Program-made: the position numbers and the translations under genes
Notes under the pieces: model-generated
Databases searched by the model: none
Seen by the model: the letters and a program-made list of their open reading frames with translations, nothing else
Told to the model about the DNA's origin: nothing
Origin: a virus
DNA length: 41,661 nt
Virus record (IMG/VR): IMGVR_UViG_3300045020_000060
Location: 1-41,661 of that record
Direction: 5' to 3' (one strand)
Shown here: one piece after another, positions 1-41,661 of the stretch
How positions within the stretch are numbered: the first letter of the stretch is position 1
How the letters are laid out: each line of letters starts with the position of its first letter

Positions 1-127
1 CGCACCGCTAAAGATATTCTTGTTCGTCAAGGTTACAATGATGATGTTGCTCATGCTCTTGTTAGCCGCATGGTTATCTTAACCAAAGAACCAGATCCTG
101 AAGAAGTTGCTGCAGAAAATGAAAAAC
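1..127. repeat. Terminal direct repeat marking a circular contig (left copy)
   Basis: The first 127 bases are identical to 41535-41661. An open reading frame passes through the join without a shift. An exact overlap of 127 bases is what a de Bruijn assembler run at k=127 leaves on a closed circle, so this is most simply an assembly overlap. It shows that the molecule is complete and either circular, circularly permuted or terminally redundant. It is not evidence for a 127-bp packaged end. Confidence 0.93.
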
Positions 128-192
128 TGTCCAAAGCTGAACTTTTGAAAGTAGCCACTAAAGCATTAGAACAAGTCCTGGCAGATAAATAG
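1..192 (+). CDS. C-terminal part of a 140-residue hypothetical protein split by the contig join
   Basis: Frame 1 is open from base 1 to the TAG at 190-192 and encodes the last 63 residues of the protein that starts at 41304. The tail is acidic and lysine-rich and looks helical, with charged repeats after a DPEE stretch. No family was recognised. The signal-peptide protein starts 10 bases after the stop, so the two are probably co-transcribed. The join is well supported because the frame is preserved across the 127-bp overlap. Confidence 0.8.
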   Translation, partial: RTAKDILVRQGYNDDVAHALVSRMVILTKEPDPEEVAAENEKLSKAELLKVATKALEQVLADK

Positions 193-202
193 GAGCAATA
201 CA

Positions 203-796
203 ATGAGATTATCAACAATATTAACCATCATCATAGGTGGGATGCTTAGCAATAATGTTTATGCTGCAACAGACGCCGCAGCCATGATTGACCAGATTAA
301 TGGCTTTATCGCTGAAGGTTATCATTATGTGCCGCCAACTCCCGAGCAGAAACGTAATGGTGTTATTGGGACATATCATAAAGCAGCGCCGGGTTCAAAA
401 GCGGGTGGCTTTAAGATCTTAGATCCTGCCAAGGATAAGATTCCATTGGTTGCGTTGGCACCCCTATCTAGCACTGGTGGTGTATCGGTGCCGGATGTTT
501 CGGGACGTGCAAACAAAGAAACAGCGGTGCATTCTTATCATCGTGCGCAGCTTGTTAACCAATCGGGTAAGTATGTATGCATCCCATTGGTTGCGAATCT
601 TACCTGTGCACGCGGTGTGACACATGATGAGATCTACCATGCCTGTATGAATCCTGGAGCGGTATATGACAGTACGTCCGATGTCTGGATGAACGTCCAA
701 TATGGTAAAGGTAATCATGGCATTGTTGGTACATTAACGATCCAGGATTATCCAGTTGGAACTTACCAAGGTTTTGGCACAGCCCATATTAATTAG
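203..796 (+). CDS. Secreted hypothetical protein with a signal peptide
   Basis: A protein of 197 residues. It begins with a classical signal peptide: basic MR, a hydrophobic core of about residues 6-15, and a probable signal peptidase I site after Ala21 (VYA|AT). The mature part has three cysteines (in VCIPL, LTCARG and HACMN) that could form disulfides, and is rich in Gly, Tyr and His. The AGGAGC ribosome binding site lies 7 bases before the ATG. No family was recognised. It precedes a phosphoesterase and an antitoxin-like gene and sits at the entry to the virion operon. An exported protein could act in the periplasm, for example in superinfection exclusion or lysis timing, but that is inference. 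Confidence 0.75.
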   Translation: MRLSTILTIIIGGMLSNNVYAATDAAAMIDQINGFIAEGYHYVPPTPEQKRNGVIGTYHKAAPGSKAGGFKILDPAKDKIPLVALAPLSSTGGVSVPDVSGRANKETAVHSYHRAQLVNQSGKYVCIPLVANLTCARGVTHDEIYHACMNPGAVYDSTSDVWMNVQYGKGNHGIVGTLTIQDYPVGTYQGFGTAHIN

Positions 797-806
797 TGGT
801 ACAGTC

Positions 807-1331
807 ATGCCAGATGTTTTCTTTATCAGCGACACGCATTTCGGGCATAAGAATATCCTTACGTTCGAACCTGTCGCTCGTCCTTTTGTTAACTTGGAAG
901 AAATGCACGATGTATTGGTTACACAATGGAACTCGGTGGTTAAGCCAACGGATAAAGTTTATCATCTTGGCGATTTTGCTTTTGGACGTAGTTATATTGG
1001 GGTTGCAGCTTTACTTAATGGTAAAAAGCGTCTCATTCTTGGCAACCATGATAAATATCCAGCAGCAGATTATTTAAGATATTTCGAGAACGTCTACGGC
1101 ATGATCTATTATGACCAGTGTTTGTTGTCCCATATGCCTGCTCATACGCATGGCTTGGGACAACGGCATATGCTGAATATCCATGGGCATTTGCATAGTA
1201 ATGCTGTCATGCAGGATAAGCTCTACCATATAGAAGATCGTAATTATTTTAATGTCTCCTGCGAACGCATTCATCTCACGCCGATTAGCTATGATGCTAT
1301 TCGGGCCCAGCGCAAGGACATCTTTGGGTGA
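807..1331 (+). CDS. Calcineurin-like metallophosphoesterase
   Basis: A protein of 174 residues with all the metal-binding blocks of the calcineurin-like superfamily: SDTHFGH (D9, H11), GD (55-56), GNHD (79-82), SH (108-109) and HGHLH (126-130). Family members use two metal ions to hydrolyse phosphomono- or diesters; the substrate cannot be told here. The start at 807 puts the DxH motif near the N-terminus as usual. An in-frame ATG at 756 would add 17 residues inside the preceding gene. The ribosome binding site at 807 is weak, suggesting coupling to the upstream gene, which ends 11 bases earlier. The stop overlaps the GTG of the next gene. Confidence 0.85.
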   Translation: MPDVFFISDTHFGHKNILTFEPVARPFVNLEEMHDVLVTQWNSVVKPTDKVYHLGDFAFGRSYIGVAALLNGKKRLILGNHDKYPAADYLRYFENVYGMIYYDQCLLSHMPAHTHGLGQRHMLNIHGHLHSNAVMQDKLYHIEDRNYFNVSCERIHLTPISYDAIRAQRKDIFG

Positions 1332-1564
1332 AACTCTATCGACTAGCAGATGAATTCTATGTCATAGGGAATGAGTTTCCACACTTCAAGGCATGCTGGG
1401 AACTGATTAATGGTTTCTTTGATGATCCTGAAAAAAGCCGCAAATGGTTCCTTGCAAAAAATCCTCTGCTCGGTGACTTACAGCCCATTGAAATGATTTG
1501 GCTTGGTCGCGGTGCTAAATTACTTAAATTCATTAAATCACGACTTGATGGTTACATGCCCTGA
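1328..1564 (+). CDS. Small protein resembling the MbcA/ParS/Xre antitoxin toxin-binding domain
   Basis: A protein of 78 residues starting with GTG, overlapping the phosphoesterase stop (GTGA). The C-terminal half (NPLLGDLQPIEMIWLGRGAK, about residues 46-65) matches the DUF2384 pattern NPxLGxxxPIEMI..G, which in Xre/MbcA/ParS antitoxins covers the RES-type toxin. There is no N-terminal helix-turn-helix, and no RES-domain toxin was seen nearby. It is therefore an orphan toxin-binding domain, perhaps neutralising a host toxin or recruited to another role. The assignment rests on motif memory and is moderate. Confidence 0.5.
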   Translation: MKLYRLADEFYVIGNEFPHFKACWELINGFFDDPEKSRKWFLAKNPLLGDLQPIEMIWLGRGAKLLKFIKSRLDGYMP

Positions 1565-1579
1565 CATGTAAACTACTTC

Positions 1580-1602
1580 TGCGTCACTAGGATGGTGGCG
1601 CA
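1580..1602 (+). other. Intergenic hairpin before the portal gene
   Basis: TGCGTCAC pairs with GTGGCGCA (8 bp, one G-T pair) around the loop TAGGATG. No T-run follows, so it is not a typical intrinsic terminator. It lies just upstream of the ribosome-binding hairpin of the portal gene and may be a processing or stability element. Confidence 0.5.
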
Positions 1603-1605
1603 TAT

Positions 1606-1621
1606 AGCATAAGGATATGCT
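1606..1621 (+). promoter_or_regulatory. AGGA tetraloop ribosome-binding hairpin (portal)
   Basis: AGCATA-AGGA-TATGCT is a perfect 6-bp stem presenting the Shine-Dalgarno core AGGA as the tetraloop. The ATG at 1624 follows the stem by 2 bases. It is one of six such hairpins in this genome with different stem sequences. Confidence 0.7.
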
Positions 1622-1623
1622 CG

Positions 1624-3768
1624 ATGGCCGATGTCGCAAAGCGGTATCAGGATGAATTACCGCGCATCAAAAAGAACGTAGAGAAAGCATACGCTTACTT
1701 TAAGCCAAATTACGTTCGTTATCAGAAATTCCGTGAATTTGTATTCAATACTGCCCTTGATCCAGCAACAATTTCACTTCTTAAGACACTTAAAAAACCA
1801 CAGATAGAATTTAATATTCTCGAAGCCTATATATCGCGCTTACGAGGTGAATTCGCTAAACAAGAACCATCCATTGAAGTAATGGCAGGAGATGAGCAAC
1901 CTGTCGATACGGAAGTGATCAATGTCGTGCAGGGTCATTTGCGGCACATATTCTGTGAGGCCAACAAAGATTCTTGCGAGTACCAAGTTTACACAGACAC
2001 ATTATCTGGTGGCTTTTCTGTCATGAAGGTTTGGACAGAATATGCCCATGAAATGTCATTTAATCAGGTCATCAAGATGGGTCGTGCTTATGATCCGACT
2101 CTCTGTGGCTTTGATCCACTAGCACGTGCACCACATAAGGGTGATGGGAATTTTTGCTTTGAGATTTTCCCGATGCTTAAGGAAGACTTTGAACGCGAAT
2201 ATCCCAATATTAGTATATCCGATATTTCATTCGCACGTGAGATCAGTGGCTTCAATTGGTCTTATGTTAATAATGATCTTGAAATTGTTTTACTCTGTGA
2301 TTATTACGAGCGTAAACACAAACGTACCAAGATCGTGCAGTTAGCAGACCAACGTGTCATGACAATGGATGAATACGATAAGTTCCTTGCTGAATGGGAA
2401 TTATCCGGACGCATTGAACAGCCGCCTGCGATTATTGGTAAGCCACGCATGACAGATGTCGAGACAATCGAACGTTATAGGTTCATGCAGAACCGTGTGC
2501 TCGAACATGTGATAACGTCATTTAAGCAATTACCTTTAATCTTTATCGATGGCAACTCTGTGTTGATTCGTAATGGTGATGACAATTCTGTGCTGCAGAT
2601 GTGTCGGCCTTATGTGTATCACGCAGAAGGTATACAGAAGTTAAAAAACTTCGCTGGCCAGACACTCGGTAATGAACTTGAAAACATGATTCAGCATAAG
2701 TTCAAAGTGGCGAAAGAATCATTGCCACTCGAAGAAGATTATCTTGCGGCATATCGTGATATCCAACAAGCGGATATTTTGGTTTATAACTACAACAATG
2801 AATTAAATCCCGCACAGCCATTGCCGATACCACAAGAAGTGCAACGCATTCCCATTCCACCCGAAGTCACAAATACATTCATGGGTGCTGATGCATTAAC
2901 GCAGACTATCCTTGGTAATTTTGATATGGATCTTGGTAAGATGCCGCAGCAACAAGTGTCTGGTGTTGCAGTGATTGAATCAGTGACGCAATCAAATAGT
3001 GCAGCGATGCCATACATCGTTGGATTCTTGCAAGGCTTAAACCGTGTTGCGGAAATTATTGTGGATCTCTTACCAAAATATTTTATTACACCAAGAACTA
3101 TTCCTGTTGTGAAACTCGATGGCACACGTGATTACATTAAGATTAATCAACCGGGTGGAGTGAAATTAAATTATGGTAACAATGCACTGAACGTAAAGAT
3201 TGAAGCGGGTGTGAATTTCCATGTGCAGAAAACAAAAGCCATGGCACAGATTATTGCGTTGATGCAGGCGTCACCATTGTTTGCGCAGTTCATGAATACC
3301 GAAGGTCTTGCAGTGCTACTCGATAATGTTGAAATCAAAGGTATTGAACAGATCAAAGAACTCGCTGCTGCTTGGCAAGAAAAAATGCGTCAGATGCAAG
3401 AACAACAAATGCAACAACGTAATCCGCTTGAACAACAAGTTGAAGTTGAGAAAGCAAAGATCGAACAGAAAGCAGAACAATCCAAAATTGATCTTGAAGT
3501 TAAAGCGGCAGAACTTGCGATTGAAAAACAAAAAGCTGACACCGAACGCATGGTTGCAATTTCTAATATGGGTCTTGAACTTGATAAGCTCACTGTTGAA
3601 CATGCAAAAACACAAGCACAAGAAACACGTGCCGCGGTGGATCTTGCAATCAAGGATGCTGATCTCAGACAAACACATGCACACAATCGTGACAAACTTG
3701 TGCATGAAGTTGTGAAGTCAGCACGTGAACATAAAGTGAAAAGCACGGAGAAAAAATCCAATGACTAA
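1624..3768 (+). CDS. Portal protein (P22 gp1-like)
   Basis: A protein of 714 residues, near the 725 of P22 gp1, at the head of the capsid operon. The N-terminal part holds the family features I recognise: an early IEFNILEAYISRLRGEF region, then DPLARAPHKGDG. The C-terminal third (about residues 575-714) is a long, highly charged Q/E/K-rich coiled coil, corresponding to the helical barrel of P22-type portals. Twelve copies should form the DNA channel at the capsid vertex, docking the terminase outside and the gp4-like adaptor below. Translation begins behind an AGGA tetraloop hairpin. The 3' end overlaps the next small gene by 8 bases. Confidence 0.88.
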   Translation: MADVAKRYQDELPRIKKNVEKAYAYFKPNYVRYQKFREFVFNTALDPATISLLKTLKKPQIEFNILEAYISRLRGEFAKQEPSIEVMAGDEQPVDTEVINVVQGHLRHIFCEANKDSCEYQVYTDTLSGGFSVMKVWTEYAHEMSFNQVIKMGRAYDPTLCGFDPLARAPHKGDGNFCFEIFPMLKEDFEREYPNISISDISFAREISGFNWSYVNNDLEIVLLCDYYERKHKRTKIVQLADQRVMTMDEYDKFLAEWELSGRIEQPPAIIGKPRMTDVETIERYRFMQNRVLEHVITSFKQLPLIFIDGNSVLIRNGDDNSVLQMCRPYVYHAEGIQKLKNFAGQTLGNELENMIQHKFKVAKESLPLEEDYLAAYRDIQQADILVYNYNNELNPAQPLPIPQEVQRIPIPPEVTNTFMGADALTQTILGNFDMDLGKMPQQQVSGVAVIESVTQSNSAAMPYIVGFLQGLNRVAEIIVDLLPKYFITPRTIPVVKLDGTRDYIKINQPGGVKLNYGNNALNVKIEAGVNFHVQKTKAMAQIIALMQASPLFAQFMNTEGLAVLLDNVEIKGIEQIKELAAAWQEKMRQMQEQQMQQRNPLEQQVEVEKAKIEQKAEQSKIDLEVKAAELAIEKQKADTERMVAISNMGLELDKLTVEHAKTQAQETRAAVDLAIKDADLRQTHAHNRDKLVHEVVKSAREHKVKSTEKKSND

Positions 3769-3931
3769 AAACAAAATTACATTCAATGATTTACGTGATG
3801 GTGTTGCTGTGATGAAACATTACAAGATGCCAGTAAAAGAATATGAACGCCAAGTGCGTGAACATTTACGTGGCATGAAACAGCAAGATATGCGCAAAGA
3901 ATATCAGAAAATCTTTAAGGAACAAAAATAA
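3761..3931 (+). CDS. Small charged hypothetical protein between portal and scaffold
   Basis: A protein of 56 residues, MTKNKITF...KIFKEQK, overlapping the portal end by 8 bases. Its stop overlaps the next ATG (TAATG). It is strongly basic and predicted helical. No family was recognised. The tight overlaps on both sides and the purine-rich upstream sequence (CGGAGAAAAAATCCA) argue that it is translated. Its position suggests a head-assembly accessory role, but this is only contextual. Confidence 0.65.
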   Translation: MTKNKITFNDLRDGVAVMKHYKMPVKEYERQVREHLRGMKQQDMRKEYQKIFKEQK

Positions 3932-4239
3932 TGACAACAGAATTAATTATGAAAACTAAATTTGAATATATACAAGCAGTTAAATCATTACAAAAATATT
4001 ATCGTGACAGATTAATTCCACCAACAAAATTGCAGAACGCATACAATGATGCATTAGATAATTATCGTTATGCATTGGATTGTGCGGGTTATTACATGCC
4101 ATTACCACTTTATCCCTATTCATTAAAAGATAAACATACATGGAAGTACAAAGATGTCACGATTGATGGTAAAAAATTTGTTCGGGATATAGTCAATCCG
4201 GATTTTAAATATTCACATGTATCACCAATTGCAAAATAA
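3931..4239 (+). CDS. Hypothetical protein of the head operon
   Basis: A protein of 102 residues starting at a TAATG overlap, so probably translated by coupling. It is rich in Lys, Tyr and Asp, with LPLYPYSLKDKHTWKYKDV in the middle. There is no signal peptide or membrane segment, and no family was recognised. A second in-frame ATG seven codons downstream is possible. The following 160 bases are non-coding. Confidence 0.6.
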   Translation: MTTELIMKTKFEYIQAVKSLQKYYRDRLIPPTKLQNAYNDALDNYRYALDCAGYYMPLPLYPYSLKDKHTWKYKDVTIDGKKFVRDIVNPDFKYSHVSPIAK

Positions 4240-4320
4240 TTATTTTAAACACTATTGACAATAATTAATGTGAAGCTCAGCATGACACTGTACGCAATCA
4301 TGCGGTTAAAATGATCGACA

Positions 4321-4379
4321 CTCAATCGTTATTGAGGCAGACCGTGACGGGGCAATAGTTAACTTACAGGATGTAAGTT
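4321..4379 (+). other. Two hairpins in the 5' leader of the scaffold gene
   Basis: The 160-base gap before the scaffold gene contains CTCAAT-CGTT-ATTGAG (4321-4336) and AACTTACA-GGA-TGTAAGTT (4361-4379, 8-bp stem). Neither is followed by a T-run. The second ends 21 bases before the scaffold ATG. They may set the scaffold-to-coat translation ratio or mark an mRNA processing site. A TTGACA at 4255 has no convincing -10 box. Confidence 0.45.
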
Positions 4380-4400
4380 TAAGAAAAGGATTTTATTGGT

Positions 4401-5111
4401 ATGGATAACCAATTAGATGCAGGGACGCATCAACAGAGTCAGGATGTAGGATCAGCAGGGATCGCTGCTGTGCAATCAGCACAAGACGTGCAGGCTGCAG
4501 AGAAACTTATACCACAATCAGAGTTAAATAAGATTGTAGGCCGAGTCAGGGAAGAGGCAAGGCAAGATGGTTATGCGCGCGCACGTGCCGAAATGTCCGC
4601 GGTAGAACCACAGCAATCTGAACAACAGCAAGGATATCAATCACATTCACGTGAAAATATCGAGCAGCTGGTGGCGGAGAAGATCAAGGAGCAAGCTCAA
4701 CTCGAGGTTGCAAAAAAGATCGCAGGCGATTTCACTAACAAATTGTTAGCTGCTAAAGAAAAATATCCTGATTTTGAAGAAACAGTTGCTCAACTAAATC
4801 TGCCAACAATTCCGCAGATTGTGCACTGGGCGAATTCTCTGGATAACACAGCGGATGTAATGTACGACATAGCTAAGAATCCCGCCAAGTTTGCGAATAT
4901 CTTAATGCTATCGAACAACGCACCGCTGTTAGCCCAACGAGAATTGCAGAAATTATCTTCTTCAATTAAGAAGAACGAAGAAGCAAAGTCTGCTGCTGAA
5001 AATGTATCTGTCGGTGAACCATTATCCCAATTAAAACCTTCTGTAACTGGTACGGATAATGGCAAGCCTACGATACGTGATCTGCGCAAACAATCTTGGA
5101 TGCGTGCTTAG
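4401..5111 (+). CDS. Scaffolding protein (P22 gp8-like by position and composition)
   Basis: A protein of 236 residues between portal and coat, the P22 scaffold position. It has a Q/S/E-rich disordered N-terminus, a long charged helical middle (ENIEQLVAEKIKEQAQLEVA), and a short basic C-terminal segment (TIRDLRKQSWMRA) like the coat-binding helix-turn-helix of P22-type scaffolds. It would guide procapsid assembly and leave before DNA packaging. The ATG follows AAAAGGATTTTATTGGT. Identification rests on gene order and architecture more than sequence similarity. Confidence 0.7.
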   Translation: MDNQLDAGTHQQSQDVGSAGIAAVQSAQDVQAAEKLIPQSELNKIVGRVREEARQDGYARARAEMSAVEPQQSEQQQGYQSHSRENIEQLVAEKIKEQAQLEVAKKIAGDFTNKLLAAKEKYPDFEETVAQLNLPTIPQIVHWANSLDNTADVMYDIAKNPAKFANILMLSNNAPLLAQRELQKLSSSIKKNEEAKSAAENVSVGEPLSQLKPSVTGTDNGKPTIRDLRKQSWMRA

Positions 5112-5164
5112 TATAGTAAGCGAAACCATTATCTCTCACATAAATGGATTTGGGAGATTTATAA

Positions 5165-6475
5165 ATGGCATTCCCTACTAATATTTTGCAAACAGTACAG
5201 ACTTATCAAGAGTCTGAACTGGCTTACTTACTTAACTTATGTTGCTTCGTAAGTACAGCGAATACACGGTTCAAAGATTTCGAAAAATTAGAAGCTAACT
5301 TGGGCGACACAGTTACATTTGATCTGCCGCCACGTTATGTAACAACCAATGGTCTCGTTGCATCATTTCAAGCATCACAACAACGTGTACAACCATTAGT
5401 TGTAGATCAAGCGGTTAACACTTCTTACACCTTCACTAACCAACAGTTCATTTTCAATGTACGCGAATACATGGAAAAATTCGGTATGTCAGCGGTGACT
5501 GAAATTGGTTCTAACGTTGAAGCGAACATTGCATTGAATGCAATTTCAGGTGTACAGAACAACAATCCGCAATCACCTAACTATGGCACCATTGATACAT
5601 CCTCTGGACCGTATCGTTTCTACAATGACGGTGTCACTAGCATTAGTTCATTCGGTCAGTTAGCGAATATGTTAGCTGCATTCCGTAACTACGGTGCTGT
5701 GAAAGATAACTTAAAAGTTTATCTATCAGATATTGCTGTACCACAAATCGTTAACTCAGGTTTAAACCAATTTACTCTGAAACGTAATGATGAAATGGCG
5801 AATTCCTGGGAAGTGGGTAACTGGATGGGTGTTGAGTTTTATCAATCAAACTTATTAGCTATTCAAGTTGCAGGTGATGTTGGTGTCAATGCACAAGTGT
5901 TAACACTGGTATCTACCAATGATCCAACAGGTGCTAACGTTACACAGTTGACGTTCTCAGGTGCAACTGCCAGTGATGCGAATGCAGTATTTGCTGGTGA
6001 TTTATTCCAGTTCCAAGATAACGTATCTGGTCAACCCAATATGCGTTATCTGACCTTCATCGGCCATGTACCTTGCGCGCAACCCGTGCAATTCCGTGCA
6101 ACAGCCGCTGCTGCAGCAAATGGTTCTGGCGATGTCACTATTTCTATTGAGCCGCCATTGGTATGGCAATCCGGTAATCAAAACCAAAACCTTAACAATG
6201 CACTCGCGGCAGGTATGCAAGTTAAAGCATTACCTTCACATCGTGCAGGGTTAGTAGTGGGTGGTAATGCCTTGTTCCTAGCGATGCCACGTTTACCAGA
6301 TCAAGCGCCATTCCCGACCAGTAACAAATCAGATCCTGATACTGGTGTGTCATTGCGTTTGACCTACGGTACTTTGTTCGGTCAAAACCAATTCGGTTGG
6401 ATTCATGACATCATTTGGGGTTCTACAGTGGTGCCTGAATATTCCATGCGCATTGCATTCCCATTAACACAATAA
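5165..6475 (+). CDS. Major capsid (coat) protein, P22 gp5-like
   Basis: A protein of 436 residues, against 430 for P22 gp5. It directly follows the scaffold gene. The N-terminus (MAFPTNILQTVQTYQESELA) and the DTVTFDLPPRY segment near residue 50 fit the HK97-fold coat proteins of the P22 group. It should form the icosahedral shell. The ribosome binding site GGGAG lies in the 11-base loop of an ATAAAT/ATTTAT stem (5142-5164 region), 7 bases before the ATG. The protein is rich in Ala, Asn, Gln and Val without membrane segments, as expected for an abundant structural protein. Confidence 0.85.
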   Translation: MAFPTNILQTVQTYQESELAYLLNLCCFVSTANTRFKDFEKLEANLGDTVTFDLPPRYVTTNGLVASFQASQQRVQPLVVDQAVNTSYTFTNQQFIFNVREYMEKFGMSAVTEIGSNVEANIALNAISGVQNNNPQSPNYGTIDTSSGPYRFYNDGVTSISSFGQLANMLAAFRNYGAVKDNLKVYLSDIAVPQIVNSGLNQFTLKRNDEMANSWEVGNWMGVEFYQSNLLAIQVAGDVGVNAQVLTLVSTNDPTGANVTQLTFSGATASDANAVFAGDLFQFQDNVSGQPNMRYLTFIGHVPCAQPVQFRATAAAAANGSGDVTISIEPPLVWQSGNQNQNLNNALAAGMQVKALPSHRAGLVVGGNALFLAMPRLPDQAPFPTSNKSDPDTGVSLRLTYGTLFGQNQFGWIHDIIWGSTVVPEYSMRIAFPLTQ

Positions 6476-6493
6476 CAATCAAGGATGACGACT

Positions 6494-7294
6494 ATGTCTA
6501 TTGAATTCGAACCTATTGTTAACCTGCCATTTCTATATATCAATGGTGCAGTCATCAGTAATGATGCAACAACACCTAATACAATTTTAGATATTGCAGC
6601 TGGCCAAGCCCGTGATCAGACAAATCAAGCTGACATGATTTTGGGTAATTATCTCGGTGTAAATCCTAATCTTACTGCTAACACATCTACATCACTTAAT
6701 TTCGGTGTAAACGGTGTGAATGGTTTAGATACTGGTACTATTGCAGAAGCAACCATGTATTACATCTATATGATTGCTGACCCCAAAGGATTTAAACCTA
6801 CTGGTGTAATTGCTTCATTACAACCTGTAGCAACAGGACCATTGATGCCATTTGGTTATGGTTTATCAAGACTCATTGGCTTCTGGGCAACAATTAGTAA
6901 TGCTGCTCACTTATTGCCGGGTTACATGTCTAATAGTGTTGGTGGTGGTCGTGAGTTTCGTTATGACGCACCGCAAGCTACAGCTGTTACAGCTGGTGCA
7001 GCAACAAGTTATACAGCATGTGCATTAACCAACTTAGTGCCGCTTGTTAATAATTTAGTTGTTTCATTACAGACTGCATTCACAGCAAACGCAGCGGGTG
7101 ACACATTAAAATTACAACCAGGTAATGGAACAGGTGATGCAATTACCATTGAAGCACCAAGCACACATGTTTATTACAGTAATTTTGGCATTTTGTCACA
7201 ACTTGTAAGCAGTGTTCCAACTGTAAATTACAAAGTGTCAAGCAGTAGTGATGCTGTTGCTATTAATGTCTGTGGATATACTGTTAGCTTGTAA
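6494..7294 (+). CDS. Virion structural protein between coat and adaptor (decoration/fibre-like)
   Basis: A protein of 266 residues. The start at 6494 has AAGGA 8 bases upstream; an ATG at 6485 touches the AAGG and is unlikely. Near residues 20-45 it has VISNDATTPNTILDIAAGQA followed by RDQT, a pattern common in phage structural proteins with beta-rich N-terminal domains. The remainder is Thr/Ala/Asn/Gly-rich, low in charge and beta-type. P22 has no gene at this place, so a head decoration protein or capsid fibre is the natural guess. The function is inferred from position only. Confidence 0.6.
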   Translation: MSIEFEPIVNLPFLYINGAVISNDATTPNTILDIAAGQARDQTNQADMILGNYLGVNPNLTANTSTSLNFGVNGVNGLDTGTIAEATMYYIYMIADPKGFKPTGVIASLQPVATGPLMPFGYGLSRLIGFWATISNAAHLLPGYMSNSVGGGREFRYDAPQATAVTAGAATSYTACALTNLVPLVNNLVVSLQTAFTANAAGDTLKLQPGNGTGDAITIEAPSTHVYYSNFGILSQLVSSVPTVNYKVSSSSDAVAINVCGYTVSL

Positions 7295-7298
7295 CCAT

Positions 7299-7316
7299 AA
7301 GCATAAGGATATGCTT
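7299..7316 (+). promoter_or_regulatory. AGGA tetraloop ribosome-binding hairpin (gp4-like adaptor)
   Basis: AAGCATA-AGGA-TATGCTT is a perfect 7-bp stem with the Shine-Dalgarno core as the loop. The ATG at 7318 is one base beyond the stem. It is the longest of the virion-operon examples. Confidence 0.72.
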
Positions 7317-7317
7317 T

Positions 7318-8019
7318 ATGTCATACACGGTCACAAAGCTTATCACGAATGCGTATTATCTATCTGGAATCGTCAGTCGCAGCTTACAAACTGTGACTGG
7401 CGATCAGCTACAAGATGGTCTTGATCTACTTAATGCATTGCTTGCCACAAAGACAGTAAATGTACGGTTAATACCGTATTTCAGTGTGTATAACTTCACT
7501 GCTGTAGTGGATCAAGAAGAATATTTCATTCCGAATCTCGTGGCTGTTGAAACGTTTACGTTCTTTATCCAGAACGTACGGTATTCCATGTTGCCGCAGA
7601 AACGTATTACTTACTTTGGTTCTGGTCGTATTAATGATATTGACTCACTACCATTTAGTTGGCACATCGAACGTGCAGTCGGTGGTGCGAATCTTTACAT
7701 CTATTTTGTTCCGAACATTGCATATCCATTGCAGATTACCGGTAAATTTAGCTTAAGCAATGTTGTGCTTGGCCAAGATTTATTACTGACGATGGATCAG
7801 TTCTACATTGAATATCTACGTTATGGTCTCGCAGAACAGATCGCTGCTGAATATAACATTCCATTGCAACCGCAAGCGAATGAACGTCTCAAAGAAATGG
7901 AAAAGATGATCACGGATATTTCACCGCCTGACTTGCAGATGGTGAAAATGTCGTCATTGCAGAAGAATGTGGCTATAAATTACGCAGATGTCAATATCGG
8001 TCGAGGTTGGAGGCCGTAA
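7318..8019 (+). CDS. Head-to-tail adaptor (P22 gp4-like packaged-DNA stabilisation protein)
   Basis: A protein of 233 residues, longer than P22 gp4 (166). It starts with the gp4-type opening MSYTVTKLITNAYYLSGIVS followed by DQLQDGLDLLNALL. The family forms a dodecameric ring below the portal that seals the packaged head and receives the gp10 hub. It lies directly before the gp10-like gene, as in P22. Translation starts behind an AGGA tetraloop hairpin. Confidence 0.75.
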   Translation: MSYTVTKLITNAYYLSGIVSRSLQTVTGDQLQDGLDLLNALLATKTVNVRLIPYFSVYNFTAVVDQEEYFIPNLVAVETFTFFIQNVRYSMLPQKRITYFGSGRINDIDSLPFSWHIERAVGGANLYIYFVPNIAYPLQITGKFSLSNVVLGQDLLLTMDQFYIEYLRYGLAEQIAAEYNIPLQPQANERLKEMEKMITDISPPDLQMVKMSSLQKNVAINYADVNIGRGWRP

Positions 8020-8042
8020 GTATATGATTTTAAAGGGATTTT

Positions 8043-9722
8043 ATGAAATCACGCTCTCCTACCTTTACTAATCTGCCACTCGACATTGTGGGTTCCACTG
8101 CCTTTGGTCGCTATCCAAAGATTAGTGTTGAGCAGACCTACAACATGATTATCTCTGATAATTTCCTCGTGCCTTATGCTGGTTATAAATATGCGATCAC
8201 TGATGCAAATGGCAATCCGCTGCCACTATCTGCCATTGGCGCAGGACGTGGGATATTTCATAGCACGATATTGAATCAATTGATTGTAGTGATCTACAAC
8301 AATGTGTTTGTGGTGAATTCGTCACTCGTTGCAACACAGATTGGCACACTGAATACATTTGCAGGTGATGTATTTATTGACGAGAACAATGCAAACCAAA
8401 TTGCCATCTGTGATAAGACAGCGATATGGATTTACAATACAACAACTAACTTATTCACGAAGGCATCTATTGCTGCACCATTCTTGCCAGGCTATGTTGC
8501 ATTCCAAGATGGTTACTTTATTACTGTGGATCTTAATTCAGCACAATGGGCATTGTCTGCATTGAACGATGGCACGACATGGTCGCTATCTGCTAATACT
8601 GTGGGTGGCTTTCAATCTAAGCCTGACAAACCTGTTGCGGTGTTGCGATTTCCTGGTCGTGGTAATTTATTATTTGTCATTGGTAGTGTTGTCACAGAAT
8701 TGTGGTATGACGTTGGTGCGGCATTATTTCCTTATCAACGTAACTCTGGAGTAAATATTGATTATGGAACACTTAATGCTGATACCGTGGCTTCCCTTGA
8801 TAATATCGTGTGCTGGCTTGGGGCCAATGAACGATCTGGACCAGTCATACTCGCAAGTACAGGTGGTACCCCTGAACGATTATCCAATGACGGTATTGAT
8901 TTTAGACTCAACGCTTTAACCAATCCGTCAGATGCACATGGCTTCATGTTCAGACAAGATGGTCACATATTTTATCAGCTGACATTTCCGACAGATAATT
9001 TCTCAATTACGTATGATTTTAATACGGGGAAATTCTTCACAGTCACTGATCCAAATCTCAATTACCATATTGCGAAGCGTGTCGCTTACTTTAATAACAC
9101 GTATTACTTTGTGTCACTGAATGATGGCAATCTCTATGAGATGTCAACCAATGACACGACATATGCTGGCAAAGTCATACCACGCATACGCATATGTAAA
9201 ACCGTACGCATGCCAGACACTGCACCATTTGTTACGAATAACCTTTCATTCCCACTAGAACAAGGTGTCGATAATGTACCTACTAATTCTGTTATCGCTG
9301 CTGTTGTGCAAAACGGTGGTTCTGGTTATACAGCAGCGACTGTAATCTTTGAAGGAGGTGGTGGTTTTGGTGCAACCGGTACGGTGACAGTTTCCGGTGG
9401 TCAAGTGACAGGCATTACGATTACAAATGGTGGCGAAGGTTATATTGCAGCACCGGTACCTAGTATTAGTGGCGATGGCACCGGCGCATATGGACTTTCC
9501 TATATTGATAACGTCGCGCCAATTGTCGATCTTGCGATTTCGAATGATGGTGGTTATGTATTTAGTAACTATGATCAGATGACACTTAATAGTCTTGGCG
9601 TACGTAAGAACAGGTTCATCTATTATAATCTTGGTTGGTCAAATGAATTCACACCGCAGTTCAGGATGTTTTCGCTTGGCCGATTTGTTGCAGGCGATGG
9701 CACAGTGAGTATTTATCAATGA
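8043..9722 (+). CDS. Tail hub / packaged-DNA stabilisation protein (P22 gp10-like)
   Basis: A protein of 559 residues (P22 gp10 is 472), following the gp4-like gene. It opens KSRSPTFTNLPLDIVGSTAF, then YPKISVEQTYNM, typical of gp10-type hubs. The body is beta-rich with propeller-like repeats of aromatic and Asp/Gly turns. A Gly-rich insertion near residues 425-480 (FEGGGGFGATGTVTVSGGQ and AAPVPSISGDGTGAYG) looks like a small inserted beta domain and may explain the extra length. The stop overlaps the next start (ATGA at 9719). Confidence 0.75.
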   Translation: MKSRSPTFTNLPLDIVGSTAFGRYPKISVEQTYNMIISDNFLVPYAGYKYAITDANGNPLPLSAIGAGRGIFHSTILNQLIVVIYNNVFVVNSSLVATQIGTLNTFAGDVFIDENNANQIAICDKTAIWIYNTTTNLFTKASIAAPFLPGYVAFQDGYFITVDLNSAQWALSALNDGTTWSLSANTVGGFQSKPDKPVAVLRFPGRGNLLFVIGSVVTELWYDVGAALFPYQRNSGVNIDYGTLNADTVASLDNIVCWLGANERSGPVILASTGGTPERLSNDGIDFRLNALTNPSDAHGFMFRQDGHIFYQLTFPTDNFSITYDFNTGKFFTVTDPNLNYHIAKRVAYFNNTYYFVSLNDGNLYEMSTNDTTYAGKVIPRIRICKTVRMPDTAPFVTNNLSFPLEQGVDNVPTNSVIAAVVQNGGSGYTAATVIFEGGGGFGATGTVTVSGGQVTGITITNGGEGYIAAPVPSISGDGTGAYGLSYIDNVAPIVDLAISNDGGYVFSNYDQMTLNSLGVRKNRFIYYNLGWSNEFTPQFRMFSLGRFVAGDGTVSIYQ

Positions 9723-10045
9723 CGATACCCAGTTTAGTACCGAGCAGGTTCCCTAATTTCTTTGATACACAGTTTGTGGATAAGCAAGGGTATTTGACAG
9801 ACCCATGGCGGCAGATTTTGCAACAATTATTCACGCAGTTGCAGCTCAATATGGGCAATGAAGGACTTGTAGCACCTTCGCAAACGAATCCTAATATGCT
9901 TATAATACAGAATAATCAGAATGCAGCTGGTGAAAATACTGCAGCATATGGCACACTGATTTACAATACAGATACTAATATGCTAAATGTGGCACTCGAT
10001 AATGGATCAGGAGCGCCAGTGTTTTACCCGATTACGACGACATAA
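9719..10045 (+). CDS. Small virion-associated protein
   Basis: A protein of 108 residues starting within the ATGA overlap with the hub gene, without its own strong ribosome binding site, so probably coupled. It contains FFDTQFVDKQGYLTDPWRQ, a pattern (FvD..GyLT.PW) found in small proteins after gp10-like genes in many podoviruses, then a Q/N-rich part and a beta-type C-terminus. It occupies the place where P22 has its needle gene, but it lacks the long coiled coil of gp26. The function is unknown. Confidence 0.6.
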   Translation: MTIPSLVPSRFPNFFDTQFVDKQGYLTDPWRQILQQLFTQLQLNMGNEGLVAPSQTNPNMLIIQNNQNAAGENTAAYGTLIYNTDTNMLNVALDNGSGAPVFYPITTT

Positions 10046-10054
10046 GGATATGTC
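10039..10054 (+). promoter_or_regulatory. AGGA tetraloop ribosome-binding hairpin (10057 gene)
   Basis: GACATA-AGGA-TATGTC is a perfect 6-bp stem, 2 bases before the ATG at 10057. It overlaps the end of the preceding coding region (stop at 10043-10045), so ribosomes ending there would open it. Confidence 0.7.
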
Positions 10055-10056
10055 AT

Positions 10057-10683
10057 ATGAGTTTCTTATCAGGTTTAAATCCATTCCGCGGTATTCAGGA
10101 AATATTTGGTACTGGAGAGAAATATAGAAATCCCAGTGATGTTGCGATGGGTTATACCAATCAGATTCCGGATATCCTAAAGAAATACTATGGTCCTTAT
10201 GCTGAAGCAGGACAGAATGCATTACCGAGTTTGTCATCTGAATATTCGAAGCTCATGTCTAATCCTGGCGAACTTATGTCACGCTTGGGTGCAGGTTATC
10301 AACAATCACCTGGATTTCAGACTGCATTGAAAGAATCTCTCCAGGGTGCTAACCAAGCAGCAGCTGCAGGTGGCATGGCAGGTACTCCCTTAGCGCAACG
10401 TTATGGTGCTGACATAGCACAACAAATGTCGATGCGTGACTTCCAAGATTATTTGCAACAGGCATTAGGTTTATATGGATCAGGATTATCTGGGCAGCAA
10501 CATATGTATGATGTAGGTTCCGGTGCTGCCGGTAACTTAGCAGATAGTTTAAGTCAGCATCTATGGGGACAAGGTGGCTTAGCATTTGGCGGACAGAATA
10601 TCCGTAACCAACGTAGCCAAGGTATGTTCCCTGATCTTTTACGCATGGGCATTAACTATGGTGCTTCAGGAGGGTTCGCATAA
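10057..10683 (+). CDS. Internal virion / DNA ejection protein (P22 gp7 position)
   Basis: A protein of 208 residues, rich in Gly, Ala, Gln and Ser (GANQAAAAGGMAGTPLAQRY; GLYGSGLSGQQ), with an N-terminal MSFLSGLNPFRGIQEIFG. It is the first of three genes between the hub and the fibres, where P22 encodes ejection proteins gp7, gp20 and gp16. These are carried in the head and leave with the DNA to help cross the envelope. Sequence similarity to gp7 is not obvious, so the role is assigned by gene order and composition. Its stop overlaps the next ATG (TAATG). Confidence 0.6.
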   Translation: MSFLSGLNPFRGIQEIFGTGEKYRNPSDVAMGYTNQIPDILKKYYGPYAEAGQNALPSLSSEYSKLMSNPGELMSRLGAGYQQSPGFQTALKESLQGANQAAAAGGMAGTPLAQRYGADIAQQMSMRDFQDYLQQALGLYGSGLSGQQHMYDVGSGAAGNLADSLSQHLWGQGGLAFGGQNIRNQRSQGMFPDLLRMGINYGASGGFA

Positions 10684-12140
10684 TGCCTTTCAATCCATCG
10701 TTTAGTTATCCATTATATCCGACTGAAGAACAAGCAGTACCCGGACGTGCTGCTTGGCGTGGGTTGTTTGATACGATTGGTAGTATCCCAAAGACACGTG
10801 ATGAAGCAATAAAACGTCAACTTGCCAATGAATTATCACGTTATGAGAATGAGATAAAAAGACCCTATGCTGAACATTCTAATGAATTTGCAGGCGCTGA
10901 TCTTGCCTATCAAAAGACAAAAGCACCTGATGCATATTCACAAATGGCATTACGTGAAGCACAACGTAAAACTTATGAAGCAGAATTGCCATGGATAGGA
11001 ACTAAACATCAAGTTGCATTGATGAATGCTGCTACAAGAAATAAAGAATTAGTGAATGCTGTTACGAATAATTTCAGACAATTTACTCAGACGCCACAAG
11101 GCTTAGCTATTCTGAAAAATGATCCACGATTAGCTGATGCAATTTATCAAGCAATGATCAATCAAGCGCAAGATATTACTGGCCAACAATTTAATGATAT
11201 GCCAGGTGCTCCACAACCGCAGCAGCCTCAGCAGCGGCAAGCACAACAAGAAATGCCATCTTTGCAGGAACAACTTGGCATTGGTAATTCTCCTGCTAAT
11301 ACGGGATATCCTTATACGCCAATTCCAACAAGACCTGAAACTGGCGAAACATCAAGTGAAGGTCAAATGTTAGTTGACAGAATACGATCATATTTGAATA
11401 AGGAATCTGGTCAAGAACCTGAACAACCTGAAGTTGCACAAGCGCCACCTGATTTATCAAAGCCACAGTCACGTAAAGATATTATTAAAGACATTCAGGA
11501 TTCAGCTGCTGATCAATATGTAAAACTTACATGGCCACCTGATGTTAAGAAACGTTTATATGCTGGTGATCGTTTCAAAGCTACAGTACCGATGGTAATA
11601 CAGAATTTCGAATTGGCGAAAGAATACTTCAGCCCACAAGGTCGTAAATTATTGCTGCAAGATATTAAGAAAGGTACCGGTAAAAATGCAGTGACGCCGC
11701 CAAGATATCAAGCATATAAGAATTTTGTGCAAGGTATCGAACAGTTAAACGTACAAGGTGCGTTCTTAGAAGGTGTACCAGCTGACCAAATATCACGTGG
11801 TCAATATCATAAAGTATTCGATATTGATACGTTCTTCAATAATCCTGAATCAGCACAACAGACGCTTGAAACTGCTATCAATTTAGGCTTACAAGCTGAT
11901 GAAGCTAATAGATCGCGTCCAGGAGAATTAGTCGAGCGTGCTCCTAAATCTGAAAATACTGAACAACCATCTGCGAGTGTAGCAGCTCCTAAAGTACATC
12001 AACTGAAAAATGGCGATTATCTTGTTGTTTACAGTAATGGCACAACTAAAGAATATACTAAGCAAGGTCTTGAAGAAACAGCGAAAGCTAATAATATCAG
12101 TGTGACAGAAGTTAAACGTCGATTAGGAATAACTAAATGA
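10683..12140 (+). CDS. Internal virion / DNA ejection protein (P22 gp20 position)
   Basis: A protein of 485 residues with GGAGG about 9 bases before its start, in a TAATG overlap with the preceding gene. The N-terminal two fifths are helical and charged. A Q/P-rich linker (APQPQQPQQRQAQQEMPS, about residues 177-195) follows, then a second helical region. The end (VHQLKNGDYLVVYSNGTTKE) looks like a small beta domain seen at the end of other ejection-type proteins. No catalytic motif was seen. Its stop overlaps the next start by ATGA. Confidence 0.6.
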   Translation: MPFNPSFSYPLYPTEEQAVPGRAAWRGLFDTIGSIPKTRDEAIKRQLANELSRYENEIKRPYAEHSNEFAGADLAYQKTKAPDAYSQMALREAQRKTYEAELPWIGTKHQVALMNAATRNKELVNAVTNNFRQFTQTPQGLAILKNDPRLADAIYQAMINQAQDITGQQFNDMPGAPQPQQPQQRQAQQEMPSLQEQLGIGNSPANTGYPYTPIPTRPETGETSSEGQMLVDRIRSYLNKESGQEPEQPEVAQAPPDLSKPQSRKDIIKDIQDSAADQYVKLTWPPDVKKRLYAGDRFKATVPMVIQNFELAKEYFSPQGRKLLLQDIKKGTGKNAVTPPRYQAYKNFVQGIEQLNVQGAFLEGVPADQISRGQYHKVFDIDTFFNNPESAQQTLETAINLGLQADEANRSRPGELVERAPKSENTEQPSASVAAPKVHQLKNGDYLVVYSNGTTKEYTKQGLEETAKANNISVTEVKRRLGITK

Positions 12141-14245
12141 TTAATTATCTCGCTGATACTAATGCCACTAAAGCGGTTGATGAACATAAGACAAATGAAA
12201 ATGTTTCGAAGTATCTTGGCATCAAGCCATGGACAAAAGAAGAATTTATGAAGGCAACAACATCTGCTGGCGAACTTGGTGCAATGATGTTAATGCGTAG
12301 TCCTAAAGGTGGTTTTGCATCAAAGATAGCACCTAACGTAACAAATAAAATTGCGCAATCATTAATTAATTATGGTGGCAATATTGGCATGAATTCTGCA
12401 GCACTTGCTGGTCTTCGTTTATTAGAGCCAGCTGGTGAAAATGAAACTCGACTTGGACGTGCTGGTGAAGGTGCTACTGAAGCTGCAATTGGTACAGCAG
12501 CATTACATCCTATATTTGCTGCAGCAACTTCTGCAGATCCACGTTTAAGAGTTCTTGGTACTATTGGATTAGGTACAGGCGCTGGATATCTTGCTGATAA
12601 AGCAATCGGTGCTGGTCACGGTATATTAGAAACAATAGGTGCGATATTAGGTGGTGCTTTTGGTTTACGTAGAGGGAATGCAAAGAATATGGCGATTATG
12701 GATACCTATGGTAAACATACTCCTCAAGAACGCCAAGCTGCACAAGCTAATTATGCTGCTTCACAAGAACTTGGTATTGATCAGAATCTATTAGAATCAT
12801 TTAATACAGCAAGATCTCGAGCACAATTAGGCAAACTTGGTGAAACACCAGAAAGTGCAGAGATCATGTACGAACAGGGTAAAAAACGTGCCGGACAAGA
12901 AGAAAAAGTATTTAATGAATTCCTTGAAGATATTTCACCAGCAGGCATCCAAGATATTATATCGTCGCTTTATAAAGCCACAAAAGCAGACAATGCACGT
13001 GTAGATGTTAAACCAGTGGTTGAACGTGTAAAAGAAGCCATGCAGGATGCGACTGGTGGTATCAAGACAGCTTTAAGTAGTGCTTTAAAGATGCTAGAAA
13101 AAAATGCACCTGCTGAAGCTAAAGTAAAACGTGAAGCTCCAAAACAATATGCAGTTAAATCAGAAGCACCTGTTGAGGTTAAAGAAAAACCTAAAGCTGC
13201 ATCAAGAACTTATGCTACAGAATCAGAATTACCACAAAAAATTCCTGAAAAACAAACTCCTACTTTATCTGAATTATTAGGTGAGCCGCGTAAACCACCA
13301 ATTCCTGCATCAGCAGATTATCCTACTCATGGATCAGTCGTACCCGGTCATAAAAGAGTGACTAGAGTCCAAATTCCTGAAGCAGGACCAGATTTGCCAC
13401 TATCTGAATTATTAGGAACGCCATCAAAACCATTAACTACTATCCCGGGTTATCCAACAAATGGATCAATTGTACCTGGATATAGAAGAATACGACAAAA
13501 TAATGGTGAATCTGTCCCTATGATGGAAGCTTTAGGTGGCCAAAAACCATTCGAAGTTACTGGTAGTCCATATCCATATAAAACTAACTTACGTCCTTTA
13601 CATAATGCAAAAATGGCTATGGAAGATTTGGCTGAATATAATCCTAGTGCCGGTGATAGTTCAATTAAAAAAGCTGCATCTAATGCAGTTAAAAATGTAG
13701 TTAAAGAATTACGTGAACAATTAGGTAAAGCAAGCCCAGTCTATAAAACTGCCAGTCGTTTGGCACAGAAACAAATTATACGAAACCAAGTTGAAGAAGC
13801 AATGGGTAAGAAAGCCTACAATGCAGCTAACTTTGATGCTGCTTTACTGCAGAATCCCAAAGAATACGAAAAACTATATCACGACCTTGGTACGCCAGGT
13901 AATACTAAAGTTCAATCGACAGCTCAACGAAAACTTGAACTTATGAAAAAAACACTGCCTACCTTAGTAGACCCAATCAATTCTGCAGTTAAGTCAACAC
14001 TTGGGGAGACGGGTGTTAAATCTGATAGGTTCGGTGGCATTGGCAAAACACTTGGCAATATGGTGCACAATGCTTTATTCGGTCAATATAATAAAGCCGT
14101 AGCTGAATTGATCTGGAATCCTCAATTTGAAAAGGATCTATTGCAGCTTGAAAAAATACAATCTGATATCGTTCGTTCTCGTAAGTTAGCTGAATTATTA
14201 ACTCGCGTCAGTTCACAGCAAGTCTCAGCATCACTTGCCAGCTAA
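12137..14245 (+). CDS. Large internal virion / DNA ejection protein (P22 gp16 position)
   Basis: A protein of 702 residues, the last of the ejection trio. Residues about 45-180 hold several Gly/Ala-rich hydrophobic stretches (GLGTGAGYLADKAIGAGHGI; IGAILGGAFGL) that could enter membranes. A charged helical part follows. Residues about 375-455 contain a two-unit repeat, LSELLGEPRKP...THGSVVPGHKR and LSELLGTPSKP...TNGSIVPGYRR. The C-terminus is helical. Translation starts at an ATGA overlap with AGGA 8 bases upstream. No peptidoglycan-cutting domain was recognised. Confidence 0.6.
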   Translation: MINYLADTNATKAVDEHKTNENVSKYLGIKPWTKEEFMKATTSAGELGAMMLMRSPKGGFASKIAPNVTNKIAQSLINYGGNIGMNSAALAGLRLLEPAGENETRLGRAGEGATEAAIGTAALHPIFAAATSADPRLRVLGTIGLGTGAGYLADKAIGAGHGILETIGAILGGAFGLRRGNAKNMAIMDTYGKHTPQERQAAQANYAASQELGIDQNLLESFNTARSRAQLGKLGETPESAEIMYEQGKKRAGQEEKVFNEFLEDISPAGIQDIISSLYKATKADNARVDVKPVVERVKEAMQDATGGIKTALSSALKMLEKNAPAEAKVKREAPKQYAVKSEAPVEVKEKPKAASRTYATESELPQKIPEKQTPTLSELLGEPRKPPIPASADYPTHGSVVPGHKRVTRVQIPEAGPDLPLSELLGTPSKPLTTIPGYPTNGSIVPGYRRIRQNNGESVPMMEALGGQKPFEVTGSPYPYKTNLRPLHNAKMAMEDLAEYNPSAGDSSIKKAASNAVKNVVKELREQLGKASPVYKTASRLAQKQIIRNQVEEAMGKKAYNAANFDAALLQNPKEYEKLYHDLGTPGNTKVQSTAQRKLELMKKTLPTLVDPINSAVKSTLGETGVKSDRFGGIGKTLGNMVHNALFGQYNKAVAELIWNPQFEKDLLQLEKIQSDIVRSRKLAELLTRVSSQQVSASLAS

Positions 14246-14314
14246 CCACCCTAGAGTTCCACGTAGAACCTGTTAAACTACTCCTAGACCATGGATGGTC
14301 AAGGAGCAACAAGG

Positions 14315-16822
14315 ATGCCACTTAATCCTCTCTATATGCCTGCACCCAGTTTGCAGGAAGGTTTTGTTGATAAAGAAACCGGCGAACTATTGGCTAATGG
14401 TCAGGTATTTAGTTTCGTTGCGAATACCAATACACCTAAGCCGCTCTACGAATACGACAATACCCAGAATCCTCCGTATGTTCCGCTATCCAATCCTGTC
14501 ATACTTTCAGCTGTAGGGACATTCCAAGATGCTAATGGCAACGATATTATTCCTTATTACTACCCCTATGATTCTGATGGTAATGTGCAACTTTATACTC
14601 TTAAAGTATATAATGCTAATGGCACGTTACAATTTACGCGTAATGATTTCCCGAATGTGGCGTCAGGAGAAGTGCCAGGCATTGAGGGTGTGGAATTAAC
14701 AAACTTCGTGCCGAATGGCCAGTTCTTGTTTCACAACAATAATGCACTGCCACCATCAACGACTACTTCAGCAACATTTACTTATACTGGTCTATCAACA
14801 AATACTGTCTGGCAGATTGCACCGGGTGGCTGGACATTTGAACGAACATCTACAAGTTCTGCGACGGACACAATTACCTTTGATCGTCTGCCAAATACTA
14901 TTGGCATTCCGCCAGAAGCGACAACCAGTGTGCCACGATATGCCTGTCGCATTACGCGTAGTATGCCAAGCAATGACGTTATTGTGGATCTACGTATTAA
15001 GTTTAACGATGTTAATAAATTTGATTCATCAAATGGTAGTCAGCCAGGATTACAGAATTACACATTATTGTTTTCAGCTAGAACATTCTCTGGATCGATC
15101 ACAAGTGCTAACGTATTCGTGATTAACTATTATGGTACTGGTGGGTCGCCTTCTAATTCTGAAGAATATAATTTTGGTTCACCATTTGATATCAATACTA
15201 CATATCAAACCTATGCATTGACTGGATCACTAACAACAGATTCCGGTGCAACACTTGGCACGAATGATGATGATTTTATACAGTTTGCATTTCGTATTCC
15301 TGTCACTGGATCATCAACGTTTGATATTGAGTTCACTAACGTTGCATTGATTCCAGGTACATATACTAATCAAACGGTATATCCGATTCAGACGAATGGT
15401 GACTTCTTATTAAATGCCATGGCGAATGTGGCACCTGCTGTCGGTAATACCACAACCTATGTACAAGATGGCAGTAATTTATATCTGCCATTAGTGATGA
15501 CATTGAATGGTTTGCAGTTTGATAATTCTGCCATTGGTGAAATCTATGCATCATTCGTAGCACCAGTAAATAATGAATTACTATGTGATGGCACTTCATA
15601 TTTAAGTGCGGGTATTTCTTCTCTTGGCATTCCATATTCAAGATTATTTAACAAATGGTATTCTGCTTCAACGCGTGGAACTATCTTTGGTAGTGGTCCG
15701 TCATGGCTTAATTGTTATCTCAGCACCGGTGTCACCGGTCTGTTGATGCTGACGCAGAATAGTCTTGGTAGTATTTCTGCTAATCCATCTGATAGCTTAA
15801 CAAATCCTACAGGTTTTACATTTACGTCAACGCCTGGTATCAGTGGTAGAACATCAGTTAGTTACAATGCACGTTGCAATGTCACACCAGTTGTAAATGC
15901 TGTATCTACATTTATGAGTGGCACACACAGTAATAATGCTGCTGCTGCTGGCACATCTACGATGACTATTTCTAATTGGTGTACGCCTGCGGGAATTCAA
16001 TATAAGTTTTTCATTGACCCAATTGCTGCTAATTCTTTAGCATCAGGTTCAGGAACTGGCCTCTATTTTACATTCAGTGATCATACAACTGATTACTATA
16101 TGTGGTTTAAATCTAATACTGAATCTGATCCTATGCCTGGTGGTACTGGCATTGAATGTTTTTTAATTGCAGGCATGTCTGCTACTGATTCAGGTATTGC
16201 AATTGCAGCAGGTCTTTCTAGCAGACAATTGAATTATATTACCTGTGGTGCCTCATCAACATTTAGTGCAGGTGCATGGTTTAATTTCTATGTTGGTTCA
16301 GTACTAAATACTGTCTGGTATCAGAAAGCCGGTAGTGGTTCACCACCAACTACAGGTGCAACAAATTATATTATGGTTGCGGTGGGTTCAGGTGATAATG
16401 CAACAACTGTTGCTGAGAAAACACAAGCTGCCATTAACAGTGTGTATTTTGCCGTTCCTGATCTACGTGGTGTAATGTTACGTGGTAATGATCCCAATGC
16501 TGAATGGGATTACAATTCAACATTACGTTATAATATTTATGAAGGCATTACTGAACCAGCATTAGGTTCAATTGAAATTGACGGATTCTCATTACATAAC
16601 CATATAGCAATAAGTTCACCATCTGCATTTACAGGTACAGTGCCTGTGACATCTGGTAGTGGTAGCCAAACTGCATTAAATACGACTATTTCAACATCTT
16701 CAGGAACGCCAGCGACATTAAACATTAGTACGTCTGGAACAGTATCAACAACGATTGGCTTTACAGGTATAGGAGAAACACGTCCAGTTAACGCAGCTGT
16801 TAATTGGGTCGTTAAGTATTAA
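14315..16822 (+). CDS. Tail fibre with head-binding N-terminus and tail-collar C-terminus
   Basis: A protein of 835 residues. The start at 14315 has AAGGAG 8 bases upstream; an in-frame ATG at 14291 lacks one. Residues 1-115 (MPLNPLYMPAPSLQEGFVDK, then GTFQDANGNDIIPYYYP) form a conserved virion-attachment domain common to podovirus fibres. The middle is Thr/Ser/Gly-rich and beta-type. The end has the phage tail-collar pattern, PDLRGVMLRG, an HNH cluster, then GETRPVNAAVNWVVKY. It should be the main receptor-contacting fibre. A GACCA-TGGA-TGGTC hairpin sits just before the ribosome binding site. Confidence 0.8.
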   Translation: MPLNPLYMPAPSLQEGFVDKETGELLANGQVFSFVANTNTPKPLYEYDNTQNPPYVPLSNPVILSAVGTFQDANGNDIIPYYYPYDSDGNVQLYTLKVYNANGTLQFTRNDFPNVASGEVPGIEGVELTNFVPNGQFLFHNNNALPPSTTTSATFTYTGLSTNTVWQIAPGGWTFERTSTSSATDTITFDRLPNTIGIPPEATTSVPRYACRITRSMPSNDVIVDLRIKFNDVNKFDSSNGSQPGLQNYTLLFSARTFSGSITSANVFVINYYGTGGSPSNSEEYNFGSPFDINTTYQTYALTGSLTTDSGATLGTNDDDFIQFAFRIPVTGSSTFDIEFTNVALIPGTYTNQTVYPIQTNGDFLLNAMANVAPAVGNTTTYVQDGSNLYLPLVMTLNGLQFDNSAIGEIYASFVAPVNNELLCDGTSYLSAGISSLGIPYSRLFNKWYSASTRGTIFGSGPSWLNCYLSTGVTGLLMLTQNSLGSISANPSDSLTNPTGFTFTSTPGISGRTSVSYNARCNVTPVVNAVSTFMSGTHSNNAAAAGTSTMTISNWCTPAGIQYKFFIDPIAANSLASGSGTGLYFTFSDHTTDYYMWFKSNTESDPMPGGTGIECFLIAGMSATDSGIAIAAGLSSRQLNYITCGASSTFSAGAWFNFYVGSVLNTVWYQKAGSGSPPTTGATNYIMVAVGSGDNATTVAEKTQAAINSVYFAVPDLRGVMLRGNDPNAEWDYNSTLRYNIYEGITEPALGSIEIDGFSLHNHIAISSPSAFTGTVPVTSGSGSQTALNTTISTSSGTPATLNISTSGTVSTTIGFTGIGETRPVNAAVNWVVKY

Positions 16823-16843
16823 TTGAAATTGGAGGGGTCAAGG

Positions 16844-17185
16844 ATGACCACTGAATTAAACTTCGGCCGTGATGCAGGTGGTTACAATGCATATGCGCCA
16901 TTCTTTGCTGCTGATAACTGGGGAACATTATTAGCTGCTAATACGGAACAGCATTTTACAGTAACGGGAACTTATTCACGTTATGTGGCTGTATTTTCTT
17001 ATCAACCAGGTGGTGCAGTTTGGGTTGCGAATAATTATACAGCAGCGGTACCAAGCGGTTCCTTTGCAGCTACTACTTCGCAATTAAATCCAGCGGTACG
17101 CATTGTGAATCAAGGTGATGTTTTAAGTTTTATTACTGCTGACACAGATGATTATGTCGGAGTGTCACTGTATGGCATCAACTAG
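16844..17185 (+). CDS. Small beta-rich tail-associated protein
   Basis: A protein of 113 residues. The start at 16844 has GGAGGGG 7 bases upstream; an alternative TTG start at 16823 is less likely. It is Ala/Thr/Tyr-rich and low in charge (NFGRDAGGYNAYAPFFAADN), ending DDYVGVSLYGIN, typical of a jelly-roll-like capsid or fibre accessory. No family was recognised. It lies between two fibre genes and its end overlaps the next gene by 14 bases, so a fibre trimerisation, cap or chaperone role is plausible but unproven. Confidence 0.6.
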   Translation: MTTELNFGRDAGGYNAYAPFFAADNWGTLLAANTEQHFTVTGTYSRYVAVFSYQPGGAVWVANNYTAAVPSGSFAATTSQLNPAVRIVNQGDVLSFITADTDDYVGVSLYGIN

Positions 17186-17375
17186 GAATGATTGGTCAGC
17201 ATTAGTTGGTATTGGTTTAAATGGTTTTCGTGATAATCCCATTACGCACAATCCTTTTGTTGCTGACAATACTAGTGGTCTTATTGCACCGGGTGCACCG
17301 GAATTCATTGTAACTGAAGGTGATGATCCACTCATGATTACAACTGAAACTGGAATACCTCTTGTGACGGAGTAG
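17172..17375 (+). CDS. Small tail-region hypothetical protein
   Basis: A protein of 67 residues starting at 17172 (MASTRNDWSALVGIGLNGF), with GGAG about 9 bases upstream, inside the end of the preceding gene. It has a hydrophobic N-terminal third and a Thr/Glu-rich C-terminus (PLMITTETGIPLVTE). No family was recognised. The five-base gap to the next fibre gene implies co-translation. Confidence 0.55.
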   Translation: MASTRNDWSALVGIGLNGFRDNPITHNPFVADNTSGLIAPGAPEFIVTEGDDPLMITTETGIPLVTE

Positions 17376-17380
17376 CATAG

Positions 17381-19462
17381 ATGGCTGATCAAATACCTAT
17401 TAGTGAATTACCGCCAGTAACTTCTGGAGCAACAACAGATGAAATTCCTGTTGTACAAGATGGTGTGACATCTAGAGCAACTGTTGCCCAAGAATTTGCG
17501 GCAGCAGGAGGTGTTTCTGGCCCATCATCTGCAACTGATACAGCCTTAGCAAGATTTAGTGGTACAACTGGTAAGATTATTGAAAATTCCAATGTAACGT
17601 TAAGCGATGCTGGTAGCATGACATTTGCATCCGGACAAAACATTACGTTATCGGGTGCATCATATGTCGCTGCGAATTCTTTCAATGGTACGACGGTACA
17701 ATTTAAGGGTAGTAATACCGCTAATTCAATTGTATTACAAACCGGTCAAACATCTGCTTTAACTGTTACAGATGGTTCAGCGCCAAATGGTTATTTTGTC
17801 ATTGATACAGATAATCAAGACATGGATGTCAATGTTCCATTGATTGGATCAGTTTTAGTTCGAGCACCGGTTATCGAAGCATCAACCACTATGGTCATTG
17901 ATGGTGGCTTAGCAGGCAATCTTAATAATGTAACAACATCTCCTTATCAAATGTTAGACACTGATTATATTGTCGATGTTAATGTCTCTTCTGCTGCAAG
18001 CATTACTCTTCCATCGCCAATAATCGGTGGTATTTATAAGATTAAAGATAATTCAGGTGCGGCGGCAACGAATAATATAACAATATCAGCAGGTCTAAAA
18101 ACGATTGATGGTGCTTCAACGTATGTCATCAACACAAATTATGGCTGTATTGAAGTAGTTTATAATGACACTGAATGGAACGTGATTGCTGGCTATAATA
18201 CAGGGTCAGCTAGCACAATCACTACAACAGGTGCTCTCACTGTAGATGATGACACAAATGTCACATTAACGCTGGGTGGTAGTCCATCTACAGCTTTGGT
18301 GAATCCAGCATCAATTACCGCTGGGTGGACAGGTCTTCTCGCTATAGCAAGAGGTGGTACAAATGTTGGTTCGGTCACAACTTCACCGACTGCCTCAGCA
18401 TTTGCCGGATGGGATAGTAATAAAAACTTCTCAGGTAATAATCTAATTGAAGGATATACAACAACGGCGACCGCTGCTGGCACAACTACATTAACTGTCG
18501 CTAGCACTTACATGCAATTTTTTACCGGTACTACGACTCAAACTGTTGTATTGCCCGTTACTTCAACTTTGGTATTAGGCCAACGATTCTTGATTGTTAA
18601 TAATTCGACGGGCGTTGTCACGGTAGAATCATCCGGGACGAATACTATTCAAACAATGGCTGCTAATACGACATTAGTCGTCACCTGTATTTTAACATCT
18701 GGCACTTCGGCTGCATCTTGGTATGCACAATATAGTTTAGAAAATGCATTAACATTGCCTCTTTCGCTTGCTAACGGTGGTACTAATGCTGATTTGACAG
18801 CAGCAGCGGGCGGTATACCATATTCTACGGCGAGTGCATTGGCATTAACTTCTGCTGGTTCTTCCGGACAATTATTCCAATCCGCTGGTACAAGTGCGCC
18901 AGGCTGGACGACGGCCACTTATCCTGCAAGTGTGTCAACATCAGGTAACGTCATGTGTAATGATGGTACCAATTTTATCAACACACGCACATTGAATATT
19001 GATTCATCAAGCCGCGTCACTAATACAAATCAACCTTGCTTTACTGCAAAATTGATTACCTCCGATCAAATAATTAGTAATGCTACTCAAACGACCATTG
19101 CGTTTAATACAGTTAGTTCTGGAGGTGCATTTGACCAAGCTAGTAACTACAGCACAACAAATCATAATTTCACTGCGCCGATTGCAGGCAGATATTTTTT
19201 CTTAACGAATTTGTTAATCAATCTAACAGCATCTACTACCGCTTTTGTAATAAATATAAATTCATCATCCACGTATACTGATTACAGAATTTTTGAAAAT
19301 TCATATTCATCGTCCACTGCGCAAATTTGCGTATCCGGATCGGGAATATTAGAATTAGCAGCGAATGAAACTGTCTCGGTGTTAGGACTATTCGTCGGTA
19401 ACACCGGATCAGTCGGTATATTACATAATTATAGTTGGTTCAGTGGTTATTTAATTTCATGA
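17381..19462 (+). CDS. Modular tail fibre with C1q/TNF-like C-terminal domain
   Basis: A protein of 693 residues. It contains two RGGTN/NGGTN-type linker motifs frequent in phage fibres (LLAIARGGTNVGSV near 320; PLSLANGGTNADL near 460). Between them is a conserved beta module ending LVLGQRFLIVNNSTGVVTV. The last 140 residues look like a C1q/TNF-like trimer (QTTIAFNTVSSGGAFDQASN; FTAPIAGRYFFL; ending NYSWFSGYLIS). It is a probable receptor-binding or side fibre. GGAG lies 9 bases before the ATG. The gene is convergent with the leftward gene at 19497, 34 bases away, with no clear terminator between them. Confidence 0.75.
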   Translation: MADQIPISELPPVTSGATTDEIPVVQDGVTSRATVAQEFAAAGGVSGPSSATDTALARFSGTTGKIIENSNVTLSDAGSMTFASGQNITLSGASYVAANSFNGTTVQFKGSNTANSIVLQTGQTSALTVTDGSAPNGYFVIDTDNQDMDVNVPLIGSVLVRAPVIEASTTMVIDGGLAGNLNNVTTSPYQMLDTDYIVDVNVSSAASITLPSPIIGGIYKIKDNSGAAATNNITISAGLKTIDGASTYVINTNYGCIEVVYNDTEWNVIAGYNTGSASTITTTGALTVDDDTNVTLTLGGSPSTALVNPASITAGWTGLLAIARGGTNVGSVTTSPTASAFAGWDSNKNFSGNNLIEGYTTTATAAGTTTLTVASTYMQFFTGTTTQTVVLPVTSTLVLGQRFLIVNNSTGVVTVESSGTNTIQTMAANTTLVVTCILTSGTSAASWYAQYSLENALTLPLSLANGGTNADLTAAAGGIPYSTASALALTSAGSSGQLFQSAGTSAPGWTTATYPASVSTSGNVMCNDGTNFINTRTLNIDSSSRVTNTNQPCFTAKLITSDQIISNATQTTIAFNTVSSGGAFDQASNYSTTNHNFTAPIAGRYFFLTNLLINLTASTTAFVININSSSTYTDYRIFENSYSSSTAQICVSGSGILELAANETVSVLGLFVGNTGSVGILHNYSWFSGYLIS

Positions 19463-19496
19463 ACCATACAGTTTTAAGAGCGCCTTCATCATATTA

Positions 19497-20552
19497 TTAA
19501 GAAGTACGTTGCAATAAAAATGATGCAGTAAAGGCACCGCCCGTATAATCTGACGAACCATTAACATGGATAAAAAGATTATTAGTTGCGGTGATGGGAA
19601 TGCTTGAACCTACCCATGTAAATCCAGATTGTCCTACTGCATAAGATTGTGCCGTTGCTTTAATAATAGTGCTAGTTGCTGTAATAATCGCAGCGCCCGT
19701 ATTAGCATTAGCAATTGTAAAACTCAGTGCTGAGTTATTACTACCACCTGAAAATGATGTGGTGACATTTAATGTGATACCCAAAATTATGTAATTCTTG
19801 CTTCCCGTCGGTGTAAAGATATTTGTACCACCTACAATATCAGCATTAGATAAACTACTTGTGGTTACTACAATCAAATTCGCATTGGTATCAGGGGATG
19901 CAAATGAAGACTGTAAAATTTCATTAGCGGCAATTCCTGAGTCAACCATCAATCCGACTGTACCTGAATTTTTGGGGATATTACCTGAAACTAAAGCCGC
20001 AGGTGCTTGAATGATATTAGAGGTTGCGCCAGCAGGGTCAGCTAAAGACCAGGTGGTAGCTTGTCCAGTGCTCGCATTACTAATAGCATTCGCATAGTTT
20101 CCACTATTAGCTACTCCAACTAATGACAATGATCCCGTTGATGCGGGCGCTGGATAGGATGTTAATTTTCCAGCTGTACCAGATAAACCTGCTTGGATAT
20201 TACCACCGCTGATTGCAGTTGCAGGATCTTCAGTCAAGCCACCGCTGGCATTGCTAAATACTGCAATATGGTTTGCAGTAGTTGGTAATGTCGCACCGCT
20301 ATTGTTGCTCGGCACTAATGTAATAACACCATTACTGATAGACGGCACAAATACATCAAATGATGCAGAGTTAGTACCATAATTCACATGGATTTCATCG
20401 GTGACATAAATAGCAAAACCTTGTCTTACCAAAGTTGCAAGATAGTTTGCTGCAGTAACAGTTGCATAACTGTCATTTGATTGAATTCGTACAATACGGG
20501 GGTTGACGCCGACAAGACCCGGTGAGTCTGTCTGAAATTGTAAAATAGGCAT
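19497..20552 (-). CDS. Fibre-like structural protein on the opposite strand
   Basis: A protein of 351 residues starting at 20552 with AAGGAA about 8 bases upstream; an in-frame ATG at 20573 is poorly placed. It starts MPILQFQTDSPGLVGVNPRI. The middle has GGNIQAGLSGTAGKLTSYPA followed by ASTGSLSLVGVAN, a module found in virion structural proteins of many phages. The C-terminal 120 residues are a beta-rich, low-charge domain that could bind receptor. It alone in the virion region is transcribed leftward, which suggests a swapped-in or separately regulated adhesin. Confidence 0.65.
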   Translation of the reverse strand: MPILQFQTDSPGLVGVNPRIVRIQSNDSYATVTAANYLATLVRQGFAIYVTDEIHVNYGTNSASFDVFVPSISNGVITLVPSNNSGATLPTTANHIAVFSNASGGLTEDPATAISGGNIQAGLSGTAGKLTSYPAPASTGSLSLVGVANSGNYANAISNASTGQATTWSLADPAGATSNIIQAPAALVSGNIPKNSGTVGLMVDSGIAANEILQSSFASPDTNANLIVVTTSSLSNADIVGGTNIFTPTGSKNYIILGITLNVTTSFSGGSNNSALSFTIANANTGAAIITATSTIIKATAQSYAVGQSGFTWVGSSIPITATNNLFIHVNGSSDYTGGAFTASFLLQRTS

Positions 20553-20633
20553 GACCAATTCCTTTTGGTTCACTGCTAATCCGTTAGCAGTTTGGCTAAT
20601 TCTAACAAGCGTATCTTATGAAGTTAATAGCAG

Positions 20634-20891
20634 CTAGAACCAGTGGAATGCGTGGCCAATGACAGCATATAACCCACTAATGATACCGAACAAACAGAGG
20701 AAATATTGGTGTAATTTATCATCAAGATATTTGTAGTTTTCGTCATGGCGATCTTGGAGGGTGATAAGTCGAGTTTTAATTTCAGTGATCATTTCTGTTT
20801 GATGGGCGAGAGTACTTTCAAGTAAATATAACCTACCTTGATCTCCTTCTGGAAATCTTTCATGCTTTGCAATTGACATCTTCTTACCCAT
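20634..20891 (-). CDS. Membrane-anchored coiled-coil protein (XhlA-like topology)
   Basis: A protein of 85 residues. Residues about 25-62 form a heptad-rich coiled coil (LESTLAHQTEMITEIKTRLI), followed by one C-terminal membrane segment (FLCLFGIISGLYAVIGHAF). This is the layout of XhlA-type lysis-associated proteins and of some phage anchors. ATG at 20879 is an alternative start, about 10 bases after AAGGA. It lies just beyond the leftward fibre gene and is divergent from the small basic genes. A lysis role is possible; an envelope-exclusion role is also compatible. Confidence 0.6.
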   Translation of the reverse strand: MGKKMSIAKHERFPEGDQGRLYLLESTLAHQTEMITEIKTRLITLQDRHDENYKYLDDKLHQYFLCLFGIISGLYAVIGHAFHWF

Positions 20892-20924
20892 CCTTATAGT
20901 AATGAGATTGTTTCCAATAGTTTA

Positions 20925-20940
20925 GCAATAAGGATATTGC
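20925..20940 (+). promoter_or_regulatory. AGGA tetraloop ribosome-binding hairpin (20942 gene)
   Basis: GCAATA-AGGA-TATTGC is a perfect 6-bp stem, one base before the ATG at 20942. Confidence 0.7.
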
Positions 20941-20941
20941 G

Positions 20942-21088
20942 ATGCCATTGATTAGTGGAAAGCGTGCAAAAACCAAGAAAGGTTTTTCCGAAAATGTCCG
21001 GCGTGAAGTTCATGCTGGTAAACCTGTTAAACAAGCTGTTGCTATTGCTTATTCTAAAAAGCGTGGCGGCAAAAAACGTAAGAAATAA
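20942..21088 (+). CDS. Small basic phage protein
   Basis: A protein of 48 residues: MPLISGKRAKTKKGFSENVR, then EVHAGKPVKQAVAIAYS and a Lys/Arg/Gly tail. I recognise this as a small family common in podoviruses and prophages (pattern S.N...E..AGKP.KQA.AIA). The function is unknown. Its charge suggests nucleic-acid binding or packaging inside the head. The start is fixed by the AGGA hairpin directly upstream. The next small gene follows 11 bases after the stop. Confidence 0.8.
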   Translation: MPLISGKRAKTKKGFSENVRREVHAGKPVKQAVAIAYSKKRGGKKRKK

Positions 21089-21099
21089 GGAGCTACACC

Positions 21100-21240
21100 A
21101 TGGGTATGGGCAAAATGATGAAGAAAAAAGGAATGCAAAAACCTAAACTTGGCAAAAAGAAAGAACCGATGAACAAAGGTAATAGCGCTATGAAAAGCAA
21201 ATTACCGAAGAAAACATCTAAAGAGAAAATGATGTATTAA
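21100..21240 (+). CDS. Very small Lys/Met-rich basic protein
   Basis: A protein of 46 residues, nearly half Lys or Met (MGMGKMMKKKGMQKPKLGKK), ending KEKMMY. AAGGAG lies 7 bases before the ATG. Similar Met/Lys peptides often accompany the preceding gene family in other phages. The composition suggests DNA or RNA binding. It stops 6 bases before the leftward tRNA gene. Confidence 0.65.
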   Translation: MGMGKMMKKKGMQKPKLGKKKEPMNKGNSAMKSKLPKKTSKEKMMY

Positions 21241-21246
21241 TCAGAT

Positions 21247-21319
21247 TGCCGCCAGACCGAATTGCACGGCCGACCTACGCATTACGAGTGCGTTGCTCTG
21301 CTGATTGAGCTATGGCGGC
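21247..21319 (-). tRNA. tRNA-Thr (anticodon CGT)
   Basis: Read on the minus strand, 73 bases fold into a full cloverleaf: acceptor GCCGCCA/TGGCGGC (7 bp), D-stem GCTC/GAGC, anticodon stem ACGCA/TGCGT with loop CTCGTAA, T-stem GGCCG/CGGTC with loop TGCAATT, and discriminator A. The anticodon CGT reads ACG (Thr). CCA is not encoded. The T-loop TGCAATT departs from the usual TTCRANT. It probably supplements decoding of ACG in a host where that tRNA is scarce. Confidence 0.88.
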
Positions 21320-21462
21320 AAATTCTTTTTGAACTTAATAAGTAGATAACCTGGTCAATAGGTTGGTTAGTCGGAATTATCACAATCGTCCTCTGGATAT
21401 AATCACAGTCGGTCAGTCGGATATACATTGTTAGCAGTTAGCGTAGTCGGAATTACCTTTAA

Positions 21463-21534
21463 TGCAAGATGTGAGACTCGAACTCACTTAGTCAGTGTCA
21501 GTAACTGATGCTTAACCAAATAAGCTAATCTACA
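21463..21534 (-). tRNA. Degenerate tRNA-like element
   Basis: On the minus strand there is a perfect T-arm (GTGAG-TTCGAGT-CTCAC), a D-arm (GCTT/AAGC with GG in the loop) and a 5-bp anticodon stem TCAGT/ACTGA. The acceptor stem pairs in only 4 of 7 positions (TGTAGAT against ATCTTGC). The anticodon loop TACTGAC has A, not T, at position 33. It is either a decaying tRNA (nominal anticodon CTG) or a tRNA mimic. Functional decoding is doubtful. Confidence 0.5.
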
Positions 21535-21540
21535 TATAGT

Positions 21541-21626
21541 CTTTACTGCTACGCGTATTGCAATACGCTACGGTTTTAAGGCAACCGAGCGAGCCTTTCC
21601 TATTCGCCCCAGATTATCTGTAACCG
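21541..21626. other. Structured non-coding segment with a perfect palindrome
   Basis: GCGTATTGCAATACGC (21553-21568) is a perfect 16-bp palindrome. It runs into CGCT(A)CGGTT-TTAAGGC-AACCGAGCG (21565-21590), a 9-bp stem with one bulge and a 7-base loop, so the two compete for CGC. No open frame was seen. Together with the tRNAs this makes 21241-21626 a gene-free stretch of 386 bases. It could be an operator, a processing site or a small RNA. Two copies of TAGTCGGAATTA lie nearby (about 21369 and 21444). Confidence 0.45.
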
Positions 21627-21938
21627 TTACTTCGTTGTAGGTTGCGGAAAGTTTTCCATTGTTGCAGGTTTAACTTCAATTTCACATGTCCAATTTGCTT
21701 GTTGAATTGCTGCATCAATTAATCGCAGATGTTGAGCATAGTAATCATATTCTGCTGTGACTTGAGATAATGTTAATTTAGGTACTTGCGCTTGAATATC
21801 ATCCATATCTTCGGTGATTTTTTTGCGGGCAAAACGCATTTCCCAACAATCAGTTTGCTTGACTGCATGTAATTGTTTTACTTTCTCTTGAAGCTCTTTA
21901 CGGCGTAATAAAGCTTCAGCAAGTTTGATTTTATGCAT
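21627..21938 (-). CDS. Helical hypothetical protein of the recombination operon
   Basis: A protein of 103 residues, almost entirely charged helix (LAEALLRRKELQEKVKQLHA), and probably a coiled coil. The end is WTCEIEVKPATMENFPQPTT. No family was recognised. It is the last gene of the leftward block 24642-21627. Its ATG lies in the distal arm of a 13-bp inverted repeat and lacks a good Shine-Dalgarno, so expression is probably controlled at translation, perhaps through the short leader frame just upstream. Confidence 0.65.
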   Translation of the reverse strand: MHKIKLAEALLRRKELQEKVKQLHAVKQTDCWEMRFARKKITEDMDDIQAQVPKLTLSQVTAEYDYYAQHLRLIDAAIQQANWTCEIEVKPATMENFPQPTTK

Positions 21939-21982
21939 GATAGGTTCTCAATTAAAAGTTAGGATGAACAACCTATCATGCA
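21934..21982 (-). promoter_or_regulatory. 13-bp inverted repeat covering a start codon
   Basis: TGCATGATAGGTT (21934-21946) and AACCTATCATGCA (21970-21982) are perfect inverted copies separated by 23 bases. In the leftward mRNA the distal arm contains the ATG of the 21627-21938 gene, so the folded form hides the start codon. The proximal arm contains another ATG opening a 12-codon frame (21983 to 21948). Confidence 0.7.
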
Positions 21983-21983
21983 T
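21948..21983 (-). CDS. Possible leader peptide (11 codons)
   Basis: ATG at 21983 opens MHDRLFILTFN followed by TGA at 21948, ending 9 bases before the downstream ATG. A ribosome on it would occupy the proximal arm and loop of the inverted repeat and expose the downstream start. No clear ribosome binding site precedes it, so translation is uncertain. It is listed because its geometry fits translational coupling. Confidence 0.3.
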   Translation of the reverse strand: MHDRLFILTFN

Positions 21984-21995
21984 AGTTAAATTTGT

Positions 21996-22451
21996 CTAGA
22001 ATGGGATTGGGTCATTTAAGCCATCATGCGTATCATTCACAACAGGTGGCACAAATACTTCCTTTAAATAATCCTTAATCACATTCTTCGCAGGATAGAT
22101 TTTAGTACCATCTTTGCTAGGTGTCGCTGGCTGCAATACTACAATGCCATAGACGCGTTTGCCAATACATTCATCTGCAGTTAATGACATTTGGTCATGC
22201 GCTAATCCAGCACCTGCCATGAAGTGTTCTGTCTTCCATTGCATTGATTCAAGATCCATCAGATTATCATAGATGAACCACATGCGTCCTTGATCATCCA
22301 AATGTTCGAGGGTCAAGACAATCTTATTGTTGCCATTTTCTGATACGCCTTCCTTGGCATGTTTTACATAGAATAAATATGTACCGTCTGGCAAATATTG
22401 ATGCTGGATTTTCTCATCCTTGGGAACACGTCTTGATAATGTTAAAGCCAT
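21996..22451 (-). CDS. DUF669-like single-strand DNA-binding protein with SSB-type tail
   Basis: A protein of 151 residues. The pattern PDGTYLFYVKHAKEGVSENG, NKIVLTLEHLDDQG and VYGIVVLQPATPSKDG resembles the DUF669 family found beside phage recombinases. The last residues, NDPIPF, after an acidic stretch, copy the C-terminal tip of bacterial SSB proteins, which recruits partner proteins. It probably coats ssDNA during recombination or replication. It lies next to Gp157 and a RecA-fold ATPase. Translation begins behind a 7-bp AGGA tetraloop hairpin. Confidence 0.65.
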   Translation of the reverse strand: MALTLSRRVPKDEKIQHQYLPDGTYLFYVKHAKEGVSENGNNKIVLTLEHLDDQGRMWFIYDNLMDLESMQWKTEHFMAGAGLAHDQMSLTADECIGKRVYGIVVLQPATPSKDGTKIYPAKNVIKDYLKEVFVPPVVNDTHDGLNDPIPF

Positions 22452-22469
22452 AATAATATCCTTATTATT
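22452..22469 (-). promoter_or_regulatory. AGGA tetraloop ribosome-binding hairpin (DUF669-like gene)
   Basis: Read leftward, AATAATA-AGGA-TATTATT is a perfect 7-bp stem that abuts the ATG at 22451. It overlaps the last bases of the Gp157 gene (stop at 22465-22467), so upstream translation can open it. Confidence 0.7.
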
Positions 22470-23001
22470 TGATTACTAAACGCATAGTTTGCTTTAAACA
22501 AGCGCCCGGTACAACTACCCCGGCCTTTAAATCTTCCTTGATTGCGTCTTTATCAATGTAGACGCTTGTGCGATATTCTTTGTACTTTTCCGGAATAAAT
22601 GCCGGGTCAAGGTTGCCATCCATAGTTTCAGGATTCACGACACTAGGATTATTTTTCTGGCGGCTGATCACAAACTGTGGGCATGAGATTTTGGTAATAC
22701 CACAGCGTTCCATATTCTCATGCATGTAGTTCTCCCAGCGTATAATCTGGTTTTCGAGCGCTTCTTCGCGTTTCTTCAAACGTGCCAGAAGTTCCTTCCG
22801 GGCAGTTTCAATCGCTGCCCGTTCGAGTTCGAGGTTCTCAATCCATTTCGTCGTGTTGATGCACTTCTGGTTAATGTCAGGCACAAGAGCATCCAATCGT
22901 GCCATGGCTTGCTCGTTCACTTCACCTGTTTCAGGGTCGAATGATTCCTGAAACAGACGTTGATGTTCATTGGCTAGTTCATAGAGTGATAGGTTACTCA
23001 T
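22465..23001 (-). CDS. Gp157-family recombination-associated protein
   Basis: A protein of 178 residues with the signature order of the Siphovirus Gp157 family: N-terminal SLYELANEHQ; a central coiled coil (IENLELERAAIETARKELLA, KKREEALENQI); MERCGITKISCPQFVISRQK; NPSVV; then IPEKYK and KDAIKEDLKAGVVVPGA near the end. The family sits beside SSB-like and RecA-fold genes in many phages; its biochemical role is not established. GAGGA lies 9 bases upstream of the ATG. The start overlaps the stop of the ATPase gene. Confidence 0.85.
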   Translation of the reverse strand: MSNLSLYELANEHQRLFQESFDPETGEVNEQAMARLDALVPDINQKCINTTKWIENLELERAAIETARKELLARLKKREEALENQIIRWENYMHENMERCGITKISCPQFVISRQKNNPSVVNPETMDGNLDPAFIPEKYKEYRTSVYIDKDAIKEDLKAGVVVPGACLKQTMRLVIK

Positions 23002-23840
23002 TGCTGGATATCCTCAAGTTGTAGTTTACGTTTATCTTTCGCTTCATTGATTGCAAACATAATTGGTTCTTTGCCATGTGCGTTATAAGCTTCCTTAAAT
23101 GTACTACGTAATGCTTCAATGGTTTTACATTTGTTGATCTCGTCGATGTAGTTAACGGATGGCGCAACATCATTACCTTCATTCAGCCACGTCATAATGT
23201 CAGCACCCATTTTCTGGTTAGGTTTCACAAACTGCTGGTCATAAAGCTTTGTATTATCTTTTGTGATATGCGCTACATGTTCTTGGGACATCGTCATATA
23301 CATGGTGAATTCATATTCCATGCCATCACGTTGTACAGGCGCTAAACCCACTTTCTTAGGCACAACACGGCCTTTCTCGTTTACTTCTGTGATATATTCA
23401 GTCTTGGAACGCATTGTGACCAATATATGCAAATTAGAAGTAATCAAAGCATCGACAAGTGCATTGTGTTTGGGTGTCGCTGTCTTCCATCCACTTGTGA
23501 AGCTATTACCGCCTGCATTATCCACAATCGACAAGATACCGCCATCACCTGCCCACGCATGGGATAATGAGTCAATAATCAGAATGTCATATCCCGCTTT
23601 TTCAGCAGCCTTAATGGCTTGGATATACTTATCTGGGCTATAGGGTGCTTCAATGCGTAGCACGTCATAATTAAAATCAGCACCATACAGTTCACCGCGT
23701 CCAGCTTCGGTGTCGATCATCGCGATCTTACCGCCCATGCCAGTTGCGATTTCTAATGCTGACCAGGTCTTGCCGCTGCCAGATGCCCCTGCAATGCCGA
23801 GGCGTAGTTTTGCTTTTTTGCGTTCTGCTTTTCTAAACAT
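22998..23840 (-). CDS. RecA-fold ATPase (AAA_24 / Sak4-like recombination protein)
   Basis: A protein of 280 residues. Walker A is GASGSGKT (18-25); Walker B is DILIIDS (85-91). An acidic MIDTEAGRGE segment (41-50) and LVTMRSKTEY follow the family pattern of phage AAA_24/Sak4 ATPases that act with SSB in single-strand annealing or strand exchange. The start at 23840 has GGAG 8 bases upstream; the 23846 ATG is too close and 23879 lies inside the preceding gene. With Gp157 and the SSB-tailed protein it forms a recombination module. Confidence 0.8.
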   Translation of the reverse strand: MFRKAERKKAKLRLGIAGASGSGKTWSALEIATGMGGKIAMIDTEAGRGELYGADFNYDVLRIEAPYSPDKYIQAIKAAEKAGYDILIIDSLSHAWAGDGGILSIVDNAGGNSFTSGWKTATPKHNALVDALITSNLHILVTMRSKTEYITEVNEKGRVVPKKVGLAPVQRDGMEYEFTMYMTMSQEHVAHITKDNTKLYDQQFVKPNQKMGADIMTWLNEGNDVAPSVNYIDEINKCKTIEALRSTFKEAYNAHGKEPIMFAINEAKDKRKLQLEDIQQ

Positions 23841-24147
23841 TGTCATATCTCCAAAGTGTTTCACCGGTTTGTTTATCAATCGTTGCTGTATGCGTGCTAT
23901 AGAACCTACATTCCGCTACACGCTGGCGTGCATACAATAAATCGGACATGTCGTCGTGATAATAATCAACAGGGTTATCCACAAGCGGCACATCGTCATC
24001 ATTGTCGTAAAGCATGAGTGCGAGACTTAGCTTTTCAGACTTAGCAAGGTCTTCCAAAGAAAGCTCATAGGCTGATTGGATCGCATCGTGTTTCTTGAGT
24101 AAGCGATCCACAAATTCGGTGATATATTCAGGATAATCATTAGTCAT
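23833..24147 (-). CDS. Acidic hypothetical protein of the recombination operon
   Basis: A protein of 104 residues starting at 24147, with GGAGG 8 bases upstream. It is rich in Asp and Glu, with DNDDDVPLVDNPVDYYHDDM in the middle. The high negative charge suggests a DNA mimic or protein partner rather than a DNA binder. No family was recognised. It overlaps both neighbours (8 bases each), so it belongs to the same transcript. Confidence 0.65.
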   Translation of the reverse strand: MTNDYPEYITEFVDRLLKKHDAIQSAYELSLEDLAKSEKLSLALMLYDNDDDVPLVDNPVDYYHDDMSDLLYARQRVAECRFYSTHTATIDKQTGETLWRYDNV

Positions 24148-24373
24148 TGGTAAATCCTCCGTCCTTGGAAAATCTATCGTCATATTCAAAAAGCAGCGTC
24201 AGCAAACGCTCGTGTTCTTTGCTGTGCTTAAAACTAGGTGCATGTAGTTTAAGCGTCCAACCGACTGCTGTGATGAGTTTTTTGGTAAAGCCTTCCAGTT
24301 GGCTTAGCTCATCGTTTAACATTTCTGTACGTAATACTTGTGACACTGTAACGCAATTTGCTATAGTAGACAT
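24140..24373 (-). CDS. Small hypothetical protein
   Basis: A protein of 77 residues. The start at 24373 has AAGGAG at 9 bases; ATG 24379 has only 3. A helical Leu-rich middle (LSQLEGFTKKLITAVGWTLK) is followed by HSKEHERLLTLLFEYDDRF. No family was recognised. It overlaps the next gene by 8 bases. Confidence 0.6.
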   Translation of the reverse strand: MSTIANCVTVSQVLRTEMLNDELSQLEGFTKKLITAVGWTLKLHAPSFKHSKEHERLLTLLFEYDDRFSKDGGFTND

Positions 24374-24411
24374 AGCCATAATCTCCTTAGGTAGAATGAT
24401 ATTGGTTAGTA

Positions 24412-24438
24412 CGCGGTGGTGCGGGTAACACTGCCGCG
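24412..24438 (+). other. GC-rich hairpin between leftward genes
   Basis: CGCGGTGGTG-CGGGTAA-CACTGCCGCG pairs over 10 positions with two G-T pairs when read as plus-strand RNA, but has two mismatches on the minus strand. It stands in an AT-rich gap between the 24373 start and the 24454 stop. It could be the end of a rightward antisense transcript; no T-run follows. Confidence 0.35.
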
Positions 24439-24453
24439 ATACGCTGTTAATAA

Positions 24454-24642
24454 TTAATCAAGTTTAATCCTAGTAATTGACTCTAAGATTGATTTACATG
24501 TTGCTGATCTAATAAGACAACTTAAAATAGTACCTTTAGTTGCACGAATATTAGATTTTTTGTTAATTTCTAGCTTTAGCAAATCTAATTTATCGTTAGC
24601 AGATTTATCTATTTTAACTGTAATATTTATGGGTTCTTCCAT
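24454..24642 (-). CDS. Ribbon-helix-helix DNA-binding regulator
   Basis: A protein of 62 residues starting at 24642 behind TAAGGTG. The order is a short beta strand (INITVKID), a first helix (ANDKLDLLKLEINK), a turn (SNIRATK) and a second helix (GTILSCLIRSATC). This is the Arc/MetJ/CopG ribbon-helix-helix layout. It heads the leftward recombination block and is divergent from the replication operon, the classic place for a switch repressor. It likely binds the repeats at 24710-24730 and controls one or both promoters. Confidence 0.65.
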   Translation of the reverse strand: MEEPINITVKIDKSANDKLDLLKLEINKKSNIRATKGTILSCLIRSATCKSILESITRIKLD

Positions 24643-24677
24643 AATTTTCACCTTAAGTTGGTTAGTAAAGTCGGTAG

Positions 24678-24704
24678 ATTATATGGTAATAACAAATGTG
24701 TCAA
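24678..24704 (-). promoter_or_regulatory. Leftward sigma70-like promoter for the recombination block
   Basis: On the minus strand, TTGACA (24699-24704) and TATAAT (24678-24683) are both perfect consensus boxes, but only 15 bases separate them. The short spacer would weaken basal activity. The promoter faces the ribbon-helix-helix gene, 36 bases away. Confidence 0.6.
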
Positions 24705-24709
24705 CTTTT

Positions 24710-24730
24710 TTTTGTATTGCTTTTGTATTG
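24710..24730. promoter_or_regulatory. Tandem operator-like repeats
   Basis: TTTTGTATTG occurs at 24710-24719 and 24721-24730, a spacing of 11 bp or about one helical turn. They lie right behind the -35 box of the leftward promoter. Ribbon-helix-helix dimers commonly bind such phased short repeats cooperatively, so this is a candidate operator for the adjacent regulator. Confidence 0.5.
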
Positions 24731-24865
24731 GCATAACAAAGTAAAAAATATTGTTTAGTATTAAGAACTTACATAAAAAAATTTGGGAGGACAACTTGAC
24801 TGATAATCAACAAAAGCGCAGGATATTGATAACTTAAATTGTATATAGGGAGTAACTTAGAACAA

Positions 24866-24893
24866 CCAGCAGCCACCTGTAAGCCGCTGCTGG
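24866..24893 (+). other. First hairpin in the replication-gene leader
   Basis: CCAGCAGC (24866-24873) and GCTGCTGG (24886-24893) form a perfect 8-bp stem with a 12-base loop. It lies 98 bases before the replication start codon. The gap 24643-24991 holds only regulatory sequence: the promoter, the repeats, this hairpin and the next. Confidence 0.6.
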
Positions 24894-24916
24894 TCTCGAA
24901 ACAAATAATATTAATT

Positions 24917-24967
24917 AGGAGACACTTCCATAGCTCAACTCAAATTATAGTTATGGAAGTGTCTCCT
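24917..24967 (+). other. 16-bp hairpin in the replication-gene leader
   Basis: AGGAGACACTTCCATA (24917-24932) and TATGGAAGTGTCTCCT (24952-24967) are perfect inverted copies around a 19-base loop. The structure ends 24 bases before the ATG, leaving the AGGAGA ribosome binding site free. No T-run follows, so it is not a standard terminator. It may be a protein- or antisense-RNA-binding site controlling initiator synthesis. Confidence 0.7.
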
Positions 24968-24991
24968 GTCAATCATCACAGGAGAAAGATA

Positions 24992-25705
24992 ATGAATCAT
25001 AGTTTCGATGTCACCATTGCAGAACAATATGATGTAGATGTTGCAATCTTTTTAAACTGTATTGCCTTCTGGATTCAACAAAACATTGCTACCAAAAAGA
25101 ATTTTCATGACGGACGCTATTGGACATATAACAGCGCCGAAGCATGGAAGCTTCTATTTCCTTATTGGTCAACTGATAAAATAGACCGACTGATCAAAAA
25201 ATGTCTACAAGAAGATTTAATGATCCAAGGTAATTACAATAAGTCCACTTATGATCGCACTCGTTGGCTAGCATTAAGTGATAAGGCTGCAAAATTATTG
25301 AACATTACCATTCCGCAAAATTGCGGAATCGATTCCGCGCTGGCGCGGAATCTAAACCGCGAATCTGCGGAACCTATACCAGATAATAAACCATATATAA
25401 AACCAGATAAGAGAGAGAGCGCGAAACGCGCCAGCCAAGTTCCTACCGATTTTAAACCCACTGAACAGCACGAGCAGCTCGCCAAGGAGGTAGGTATATC
25501 CATCACTGACGAGTTACCGAAGTTCATTGATTACTTTTTAGGCACAGGTAAGGTACAGAAGGACTGGAATGCAACTTTTAGAAACTGGATACGCAAGGCT
25601 AGTGAATACAAACTGAACAATAAAGGGGCTAAAAATGGAAATCATCGCAACGAAACTACGACCGAATTCCTCAAACGAACCAACTCCTACATGGGATGGG
25701 AATAA
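24992..25705 (+). CDS. Replication initiation protein (lambda O-like arrangement)
   Basis: A protein of 237 residues starting at 24992 behind AGGAGA. Residues 1-105 look like a winged-helix DNA-binding domain (YWTYNSAEAWKLLFPYWS, then DKIDRLIKKCLQEDLMI). Residues about 106-145 are a low-complexity linker whose DNA carries the iteron-like repeats. The C-terminal domain (DFKPTEQHEQLAKEVGISI; KDWNATFRNWIRKA) matches the phage replication-protein tail related to DnaT. It should bind the origin within its own gene and recruit a helicase loader. It overlaps the next gene by 71 bases. Confidence 0.72.
   Translation: MNHSFDVTIAEQYDVDVAIFLNCIAFWIQQNIATKKNFHDGRYWTYNSAEAWKLLFPYWSTDKIDRLIKKCLQEDLMIQGNYNKSTYDRTRWLALSDKAAKLLNITIPQNCGIDSALARNLNRESAEPIPDNKPYIKPDKRESAKRASQVPTDFKPTEQHEQLAKEVGISITDELPKFIDYFLGTGKVQKDWNATFRNWIRKASEYKLNNKGAKNGNHRNETTTEFLKRTNSYMGWE
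25310..25415. other. Predicted replication origin inside the initiator gene
   Basis: Five TTCCGC/GCGGAA boxes lie in 62 bases: ATTCCGCAA-AA-TTGCGGAAT (25310-25329), GATTCCGCG-CTGG-CGCGGAATC (25331-25352) and CTGCGGAAC (25365-25373). The first two are perfect 9-bp inverted repeats joined by the 14-bp palindrome CGGAATCGATTCCG. An AT-rich stretch (25374-25412) follows directly. Iterons plus an AT-rich region within the linker of the initiator gene is the lambda O/ori arrangement. Confidence 0.65.
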
Positions 25706-26084
25706 GCAGCCAGCATTGATGCAGCTCTTGAAAGACATGTTTGCTATGTTCTGCGTGGTTTATGGTGATCATTGGCGTAAGCGTTTCACTGACGATCTGA
25801 TGGTAAAAGGTTTTTATACCCTTTGGCATGACGCATTGAAAGATTATCCTATGGCATTGATTCAGGCTGTGTGCGCCAAGGTTTATAAGCAAAATACATT
25901 TCCACCTTCGTTGGCTGAATTTCTTGAGATACTTCGCGCAGACTATAAGCAATGGCTACTTGATGAACAATCCAAGCAACGGCGCATTGAAGAATCACTT
26001 AGCCCAGAACAACTCGAACGCAATAAGGCTAAGATTGCGGATATCAAACAAAAACTCATGAGGAAATTACATGTCAATCGTTAA
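25635..26084 (+). CDS. Replication protein, possible helicase loader (lambda P-like)
   Basis: A protein of 149 residues with AAGGGG 6 bases before its ATG, starting inside the initiator gene. The middle (LLKDMFAMFCVVYGDHWRKR; GFYTLWHDALKDYPMALIQA; FPPSLAEFLEI) fits the pattern of small phage proteins encoded after an O-like initiator that load the host replicative helicase, including the typical FPP.laEFL motif. The C-terminus is a charged helix. No ATPase motifs were seen, as in lambda P. The assignment combines context and motif. Confidence 0.55.
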   Translation: MEIIATKLRPNSSNEPTPTWDGNKQPALMQLLKDMFAMFCVVYGDHWRKRFTDDLMVKGFYTLWHDALKDYPMALIQAVCAKVYKQNTFPPSLAEFLEILRADYKQWLLDEQSKQRRIEESLSPEQLERNKAKIADIKQKLMRKLHVNR

Positions 26085-26376
26085 CATTATTCGCGCCAGG
26101 ACTTCTGGTCATAGTTTGCACATAGTACCAAAACGAATACAATCGCCAAGGAGCGACGATCAAAAGACCCGCTACCCTACATACACCTTTGCGGAGATCG
26201 TGGCACCATTAGCATCAGGATTGGAATTTAGGCGGTCTGGATGGCCATGTGAACGTTTGTCTGTCGATAGGATCACTGGCAAGCTGATTATCAAGACTGG
26301 AACAATTTGTTATTACTGGCAACCAAGTATAGAGGACGTACAAGCCGATGACTATGAAGAATGTCACAGAGCATAA
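26071..26376 (+). CDS. DUF2829 / Tad2-like protein (possible Thoeris anti-defence)
   Basis: A protein of 101 residues starting at 26071 with GAGG 7 bases upstream. After a 35-residue basic N-terminus comes FAEIVAPLASGLEFRRSGW and then, near the end, WQPSIEDVQADDYEE. This fits the DUF2829 pattern F.EAl..L..G..v.R.gW followed by W.PS..D.lA.DW. One DUF2829 protein, Tad2, sequesters the signalling molecule of the Thoeris defence system; other members are uncharacterised. The N-terminal extension is unusual. It overlaps both replication-operon neighbours. Confidence 0.6.
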   Translation: MSIVNIIRARTSGHSLHIVPKRIQSPRSDDQKTRYPTYTFAEIVAPLASGLEFRRSGWPCERLSVDRITGKLIIKTGTICYYWQPSIEDVQADDYEECHRA

Positions 26377-26725
26377 GGCGAGTGAACATGAAGAATGTCG
26401 CGTGTTTTGGCAGTGGTTGCAATATTGTCCAGCCACGCGGGGGAAGGCATATCACATACCGAATGAAGGCAAGCGCAGTCTCACTATGGCAAGACGTTTG
26501 AAAGCGATAGGCTTATGTCCTGGGGTGCCGGATTATTTTATTGCGGTGCCGGTTGCGCCATACCATGGGTTGTACATTGAGATGAAATCCCAGACGGGTA
26601 TCTTAGCATTAAACCAAGCGGGTTGGTTACGGCAGCTCAATGCCAATGAATACTATGCGACGGTCTGCTTTGGGGCAGAGCAAGCAATAGCAGTTGTTAA
26701 GGATTACTTGACAGGTAAACTCTAA
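26348..26725 (+). CDS. VRR-NUC domain endonuclease
   Basis: A protein of 125 residues with a PD-(D/E)xK core: E15/E16 in the first helix, GVPDYFIAVP (D62), GLYIEMK (E78, K80), then a Q-rich helix (LALNQAGWLRQL). This is the small stand-alone VRR-NUC form common in phages, whose relatives cut branched DNA such as Holliday junctions or flaps. The ATG at 26348 lies inside the preceding gene with a distant AGAGGA. It is the last gene of the replication operon and is followed by an intrinsic terminator. It probably resolves replication or recombination intermediates before packaging. Confidence 0.8.
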   Translation: MTMKNVTEHKASEHEECRVFWQWLQYCPATRGKAYHIPNEGKRSLTMARRLKAIGLCPGVPDYFIAVPVAPYHGLYIEMKSQTGILALNQAGWLRQLNANEYYATVCFGAEQAIAVVKDYLTGKL

Positions 26726-26813
26726 TGGCATAATCTGCTTAGGTATCATCGCGATACACTCCTCGTTTGTACTGTATATATTTTACCTTAATGGTTGGTT
26801 ATTGTTATTATTC

Positions 26814-26840
26814 GGCGGTGTTAGAGCACCGCCAGTTTTT
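26814..26840 (+). terminator. Rho-independent terminator after the replication operon
   Basis: GGCGGTG-TTAGAG-CACCGCC forms a perfect 7-bp GC-rich stem followed by AGTTTTT. It separates the replication operon from the lysis genes. Anti-termination or a separate promoter would be needed to read through. The gap 26726-26856 also contains GTATC-ATCGC-GATAC and an AT-rich TGTATATATTTT box that could be a -10 element. Confidence 0.8.
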
Positions 26841-26856
26841 GGCCAAGGATATGGCT

Positions 26857-27045
26857 ATGGTCGAATTATCTAATAAATGTTCAAGTTGCTGTCATGCCGC
26901 TGTTTATGCCATAGTGGGATATAGCTGCGCCTATTACCGTTGCAATGATTGCGATCAGGCGTGCGAGATTATTTCTGAATTCAAGGATGAATCACGAAAT
27001 GACAGACTATCTCCAATCCGCGAAACAATTAATTTCTCTTCATGA
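26857..27045 (+). CDS. Small zinc-ribbon protein
   Basis: A protein of 62 residues starting at 26857 behind AAGGA. Two Cys pairs, CSSC (about 8-11) and CNDC (about 29-32), flank AVYAIVGYSCAYYRC and would bind one zinc. Similar short ribbons occur near phage lysis genes, but I cannot name a function. The C-terminal 18 residues overlap the lysozyme start. The ribosome binding site sits in the loop of a GGCCA-AGGATA-TGGCT stem. Confidence 0.65.
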   Translation: MVELSNKCSSCCHAAVYAIVGYSCAYYRCNDCDQACEIISEFKDESRNDRLSPIRETINFSS

Positions 27046-27439
27046 AGGATATCGTCAATATGCTTACACTGATAGCACTAATAACATCACTGTTGGTTAC
27101 GGTCGTAATTTATCAATTACTGGTCGGGGAATCAGCAATACGGAAGCTATCTACTTACTCGATCAAGATATTCTTTATTTCAACAGTAAGCTGCCTGGTA
27201 TTGTTCACAATTATGGCGATATGCCCGACTTTGCCAAAGTTGTACTTTTGGATATGTTATTTAATCTGGGCTTGCGCGGTCTGGCTGAGTTCAACGATTT
27301 CTTGGAACATATGGCACGCCACGAGTGGCAATGCGCTGCCGAAGCTATGCTTAATAGCAAGTGGGCTAGCCAAGTTAAAAGCCGTGCTATTACGCTTAGT
27401 GACATTCTTAAGACGCAAGGGTTAGGCCAATATGCTTAA
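26999..27439 (+). CDS. Endolysin: T4-type lysozyme (GH24)
   Basis: A protein of 146 residues. The catalytic triad E16 (SLHEGYR), D25 (YTDSTNN) and T31 (ITVGYGRNL) has the same spacing, 9 and 6, as E11/D20/T26 of T4 lysozyme. LDMLFNLGLRGLAEF is the conserved second-lobe segment. It cleaves the beta-1,4 bond between MurNAc and GlcNAc. There is no signal peptide or anchor, so it needs a holin. The start at 26999 follows AAGGA by 11 bases; 26987 is an alternative. A second frame inside it may encode that holin. Confidence 0.9.
   Translation: MTDYLQSAKQLISLHEGYRQYAYTDSTNNITVGYGRNLSITGRGISNTEAIYLLDQDILYFNSKLPGIVHNYGDMPDFAKVVLLDMLFNLGLRGLAEFNDFLEHMARHEWQCAAEAMLNSKWASQVKSRAITLSDILKTQGLGQYA
27060..27425 (+). 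CDS. Candidate three-TM holin nested out of frame in the lysozyme gene
   Basis: Inside the lysozyme gene, another frame is open for 121 codons from ATG 27060, with AAGGA 10 bases upstream. The protein has three strong hydrophobic segments (LTLIALITSLLVTVVIYQLL; IKIFFISTVSCLVLFTIMAI; LYFWICYLIWACAVWLSSTI) and a basic C-terminal tail ending FLRRKG. This is the topology of class I holins. No other convincing holin was found here. It may still be a chance by-product of lysozyme codon choice, as the overlap is complete. Confidence 0.4.
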   Translation: MLTLIALITSLLVTVVIYQLLVGESAIRKLSTYSIKIFFISTVSCLVLFTIMAICPTLPKLYFWICYLIWACAVWLSSTISWNIWHATSGNALPKLCLIASGLAKLKAVLLRLVTFLRRKG

Positions 27440-27644
27440 ATTGTGGCGAATATATAGGGTATGGTGTAATAAACGTCGAGCAGATTATATTGCAAATAAA
27501 GTGAGCAATGAAATTTGCAAAAAAATAGCAGTCTTAAATAGTATGAATGTTGAGATGCTTCGACGAATGAATGCAACGCTTGAACGCTGCATACTCACGG
27601 AAGATAAGCTAAAACGTAGTCTTGATAAAATTATGAAGGATTAA
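27432..27644 (+). CDS. Small basic helical protein of the lysis region
   Basis: A protein of 70 residues starting just inside the lysozyme end. A basic amphipathic N-terminus (MLKLWRIYRVWCNKRRADYI) is followed by a coiled-coil-like helix with ATLERCILTEDKLKRSLDKI. There is no true membrane span, but the N-terminus could lie on a membrane. The position suggests a lysis accessory or spanin-like role; no lipobox or signal was found. The next gene begins 2 bases after its stop. Confidence 0.6.
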   Translation: MLKLWRIYRVWCNKRRADYIANKVSNEICKKIAVLNSMNVEMLRRMNATLERCILTEDKLKRSLDKIMKD

Positions 27645-27646
27645 CC

Positions 27647-27952
27647 ATGTGGCAACAAGCATTGAAAGACGTTATACCTCTAGTAGCCCAACATGCGCCA
27701 ATGATTGCAACAGCGTTAGGGTCACCGGTTGCGGGGATTGCAGCGACAATACTTGCGAATGCTTTCGGTGTTGCAGCTAAACCTGCTGATTTATTAGATG
27801 CAATACAAAACCATACCGACGCTGCTAGCATCCTCTGTCAGTGCGACAATACTAGTGGTGGCATATTATCCAAGCTTGCGCAGAATGGTATGCCAAAGTA
27901 TGTGGAGGTCACGTTAAAGCTGGACTGGCGCGACAGTGCAGCACCGGTTTAA
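27647..27952 (+). CDS. Protein resembling the N-terminal domain of 3TM-holin-family proteins
   Basis: A protein of 101 residues with AAGGA 6 bases upstream of the ATG. The N-terminus (VAQHAPMIATALGSPVAGIA, then ATILANAFG) matches the Ala/Gly-rich start of phage proteins annotated as 3TM holin or gene-transfer-release holin. The C-terminal membrane segments of that family are absent; here the end is KYVEVTLKLDWRDSAAPV. It is either a shortened form or a soluble lysis regulator. Its last 44 bases overlap the convergent gene on the other strand. Confidence 0.5.
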   Translation: MWQQALKDVIPLVAQHAPMIATALGSPVAGIAATILANAFGVAAKPADLLDAIQNHTDAASILCQCDNTSGGILSKLAQNGMPKYVEVTLKLDWRDSAAPV

Positions 27953-28220
27953 CGTTCGGTTTCTTCGACTTAGGTTTGCGCTTTTTCTTATGGGTCAGTG
28001 GTAAGCCTTCTGCTTTCCGGCGTTTGTATTCTATGTAATTCGCAAGTTTACGTTGGTGATGATAGTCAATTTGTTTGAGTGCATCATTGACGAATTTCTT
28101 TTGTTCAGTACTGAGAGTCGCATATTCACGCATAGTAGCGGCAAGTATGTCTTTGTCGACCGTTTTGGTGCGTAAGTGCGATAATACAGCAAGGACACGG
28201 GAAGCAATGATATAGGTCAT
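27909..28220 (-). CDS. Basic hypothetical protein
   Basis: A protein of 103 residues. The C-terminal half is very basic (YKRRKAEGLPLTHKKKRKPK). The N-terminal half is helical (AATMREYATLSTEQKKFVND). It probably binds nucleic acid. It is the last gene of the leftward block 32256-27909 and converges with the lysis genes, sharing 44 bases of opposite coding sequence. An attenuator-like terminator lies just before its start, so it may be expressed at a reduced level. Confidence 0.6.
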   Translation of the reverse strand: MTYIIASRVLAVLSHLRTKTVDKDILAATMREYATLSTEQKKFVNDALKQIDYHHQRKLANYIEYKRRKAEGLPLTHKKKRKPKSKKPNVKPVLHCRASPALT

Positions 28221-28225
28221 AGGGT

Positions 28226-28253
28226 AAAAACCGCCTTCTTATTAGGGAAGGCG
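28226..28253 (-). terminator. Leftward intrinsic terminator or attenuator
   Basis: On the minus strand, CGCCTTC-CCTAATAA-GAAGGCG is a perfect 7-bp stem followed by GTTTTT. It lies between the 28270 and 28220 genes, 6 bases before the latter's ATG. It probably ends most transcripts of the leftward accessory block. Confidence 0.72.
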
Positions 28254-28269
28254 ATAGGGTAGGTGATCT

Positions 28270-28737
28270 TTAGAGATGAATCAACAACTGTTTGATATTG
28301 GTGACCTTCGATGCACGGATCTCGTAAGGGATATCAATATTTTTGCATAACGGGAGCTTCGTGTCACCAAACCATTTGAATTGTAGCCCACGATAGTTTG
28401 ACGAATTCGTCCAGAGTACGCGGAAATTTTCGCGAGATTCGTCTTTCCAGAGTTTCATTACCATATCATTATCGGGTGCGAGTGCAACGTTCATGCAATC
28501 GCGCGACGTTTTAGAAATGTCGATTTGCAGTCCATTAAGAATGTCTATACCAATTTTTAGCACAATATTAAGTTTACGTTTCTTAGGCGTTTCAGTGACA
28601 GTAATAAAAATCTTGTCGCGTGGAAAGCTACCAATAAGACCACGTTGCGAGTTTTTAAGGATGTCATGCCAGTCAATATGGTCTAGGTCAATTTTCCGTA
28701 AGATGTCCATCTTTGAAGCGGTTTGTAAAAATGACAT
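28270..28737 (-). CDS. Hypothetical protein
   Basis: A protein of 155 residues with AGAGG 7 bases upstream. It appears to be a mixed alpha/beta protein (DKIFITVTETPKKRKLNIVL; then KLWKDESRENFRVLWTNSS), ending in a basic/hydrophobic stretch. Cys is rare. No family was recognised. It lies directly downstream of a small two-TM protein. Confidence 0.6.
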   Translation of the reverse strand: MSFLQTASKMDILRKIDLDHIDWHDILKNSQRGLIGSFPRDKIFITVTETPKKRKLNIVLKIGIDILNGLQIDISKTSRDCMNVALAPDNDMVMKLWKDESRENFRVLWTNSSNYRGLQFKWFGDTKLPLCKNIDIPYEIRASKVTNIKQLLIHL

Positions 28738-28756
28738 TGTATTACCTCTTGGTTGG

Positions 28757-28885
28757 TTAAGAAAAAATTATAATTAGGATATAGCTAACAACTAATAATA
28801 AACGTGTAATGGGATTTAGTTCCTCCTTTGGGTCAAGTAGTCTTAAAAAGATTAATGTATAGATACCGAATAAAATTAGTTCCAT
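28757..28885 (-). CDS. Two-TM small membrane protein
   Basis: A protein of 42 residues, MELILFGIYTLIFLRLLDPK then EELNPITRLLLVV and SYILIIIFS. Two hydrophobic segments flank a short charged DPKEELNP loop, giving a hairpin topology. GGAG lies 8 bases upstream, and the start overlaps the preceding stop (TAATG), supporting translation. It could be an antiholin, a pinholin-like peptide or an early-expressed envelope protein. No family was recognised. Confidence 0.6.
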   Translation of the reverse strand: MELILFGIYTLIFLRLLDPKEELNPITRLLLVVSYILIIIFS

Positions 28886-29070
28886 TAGTTTAACTCCACG
28901 AAATCGTTATAAAGTTCATTGATACTGTGCTGACTTAGTTGCGTTAATAACATGGCTGCGAGATTTTCCTTCGTGCAATGTTCTATGAGTGCATTATGGA
29001 CACGTTCACGCTTAAGCTTGTCAGCTAATGTGGGTTTATTTTGTAAGCAATAGTCTATGGTGTAGGTCAT
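28885..29070 (-). CDS. Small helical hypothetical protein
   Basis: A protein of 61 residues (MTYTIDYCLQNKPTLADKLK), all helical, with AAGGA about 10 bases upstream and a start inside the stop of the preceding gene. No family was recognised. The N-terminus MTY resembles that of the 28220 gene (MTYIIASRVL), which may reflect duplicated leader sequence. Confidence 0.6.
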   Translation of the reverse strand: MTYTIDYCLQNKPTLADKLKRERVHNALIEHCTKENLAAMLLTQLSQHSINELYNDFVELN

Positions 29071-29477
29071 CGGGTAATTTCCTTTAGGTCAATGGTAATA
29101 GTGGTAGAATTGTCAAAATGGTCTTCGAGAATATCAGCGAGTTCTCTTAAGCAATCGCCATGGTCAGTGGTGAAGCATTCGCTTTCCCAATTGGCTGCAT
29201 GATTCCGTAAATCGCTGATAATGCCACGCATCTGCGTTTTAGTAATATCGCTGCAAAGGAAAAGTTGTTGAATTATTTTGTCAGGTTCCTTTCGACGTAT
29301 GCTACTACAATGCTGTTCGATTACCTCATGAGTTTTTGGCATTGCATTGGGTAGCTCATTTTCTTGGTGAAGTTTATTAAAACGAAAATAAGCATCTTTT
29401 TCAGAGTTTGCTTGAATTTCATAATCATAAGTTTCTTTAGTAGTAAGAGTTTGTGTGACAATATAGGTTTTAGACAT
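29067..29477 (-). CDS. Hypothetical protein
   Basis: A protein of 136 residues. A beta-type N-terminus (TYIVTQTLTTKETYDYEIQA) is followed by NSEKDAYFRF, a pattern shared with its upstream neighbour (TYKVTFYRTTVEADSIEVDA). The C-terminal half is helical with CLRELADILEDHF. GAGGA lies 9 bases upstream. The start overlaps the preceding gene by 8 bases. No family was recognised. Confidence 0.6.
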   Translation of the reverse strand: MSKTYIVTQTLTTKETYDYEIQANSEKDAYFRFNKLHQENELPNAMPKTHEVIEQHCSSIRRKEPDKIIQQLFLCSDITKTQMRGIISDLRNHAANWESECFTTDHGDCLRELADILEDHFDNSTTITIDLKEITR

Positions 29478-29673
29478 TATTTATATCCTCTACAGAGTAA
29501 ATATATTCTTCGATGACTTCTTCAAATTCGGGCTTTAGAAATAAGTCACTATTACATTCTTGCATTAACGTTTCGGCAAGTTTTTCTGCTTCTTCCGCAT
29601 TCTCCGCATCAACTTCGATACTGTCTGCTTCGACGGTAGTACGATAAAAAGTTACTTTATAGGTTCGGGTCAT
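29470..29673 (-). CDS. Small acidic protein with DpnD/PcfM-like pattern
   Basis: A protein of 67 residues. TYKVTFYRTTVEADSIEVDA then ENAEEAEKLAETL is the beta-beta-alpha order seen in small DpnD/PcfM-like and related phage proteins (kTY.Vt......iEV.A..eeEA...A). It is strongly acidic at the end. GAGGAA lies 6 bases before the ATG. The function is unknown. The preceding protein (29067-29477) shows the same strand pattern, hinting at a local duplication. Confidence 0.6.
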   Translation of the reverse strand: MTRTYKVTFYRTTVEADSIEVDAENAEEAEKLAETLMQECNSDLFLKPEFEEVIEEYIYSVEDINNV

Positions 29674-29969
29674 GATAGTTCCTCGTCTTCTGTAAAATCG
29701 ATCATAATGCGTTGTGGTATATTGCTATTAGGGGCAAACCATCCCCATACTTCATAAAATCCGTCACCAATAGGATTTGAAAATACAATACCTGCACCTT
29801 CATGGCCTAATTCAAAAGGAATGCTAAAATAATTTAAGCAATCATCATCTTCCGCCTCGGCAATGCGTTTAGGTGTAATGCTATTACCTACATAACAAGG
29901 ATCACAGAGCATAAGTAAACCAGAATCTACAGCAACATGACCCATTAGTTTTTTGGTGAGATTAGTCAT
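29670..29969 (-). CDS. Hypothetical protein with VDSG..DPCY motif
   Basis: A protein of 99 residues starting at 29969 with GGAG 10 bases upstream; an in-frame ATG at 30011 lies inside the preceding gene. The segment HVAVDSGLLMLCDPCYVGNS near the start is a motif I recognise from uncharacterised phage and bacterial proteins, usually followed by a beta-rich Asp/Gly-containing domain (GDGFYEVWGWF here). The role is unknown. It overlaps both neighbours. Confidence 0.6.
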   Translation of the reverse strand: MTNLTKKLMGHVAVDSGLLMLCDPCYVGNSITPKRIAEAEDDDCLNYFSIPFELGHEGAGIVFSNPIGDGFYEVWGWFAPNSNIPQRIMIDFTEDEELS

Positions 29970-30282
29970 TTTTAAATGCTCCACTGCAATCAAGTTTATG
30001 TGTACCGTCATAGCGTGAACATATTGGGCATATATTAAATCCAGCTAGCCGCATAGTTGATTCATAACATTCGCGAATCCACTCTGCTATATTGGCACCC
30101 GATTCATGCTCGAAGGGTTCCCATATGCCTATAGTGTCTTCATCGGCTTTTATGTGGTCTTCGCCGTCATAGTCATTGCGGATACATTCGAGTATTTCAG
30201 TAAAGGTGAAGGATTCTGGCCAACATGCAAGAAATTGGCCGAGTGCATGTTGTTCGCATTGGGATTGGGTAATGTTAGTCAT
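29962..30282 (-). CDS. Hypothetical protein with a CPIC motif
   Basis: A protein of 106 residues, acidic, with LGQFLACWPESFTFTEILEC and a C-terminal CPICSRYDGTHKLDC that may hold a metal. AGGAAG lies 8 bases upstream. No family was recognised. It overlaps both neighbours by 8 bases. Confidence 0.6.
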   Translation of the reverse strand: MTNITQSQCEQHALGQFLACWPESFTFTEILECIRNDYDGEDHIKADEDTIGIWEPFEHESGANIAEWIRECYESTMRLAGFNICPICSRYDGTHKLDCSGAFKND

Positions 30283-30535
30283 GTGTTTTCTTCCTATAAA
30301 ATTTTGTAACTGTTAATATTTGTTTTAGTATTACATCGCCATAGTGGAGCATTCCCCAAAAGTATCGTGGTAGATAGCGGTGACTATAGTGCTTTAATAC
30401 CTGTATATCTTTTGGGGTTATGTATTCTCTGCGTAAATGATCACGCAGGAAAAAAGCTTCATAAGCGTCCATGCTAATGTCATATACACGCTGTGAAGCG
30501 ATATTATTGACGATATAAAATGTTTCTTTACGCAT
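30275..30535 (-). CDS. Hypothetical protein
   Basis: A protein of 86 residues starting at 30535 with GGAA about 9 bases upstream; a longer form from 30652 would lie inside the preceding gene. It is rich in Tyr, Arg and His (LRREYITPKDIQVLKHYSHR) and ends in a basic stretch. No family was recognised. Confidence 0.55.
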   Translation of the reverse strand: MRKETFYIVNNIASQRVYDISMDAYEAFFLRDHLRREYITPKDIQVLKHYSHRYLPRYFWGMLHYGDVILKQILTVTKFYRKKTHD

Positions 30536-30989
30536 TTTGGTTTTCCAAAATAACCTCAAGGTGATGCCGGACATAATGGAAGACTTCGTTGCGTTCTTCC
30601 CATTGGGCGGCGCGAATGATATCCATGAAATGCAATGGACGCATATCGTCATTATTTAATACTTCATCACAGCGACAAATACGTTCAGCATGTGACTTAA
30701 CCCAACATAATAAATCATAATTATAAATATCGGATTCAATTTTGACATCATTAGGGTCAGTGTAATCTGCTAATAAATCGAGTGATTCAGAAATATATTG
30801 ATATATGTAATCATCGGGTAACATATCGCTATGTATTACGCGAATTAGTCCACGAATGGGATGATTGTCGGTTACATCATCGACAAGGCAGATAAAGGTC
30901 TTTTGTGCGTCGCTATTATTAGTACGGGTTTTAGTGGTTAATAGCTTGGCATATTCGGTAGCGAGTTGTTGTAATGGTGTTAATGTCAT
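30528..30989 (-). CDS. Acidic hypothetical protein
   Basis: A protein of 153 residues with TAGGAGAC 8 bases upstream. It is helical and acidic (YISESLDLLADYTDPNDVKI; CDEVLNNDDMRPLHF). No family was recognised. A gap of 35 bases separates it from the upstream zinc-finger gene. Confidence 0.6.
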   Translation of the reverse strand: MTLTPLQQLATEYAKLLTTKTRTNNSDAQKTFICLVDDVTDNHPIRGLIRVIHSDMLPDDYIYQYISESLDLLADYTDPNDVKIESDIYNYDLLCWVKSHAERICRCDEVLNNDDMRPLHFMDIIRAAQWEERNEVFHYVRHHLEVILENQNA

Positions 30990-31024
30990 GGGTAATGTCT
31001 CCTAAGGTTAATGTTAATAAAAAA

Positions 31025-31489
31025 TTAAAGTTTATATTTAGAATTTTTGTATCGTTCTTCTTTTAAAGTATCCAGCAATTTGTTTTTAAATTCGGTTTCT
31101 TCTGCGATTAAACGCTCATATTCTGCGATAATTAAATCAGACCTTTCAATACTTTTTTTGCAGACTTCGATGTAATTATCAATCATACTTTTTCTAAGGT
31201 CGAGACTTTTGTGTAAACGTTTATTCAATAGATTTATTTCTGTCACTGCTAATCCTATCTTTTTCTGAGCTGAGAAATTAGGATTATTTTTTTTGTTTAG
31301 ATATTGTTCCCGCATAATTACAGCATGTTTAGCTTTGTTTTCTGGTCTATCTTTAATAGCTTGGAAACATATTTTACAGTAATAGTCTATAAATTCATCA
31401 CCATTACTTCTGTGTTTTTTTGAACTATAGCATTGGTCTGCTGTTAAATCGCCGTGAGTTTTACATTTTTTAACGTAAGATACGGTCAT
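31025..31489 (-). CDS. HG-L-T zinc-finger protein with coiled coil
   Basis: A protein of 154 residues. Residues 9-46 contain CKTHGDLTADQC and then YYCKIC, a C-x2-HG-x-LT ... C-x2-C unit that probably binds zinc. The rest is a long charged helix (LLNKRLHKSLDLRKSMIDN; EYERLIAEETEFKNKLLDTL). The same finger occurs in the genes at 35072-35200 and 39060-39614. Some phage HNH and endonuclease VII-like proteins start with such a knuckle, but no nuclease core was seen here. AAGGA lies 9 bases upstream. Confidence 0.6.
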   Translation of the reverse strand: MTVSYVKKCKTHGDLTADQCYSSKKHRSNGDEFIDYYCKICFQAIKDRPENKAKHAVIMREQYLNKKNNPNFSAQKKIGLAVTEINLLNKRLHKSLDLRKSMIDNYIEVCKKSIERSDLIIAEYERLIAEETEFKNKLLDTLKEERYKNSKYKL

Positions 31490-31528
31490 GGTTAGTTGTC
31501 CTTATTGTCATGGTCTGTACGCATGGGA

Positions 31529-32035
31529 TTATCCTCTAAATGGTGTGCCATTAGCTAAGAATTCGCATTCATTAGCAATGAGAGTGTCGCTTATTGCTTC
31601 ATCCGAGGTGCGATATTCGTACTCTTGGCGCAATGTTAGCCAATATTGGCGACTAATTTCTGTAATAAACTGCTCGTCAAGCGCTTCTAATGCGGTGTCA
31701 TAATCATCATCATTGGGATGATTGTCACGTAATGAATTAAAAGCTGTTAAATACTTTTCAGCAATCTTATAGGTTTCACATTCTATGCCATGTTCTTTCA
31801 TGATTAGCTTTGCGATATTTTCGCATGAATCCATTGGGTCAGTACTAATGGATTGACGATAACTTAGATCAAATTCTGTTGTTTTTAAGCCTATATGCGA
31901 AGCATCTTCATAAATACTCTCCCACCAATTGTAGTCAGTGTTAATGTCATGATTATTAGCTATTACTTTTTGTTTAATATCTTCGGGTAATTCATTAAAT
32001 TTATATACGTCGTATTCGCGGGTAACTTTACGCAT
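31529..32035 (-). CDS. Conserved YKFNELPEDIKQK-type phage protein
   Basis: A protein of 168 residues starting at 32035 with AGGAGC 8 bases upstream. The start VYKFNELPEDIKQKVIANN, then DINTDYNWWESIYEDA and IGLKTTEFDL, is a widespread phage and prophage family, sometimes labelled antitoxin of a toxin-antitoxin stability system without direct proof. It is acidic and helical. The role is unknown, possibly host takeover. Confidence 0.7.
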   Translation of the reverse strand: MRKVTREYDVYKFNELPEDIKQKVIANNHDINTDYNWWESIYEDASHIGLKTTEFDLSYRQSISTDPMDSCENIAKLIMKEHGIECETYKIAEKYLTAFNSLRDNHPNDDDYDTALEALDEQFITEISRQYWLTLRQEYEYRTSDEAISDTLIANECEFLANGTPFRG

Positions 32036-32046
32036 GGTTATTGCTC

Positions 32047-32256
32047 CTACCATTGTGGGTTTTGTGTGTCGAGGAAAAATGTTTCGCCATGTACTTTTTT
32101 ATGTAGGCGACAATAGGCGCGATAAAACTTTTGTGGTGTGTTATAACGACGGTCACCGTGCAATTGCTCACGTAAATCATCGTGCATATAAGATGCTACT
32201 GTTAGCTCGTCATGTAAGCTACCATTACCGATTTTTAATTTGTTTTTGTTGCTCAT
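32047..32256 (-). CDS. Small hypothetical protein heading the leftward block
   Basis: A protein of 69 residues starting at 32256 with GGAG 8 bases upstream. It contains SYMHDDLREQLHGDRRYNTP and a basic C-terminal part. No family was recognised. It is the first gene after the leftward promoter at 32304-32332 and so probably an early-expressed host-interaction protein. Confidence 0.6.
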   Translation of the reverse strand: MSNKNKLKIGNGSLHDELTVASYMHDDLREQLHGDRRYNTPQKFYRAYCRLHKKVHGETFFLDTQNPQW

Positions 32257-32303
32257 TGTTAATCTCCAGTTTGTTATTAGTGTTAATTTGTGGTACGCAG
32301 AGG

Positions 32304-32332
32304 ATACTACCAGCAATATAAGAGATAATCAA
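32304..32332 (-). promoter_or_regulatory. Leftward promoter for the 32256-27909 block
   Basis: On the minus strand, TTGATT and TAGTAT are separated by 17 bases, close to sigma70 consensus. It lies 48 bases upstream of the first ATG and is divergent from the rightward promoter at 32377. Confidence 0.55.
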
Positions 32333-32376
32333 GTAGTGTAGTGGAATATTTTAAATATATTGGTGCAATATGGTTA

Positions 32377-32406
32377 TTGACATTGGTTAGTAATGTGTGA
32401 TAATAA
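32377..32406 (+). promoter_or_regulatory. Rightward promoter for the terminase block
   Basis: TTGACA (32377-32382) is followed after 18 bases by TAATAA (32401-32406). It points to the zinc-finger gene at 32437 and the terminase genes. Confidence 0.6.
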
Positions 32407-32436
32407 AATACTATATCTATATGCAAGGGTATGCGT

Positions 32437-32691
32437 ATGTTAGAGCAATGCAAGGCATGTACAGGTACTAAGCGTGTGACTACGCTTGGGATGGTGTTTA
32501 ATGATTGCAATGTATGCCAAGGCAAAGGCTATGTTGTGGTTGCAGTGACTAAAGAGCCAGAGCCAGCATGGGATAATATGCCAGCCGTTGTCGAGGCTAA
32601 GATTGCTGCGTCTAACGTTAAGATTGATAAGCGTAGCAAGGCGTATAGATTGGCGAGACAACAGGCGTTACAACAACAAGCGATACAGTAA
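32437..32691 (+). CDS. DnaJ-type zinc-finger small protein
   Basis: A protein of 84 residues starting at 32437 behind AAGGG. Residues 5-32 hold CKAC...CNVCQGKGY, half of a DnaJ-like CxxCxGxG zinc unit. The rest is a helical tail (KIDKRSKAYRLARQQALQQQ). Such small proteins are often encoded immediately before terminase genes. The role is unknown. Confidence 0.65.
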   Translation: MLEQCKACTGTKRVTTLGMVFNDCNVCQGKGYVVVAVTKEPEPAWDNMPAVVEAKIAASNVKIDKRSKAYRLARQQALQQQAIQ

Positions 32692-32711
32692 TCTAATGCG
32701 TGAGGGCGATT

Positions 32712-33137
32712 ATGCTAGCCACGCGACAAATCAGACAACCTACTAGGCAAGCACTATCTGTTAAGCAAGAGCTATTCTGCAAGGCATATATTGAGACGCA
32801 ATGTGCCAGTGAAGCAGTGCGATTAGCAGGATATAACACTAAATACCCTAATAAAGTAGCATATCAGCTAATGATTAATCCCGCGATTAAGCAGAGGATA
32901 GAAGCGACTAGGCGACATACTGAGATTGTATGTGAGGTTAGTTTGGCGTGGAAATTAGACAAGTTACGTTACCTCGTCGAGACCAACGTTGACACAGACA
33001 AAGAGATAGCGCTCAAGGCATTGGCAGAGTTAAACAAGATGCAAGGACACTATGCACCGGAGAAATCTCTGTCTATTCATGCAGTTACAACACTAGATAA
33101 CTTGGCGAAAGCAAAGTTAGAATACAAAGACGAGTGA
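32712..33137 (+). CDS. Terminase small subunit
   Basis: A protein of 141 residues starting at 32712 with GAGGGC 6 bases upstream. The N-terminal LSVKQELFCKAYIETQCASE followed by AVRLAGYNTKYPNKVAYQLM and NPAIKQRI is the Terminase_2-type helix-turn-helix that recognises the packaging site; the rest is helical for oligomerisation. It precedes the large subunit with a 36-residue membrane peptide gene in between. Confidence 0.82.
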   Translation: MLATRQIRQPTRQALSVKQELFCKAYIETQCASEAVRLAGYNTKYPNKVAYQLMINPAIKQRIEATRRHTEIVCEVSLAWKLDKLRYLVETNVDTDKEIALKALAELNKMQGHYAPEKSLSIHAVTTLDNLAKAKLEYKDE

Positions 33138-33161
33138 CACTAAAAATATTTCACATTGGTG

Positions 33162-33190
33162 TTGACAATATTATTTATTGGAGTTATACT
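33162..33190 (+). promoter_or_regulatory. Strong sigma70 promoter before the membrane peptide and large terminase
   Basis: TTGACA (33162-33167), a 17-base AT-rich spacer and TATACT (33185-33190): the best promoter seen in this genome. Transcription would begin near 33197, giving a short leader before the ATG at 33224. Confidence 0.8.
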
Positions 33191-33223
33191 ACTCTCACAT
33201 TAACTAACTGAGAGGATAAGACG

Positions 33224-33334
33224 ATGCACAACACAAGCCCAAAAACATATGCGTTACTAGTAATCGGTGCAGCATTAGCGTTAACACTCCCATTAATGCA
33301 CTTCGTAATTTACCCATTCGTTTACGGAGCATAA
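33224..33334 (+). CDS. 36-residue single-TM peptide
   Basis: MHNTSPKTYALLVIGAALAL then TLPLMHFVIYPFVYGA: a short polar N-terminus and one long hydrophobic segment. GAGAGGA lies 8 bases before the ATG. It directly follows the strongest promoter in the window and precedes terL by 16 bases. An abundant small membrane peptide could be an early exclusion factor, an antiholin, or simply a leader for terL. No family was recognised. Confidence 0.65.
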   Translation: MHNTSPKTYALLVIGAALALTLPLMHFVIYPFVYGA

Positions 33335-33350
33335 CAAATAAGGAAAGGTC

Positions 33351-34904
33351 ATGGAAGACCTCTCGCAAGACGCAGCGAACCTCTTAACATCGCTGACCGA
33401 ATTCACCAAGATATTCTATTACCTTCGCACTGGGCGCAAGTGGCAGACAAGTGCCCCCCAGGGGAGGGAGTCCCACTATAGTATTATCATACGGGCTCTG
33501 ACGAGGGTGGCTAAGGGCGAGTGCCAGAAATTAATCATAAACGTCCCCCCCCGTTACGGTAAAACCGAGCTCCTCATCCACTTCGTCGCCTGGTGTATGG
33601 CGCGTTACCCTGACTGTAATTTCATCTACACCTCCTACTCCCATGCCCTGGCTAAGAAGCAGACGCAGACGGTGCGTGACATCATGCTCTTGCCCGACTA
33701 CCAGCGTCTCTTTAATGTGTCGCTCAAGGACACCTCCACCGCCAAGGACAACTTCGAAACCCCTGAAGGCGGGTCTATCTACGCTGTCGGTGCTGGTGGT
33801 ACCATCACTGGCCGTGGAGCTGGCATCAAGGCTGTCATGCGTATGGGTGGCGCCTTCATCATGGACGACATGCATAAGCCTGACGAAGTCCATTCCGACA
33901 CCATCCGTGAATCCGTGAACGACTGGTTTTGGTCGACCGCTCAGTCTCGCCGTAATGACGCCACAACCCCTTTTATCTACATTGGCCAACGTGTCCACGA
34001 GCATGACCTTGCTGCTATGCTCTTAGCCACTGGTGAATGGGAACATGTTAACCTCCCTGCCATTGATCCCGCGGGTAATGTCCTCTACCCAGAGATGCAC
34101 AGCAAATTAGCCCTGGACGACATGGCTGCCCGTAGCCCTTATGTATTCGCCGCCCAATACCAGCAAGATCCGCAACCCGCTGGCGGCGGTATCTTTAAGT
34201 CGGAATGGTTCGGCGTCTTGGACAACGAACCTGAAATCCTTGAAAGCTTTATTACCATTGACACCGCTGAAACCACGAAGGACTGGAATGACGCAACCGT
34301 ATTCTCCTTTTGGGGGATCTACCGTATCCACCATGGCAGTGAAATCCCAGGCGCCCCCAGTATCCCCACTGACCTCTATGCATTACACTGGTTAGCCTGC
34401 AAAGAGCTACGTGTCGAGCCTAAGGACTTGCAATCAGAATTCCTGCACTTCTACCGTGACTGCATGCGTCATGCTGTAAAGCCTCAGATCGTTGCTGTGG
34501 AGCGTAAGTCCACGGGCGTCACCTTGGCAAGCGTCCTTAAAACCATGCAGGGTCTGCAGATCATGGACCTGACCCGTACCAGTGCTAGCGGTAGCAAGAC
34601 ACAGCGTTTCTTGGAGATCCAGCCCTATGTCAGCACGAAGCGCATCACGTTGCCCTTTGGTGCACCGCATACGGATCTCTGCATCACGCATTGCAGCAAG
34701 ATCACAGCTAACAATAGCCATCACTTTGATGACATCGCTGACACCATGTACGATGCTGTGAAGTTAGCACTCATTGACGAAGTCATCACCCGCCGTATTG
34801 ACCGCACCAGTAACATTGCCCAGGCCCGCACAGTAATGCATAAGTTCAACATGGTGCAGCGCCTACGTGCATTACGGGACAGGAGCAGTATCTTCGGGCG
34901 GTAG
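33351..34904 (+). CDS. terL: Terminase large subunit
   Basis: A protein of 517 residues. The ATPase has Walker A VPPRYGKTE (65-73) and Walker B FIMDD (169-173). The C-terminal nuclease has ITIDTAE (D304), VAVERKSTG (E384) and HHFDDIADTMYDAV (D460, D461). It pumps DNA into the prohead through the portal and cuts it. The start has AAGGAAAGG just upstream. The base composition is much richer in G+C than surrounding genes, with C-ending codons. Its 3' end overlaps a leftward gene by 33 bases. It lies far from the portal gene, unlike in P22. Confidence 0.93.
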   Translation: MEDLSQDAANLLTSLTEFTKIFYYLRTGRKWQTSAPQGRESHYSIIIRALTRVAKGECQKLIINVPPRYGKTELLIHFVAWCMARYPDCNFIYTSYSHALAKKQTQTVRDIMLLPDYQRLFNVSLKDTSTAKDNFETPEGGSIYAVGAGGTITGRGAGIKAVMRMGGAFIMDDMHKPDEVHSDTIRESVNDWFWSTAQSRRNDATTPFIYIGQRVHEHDLAAMLLATGEWEHVNLPAIDPAGNVLYPEMHSKLALDDMAARSPYVFAAQYQQDPQPAGGGIFKSEWFGVLDNEPEILESFITIDTAETTKDWNDATVFSFWGIYRIHHGSEIPGAPSIPTDLYALHWLACKELRVEPKDLQSEFLHFYRDCMRHAVKPQIVAVERKSTGVTLASVLKTMQGLQIMDLTRTSASGSKTQRFLEIQPYVSTKRITLPFGAPHTDLCITHCSKITANNSHHFDDIADTMYDAVKLALIDEVITRRIDRTSNIAQARTVMHKFNMVQRLRALRDRSSIFGR

Positions 34905-35069
34905 CTTATAGGGATAACAATTTGTTAAGCGATAAGTTTTATTATCAATAGCAAATAGCACTTCTGTTAAGCCAGTATTAAGCTTAGCAATAGCTGCATG
35001 CAGAATATCACGACGCTGTTTAGTAGCTAATAACAAGCGTACAGTTTTAGACATCGGTGCTTTAGTCAT
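34872..35069 (-). CDS. Small basic hypothetical protein
   Basis: A protein of 65 residues starting at 35069 with AGGAG 6 bases upstream. It contains KTVRLLLATKQRRDILHAAI and a Pro-rich C-terminus (LPPEDTAPVP) encoded opposite the end of terL. No family was recognised. It is the last gene of the leftward block 40988-34872. Confidence 0.6.
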   Translation of the reverse strand: MTKAPMSKTVRLLLATKQRRDILHAAIAKLNTGLTEVLFAIDNKTYRLTNCYPYKLPPEDTAPVP

Positions 35070-35071
35070 TA

Positions 35072-35200
35072 TCAACTCCTAATCCTGGCAAATACCTTAC
35101 ATTCACGACAAACTTTCTTTTGTGTCTTCGGATTGACATAGACCATTTCTTGAGTCAAGGCACCATGTTTTTTGCATTGCTTAACAATACCGCCAGCCAT
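35072..35200 (-). CDS. Minimal HG-L-T zinc-finger protein
   Basis: A protein of 42 residues: MAGGIVKQCKKHGALTQEMV, then KVCRECKVFARIRS. It is little more than one C-x2-HG-x-LT ... C-x2-C finger with a basic tail. It shares this unit with the 31025-31489 and 39060-39614 proteins. It is translated from 35200, 2 bases after the stop of the preceding gene, so probably coupled. Confidence 0.65.
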   Translation of the reverse strand: MAGGIVKQCKKHGALTQEMVYVNPKTQKKVCRECKVFARIRS

Positions 35201-35202
35201 AA

Positions 35203-35475
35203 TTACTGCACCGTCTTATTACTATAGCGTTTAATAAGCATTTCACGCATATGCAGATGCAGGTCATCAAGGTCAGTTAGTTGTTCATCAAGTGTAGCAT
35301 TGGCTTGTACTGCTAATATGTTTAACAAGAGCGACATTACCGCATTAATATGCACTTGCCATGCATCATTTGAACTCATGCCAGCCGCAACTTTCGTCTT
35401 GAAGTCATTAGCAAATAGGCTGTATATCATGTACACAAATTCATTAGTAGCATTTATTTTCTCTTCGTTAGTCAT
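35203..35475 (-). CDS. Helical hypothetical protein
   Basis: A protein of 90 residues with AGGA 9 bases upstream. It is helical, with a hydrophobic stretch HINAVMSLLLNILAVQANAT that is marginal for a membrane span. It ends SNKTVQ, like the 40153-40491 protein (DPKTVQ), and both are followed directly by a small Cys-containing gene. Confidence 0.6.
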   Translation of the reverse strand: MTNEEKINATNEFVYMIYSLFANDFKTKVAAGMSSNDAWQVHINAVMSLLLNILAVQANATLDEQLTDLDDLHLHMREMLIKRYSNKTVQ

Positions 35476-35486
35476 TGGTGAAATTC

Positions 35487-35804
35487 CTAGTGTATTTGTT
35501 GTTTATGTTCATTTAAGAGTTCTGTGAGTGGTTGAAAGAATTTCTTAACGGCATCAATCGACATTGTGTTTGGCAAGAGAATCGTTTCCATGAATTCATG
35601 TCCCATTGGGCTCTTAAAAACAATTTCTGCAAAATAGCATTCTTCGCCTTCTATGCCATTAGTTACATTAGTACCAGTACCCAATGTATAACGGACAATG
35701 AATGGCACGAGTTCTTCCATACCTTCAAAGTCAGTGAAAATGTTTTCGTGTGCCTCCGGGATCTTATTGCGAAGTCTAGCTTTTGAATTGTATTTGTTAG
35801 TCAT
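35487..35804 (-). CDS. Hypothetical protein
   Basis: A protein of 105 residues with AAGGAG 5 bases upstream. It contains LVPFIVRYTLGTGTNVTNGI and EECYFAEIVFKSPMGHEFME, suggesting a beta-sheet core, then a C-terminal helix. No family was recognised. Confidence 0.6.
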   Translation of the reverse strand: MTNKYNSKARLRNKIPEAHENIFTDFEGMEELVPFIVRYTLGTGTNVTNGIEGEECYFAEIVFKSPMGHEFMETILLPNTMSIDAVKKFFQPLTELLNEHKQQIH

Positions 35805-35813
35805 TAAAACTCC

Positions 35814-36113
35814 TTAGTTTAGCGCCGGTGGTTTAGGTAAAGGCATCCAGTGCGTAACATTATTCAGCACTAGGCCAGCAGTTTCTTGCGAACAGAAGCT
35901 ATAGGGTTGTTTATTAGCATCCAATTTTTCTTTTGGATAGCCACGTTCGATTAGTGTCTCGTGCATTTTCACAGTGTCCACAAATATGCAGATACAATAG
36001 CCAAACACAGCATGTACGAGCACAGTAGCAGTATGTTCTGGTAAGCGTTCACTCACTGATATCCAGGTATTGCAGATACAAGTTGTGCAGAAACAGTCAC
36101 AGGGTATTGTCAT
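35814..36113 (-). CDS. DUF551-domain protein with Cys-rich N-terminus
   Basis: A protein of 99 residues. NTWISVSERLPEHTATVLVH near the start and VTHWMPLPKPPALN at the end are the hallmark ends of the DUF551 domain, common in phage accessory regions and of unknown function. The N-terminus (CDCFCTTCIC) adds five cysteines and may bind metal, which is unusual for the family. It overlaps the preceding gene by 4 bases. Confidence 0.75.
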   Translation of the reverse strand: MTIPCDCFCTTCICNTWISVSERLPEHTATVLVHAVFGYCICIFVDTVKMHETLIERGYPKEKLDANKQPYSFCSQETAGLVLNNVTHWMPLPKPPALN

Positions 36114-36343
36114 AGTGGTAATTCGCTCAAGAGTCTAAGTTGTTTACGATGAAGTGCAGCCTTAATACCAGATTTATAGATCCAATGCACGCCACCGCAG
36201 CGACAAACATAGGCGATCTCGTCATTGAGAAAATCCAATGTTTCAACGACAAACCATTGGTCAAGTTCAACATCGTGATATTCGAACATATAAAACGAAG
36301 TTCCTGGCTTGCGCTCTGCATCGGGTGTGTCAGTACATGTCAT
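36110..36343 (-). CDS. Hypothetical protein
   Basis: A protein of 77 residues starting at 36343 in an ATGA overlap with the preceding gene. It is beta-rich with aromatic residues (GTSFYMFEYHDVELDQWFVV) and a CRCGGVHW segment. No family was recognised. Confidence 0.6.
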   Translation of the reverse strand: MTCTDTPDAERKPGTSFYMFEYHDVELDQWFVVETLDFLNDEIAYVCRCGGVHWIYKSGIKAALHRKQLRLLSELPL

Positions 36344-37044
36344 AGTGTTAACCACTCCGGTTTTTTACGGTTAGTCCAGTTAGTACAGTAATAATTAGGA
36401 ATGCCCATGCGCAACTCTGCCTGACAGCCTCGGCAATTAGCGATGCGGCGTTTGATTACGGCGGCATAGTAGTTGCGATAGCAAATGACAGGTGGCTGTA
36501 TAATAGGTTTTCCACCAGCAAGTTTATTTGGTAAAGCAACAATATACCGCTTCGGCATTACGAGTGGGAATGGCAATACCGTGTCAGCACTAGCATAGGA
36601 ATCTAATTCTTTGACGTATGGATGCTGTGGCAATATCGGCATCTTGATTCGTGACCATGACCAAATGTAGAGATGCTTTTTATAGAACTGCCATTTGGTA
36701 GAGTCTTCATTAAGATCCTTGCGGAGATTAAAGCGGTAATACCATTCAGCAAGTGAATCATTGAGGTATTGCTGCAGCCACTTGTAATTGGCGATGCACT
36801 GTGATGCCCAGGTAATCCATTCCGCTAAGCCAGTGATGTTTAATTTAGACTTTAGTGGCACAAGAGCATGGTTATCCATTGCGACAGTATCTGTCATGCC
36901 ACCGGGTGTGCGTAGATCATTAATTAGCATATGGTGCACTTCACAGAGCACCTGTGCGATGTCCTTGATCTGCCGCTTGAGTGACGTATTGTCAAGTAGC
37001 TGTGCACTAATGGCAGGATCATTGTCGAGGATATAAATGGTCAT
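36340..37044 (-). CDS. Phage protein of the ILDNDP...YRNYY family
   Basis: A protein of 234 residues. The N-terminal MTIYILDNDPAISAQLLDN and QIKDIAQVLCEVHHML, the middle EWITWASQCIANYKWLQQYL, and the C-terminal CYRNYYAAVIKRRI with W-TNRKKPEW match a widespread phage family, sometimes labelled pyrimidine-dimer glycosylase-like, though its activity is not established to my knowledge. A Cys-containing insertion (CRGCQAELRMGIPNYYC) splits the C-terminal motif and could bind zinc. It overlaps both neighbours by an ATGA. Confidence 0.65.
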   Translation of the reverse strand: MTIYILDNDPAISAQLLDNTSLKRQIKDIAQVLCEVHHMLINDLRTPGGMTDTVAMDNHALVPLKSKLNITGLAEWITWASQCIANYKWLQQYLNDSLAEWYYRFNLRKDLNEDSTKWQFYKKHLYIWSWSRIKMPILPQHPYVKELDSYASADTVLPFPLVMPKRYIVALPNKLAGGKPIIQPPVICYRNYYAAVIKRRIANCRGCQAELRMGIPNYYCTNWTNRKKPEWLTL

Positions 37045-37181
37045 GCTATATGCTCCGCAATAGTTCGGTAATAATGAATACGCTTAGCCAAAATGGGTGC
37101 CATGCGTACGATGCGCCCAGCACTGACAATGAAGCCTGCGCATAAGTAATGAGTACACACACGGTATAGACCGTCCTTCAT
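37041..37181 (-). CDS. Conserved small protein (MKDGLYRV family)
   Basis: A protein of 46 residues: MKDGLYRVCTHYLCAGFIVS then AGRIVRMAPILAKRI. I recognise this as a very common small protein in phages of Proteobacteria (pattern .DG.YRV.T.YLCAGFvv..GrV...APIL). The function is unknown. GAGG lies 7 bases before the ATG. The stop overlaps the next start (ATGA). Confidence 0.8.
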   Translation of the reverse strand: MKDGLYRVCTHYLCAGFIVSAGRIVRMAPILAKRIHYYRTIAEHIA

Positions 37182-37499
37182 AGTGTTACCTCATAATAAT
37201 TTGGCGCAACCCCAAGACAAAACTTTTTAGCTCCGTACCCCTAGCTCCGGAGACCGTTGTTTAAGGTTAGAGGAAACCTCTTGTAGGTTGCATAAACTGG
37301 TGGCCATTCTTTGTGTGAACCAATTACTAGGAGTGCGCGCGCTCCGTTCTTTTGGTAAATGGCCGTAAATCATTGGCAATCGGCCAGTATCGAGCTGGCT
37401 TTATCGAGATCATCCACGATCTAACTGCTGGACGGCTATGCGTGACCAGCCACACGATTCGAACATGCTTAATGCGTCCTACGCCGCGATTGCCCTAAA
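37182..37499. ncRNA. Structured intergenic region, possible non-coding RNA
   Basis: This gap of 318 bases has no convincing gene but is full of pairing. Elements are AGAGG-AAA-CCTCT (37270-37282); GGCCATT...AATGGCC (37302-37364) enclosing ACCAA/TTGGT and a GGAGTGCG/CGCGCTCC near-palindrome; GGCCG/CGGCC (37361-37385); CCAG/CTGG; AGATC/GATCT; and an 8-bp closing pair GGCAATCG (37375-37382) with CGATTGCC (37488-37495). A T-arm-like GCATG-TTCGAAT-CGTGT is present but no tRNA can be completed. GCATAAACT at 37290 recurs in the 40492-40799 region. Confidence 0.5.
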
Positions 37500-37817
37500 T
37501 CATTGCTCAATAATGCAGTCATCAAAAGTTGCAAAATCCACAAAAGAAGAACCTTGCCGCGATATTGCTTGCATAAGTTTCTTTGTGTCAATCTTAAATA
37601 GCGTCGGTGATTCTGTAGCCATTTTATGCCACTTTTCACCGAGGTCACATATGTTTGCTAATCTGCACATAGCTCGTGATATTGGCACAAATCTAGCATC
37701 GGGCTTACCATGGACTAATCGTAATAAATGCTTTGGTTCAGTAATAACTTTTCCTTCCCACATGAGCGCAACAATTTCATCATTGCCAGCGAAAAAATTA
37801 TCTGGGTCAGCTGACAT
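37500..37817 (-). CDS. Hypothetical protein
   Basis: A protein of 105 residues starting at 37817 with GAGGA 8 bases upstream. It contains NDEIVALMWEGKVITEPKHL and FVPISRAMCRLANICDLGEK. It is mixed helical and strand. No family was recognised. Its stop is the left border of the structured region 37182-37499. Confidence 0.6.
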   Translation of the reverse strand: MSADPDNFFAGNDEIVALMWEGKVITEPKHLLRLVHGKPDARFVPISRAMCRLANICDLGEKWHKMATESPTLFKIDTKKLMQAISRQGSSFVDFATFDDCIIEQ

Positions 37818-38169
37818 TGTTGATATCCTCAACTTTAACTAGCCCTTGCTCGATTAAGTATATGAGCATTTTGGCGCGAGTATTAGCTTCATTTTCATTA
37901 TCAGTAGTAATCATATCCTCGCCATTCGGCAAAATAGCTCGACAAAAATATGAGCCGCTGAAATCTTTTCCGCTGACTATTTCTTTTTCAAAATACTCGC
38001 CAAGTTCGCCGACTGTGAATGCTGAATAATTACTATCCATAAAAAATGGCATTTCTGATCTATAAACAACGCCACCAATAGCATAATAAAATAATGATTC
38101 TTGATTAACGCCCAATTCCTTTAATCGTTGCGCATATTCGAGCGAGCATACTTGCTGGTTAAGTTCCAT
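37807..38169 (-). CDS. Conserved phage protein (LKELGVxQESLFY family)
   Basis: A protein of 120 residues starting at 38169 with AAGGA 8 bases upstream. The pattern CSLEYAQRLKELGVNQESLF, YSAFTVGELGEYF and NEANTRAKMLIYLIEQGLV is a widely distributed phage family of unknown function. Several acidic residues in the C-terminal helix are conserved in the family. It overlaps both neighbours. Confidence 0.78.
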   Translation of the reverse strand: MELNQQVCSLEYAQRLKELGVNQESLFYYAIGGVVYRSEMPFFMDSNYSAFTVGELGEYFEKEIVSGKDFSGSYFCRAILPNGEDMITTDNENEANTRAKMLIYLIEQGLVKVEDINNVS

Positions 38170-38413
38170 TGTTGGTTTCCTTATCATAATTATTCCTGCG
38201 TATAAAATCTTTCGTGCATGTATAGCATGTCATAATTCGATATTCGTCGTGTTCAGGACACTTTTCAGGTGCCGGCACGAATGTCATAGTTACATAATAC
38301 GTACCAGCTAAGATCAACATGTTTCTGTATAGCCAGCCCCCTGGAGCTTCTAGTCGATGTGTAAAATCAAAGGCAGTATCACCTTCTTGTTCGTATACTT
38401 TTTTCCAACTCAT
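38159..38413 (-). CDS. Conserved small phage protein (PGGWLYR family)
   Basis: A protein of 84 residues. MSWKKVYEQEGDTAFDFTHR then LEAPGGWLYRNMLILAG is a common small phage pattern (W..R...PGGWLYR). The C-terminal half has CPEHDEYRIMTCYTC, possibly metal-binding, an addition to the usual core. It starts in an ATGA overlap with the preceding gene. Confidence 0.72.
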   Translation of the reverse strand: MSWKKVYEQEGDTAFDFTHRLEAPGGWLYRNMLILAGTYYVTMTFVPAPEKCPEHDEYRIMTCYTCTKDFIRRNNYDKETNNGT

Positions 38414-38586
38414 AGTGGATTCTCATAAATTTGCACATCAACAACTGCATCCGCACACCAATCACGCATGGAAATTGGCAATCCCATTTTATTAGCACGT
38501 TCACGATGTTCAGTAGTTAATTGCCGAGCACAGCGGTTATCGCAACTGGGATTGCTACAAAATGATCTATCCATGTAGTGAATCAT
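38410..38586 (-). CDS. Small Cys-rich conserved phage protein
   Basis: A protein of 58 residues: MIHYMDRSFCSNPSCDNRCA then RQLTTEHRERANKMGLPISM. The C-x4-C-x3-C cluster and the RQLT...A...GLP segment match small cysteine proteins frequent in phage accessory regions. GGAG lies 8 bases before the ATG at 38586. It overlaps both neighbours through ATGA junctions. Confidence 0.72.
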   Translation of the reverse strand: MIHYMDRSFCSNPSCDNRCARQLTTEHRERANKMGLPISMRDWCADAVVDVQIYENPL

Positions 38587-38786
38587 GACGCTTTCTCCGG
38601 TTCAATATTGGCTTTGATGAGCTCAAGATAAATGCTCATTTCTAGGCGTGCAACGAATGGCACACCGCCGCTTGCTGGAAAGCCATGGTTATCAAAGTGC
38701 ATCGTCTTAAGCTGTGGGAATTTATCATATAGCAGAGCACAGGCAGCTTCCGCAGCAGCAGTAACAATCTTAGGATATTGGTGCAT
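38583..38786 (-). CDS. Small hypothetical protein
   Basis: A protein of 67 residues with AGGGA 8 bases upstream. It contains AAAEAACALLYDKFPQLKTM and a C-terminal RLEMSIYLELIKANIEPEKA. It is probably a small helical globular protein. No family was recognised. Confidence 0.6.
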   Translation of the reverse strand: MHQYPKIVTAAAEAACALLYDKFPQLKTMHFDNHGFPASGGVPFVARLEMSIYLELIKANIEPEKAS

Positions 38787-38788
38787 AC

Positions 38789-39070
38789 TTATTTCCCTAG
38801 ACGTTTGGGTTGTAATGTAACGACAGGTTCAGCTTCTGGAGAGACATCAATAATATTGTCGTCAGATGTTTTGCTATAATCGAGATAAGCAATACTGGGT
38901 TTTTTCTCAAGGATTTTAGCATAATCAGCTTCAACTCTGAGTGTGATGATGACTTCACTTGCAAGATCCCCTATAGCTTGCGCTTGATGCGGTGATATCT
39001 GACCAGTGTAAGTGTCTTCCATTGCTTTCGTTAGGAGCTTTCGTAGATCACAGATATTTTCAATTGCCAT
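38789..39070 (-). CDS. Conserved phage protein (IxDLRxLL family)
   Basis: A protein of 93 residues starting at 39070 with AAGG 9 bases upstream. IENICDLRKLLTKAMEDTYT, GQISPHQAQAIGDLASEVI and RVEADYAK fit a common family of small helical phage proteins (I.dLR..L...i.....G.i....A.ai..la..i....kvE.d). It is thought to be regulatory only by composition; the function is unknown. Confidence 0.7.
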   Translation of the reverse strand: MAIENICDLRKLLTKAMEDTYTGQISPHQAQAIGDLASEVIITLRVEADYAKILEKKPSIAYLDYSKTSDDNIIDVSPEAEPVVTLQPKRLGK

Positions 39071-39614
39071 GTTTAAGTACCTTATCAATTTTATAAAGCA
39101 TTTTTGCGAATTGCATTAATAACTTCCCAACAATAGTACCAGGTTTGTAATTAGGCGGTAGATAATGTTCGCGAATATATTGGTTAATTTTACGTGCAGA
39201 ATTACTTTTAATCAGTAAATATTTGTCATAATTTGCTATGCGATATTGCTGATTTCTTGCAAGGATATTTTTCTTATTCTTAGCATAGTTATTTTGGCGA
39301 TAACCTATCTGACACTGTTTACATTTATAGCGTTGTTTGCGACCTTCATAGCCATTTTTATTCACATGTTCTAGCGTTAAAAAGCCATGCTTACTGCAAT
39401 GTGTCACATAGCCTTCTGGAAAATTCCTACTACTGGGCGGTGCATTATTTCTAGCAATTAATTTCCGTATTTTGCAACGACGGTTATAGCGTTCTTTGAT
39501 AATCTTACGACATTCAATGCAGAGGTATGTTGGCCTATTGTTGCGTCGCAATATGTGACATTGCTGGAGGGTTAATTCACCATGTTTGCGACAAACTTTG
39601 ACGATGACGGCCAT
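39060..39614 (-). CDS. Protein with two HG-L-T zinc fingers
   Basis: A protein of 184 residues. It carries two copies of the finger, CRKHGELTLQQC...YLCIEC (about residues 8-34) and CSKHGFLTLEHV...YKCKQC (about 75-101). Each is followed by a basic R/K/N/Y-rich stretch. The C-terminus is helical and basic. The architecture suggests DNA or RNA binding, perhaps a degenerate homing-type nuclease accessory domain, but no HNH or GIY-YIG core is visible. The ribosome binding site is weak, so translation may depend on the preceding gene, which ends 3 bases earlier. Confidence 0.65.
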   Translation of the reverse strand: MAVIVKVCRKHGELTLQQCHILRRNNRPTYLCIECRKIIKERYNRRCKIRKLIARNNAPPSSRNFPEGYVTHCSKHGFLTLEHVNKNGYEGRKQRYKCKQCQIGYRQNNYAKNKKNILARNQQYRIANYDKYLLIKSNSARKINQYIREHYLPPNYKPGTIVGKLLMQFAKMLYKIDKVLKHGN

Positions 39615-39617
39615 AGG

Positions 39618-39983
39618 TTACCAATAGTAGACAAATGGCTTCCGTGCGAGTGGTTTTGCGATGCTATCCAAAGCATCATCATTCATGGTTTTGGTTTTCT
39701 GCAAGATTATGCGTGTCTTTTGACGCTCGGGGCGAGTCATAAACATATTGCGATGCCAGCGTGGTGCTGAGCTATAGTTAATTTGGTAACGGTGTTTGAG
39801 GTGCTTTGGCACATCGTTCATGGCATCAGCATAAGGGTATTTTCTTTGTGCTTTATGAACAGCTGGCCAAACATCCATACCTTGTTTGATAAGTTCATCA
39901 ACGTAAGCATCACGTAATTCGCGTAGCCGATGCTCTTTGCGAGTAGCTTTTCTGTTGTACTTTTCTTTATAAGTGTCAGCCAT
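39618..39983 (-). CDS. Conserved basic phage protein ending in KPFVYYW
   Basis: A protein of 121 residues, basic. An N-terminal RKATRKEHRLRELRDAYVDE, a middle SSAPRWHRNMFMTRPERQKT and the end ARKPFVYYW fit a common phage family (W...fMTRP.Rr......P......rKPh.YYW). The function is unknown; the charge suggests nucleic-acid binding. The upstream Shine-Dalgarno is poor (CTGGTAATAATT), again suggesting coupling. Confidence 0.72.
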   Translation of the reverse strand: MADTYKEKYNRKATRKEHRLRELRDAYVDELIKQGMDVWPAVHKAQRKYPYADAMNDVPKHLKHRYQINYSSAPRWHRNMFMTRPERQKTRIILQKTKTMNDDALDSIAKPLARKPFVYYW

Positions 39984-39988
39984 AATTA

Positions 39989-40153
39989 TTACCAGGATCT
40001 TTTTTTAACTTTTATATAGCGTGCACAACGTAAACACCAACCATAACGTTCAATATAATATTCAGCAGTGTCAGGATCTGTTGTTTTACAGAGATAAATA
40101 CTCTCGCGATCAATGTTATGTGACCATAACCAACACCATAATAATTTTAACAT
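39989..40153 (-). CDS. Small Trp/Cys protein
   Basis: A protein of 54 residues: MLKLLWCWLWSHNIDRESIY ... ERYGWCLRCARYIKVKKRSW. An aromatic N-terminus and a C-terminal GWCLRCARYI (CxxC) with a basic tail. It could bind metal through C7 and the CxxC. The start overlaps the preceding stop (TGATG), so it is probably translated by re-initiation. Confidence 0.65.
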   Translation of the reverse strand: MLKLLWCWLWSHNIDRESIYLCKTTDPDTAEYYIERYGWCLRCARYIKVKKRSW

Positions 40154-40491
40154 CACTGCACCGTTTTAGGATCTTGCTGAAAACTATTCATGGCATCCAT
40201 GGTGAGCTCAATGCCAACATCAAACAATTGCTTAACCAGCTGCCGCCTTTCATCAACGGACATGTTTTCACGTAAGAATGTATTGATTACACGTGCTAAT
40301 ATGATCGCATTAAATTTAATGGCAACAGAGCACAAAAAGTTAATGGTAAGTACTTCATTATCGTTGAACAGTTCACTAATTTCATTAGCTGCTGGTAGTG
40401 CCCCATAATAAGCGTCTAACATGCCTTTTAGCATTGTCGCCTGTAAGACTTGTTGCTTTTCCGTTAACTTTTCTCTGCTGACGTTAAACAT
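40153..40491 (-). CDS. Helical hypothetical protein
   Basis: A protein of 112 residues with AGGAG 6 bases upstream. It is all helical (LTEKQQVLQATMLKGMLDAY; ERRQLVKQLFDVGIELTMDA) with a hydrophobic middle (LCSVAIKFNAIILARVI). It ends DPKTVQ, like the 35203-35475 protein (SNKTVQ), and both have a DNA ending ACGGTGCAGT; distant duplication is possible. No family was recognised. Confidence 0.6.
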   Translation of the reverse strand: MFNVSREKLTEKQQVLQATMLKGMLDAYYGALPAANEISELFNDNEVLTINFLCSVAIKFNAIILARVINTFLRENMSVDERRQLVKQLFDVGIELTMDAMNSFQQDPKTVQ

Positions 40492-40799
40492 GTACTGCTC
40501 CTATATATGGCGCCGATGACACACAGGAATACTGCTGCGGGAATGCACATGTCATCGGCATAAACTATTGTCTCAGCTGTGTGCTCAACTCTTTACTGGC
40601 CCGGAGCACTCTACGCGATGTTTTCACATTTCTGCTTTCGCTTCATCAGGCGTATAAATGCCAGTCTAGACCTACCTATCATCTGAGACTCGGGTAGGAA
40701 TCGCTCTTTATAAACTTGGAGCGGGTGTGCTAAGCACATTGTATTCCCAATGCTAACCTAGGAATCATTGGTAGCCTATCCCTTCCGGGCCCGCATAAA
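40492..40799. ncRNA. Structured intergenic region flanked by a 12-bp direct repeat
   Basis: There is no convincing gene in these 308 bases. Pairings seen are GCCGATGACA (40512-40521) with TGTCATCGGC (40550-40559), 10 bp; GGCCCGGA (40598-40605) with TCCGGGCC (40784-40791), 8 bp over 178 bases; CCAATG (40747-40752) with CATTGG (40766-40771); and TGTGC-TAA-GCACA near 40726. GCATAAACTATT occurs at 40558-40569 and 40793-40804, bracketing the inner part. It lies between the AlpA-like gene and the rest of the leftward operon, so it is transcribed as a long leader. Confidence 0.5.
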
Positions 40800-40988
40800 C
40801 TATTTCTGCAGTATGTGACGCTCAATCCAGGCCAAAACATCTGCATAGTCATAACGTACTGACCGACCAAGCTTACGATACGGTATAGCATCATCGCCGC
40901 CTGTACAACGTTTGCGCTGCAGCCAAGAGACTGATTTCCGTACCATAGCAGCGACTTCAATTTCTGTTAATAGTTTTATGTCGGTCAT
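40800..40988 (-). CDS. AlpA/excisionase-type helix-turn-helix protein
   Basis: A protein of 62 residues: LLTEIEVAAMVRKSVSWLQR, then IPYRKLGRSVRYDYADVLAW. This is the winged-helix HTH_17 fold of AlpA and phage excisionases. It is the first gene of the leftward accessory operon, directly after a good promoter. With no integrase in the genome, a transcriptional regulator is more likely than an excisionase. Its target may be the divergent region 40989-41090. GAGTGG lies 8 bases upstream. Confidence 0.78.
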   Translation of the reverse strand: MTDIKLLTEIEVAAMVRKSVSWLQRKRCTGGDDAIPYRKLGRSVRYDYADVLAWIERHILQK

Positions 40989-41011
40989 TTAGTTACCACT
41001 CATTTGTCCTG

Positions 41012-41040
41012 AGAATACATGCTATAGTTGTAATAGTCAA
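41012..41040 (-). promoter_or_regulatory. Leftward promoter of the accessory operon
   Basis: On the minus strand, TTGACT and TATTCT are separated by exactly 17 bases, 24 bases upstream of the AlpA-like ATG. It probably drives the whole 40988-34872 gene string. Confidence 0.7.
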
Positions 41041-41073
41041 GAATAAGTTGTATTATGTTTTAATAGTTTGCAT

Positions 41074-41091
41074 TAACAAAAGGATTTGTTA
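41074..41091 (+). promoter_or_regulatory. AGGA tetraloop ribosome-binding hairpin (41091 gene)
   Basis: TAACAAA-AGGA-TTTGTTA is a perfect 7-bp stem in which the last paired A is the first base of the ATG at 41091. Confidence 0.72.
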
Positions 41092-41294
41092 TGCTGCAGC
41101 TTGATCCACCTATTCCTGTAGTGACTCCAAAGGGCAAAGGGTTGGCCTGGTTTTTGATTGATCCGTCTGTTGAACATCATCTGCAATGGGTTGTAGCGCA
41201 AGATGATACCGGTGAGATCTGGACATGGCAGAATCCTGATGTACGTGCACAGAAGAACATCACGATGGGTAGGGTGGTACATAAATCTGTGTAG
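41091..41294 (+). CDS. Conserved small phage protein (LDPPIPxxTPKG family)
   Basis: A protein of 67 residues: MLQLDPPIPVVTPKGKGLAW, then EHHLQWVVAQDDTGEIWTWQ and NPDVRAQKNITMGR. I recognise this as a very common small protein in phages of Proteobacteria (pattern ldpPiP..TPKG.g.A...iD...EhhL.W......tGe.WtW.Np.vR...N.t.GR). The function is unknown. It is the first rightward gene after the divergent promoter region. The start is fixed by the AGGA hairpin. Confidence 0.8.
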   Translation: MLQLDPPIPVVTPKGKGLAWFLIDPSVEHHLQWVVAQDDTGEIWTWQNPDVRAQKNITMGRVVHKSV

Positions 41295-41303
41295 GATAAT
41301 TTT

Positions 41304-41661
41304 ATGAGTTTAAGTTTTGTTACTAGGAGTCCAAATTATATGTTCTATTTATTACAAACTGAAATTGTCGGCGGTTATTTTAATGGTGAAACACCTGCTT
41401 TAATTAGAGTTGATGAAGTTACTGGTATACGTATTAGACAAAAGCAACATGATGACAAACCAACTTATATGCTATGTATCTATACTAAAGCTGAAGACTT
41501 TTTTGCTTTTTACTATACATTAGAAAACGCCCAACGCACCGCTAAAGATATTCTTGTTCGTCAAGGTTACAATGATGATGTTGCTCATGCTCTTGTTAGC
41601 CGCATGGTTATCTTAACCAAAGAACCAGATCCTGAAGAAGTTGCTGCAGAAAATGAAAAAC
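41304..41661 (+). CDS. N-terminal part of the 140-residue hypothetical protein split by the join
   Basis: ATG at 41304 with AGGA 8 bases upstream. The frame is open to the end of the window and continues at base 1 (after removing the 127-base overlap) to the stop at 192. The N-terminal part looks beta-rich (MFYLLQTEIVGGYFNGETPA, then IRVDEVTGIRIR) with FFAFYYTLENAQRTAKDILV leading into helices. No family was recognised. The next ATG in frame (41337) is possible but has no ribosome binding site. Confidence 0.75.
   Translation, partial: MSLSFVTRSPNYMFYLLQTEIVGGYFNGETPALIRVDEVTGIRIRQKQHDDKPTYMLCIYTKAEDFFAFYYTLENAQRTAKDILVRQGYNDDVAHALVSRMVILTKEPDPEEVAAENEK
41535..41661. repeat. Terminal direct repeat marking a circular contig (right copy)
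   Basis: Identical to 1-127. See the left copy for interpretation. Removing one copy gives a 41,534-bp circle. Confidence 0.93.

Follow-up and report, generated by a model that had tools for sequence, protein, structure and literature searches.

Perfect AGGA hairpins at start codons

The viral genome studied here raises the question of why the Shine-Dalgarno (SD) sequences of several of its genes lie in the loops of hairpins, and what might read them. The window analysed is the whole of the 41,661-nt viral record IMGVR_UViG_3300045020_000060, and positions are counted from its first letter. According to the original prediction, six start codons are preceded by perfect stems closed by an AGGA tetraloop, and all six were recovered, each immediately 5' of a start codon. 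On the plus strand, AGCATA-AGGA-TATGCT (6 bp, 1606-1621) lies over the SD of gene 1624-3768, which encodes the portal protein (PHROG phrog_156, E=1.4e-54), while AAGCATA-AGGA-TATGCTT (7 bp, 7299-7316) precedes gene 7318-8019, located just upstream of the head-closure gene. GACATA-AGGA-TATGTC (6 bp, 10039-10054, plus strand) is found before the DNA-ejection gene 10057-10683 (phrog_598, E=3.6e-8), GCAATA-AGGA-TATTGC (6 bp, 20925-20940, plus strand) before a 48-aa basic ORF at 20942, and TAACAAA-AGGA-TTTGTTA (7 bp, 41074-41091, plus strand) overlaps the ATG of a conserved ORF (41091-41294), the 67-aa product of which is 57-70% identical among family members. On the minus strand, AATAATA-AGGA-TATTATT (7 bp, 22452-22469) precedes gene 22451-21996, encoding a single-strand DNA-binding protein (phrog_378, E=2.3e-6); this stem is composed of A and U only and is weak, with an MFE of -0.8 kcal/mol.

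The gap of 0-2 bases reported between stem and ATG applies to five of these hairpins, but not to 41074-41091, where the first base of the ATG is part of the stem. The arms are fully paired as described, with a small correction as to their divergence: the inner three pairs (ATA/TAT), and with them an inner ATAAGGATAT core, are common to five of the six hairpins, and thus only the outer three to four pairs vary within the window. A weaker hairpin, ATTCA-AGGA-TGAAT (5 bp, 26979-26992, plus strand), is located before an internal start at approximately 26999 (146 aa). Two looser versions had also been proposed, of which TGGCCA-AGGATA-TGGCTA (26839-26856, plus strand, with one G-U pair) is indeed present before the ORF at 26857, but the coat-gene stem (ATAAAT/ATTTAT) could not be confirmed above chance, the scan yielding other imperfect stems. 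Some hairpins of the window have little stability, at -0.8 to -5.1 kcal/mol, and other folds compete with them in longer context.

Excess over chance and conservation of pairing

The six hairpins of the window compare with a mean of 0.055, and a maximum of one, in 400 dinucleotide shuffles, while re-dealing the arms gave expectations of 0.145 for the AGGA sites of the window and 0.03 for start-linked AGGA sites. A chance origin is excluded by these shuffles and re-dealt arms, and the AGGA hairpins are real. The window has 24 palindromes with a perfect stem of at least 6 bp around a tetraloop, and in 6 of them the loop is AGGA, well ahead of any other. Among related phages, an AGGA stem of at least 6 bp is present in 60 distinct start leaders, against approximately one expected with re-dealt arms, and a start codon adjoins 60 of the 68 distinct AGGA stems of this length, compared with 13% of all AGGA occurrences.

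The strong evidence for covariation comes from these relatives and not from the window alone. The idea that pairing is selected while arm sequences drift was borne out, as related phages retain stem pairing with changed arms, and orthologous leaders display compensatory covariation beyond shuffles, as befits a selected RNA structure. The signal is strongest among all ortholog groups for the ejection gene, in the leaders of which the paired fraction is 0.65 versus 0.46, a value that none of 2000 shuffles reached; at both pair 5 and pair 6, all four Watson-Crick types are represented. Orthologous portal leaders are paired with different arms in relatives, and the leaders orthologous to that of gene 7318-8019 are also paired. 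AGGA leaders with a stem of at least 6 were found for ejection (25/58), portal (7/28) and TerL (5/13) genes, and for 1 of 27 coat and none of 29 scaffold genes.

Phage family, hosts and csrA genes

The window appears to represent a podovirus-type, P22-like family infecting Legionellales, the host of the window phage itself being presumed from its family only. Of 143 genomes in the order to which a Legionella MAG belongs, 3 carried members of this family, two of them in long chromosomal contigs, and no full-length match to the family was obtained in 368 other sampled genomes of the same class. The Legionellales chromosomes G195 and G197, which contain family members, have 7 and 4 CsrA-family matches, respectively, i.e. 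both hosts possess CsrA. One of the two chromosomal family members falls inside the hairpin-rich clade; the prophage of G197 shares 81% identity with a member of that clade and carries hairpins of its own. The CsrA of the G197 host matches that of L. pneumophila over the first 56 residues (reference sequence from PMC12889724).

AGGA hairpins were present in 0 of 193 leaders of host genes, the G197 host's own genes having none, and in 0 of 213 leaders of six other phages (P22, lambda, DSL-LC05, Vibrio 1.183, BA3 and P26218), which excludes a host-wide or general phage trait; the hairpin feature is specific to the window's phage family. No recognisable csrA gene was found in the window, and csrA is carried by 11 relatives of the family. 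Hairpins were detected in 2 of these 11 versus 32 of the 55 other relatives (Fisher p=0.02), a comparison in which many records are fragments and phylogenetically independent pairs are too few for support; the tendency of csrA-bearing relatives to be without hairpins is taken as a lead only. A TerL scan of viral contigs and a megablast of the window against phages returned no match, while Rfam identified two tRNAs and no other family in the window.

The loop and its resemblance to CsrA/RsmE sites

The loop takes the form A-AGGA-U or that of an open hexaloop, AAGGAA or AAGGAC. In the open hexaloops, position -1, which is unable to pair, is A in 19 of 19 cases (47% background) and G is found at +1 in none of the 19 (36% of the non-U background), AAGGAG, a stronger SD, being absent. 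The invariant A and the lack of a following G fit ANGGAN, the CsrA/RsmE site. As in sites of this type, GGA lies in an apical hairpin loop, the A two bases before it is kept independently of pairing in all 19 open hexaloops, and the site overlaps the SD/start region (60 of 68 stems at a start codon).

The hexaloop rule also agrees with the CsrB repeats, CAGGA(U/A/C)G, while in SELEX-derived CsrA ligands ACA before GGA is invariant and most hairpins have four or fewer contiguous pairs (PMC7652899). The stems described here are mostly of 6-9 bp, compared with four or fewer contiguous pairs in most of the SELEX hairpins, and the leaders do not follow the SELEX consensus (ACA before RGGA, UGU after), as C occurs at -2 in 10 of 60 versus a background of 18%; ACA-AGGA-UGU is present in a few of them. 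For natural CsrA sites, the SELEX consensus constitutes an optimum and not a requirement. Folding of 1580-1650 predicted a second hairpin, TGCGTCAC-taggatg-GTGGCGCA (1580-1602, plus strand), with GGA in its loop; it lies 23 nt 5' of the hairpin over the portal SD and is a possible second CsrA contact of the portal leader. Family-wide, a second upstream GGA hairpin (10-60 nt, as for dimer bridging) was not enriched (5/100 versus 2-3%), and a glgC-like arrangement was consequently dropped as a general rule.

Proposed gating of virion assembly by host CsrA

Judged from these sequences, the balance tips modestly towards a reading in which the leaders of Legionellales P22-like phages combine an SD with a CsrA/RsmE-type site, through which host CsrA would repress translation, with release late in the host cycle. 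Each hairpin would present A-AGGA-U or AAGGAA/AAGGAC on a stem of free sequence, the one loop would serve both as SD and as ANGGAN protein-binding site, and bound host CsrA would block the 30S subunit; in some relatives the repressor may be a phage-encoded CsrA. The repressed genes would be those for portal, DNA-ejection, terminase and head-completion functions, the major coat and scaffold genes being largely without hairpins. As the host leaves the replicative phase, RsmY/RsmZ RNAs would take up CsrA, thereby freeing the leaders and permitting virions to be completed. Since the putative repressor sites overlap the SD of virion genes regarded as choke points, namely those for portal, terminase and DNA ejection, host CsrA could gate virion production, and the resemblance of the loops to the CsrA binding site suggests that a host life-cycle switch could control phage assembly. 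The candidacy of CsrA is independently supported by the ANGGAN-type loops, the CsrA-bearing Legionellales hosts and published binding to fleQ; CsrA binding itself, repression as its sign, its timing and the order of the window's host are what we infer. More tentatively, and with a chance that we place somewhat short of even, the whole family may have put choke-point virion translation under the host CsrA switch, virions appearing only after the replicative phase, and relatives with their own csrA may have largely dropped the hairpins.

It is already known that CsrA represses bacterial genes via GGA hairpins at the RBS, and csrA-carrying phages are known as well. In the literature searched, no phage family was described in which CsrA-type hairpins occur genome-wide and with covariation on the phage's own structural genes, and no characterised phages of the Legionellales, in which the present family was identified, were found. 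If the proposal is true, translation of phage mRNA would read host physiology directly. Furthermore, the many diverged hairpins form a natural set from which to learn which sites a CsrA-family protein tolerates.

Alternative explanations

The structure could act without any protein, the SD in the loop setting translation efficiency or mRNA stability and perhaps keeping low-copy virion proteins below coat and scaffold. The hairpins do favour low-copy virion genes (ejection, portal, TerL) and nearly avoid coat and scaffold, and weak stems around an SD are expected to have only a modest effect on 30S binding. We nevertheless regard this explanation as unlikely, since it accounts neither for the unpaired invariant A and the missing AAGGAG in hexaloops nor for the absence of hairpins from host genes and six unrelated phages, and a weaker SD would be a simpler route to the same outcome. 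Decidedly improbable is another RNA-binding protein, either a phage-encoded translational repressor or a different host protein, as the reader of the AGGA hairpin: a fixed loop on a free stem would suit any loop-reading protein and the window contains many uncharacterised small ORFs, but an unsystematic survey of gene content found no candidate gene that tracks the hairpins, and the loop obeys the rule of the known CsrA family, of which the hosts encode several members.

There is little to recommend a nuclease element, in which the hairpin would shield phage mRNA or be cut in its loop to control turnover. T4 offers a precedent, as SD motifs of its phage mRNAs are nuclease targets and RegB cuts in them, but no RegB-like gene was found among the proteins scanned, and the host-linked distribution would be left unexplained. 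Palindromes acting at the DNA level, as operators or promoters, can be practically dismissed, and so can chance. While the inner core common to five of the six window hairpins would suit the former, a DNA operator is rejected because the arms vary freely with pairing kept and because, in 60 of 68 cases, AGGA faces the start codon that follows it, and both are already ruled out by the covariation, chance also by the shuffles.

Comparison with known Csr systems

Repression by host CsrA, the reading preferred here, resembles established cases in part. The CsrA of L. pneumophila binds AAGGA/AGGA loops in fleQ, one of them over the RBS, and represses (PMC5338858), while in glgC of E. coli CsrA bridges via a GGA hairpin upstream of the SD (PMC7652899). 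Common to these systems and the present leaders are the GGA in the loop, the preceding A (ANGGAN), one site over the RBS and a CsrA encoded in the host order of phage family members. The present case differs in that CsrA is predicted to act on genes of a phage, with more than one target in each genome, and in its perfect, longer stems (6-9 bp); unlike in glgC, there is usually one hairpin, which is itself the SD. The RsmZ loop CCCCGAAGGAUCGGGG (quoted in PMC12889724) and the CsrB repeats share with the phage hairpins an AAGGAU core and the rule, seen here in open hexaloops, that U, A or C but never G follows GGA, yet those hairpins belong to many-loop sRNA decoys and the present ones to single mRNA leaders.

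Phage-encoded CsrA/RsmA is known (PMC8450108, PMC7366521) and likewise ties a phage to the Csr system, whereas the window holds the likely targets without the protein. In Salmonella, host CsrA restrains prophage release through cI (PMC12371270); the effect there proceeds via cI expression, structured phage leaders not being described, in contrast to the window's family, but host CsrA limits phage production there, as is proposed for the present family.

Hairpins displaying the Shine-Dalgarno sequence

The 41.7-kb virus record (G000) carries a P22-like virion module with genes for portal (1624-3768), scaffold (4401), coat (5165), the head-closure protein Hc3 (8043) and DNA ejection (10057), in addition to genes for the small (32700) and large (33351) terminase subunits, an SSB gene (21996-22451), a Mu Gam-like gene (22465-23001) and two tRNAs. 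No close relative was identified in the phage collection searched, and the best named relatives are distant (24-29% identity in Hc3). The region 26071-26376 encodes a predicted Tad2-like (anti-Thoeris) protein, barely above the Pfam cut-off.

The original prediction described six perfect hairpins, 0-2 bases from a start codon, whose AGGA tetraloop serves as the Shine-Dalgarno (SD) sequence. All six were confirmed in position, strand, arm pairing and spacing; the final stem includes the A of its ATG. They precede the genes for portal (1606-1621), 7318 (7299-7316), DNA ejection (10039-10054), a 48-aa ORF (20925-20940), SSB (22452-22469, minus strand) and a conserved 67-aa ORF (41074-41091). Of the 24 palindromes in the window with perfect stems of at least 6 bp, 6 have AGGA, the commonest tetraloop. 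Some of the hairpins are energetically weak. In 400 dinucleotide-preserving shuffles of the window, AGGA hairpins averaged 0.055 (maximum 1), or 0.015 with a nearby ATG. When upstream and downstream arms were instead recombined across the window's start-linked AGGA sites, leaving every arm's composition intact, 0.03 hairpins were expected against the six observed. The 67-aa protein (41091-41294) is 57-70% identical family-wide, a degree of conservation unusual among small phage ORFs.

Further hairpins present GGA elsewhere. A second strong hairpin, TGCGTCAC-taggatg-GTGGCGCA (1580-1602), carries GGA in its loop and stands shortly before the portal SD hairpin, and an 8-bp hairpin, AACTTACA-GGA-TGTAAGTT (4360-4378; fold z-score -3.4), which includes a CsrB-like CAGGAUG, lies approximately 20 nt upstream of the scaffold SD. 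Another 8-bp hairpin, ACTGCTAA-CGGA-TTAGCAGT (20572-20591, minus strand), corresponds to ANGGAN with N=C and is positioned approximately 20 nt upstream of the AAAAGGA SD of gene 19497-20573, which probably starts not at the listed GTG but at an ATG further downstream. Second GGA sites were not enriched near SD hairpins.

Conservation of pairing among related phages

Searching IMG/VR with Hc3 and portal, and genome contigs as well, yielded more than 100 related loci, many of them fragments. In 1901 start-linked AGGA leaders there are 84 stems of at least 5 bp (4.0 expected) and 58 of at least 6 bp (1.07 expected). A start codon adjoins 60 of 68 distinct AGGA stems of at least 6 bp, as against 13% for all AGGA. 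In the Hc3 tree, hairpins occur in several clades, and one clade of 30 is dense with them.

Orthologous leaders differ in their arms and retain pairing. Arms of the ejection-gene leader include AGTCTA/TGGACT, GACATA/TATGTC, CGTTAAA/TTTAACG, ACCTAAA/TTTAGGT, GACTAAA/TTTAGTC and ATGATTTA/TGAATCAT, and those of the portal leader AGCATA/TATGCT, ACTGAAA/TTTCAGT and TGTTTAAA/TTTAAACA. Over positions 3-8 of the ejection leaders the paired fraction was 0.65 compared to 0.46 when shuffled (none of 2000 shuffles as high), although kinship among sequences can somewhat inflate such covariation tests. Portal, terminase large subunit, 7318 and 14291 leaders also exceeded shuffles; coat and scaffold leaders did not in the same test. 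Pairs 5 and 6 each show all four Watson-Crick types among ejection leaders that pair, a count from rows chosen as paired, the unbiased test being the shuffles on all AGGA leaders. In five loci (L037, L057, L065, L068 and L069) the terminase large subunit gene has an apparent TTG start behind an AGGA hairpin (e.g. ATTTAACA-AGGA-TGTTAAAT), possibly a double brake on translation.

The loop also obeys a sequence rule. Tetraloop hairpins are closed by A-U in 60/60 cases. In open hexaloops of hairpin-bearing records the unpaired base before AGGA is A in 19/19 (47% in hairpin-free leaders), and the position following AGGA holds A or C and never G, which makes up 36% of the non-U background; G here would give a better SD, yet it is absent. 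Judged by sequence, the hexaloop rule is the ANGGAN rule of RsmE.

Probable host of the phage family

Hc3 alignment places the family in three of 143 genomes belonging to the order that contains a Legionella MAG, one match lying 1.75 Mb into a 3.3-Mb contig; among 369 genomes from the class, only that MAG has a full-length match, while four other genomes have partial, distant ones. Two family members (loci L158-L165) reside inside Legionellales genomes (G197 and G195). The G197 chromosomal element encodes terminase, portal, scaffold, coat, Hc3, ejection protein and resolvase; its Hc3 shares 81% identity with that of one member of the hairpin-rich clade, and five AGGA-type hairpins stand at its starts. 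None of 242 host leaders of G197 (193 under stricter spacing) has a hairpin. The two chromosomal members occupy separate regions of the tree, and since the window groups with one of them in a 43-row set, the most plausible guess for its host order is Legionellales. No characterised phages of Legionellales were found in the literature searched.

CsrA as a candidate ligand

CsrA-family matches number four in G197 and seven in G195, and the main one in G197 aligns with L. pneumophila CsrA (sequence in PMC12889724) across the first 56 residues. In fleQ, the L. pneumophila protein recognises AAGGA and AGGA loops, one of which covers the ribosome-binding site, and acts as a repressor (PMC5338858). 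Beyond the loop and host evidence we infer every step of the mechanism: by analogy with fleQ, CsrA would bind the phage leaders and block 30S, and sequestration of CsrA by RsmY/RsmZ would release them, which would link the completion of virions to the transmissive phase of the host. Hairpins are most frequent on low-copy genes, coat and scaffold being spared, and the low-copy parts most often so equipped are those without which no virion forms. The main rival, passive tuning of low-copy genes, accounts for this choice of genes but leaves unexplained both the loop rule and the absence of the hairpins from hosts and other phages.

With regard to CsrA control, the window lacks a csrA gene, while 11 relatives carry one (L033, L034, L035, L036, L147-L151, L153 and L155). 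Hairpins occur in 2 of these 11 records versus 32 of 55 others, as if csrA and SD hairpins were alternatives, a contrast that is lost under phylogenetic pairing. Compared with CsrA SELEX ligands, the phage leaders show no enrichment of the optimal C at -2, and their stems are longer than most SELEX hairpins. The phage hexaloop rule resembles the CsrB repeats CAGGA(U/A/C)G (PMC7652899).
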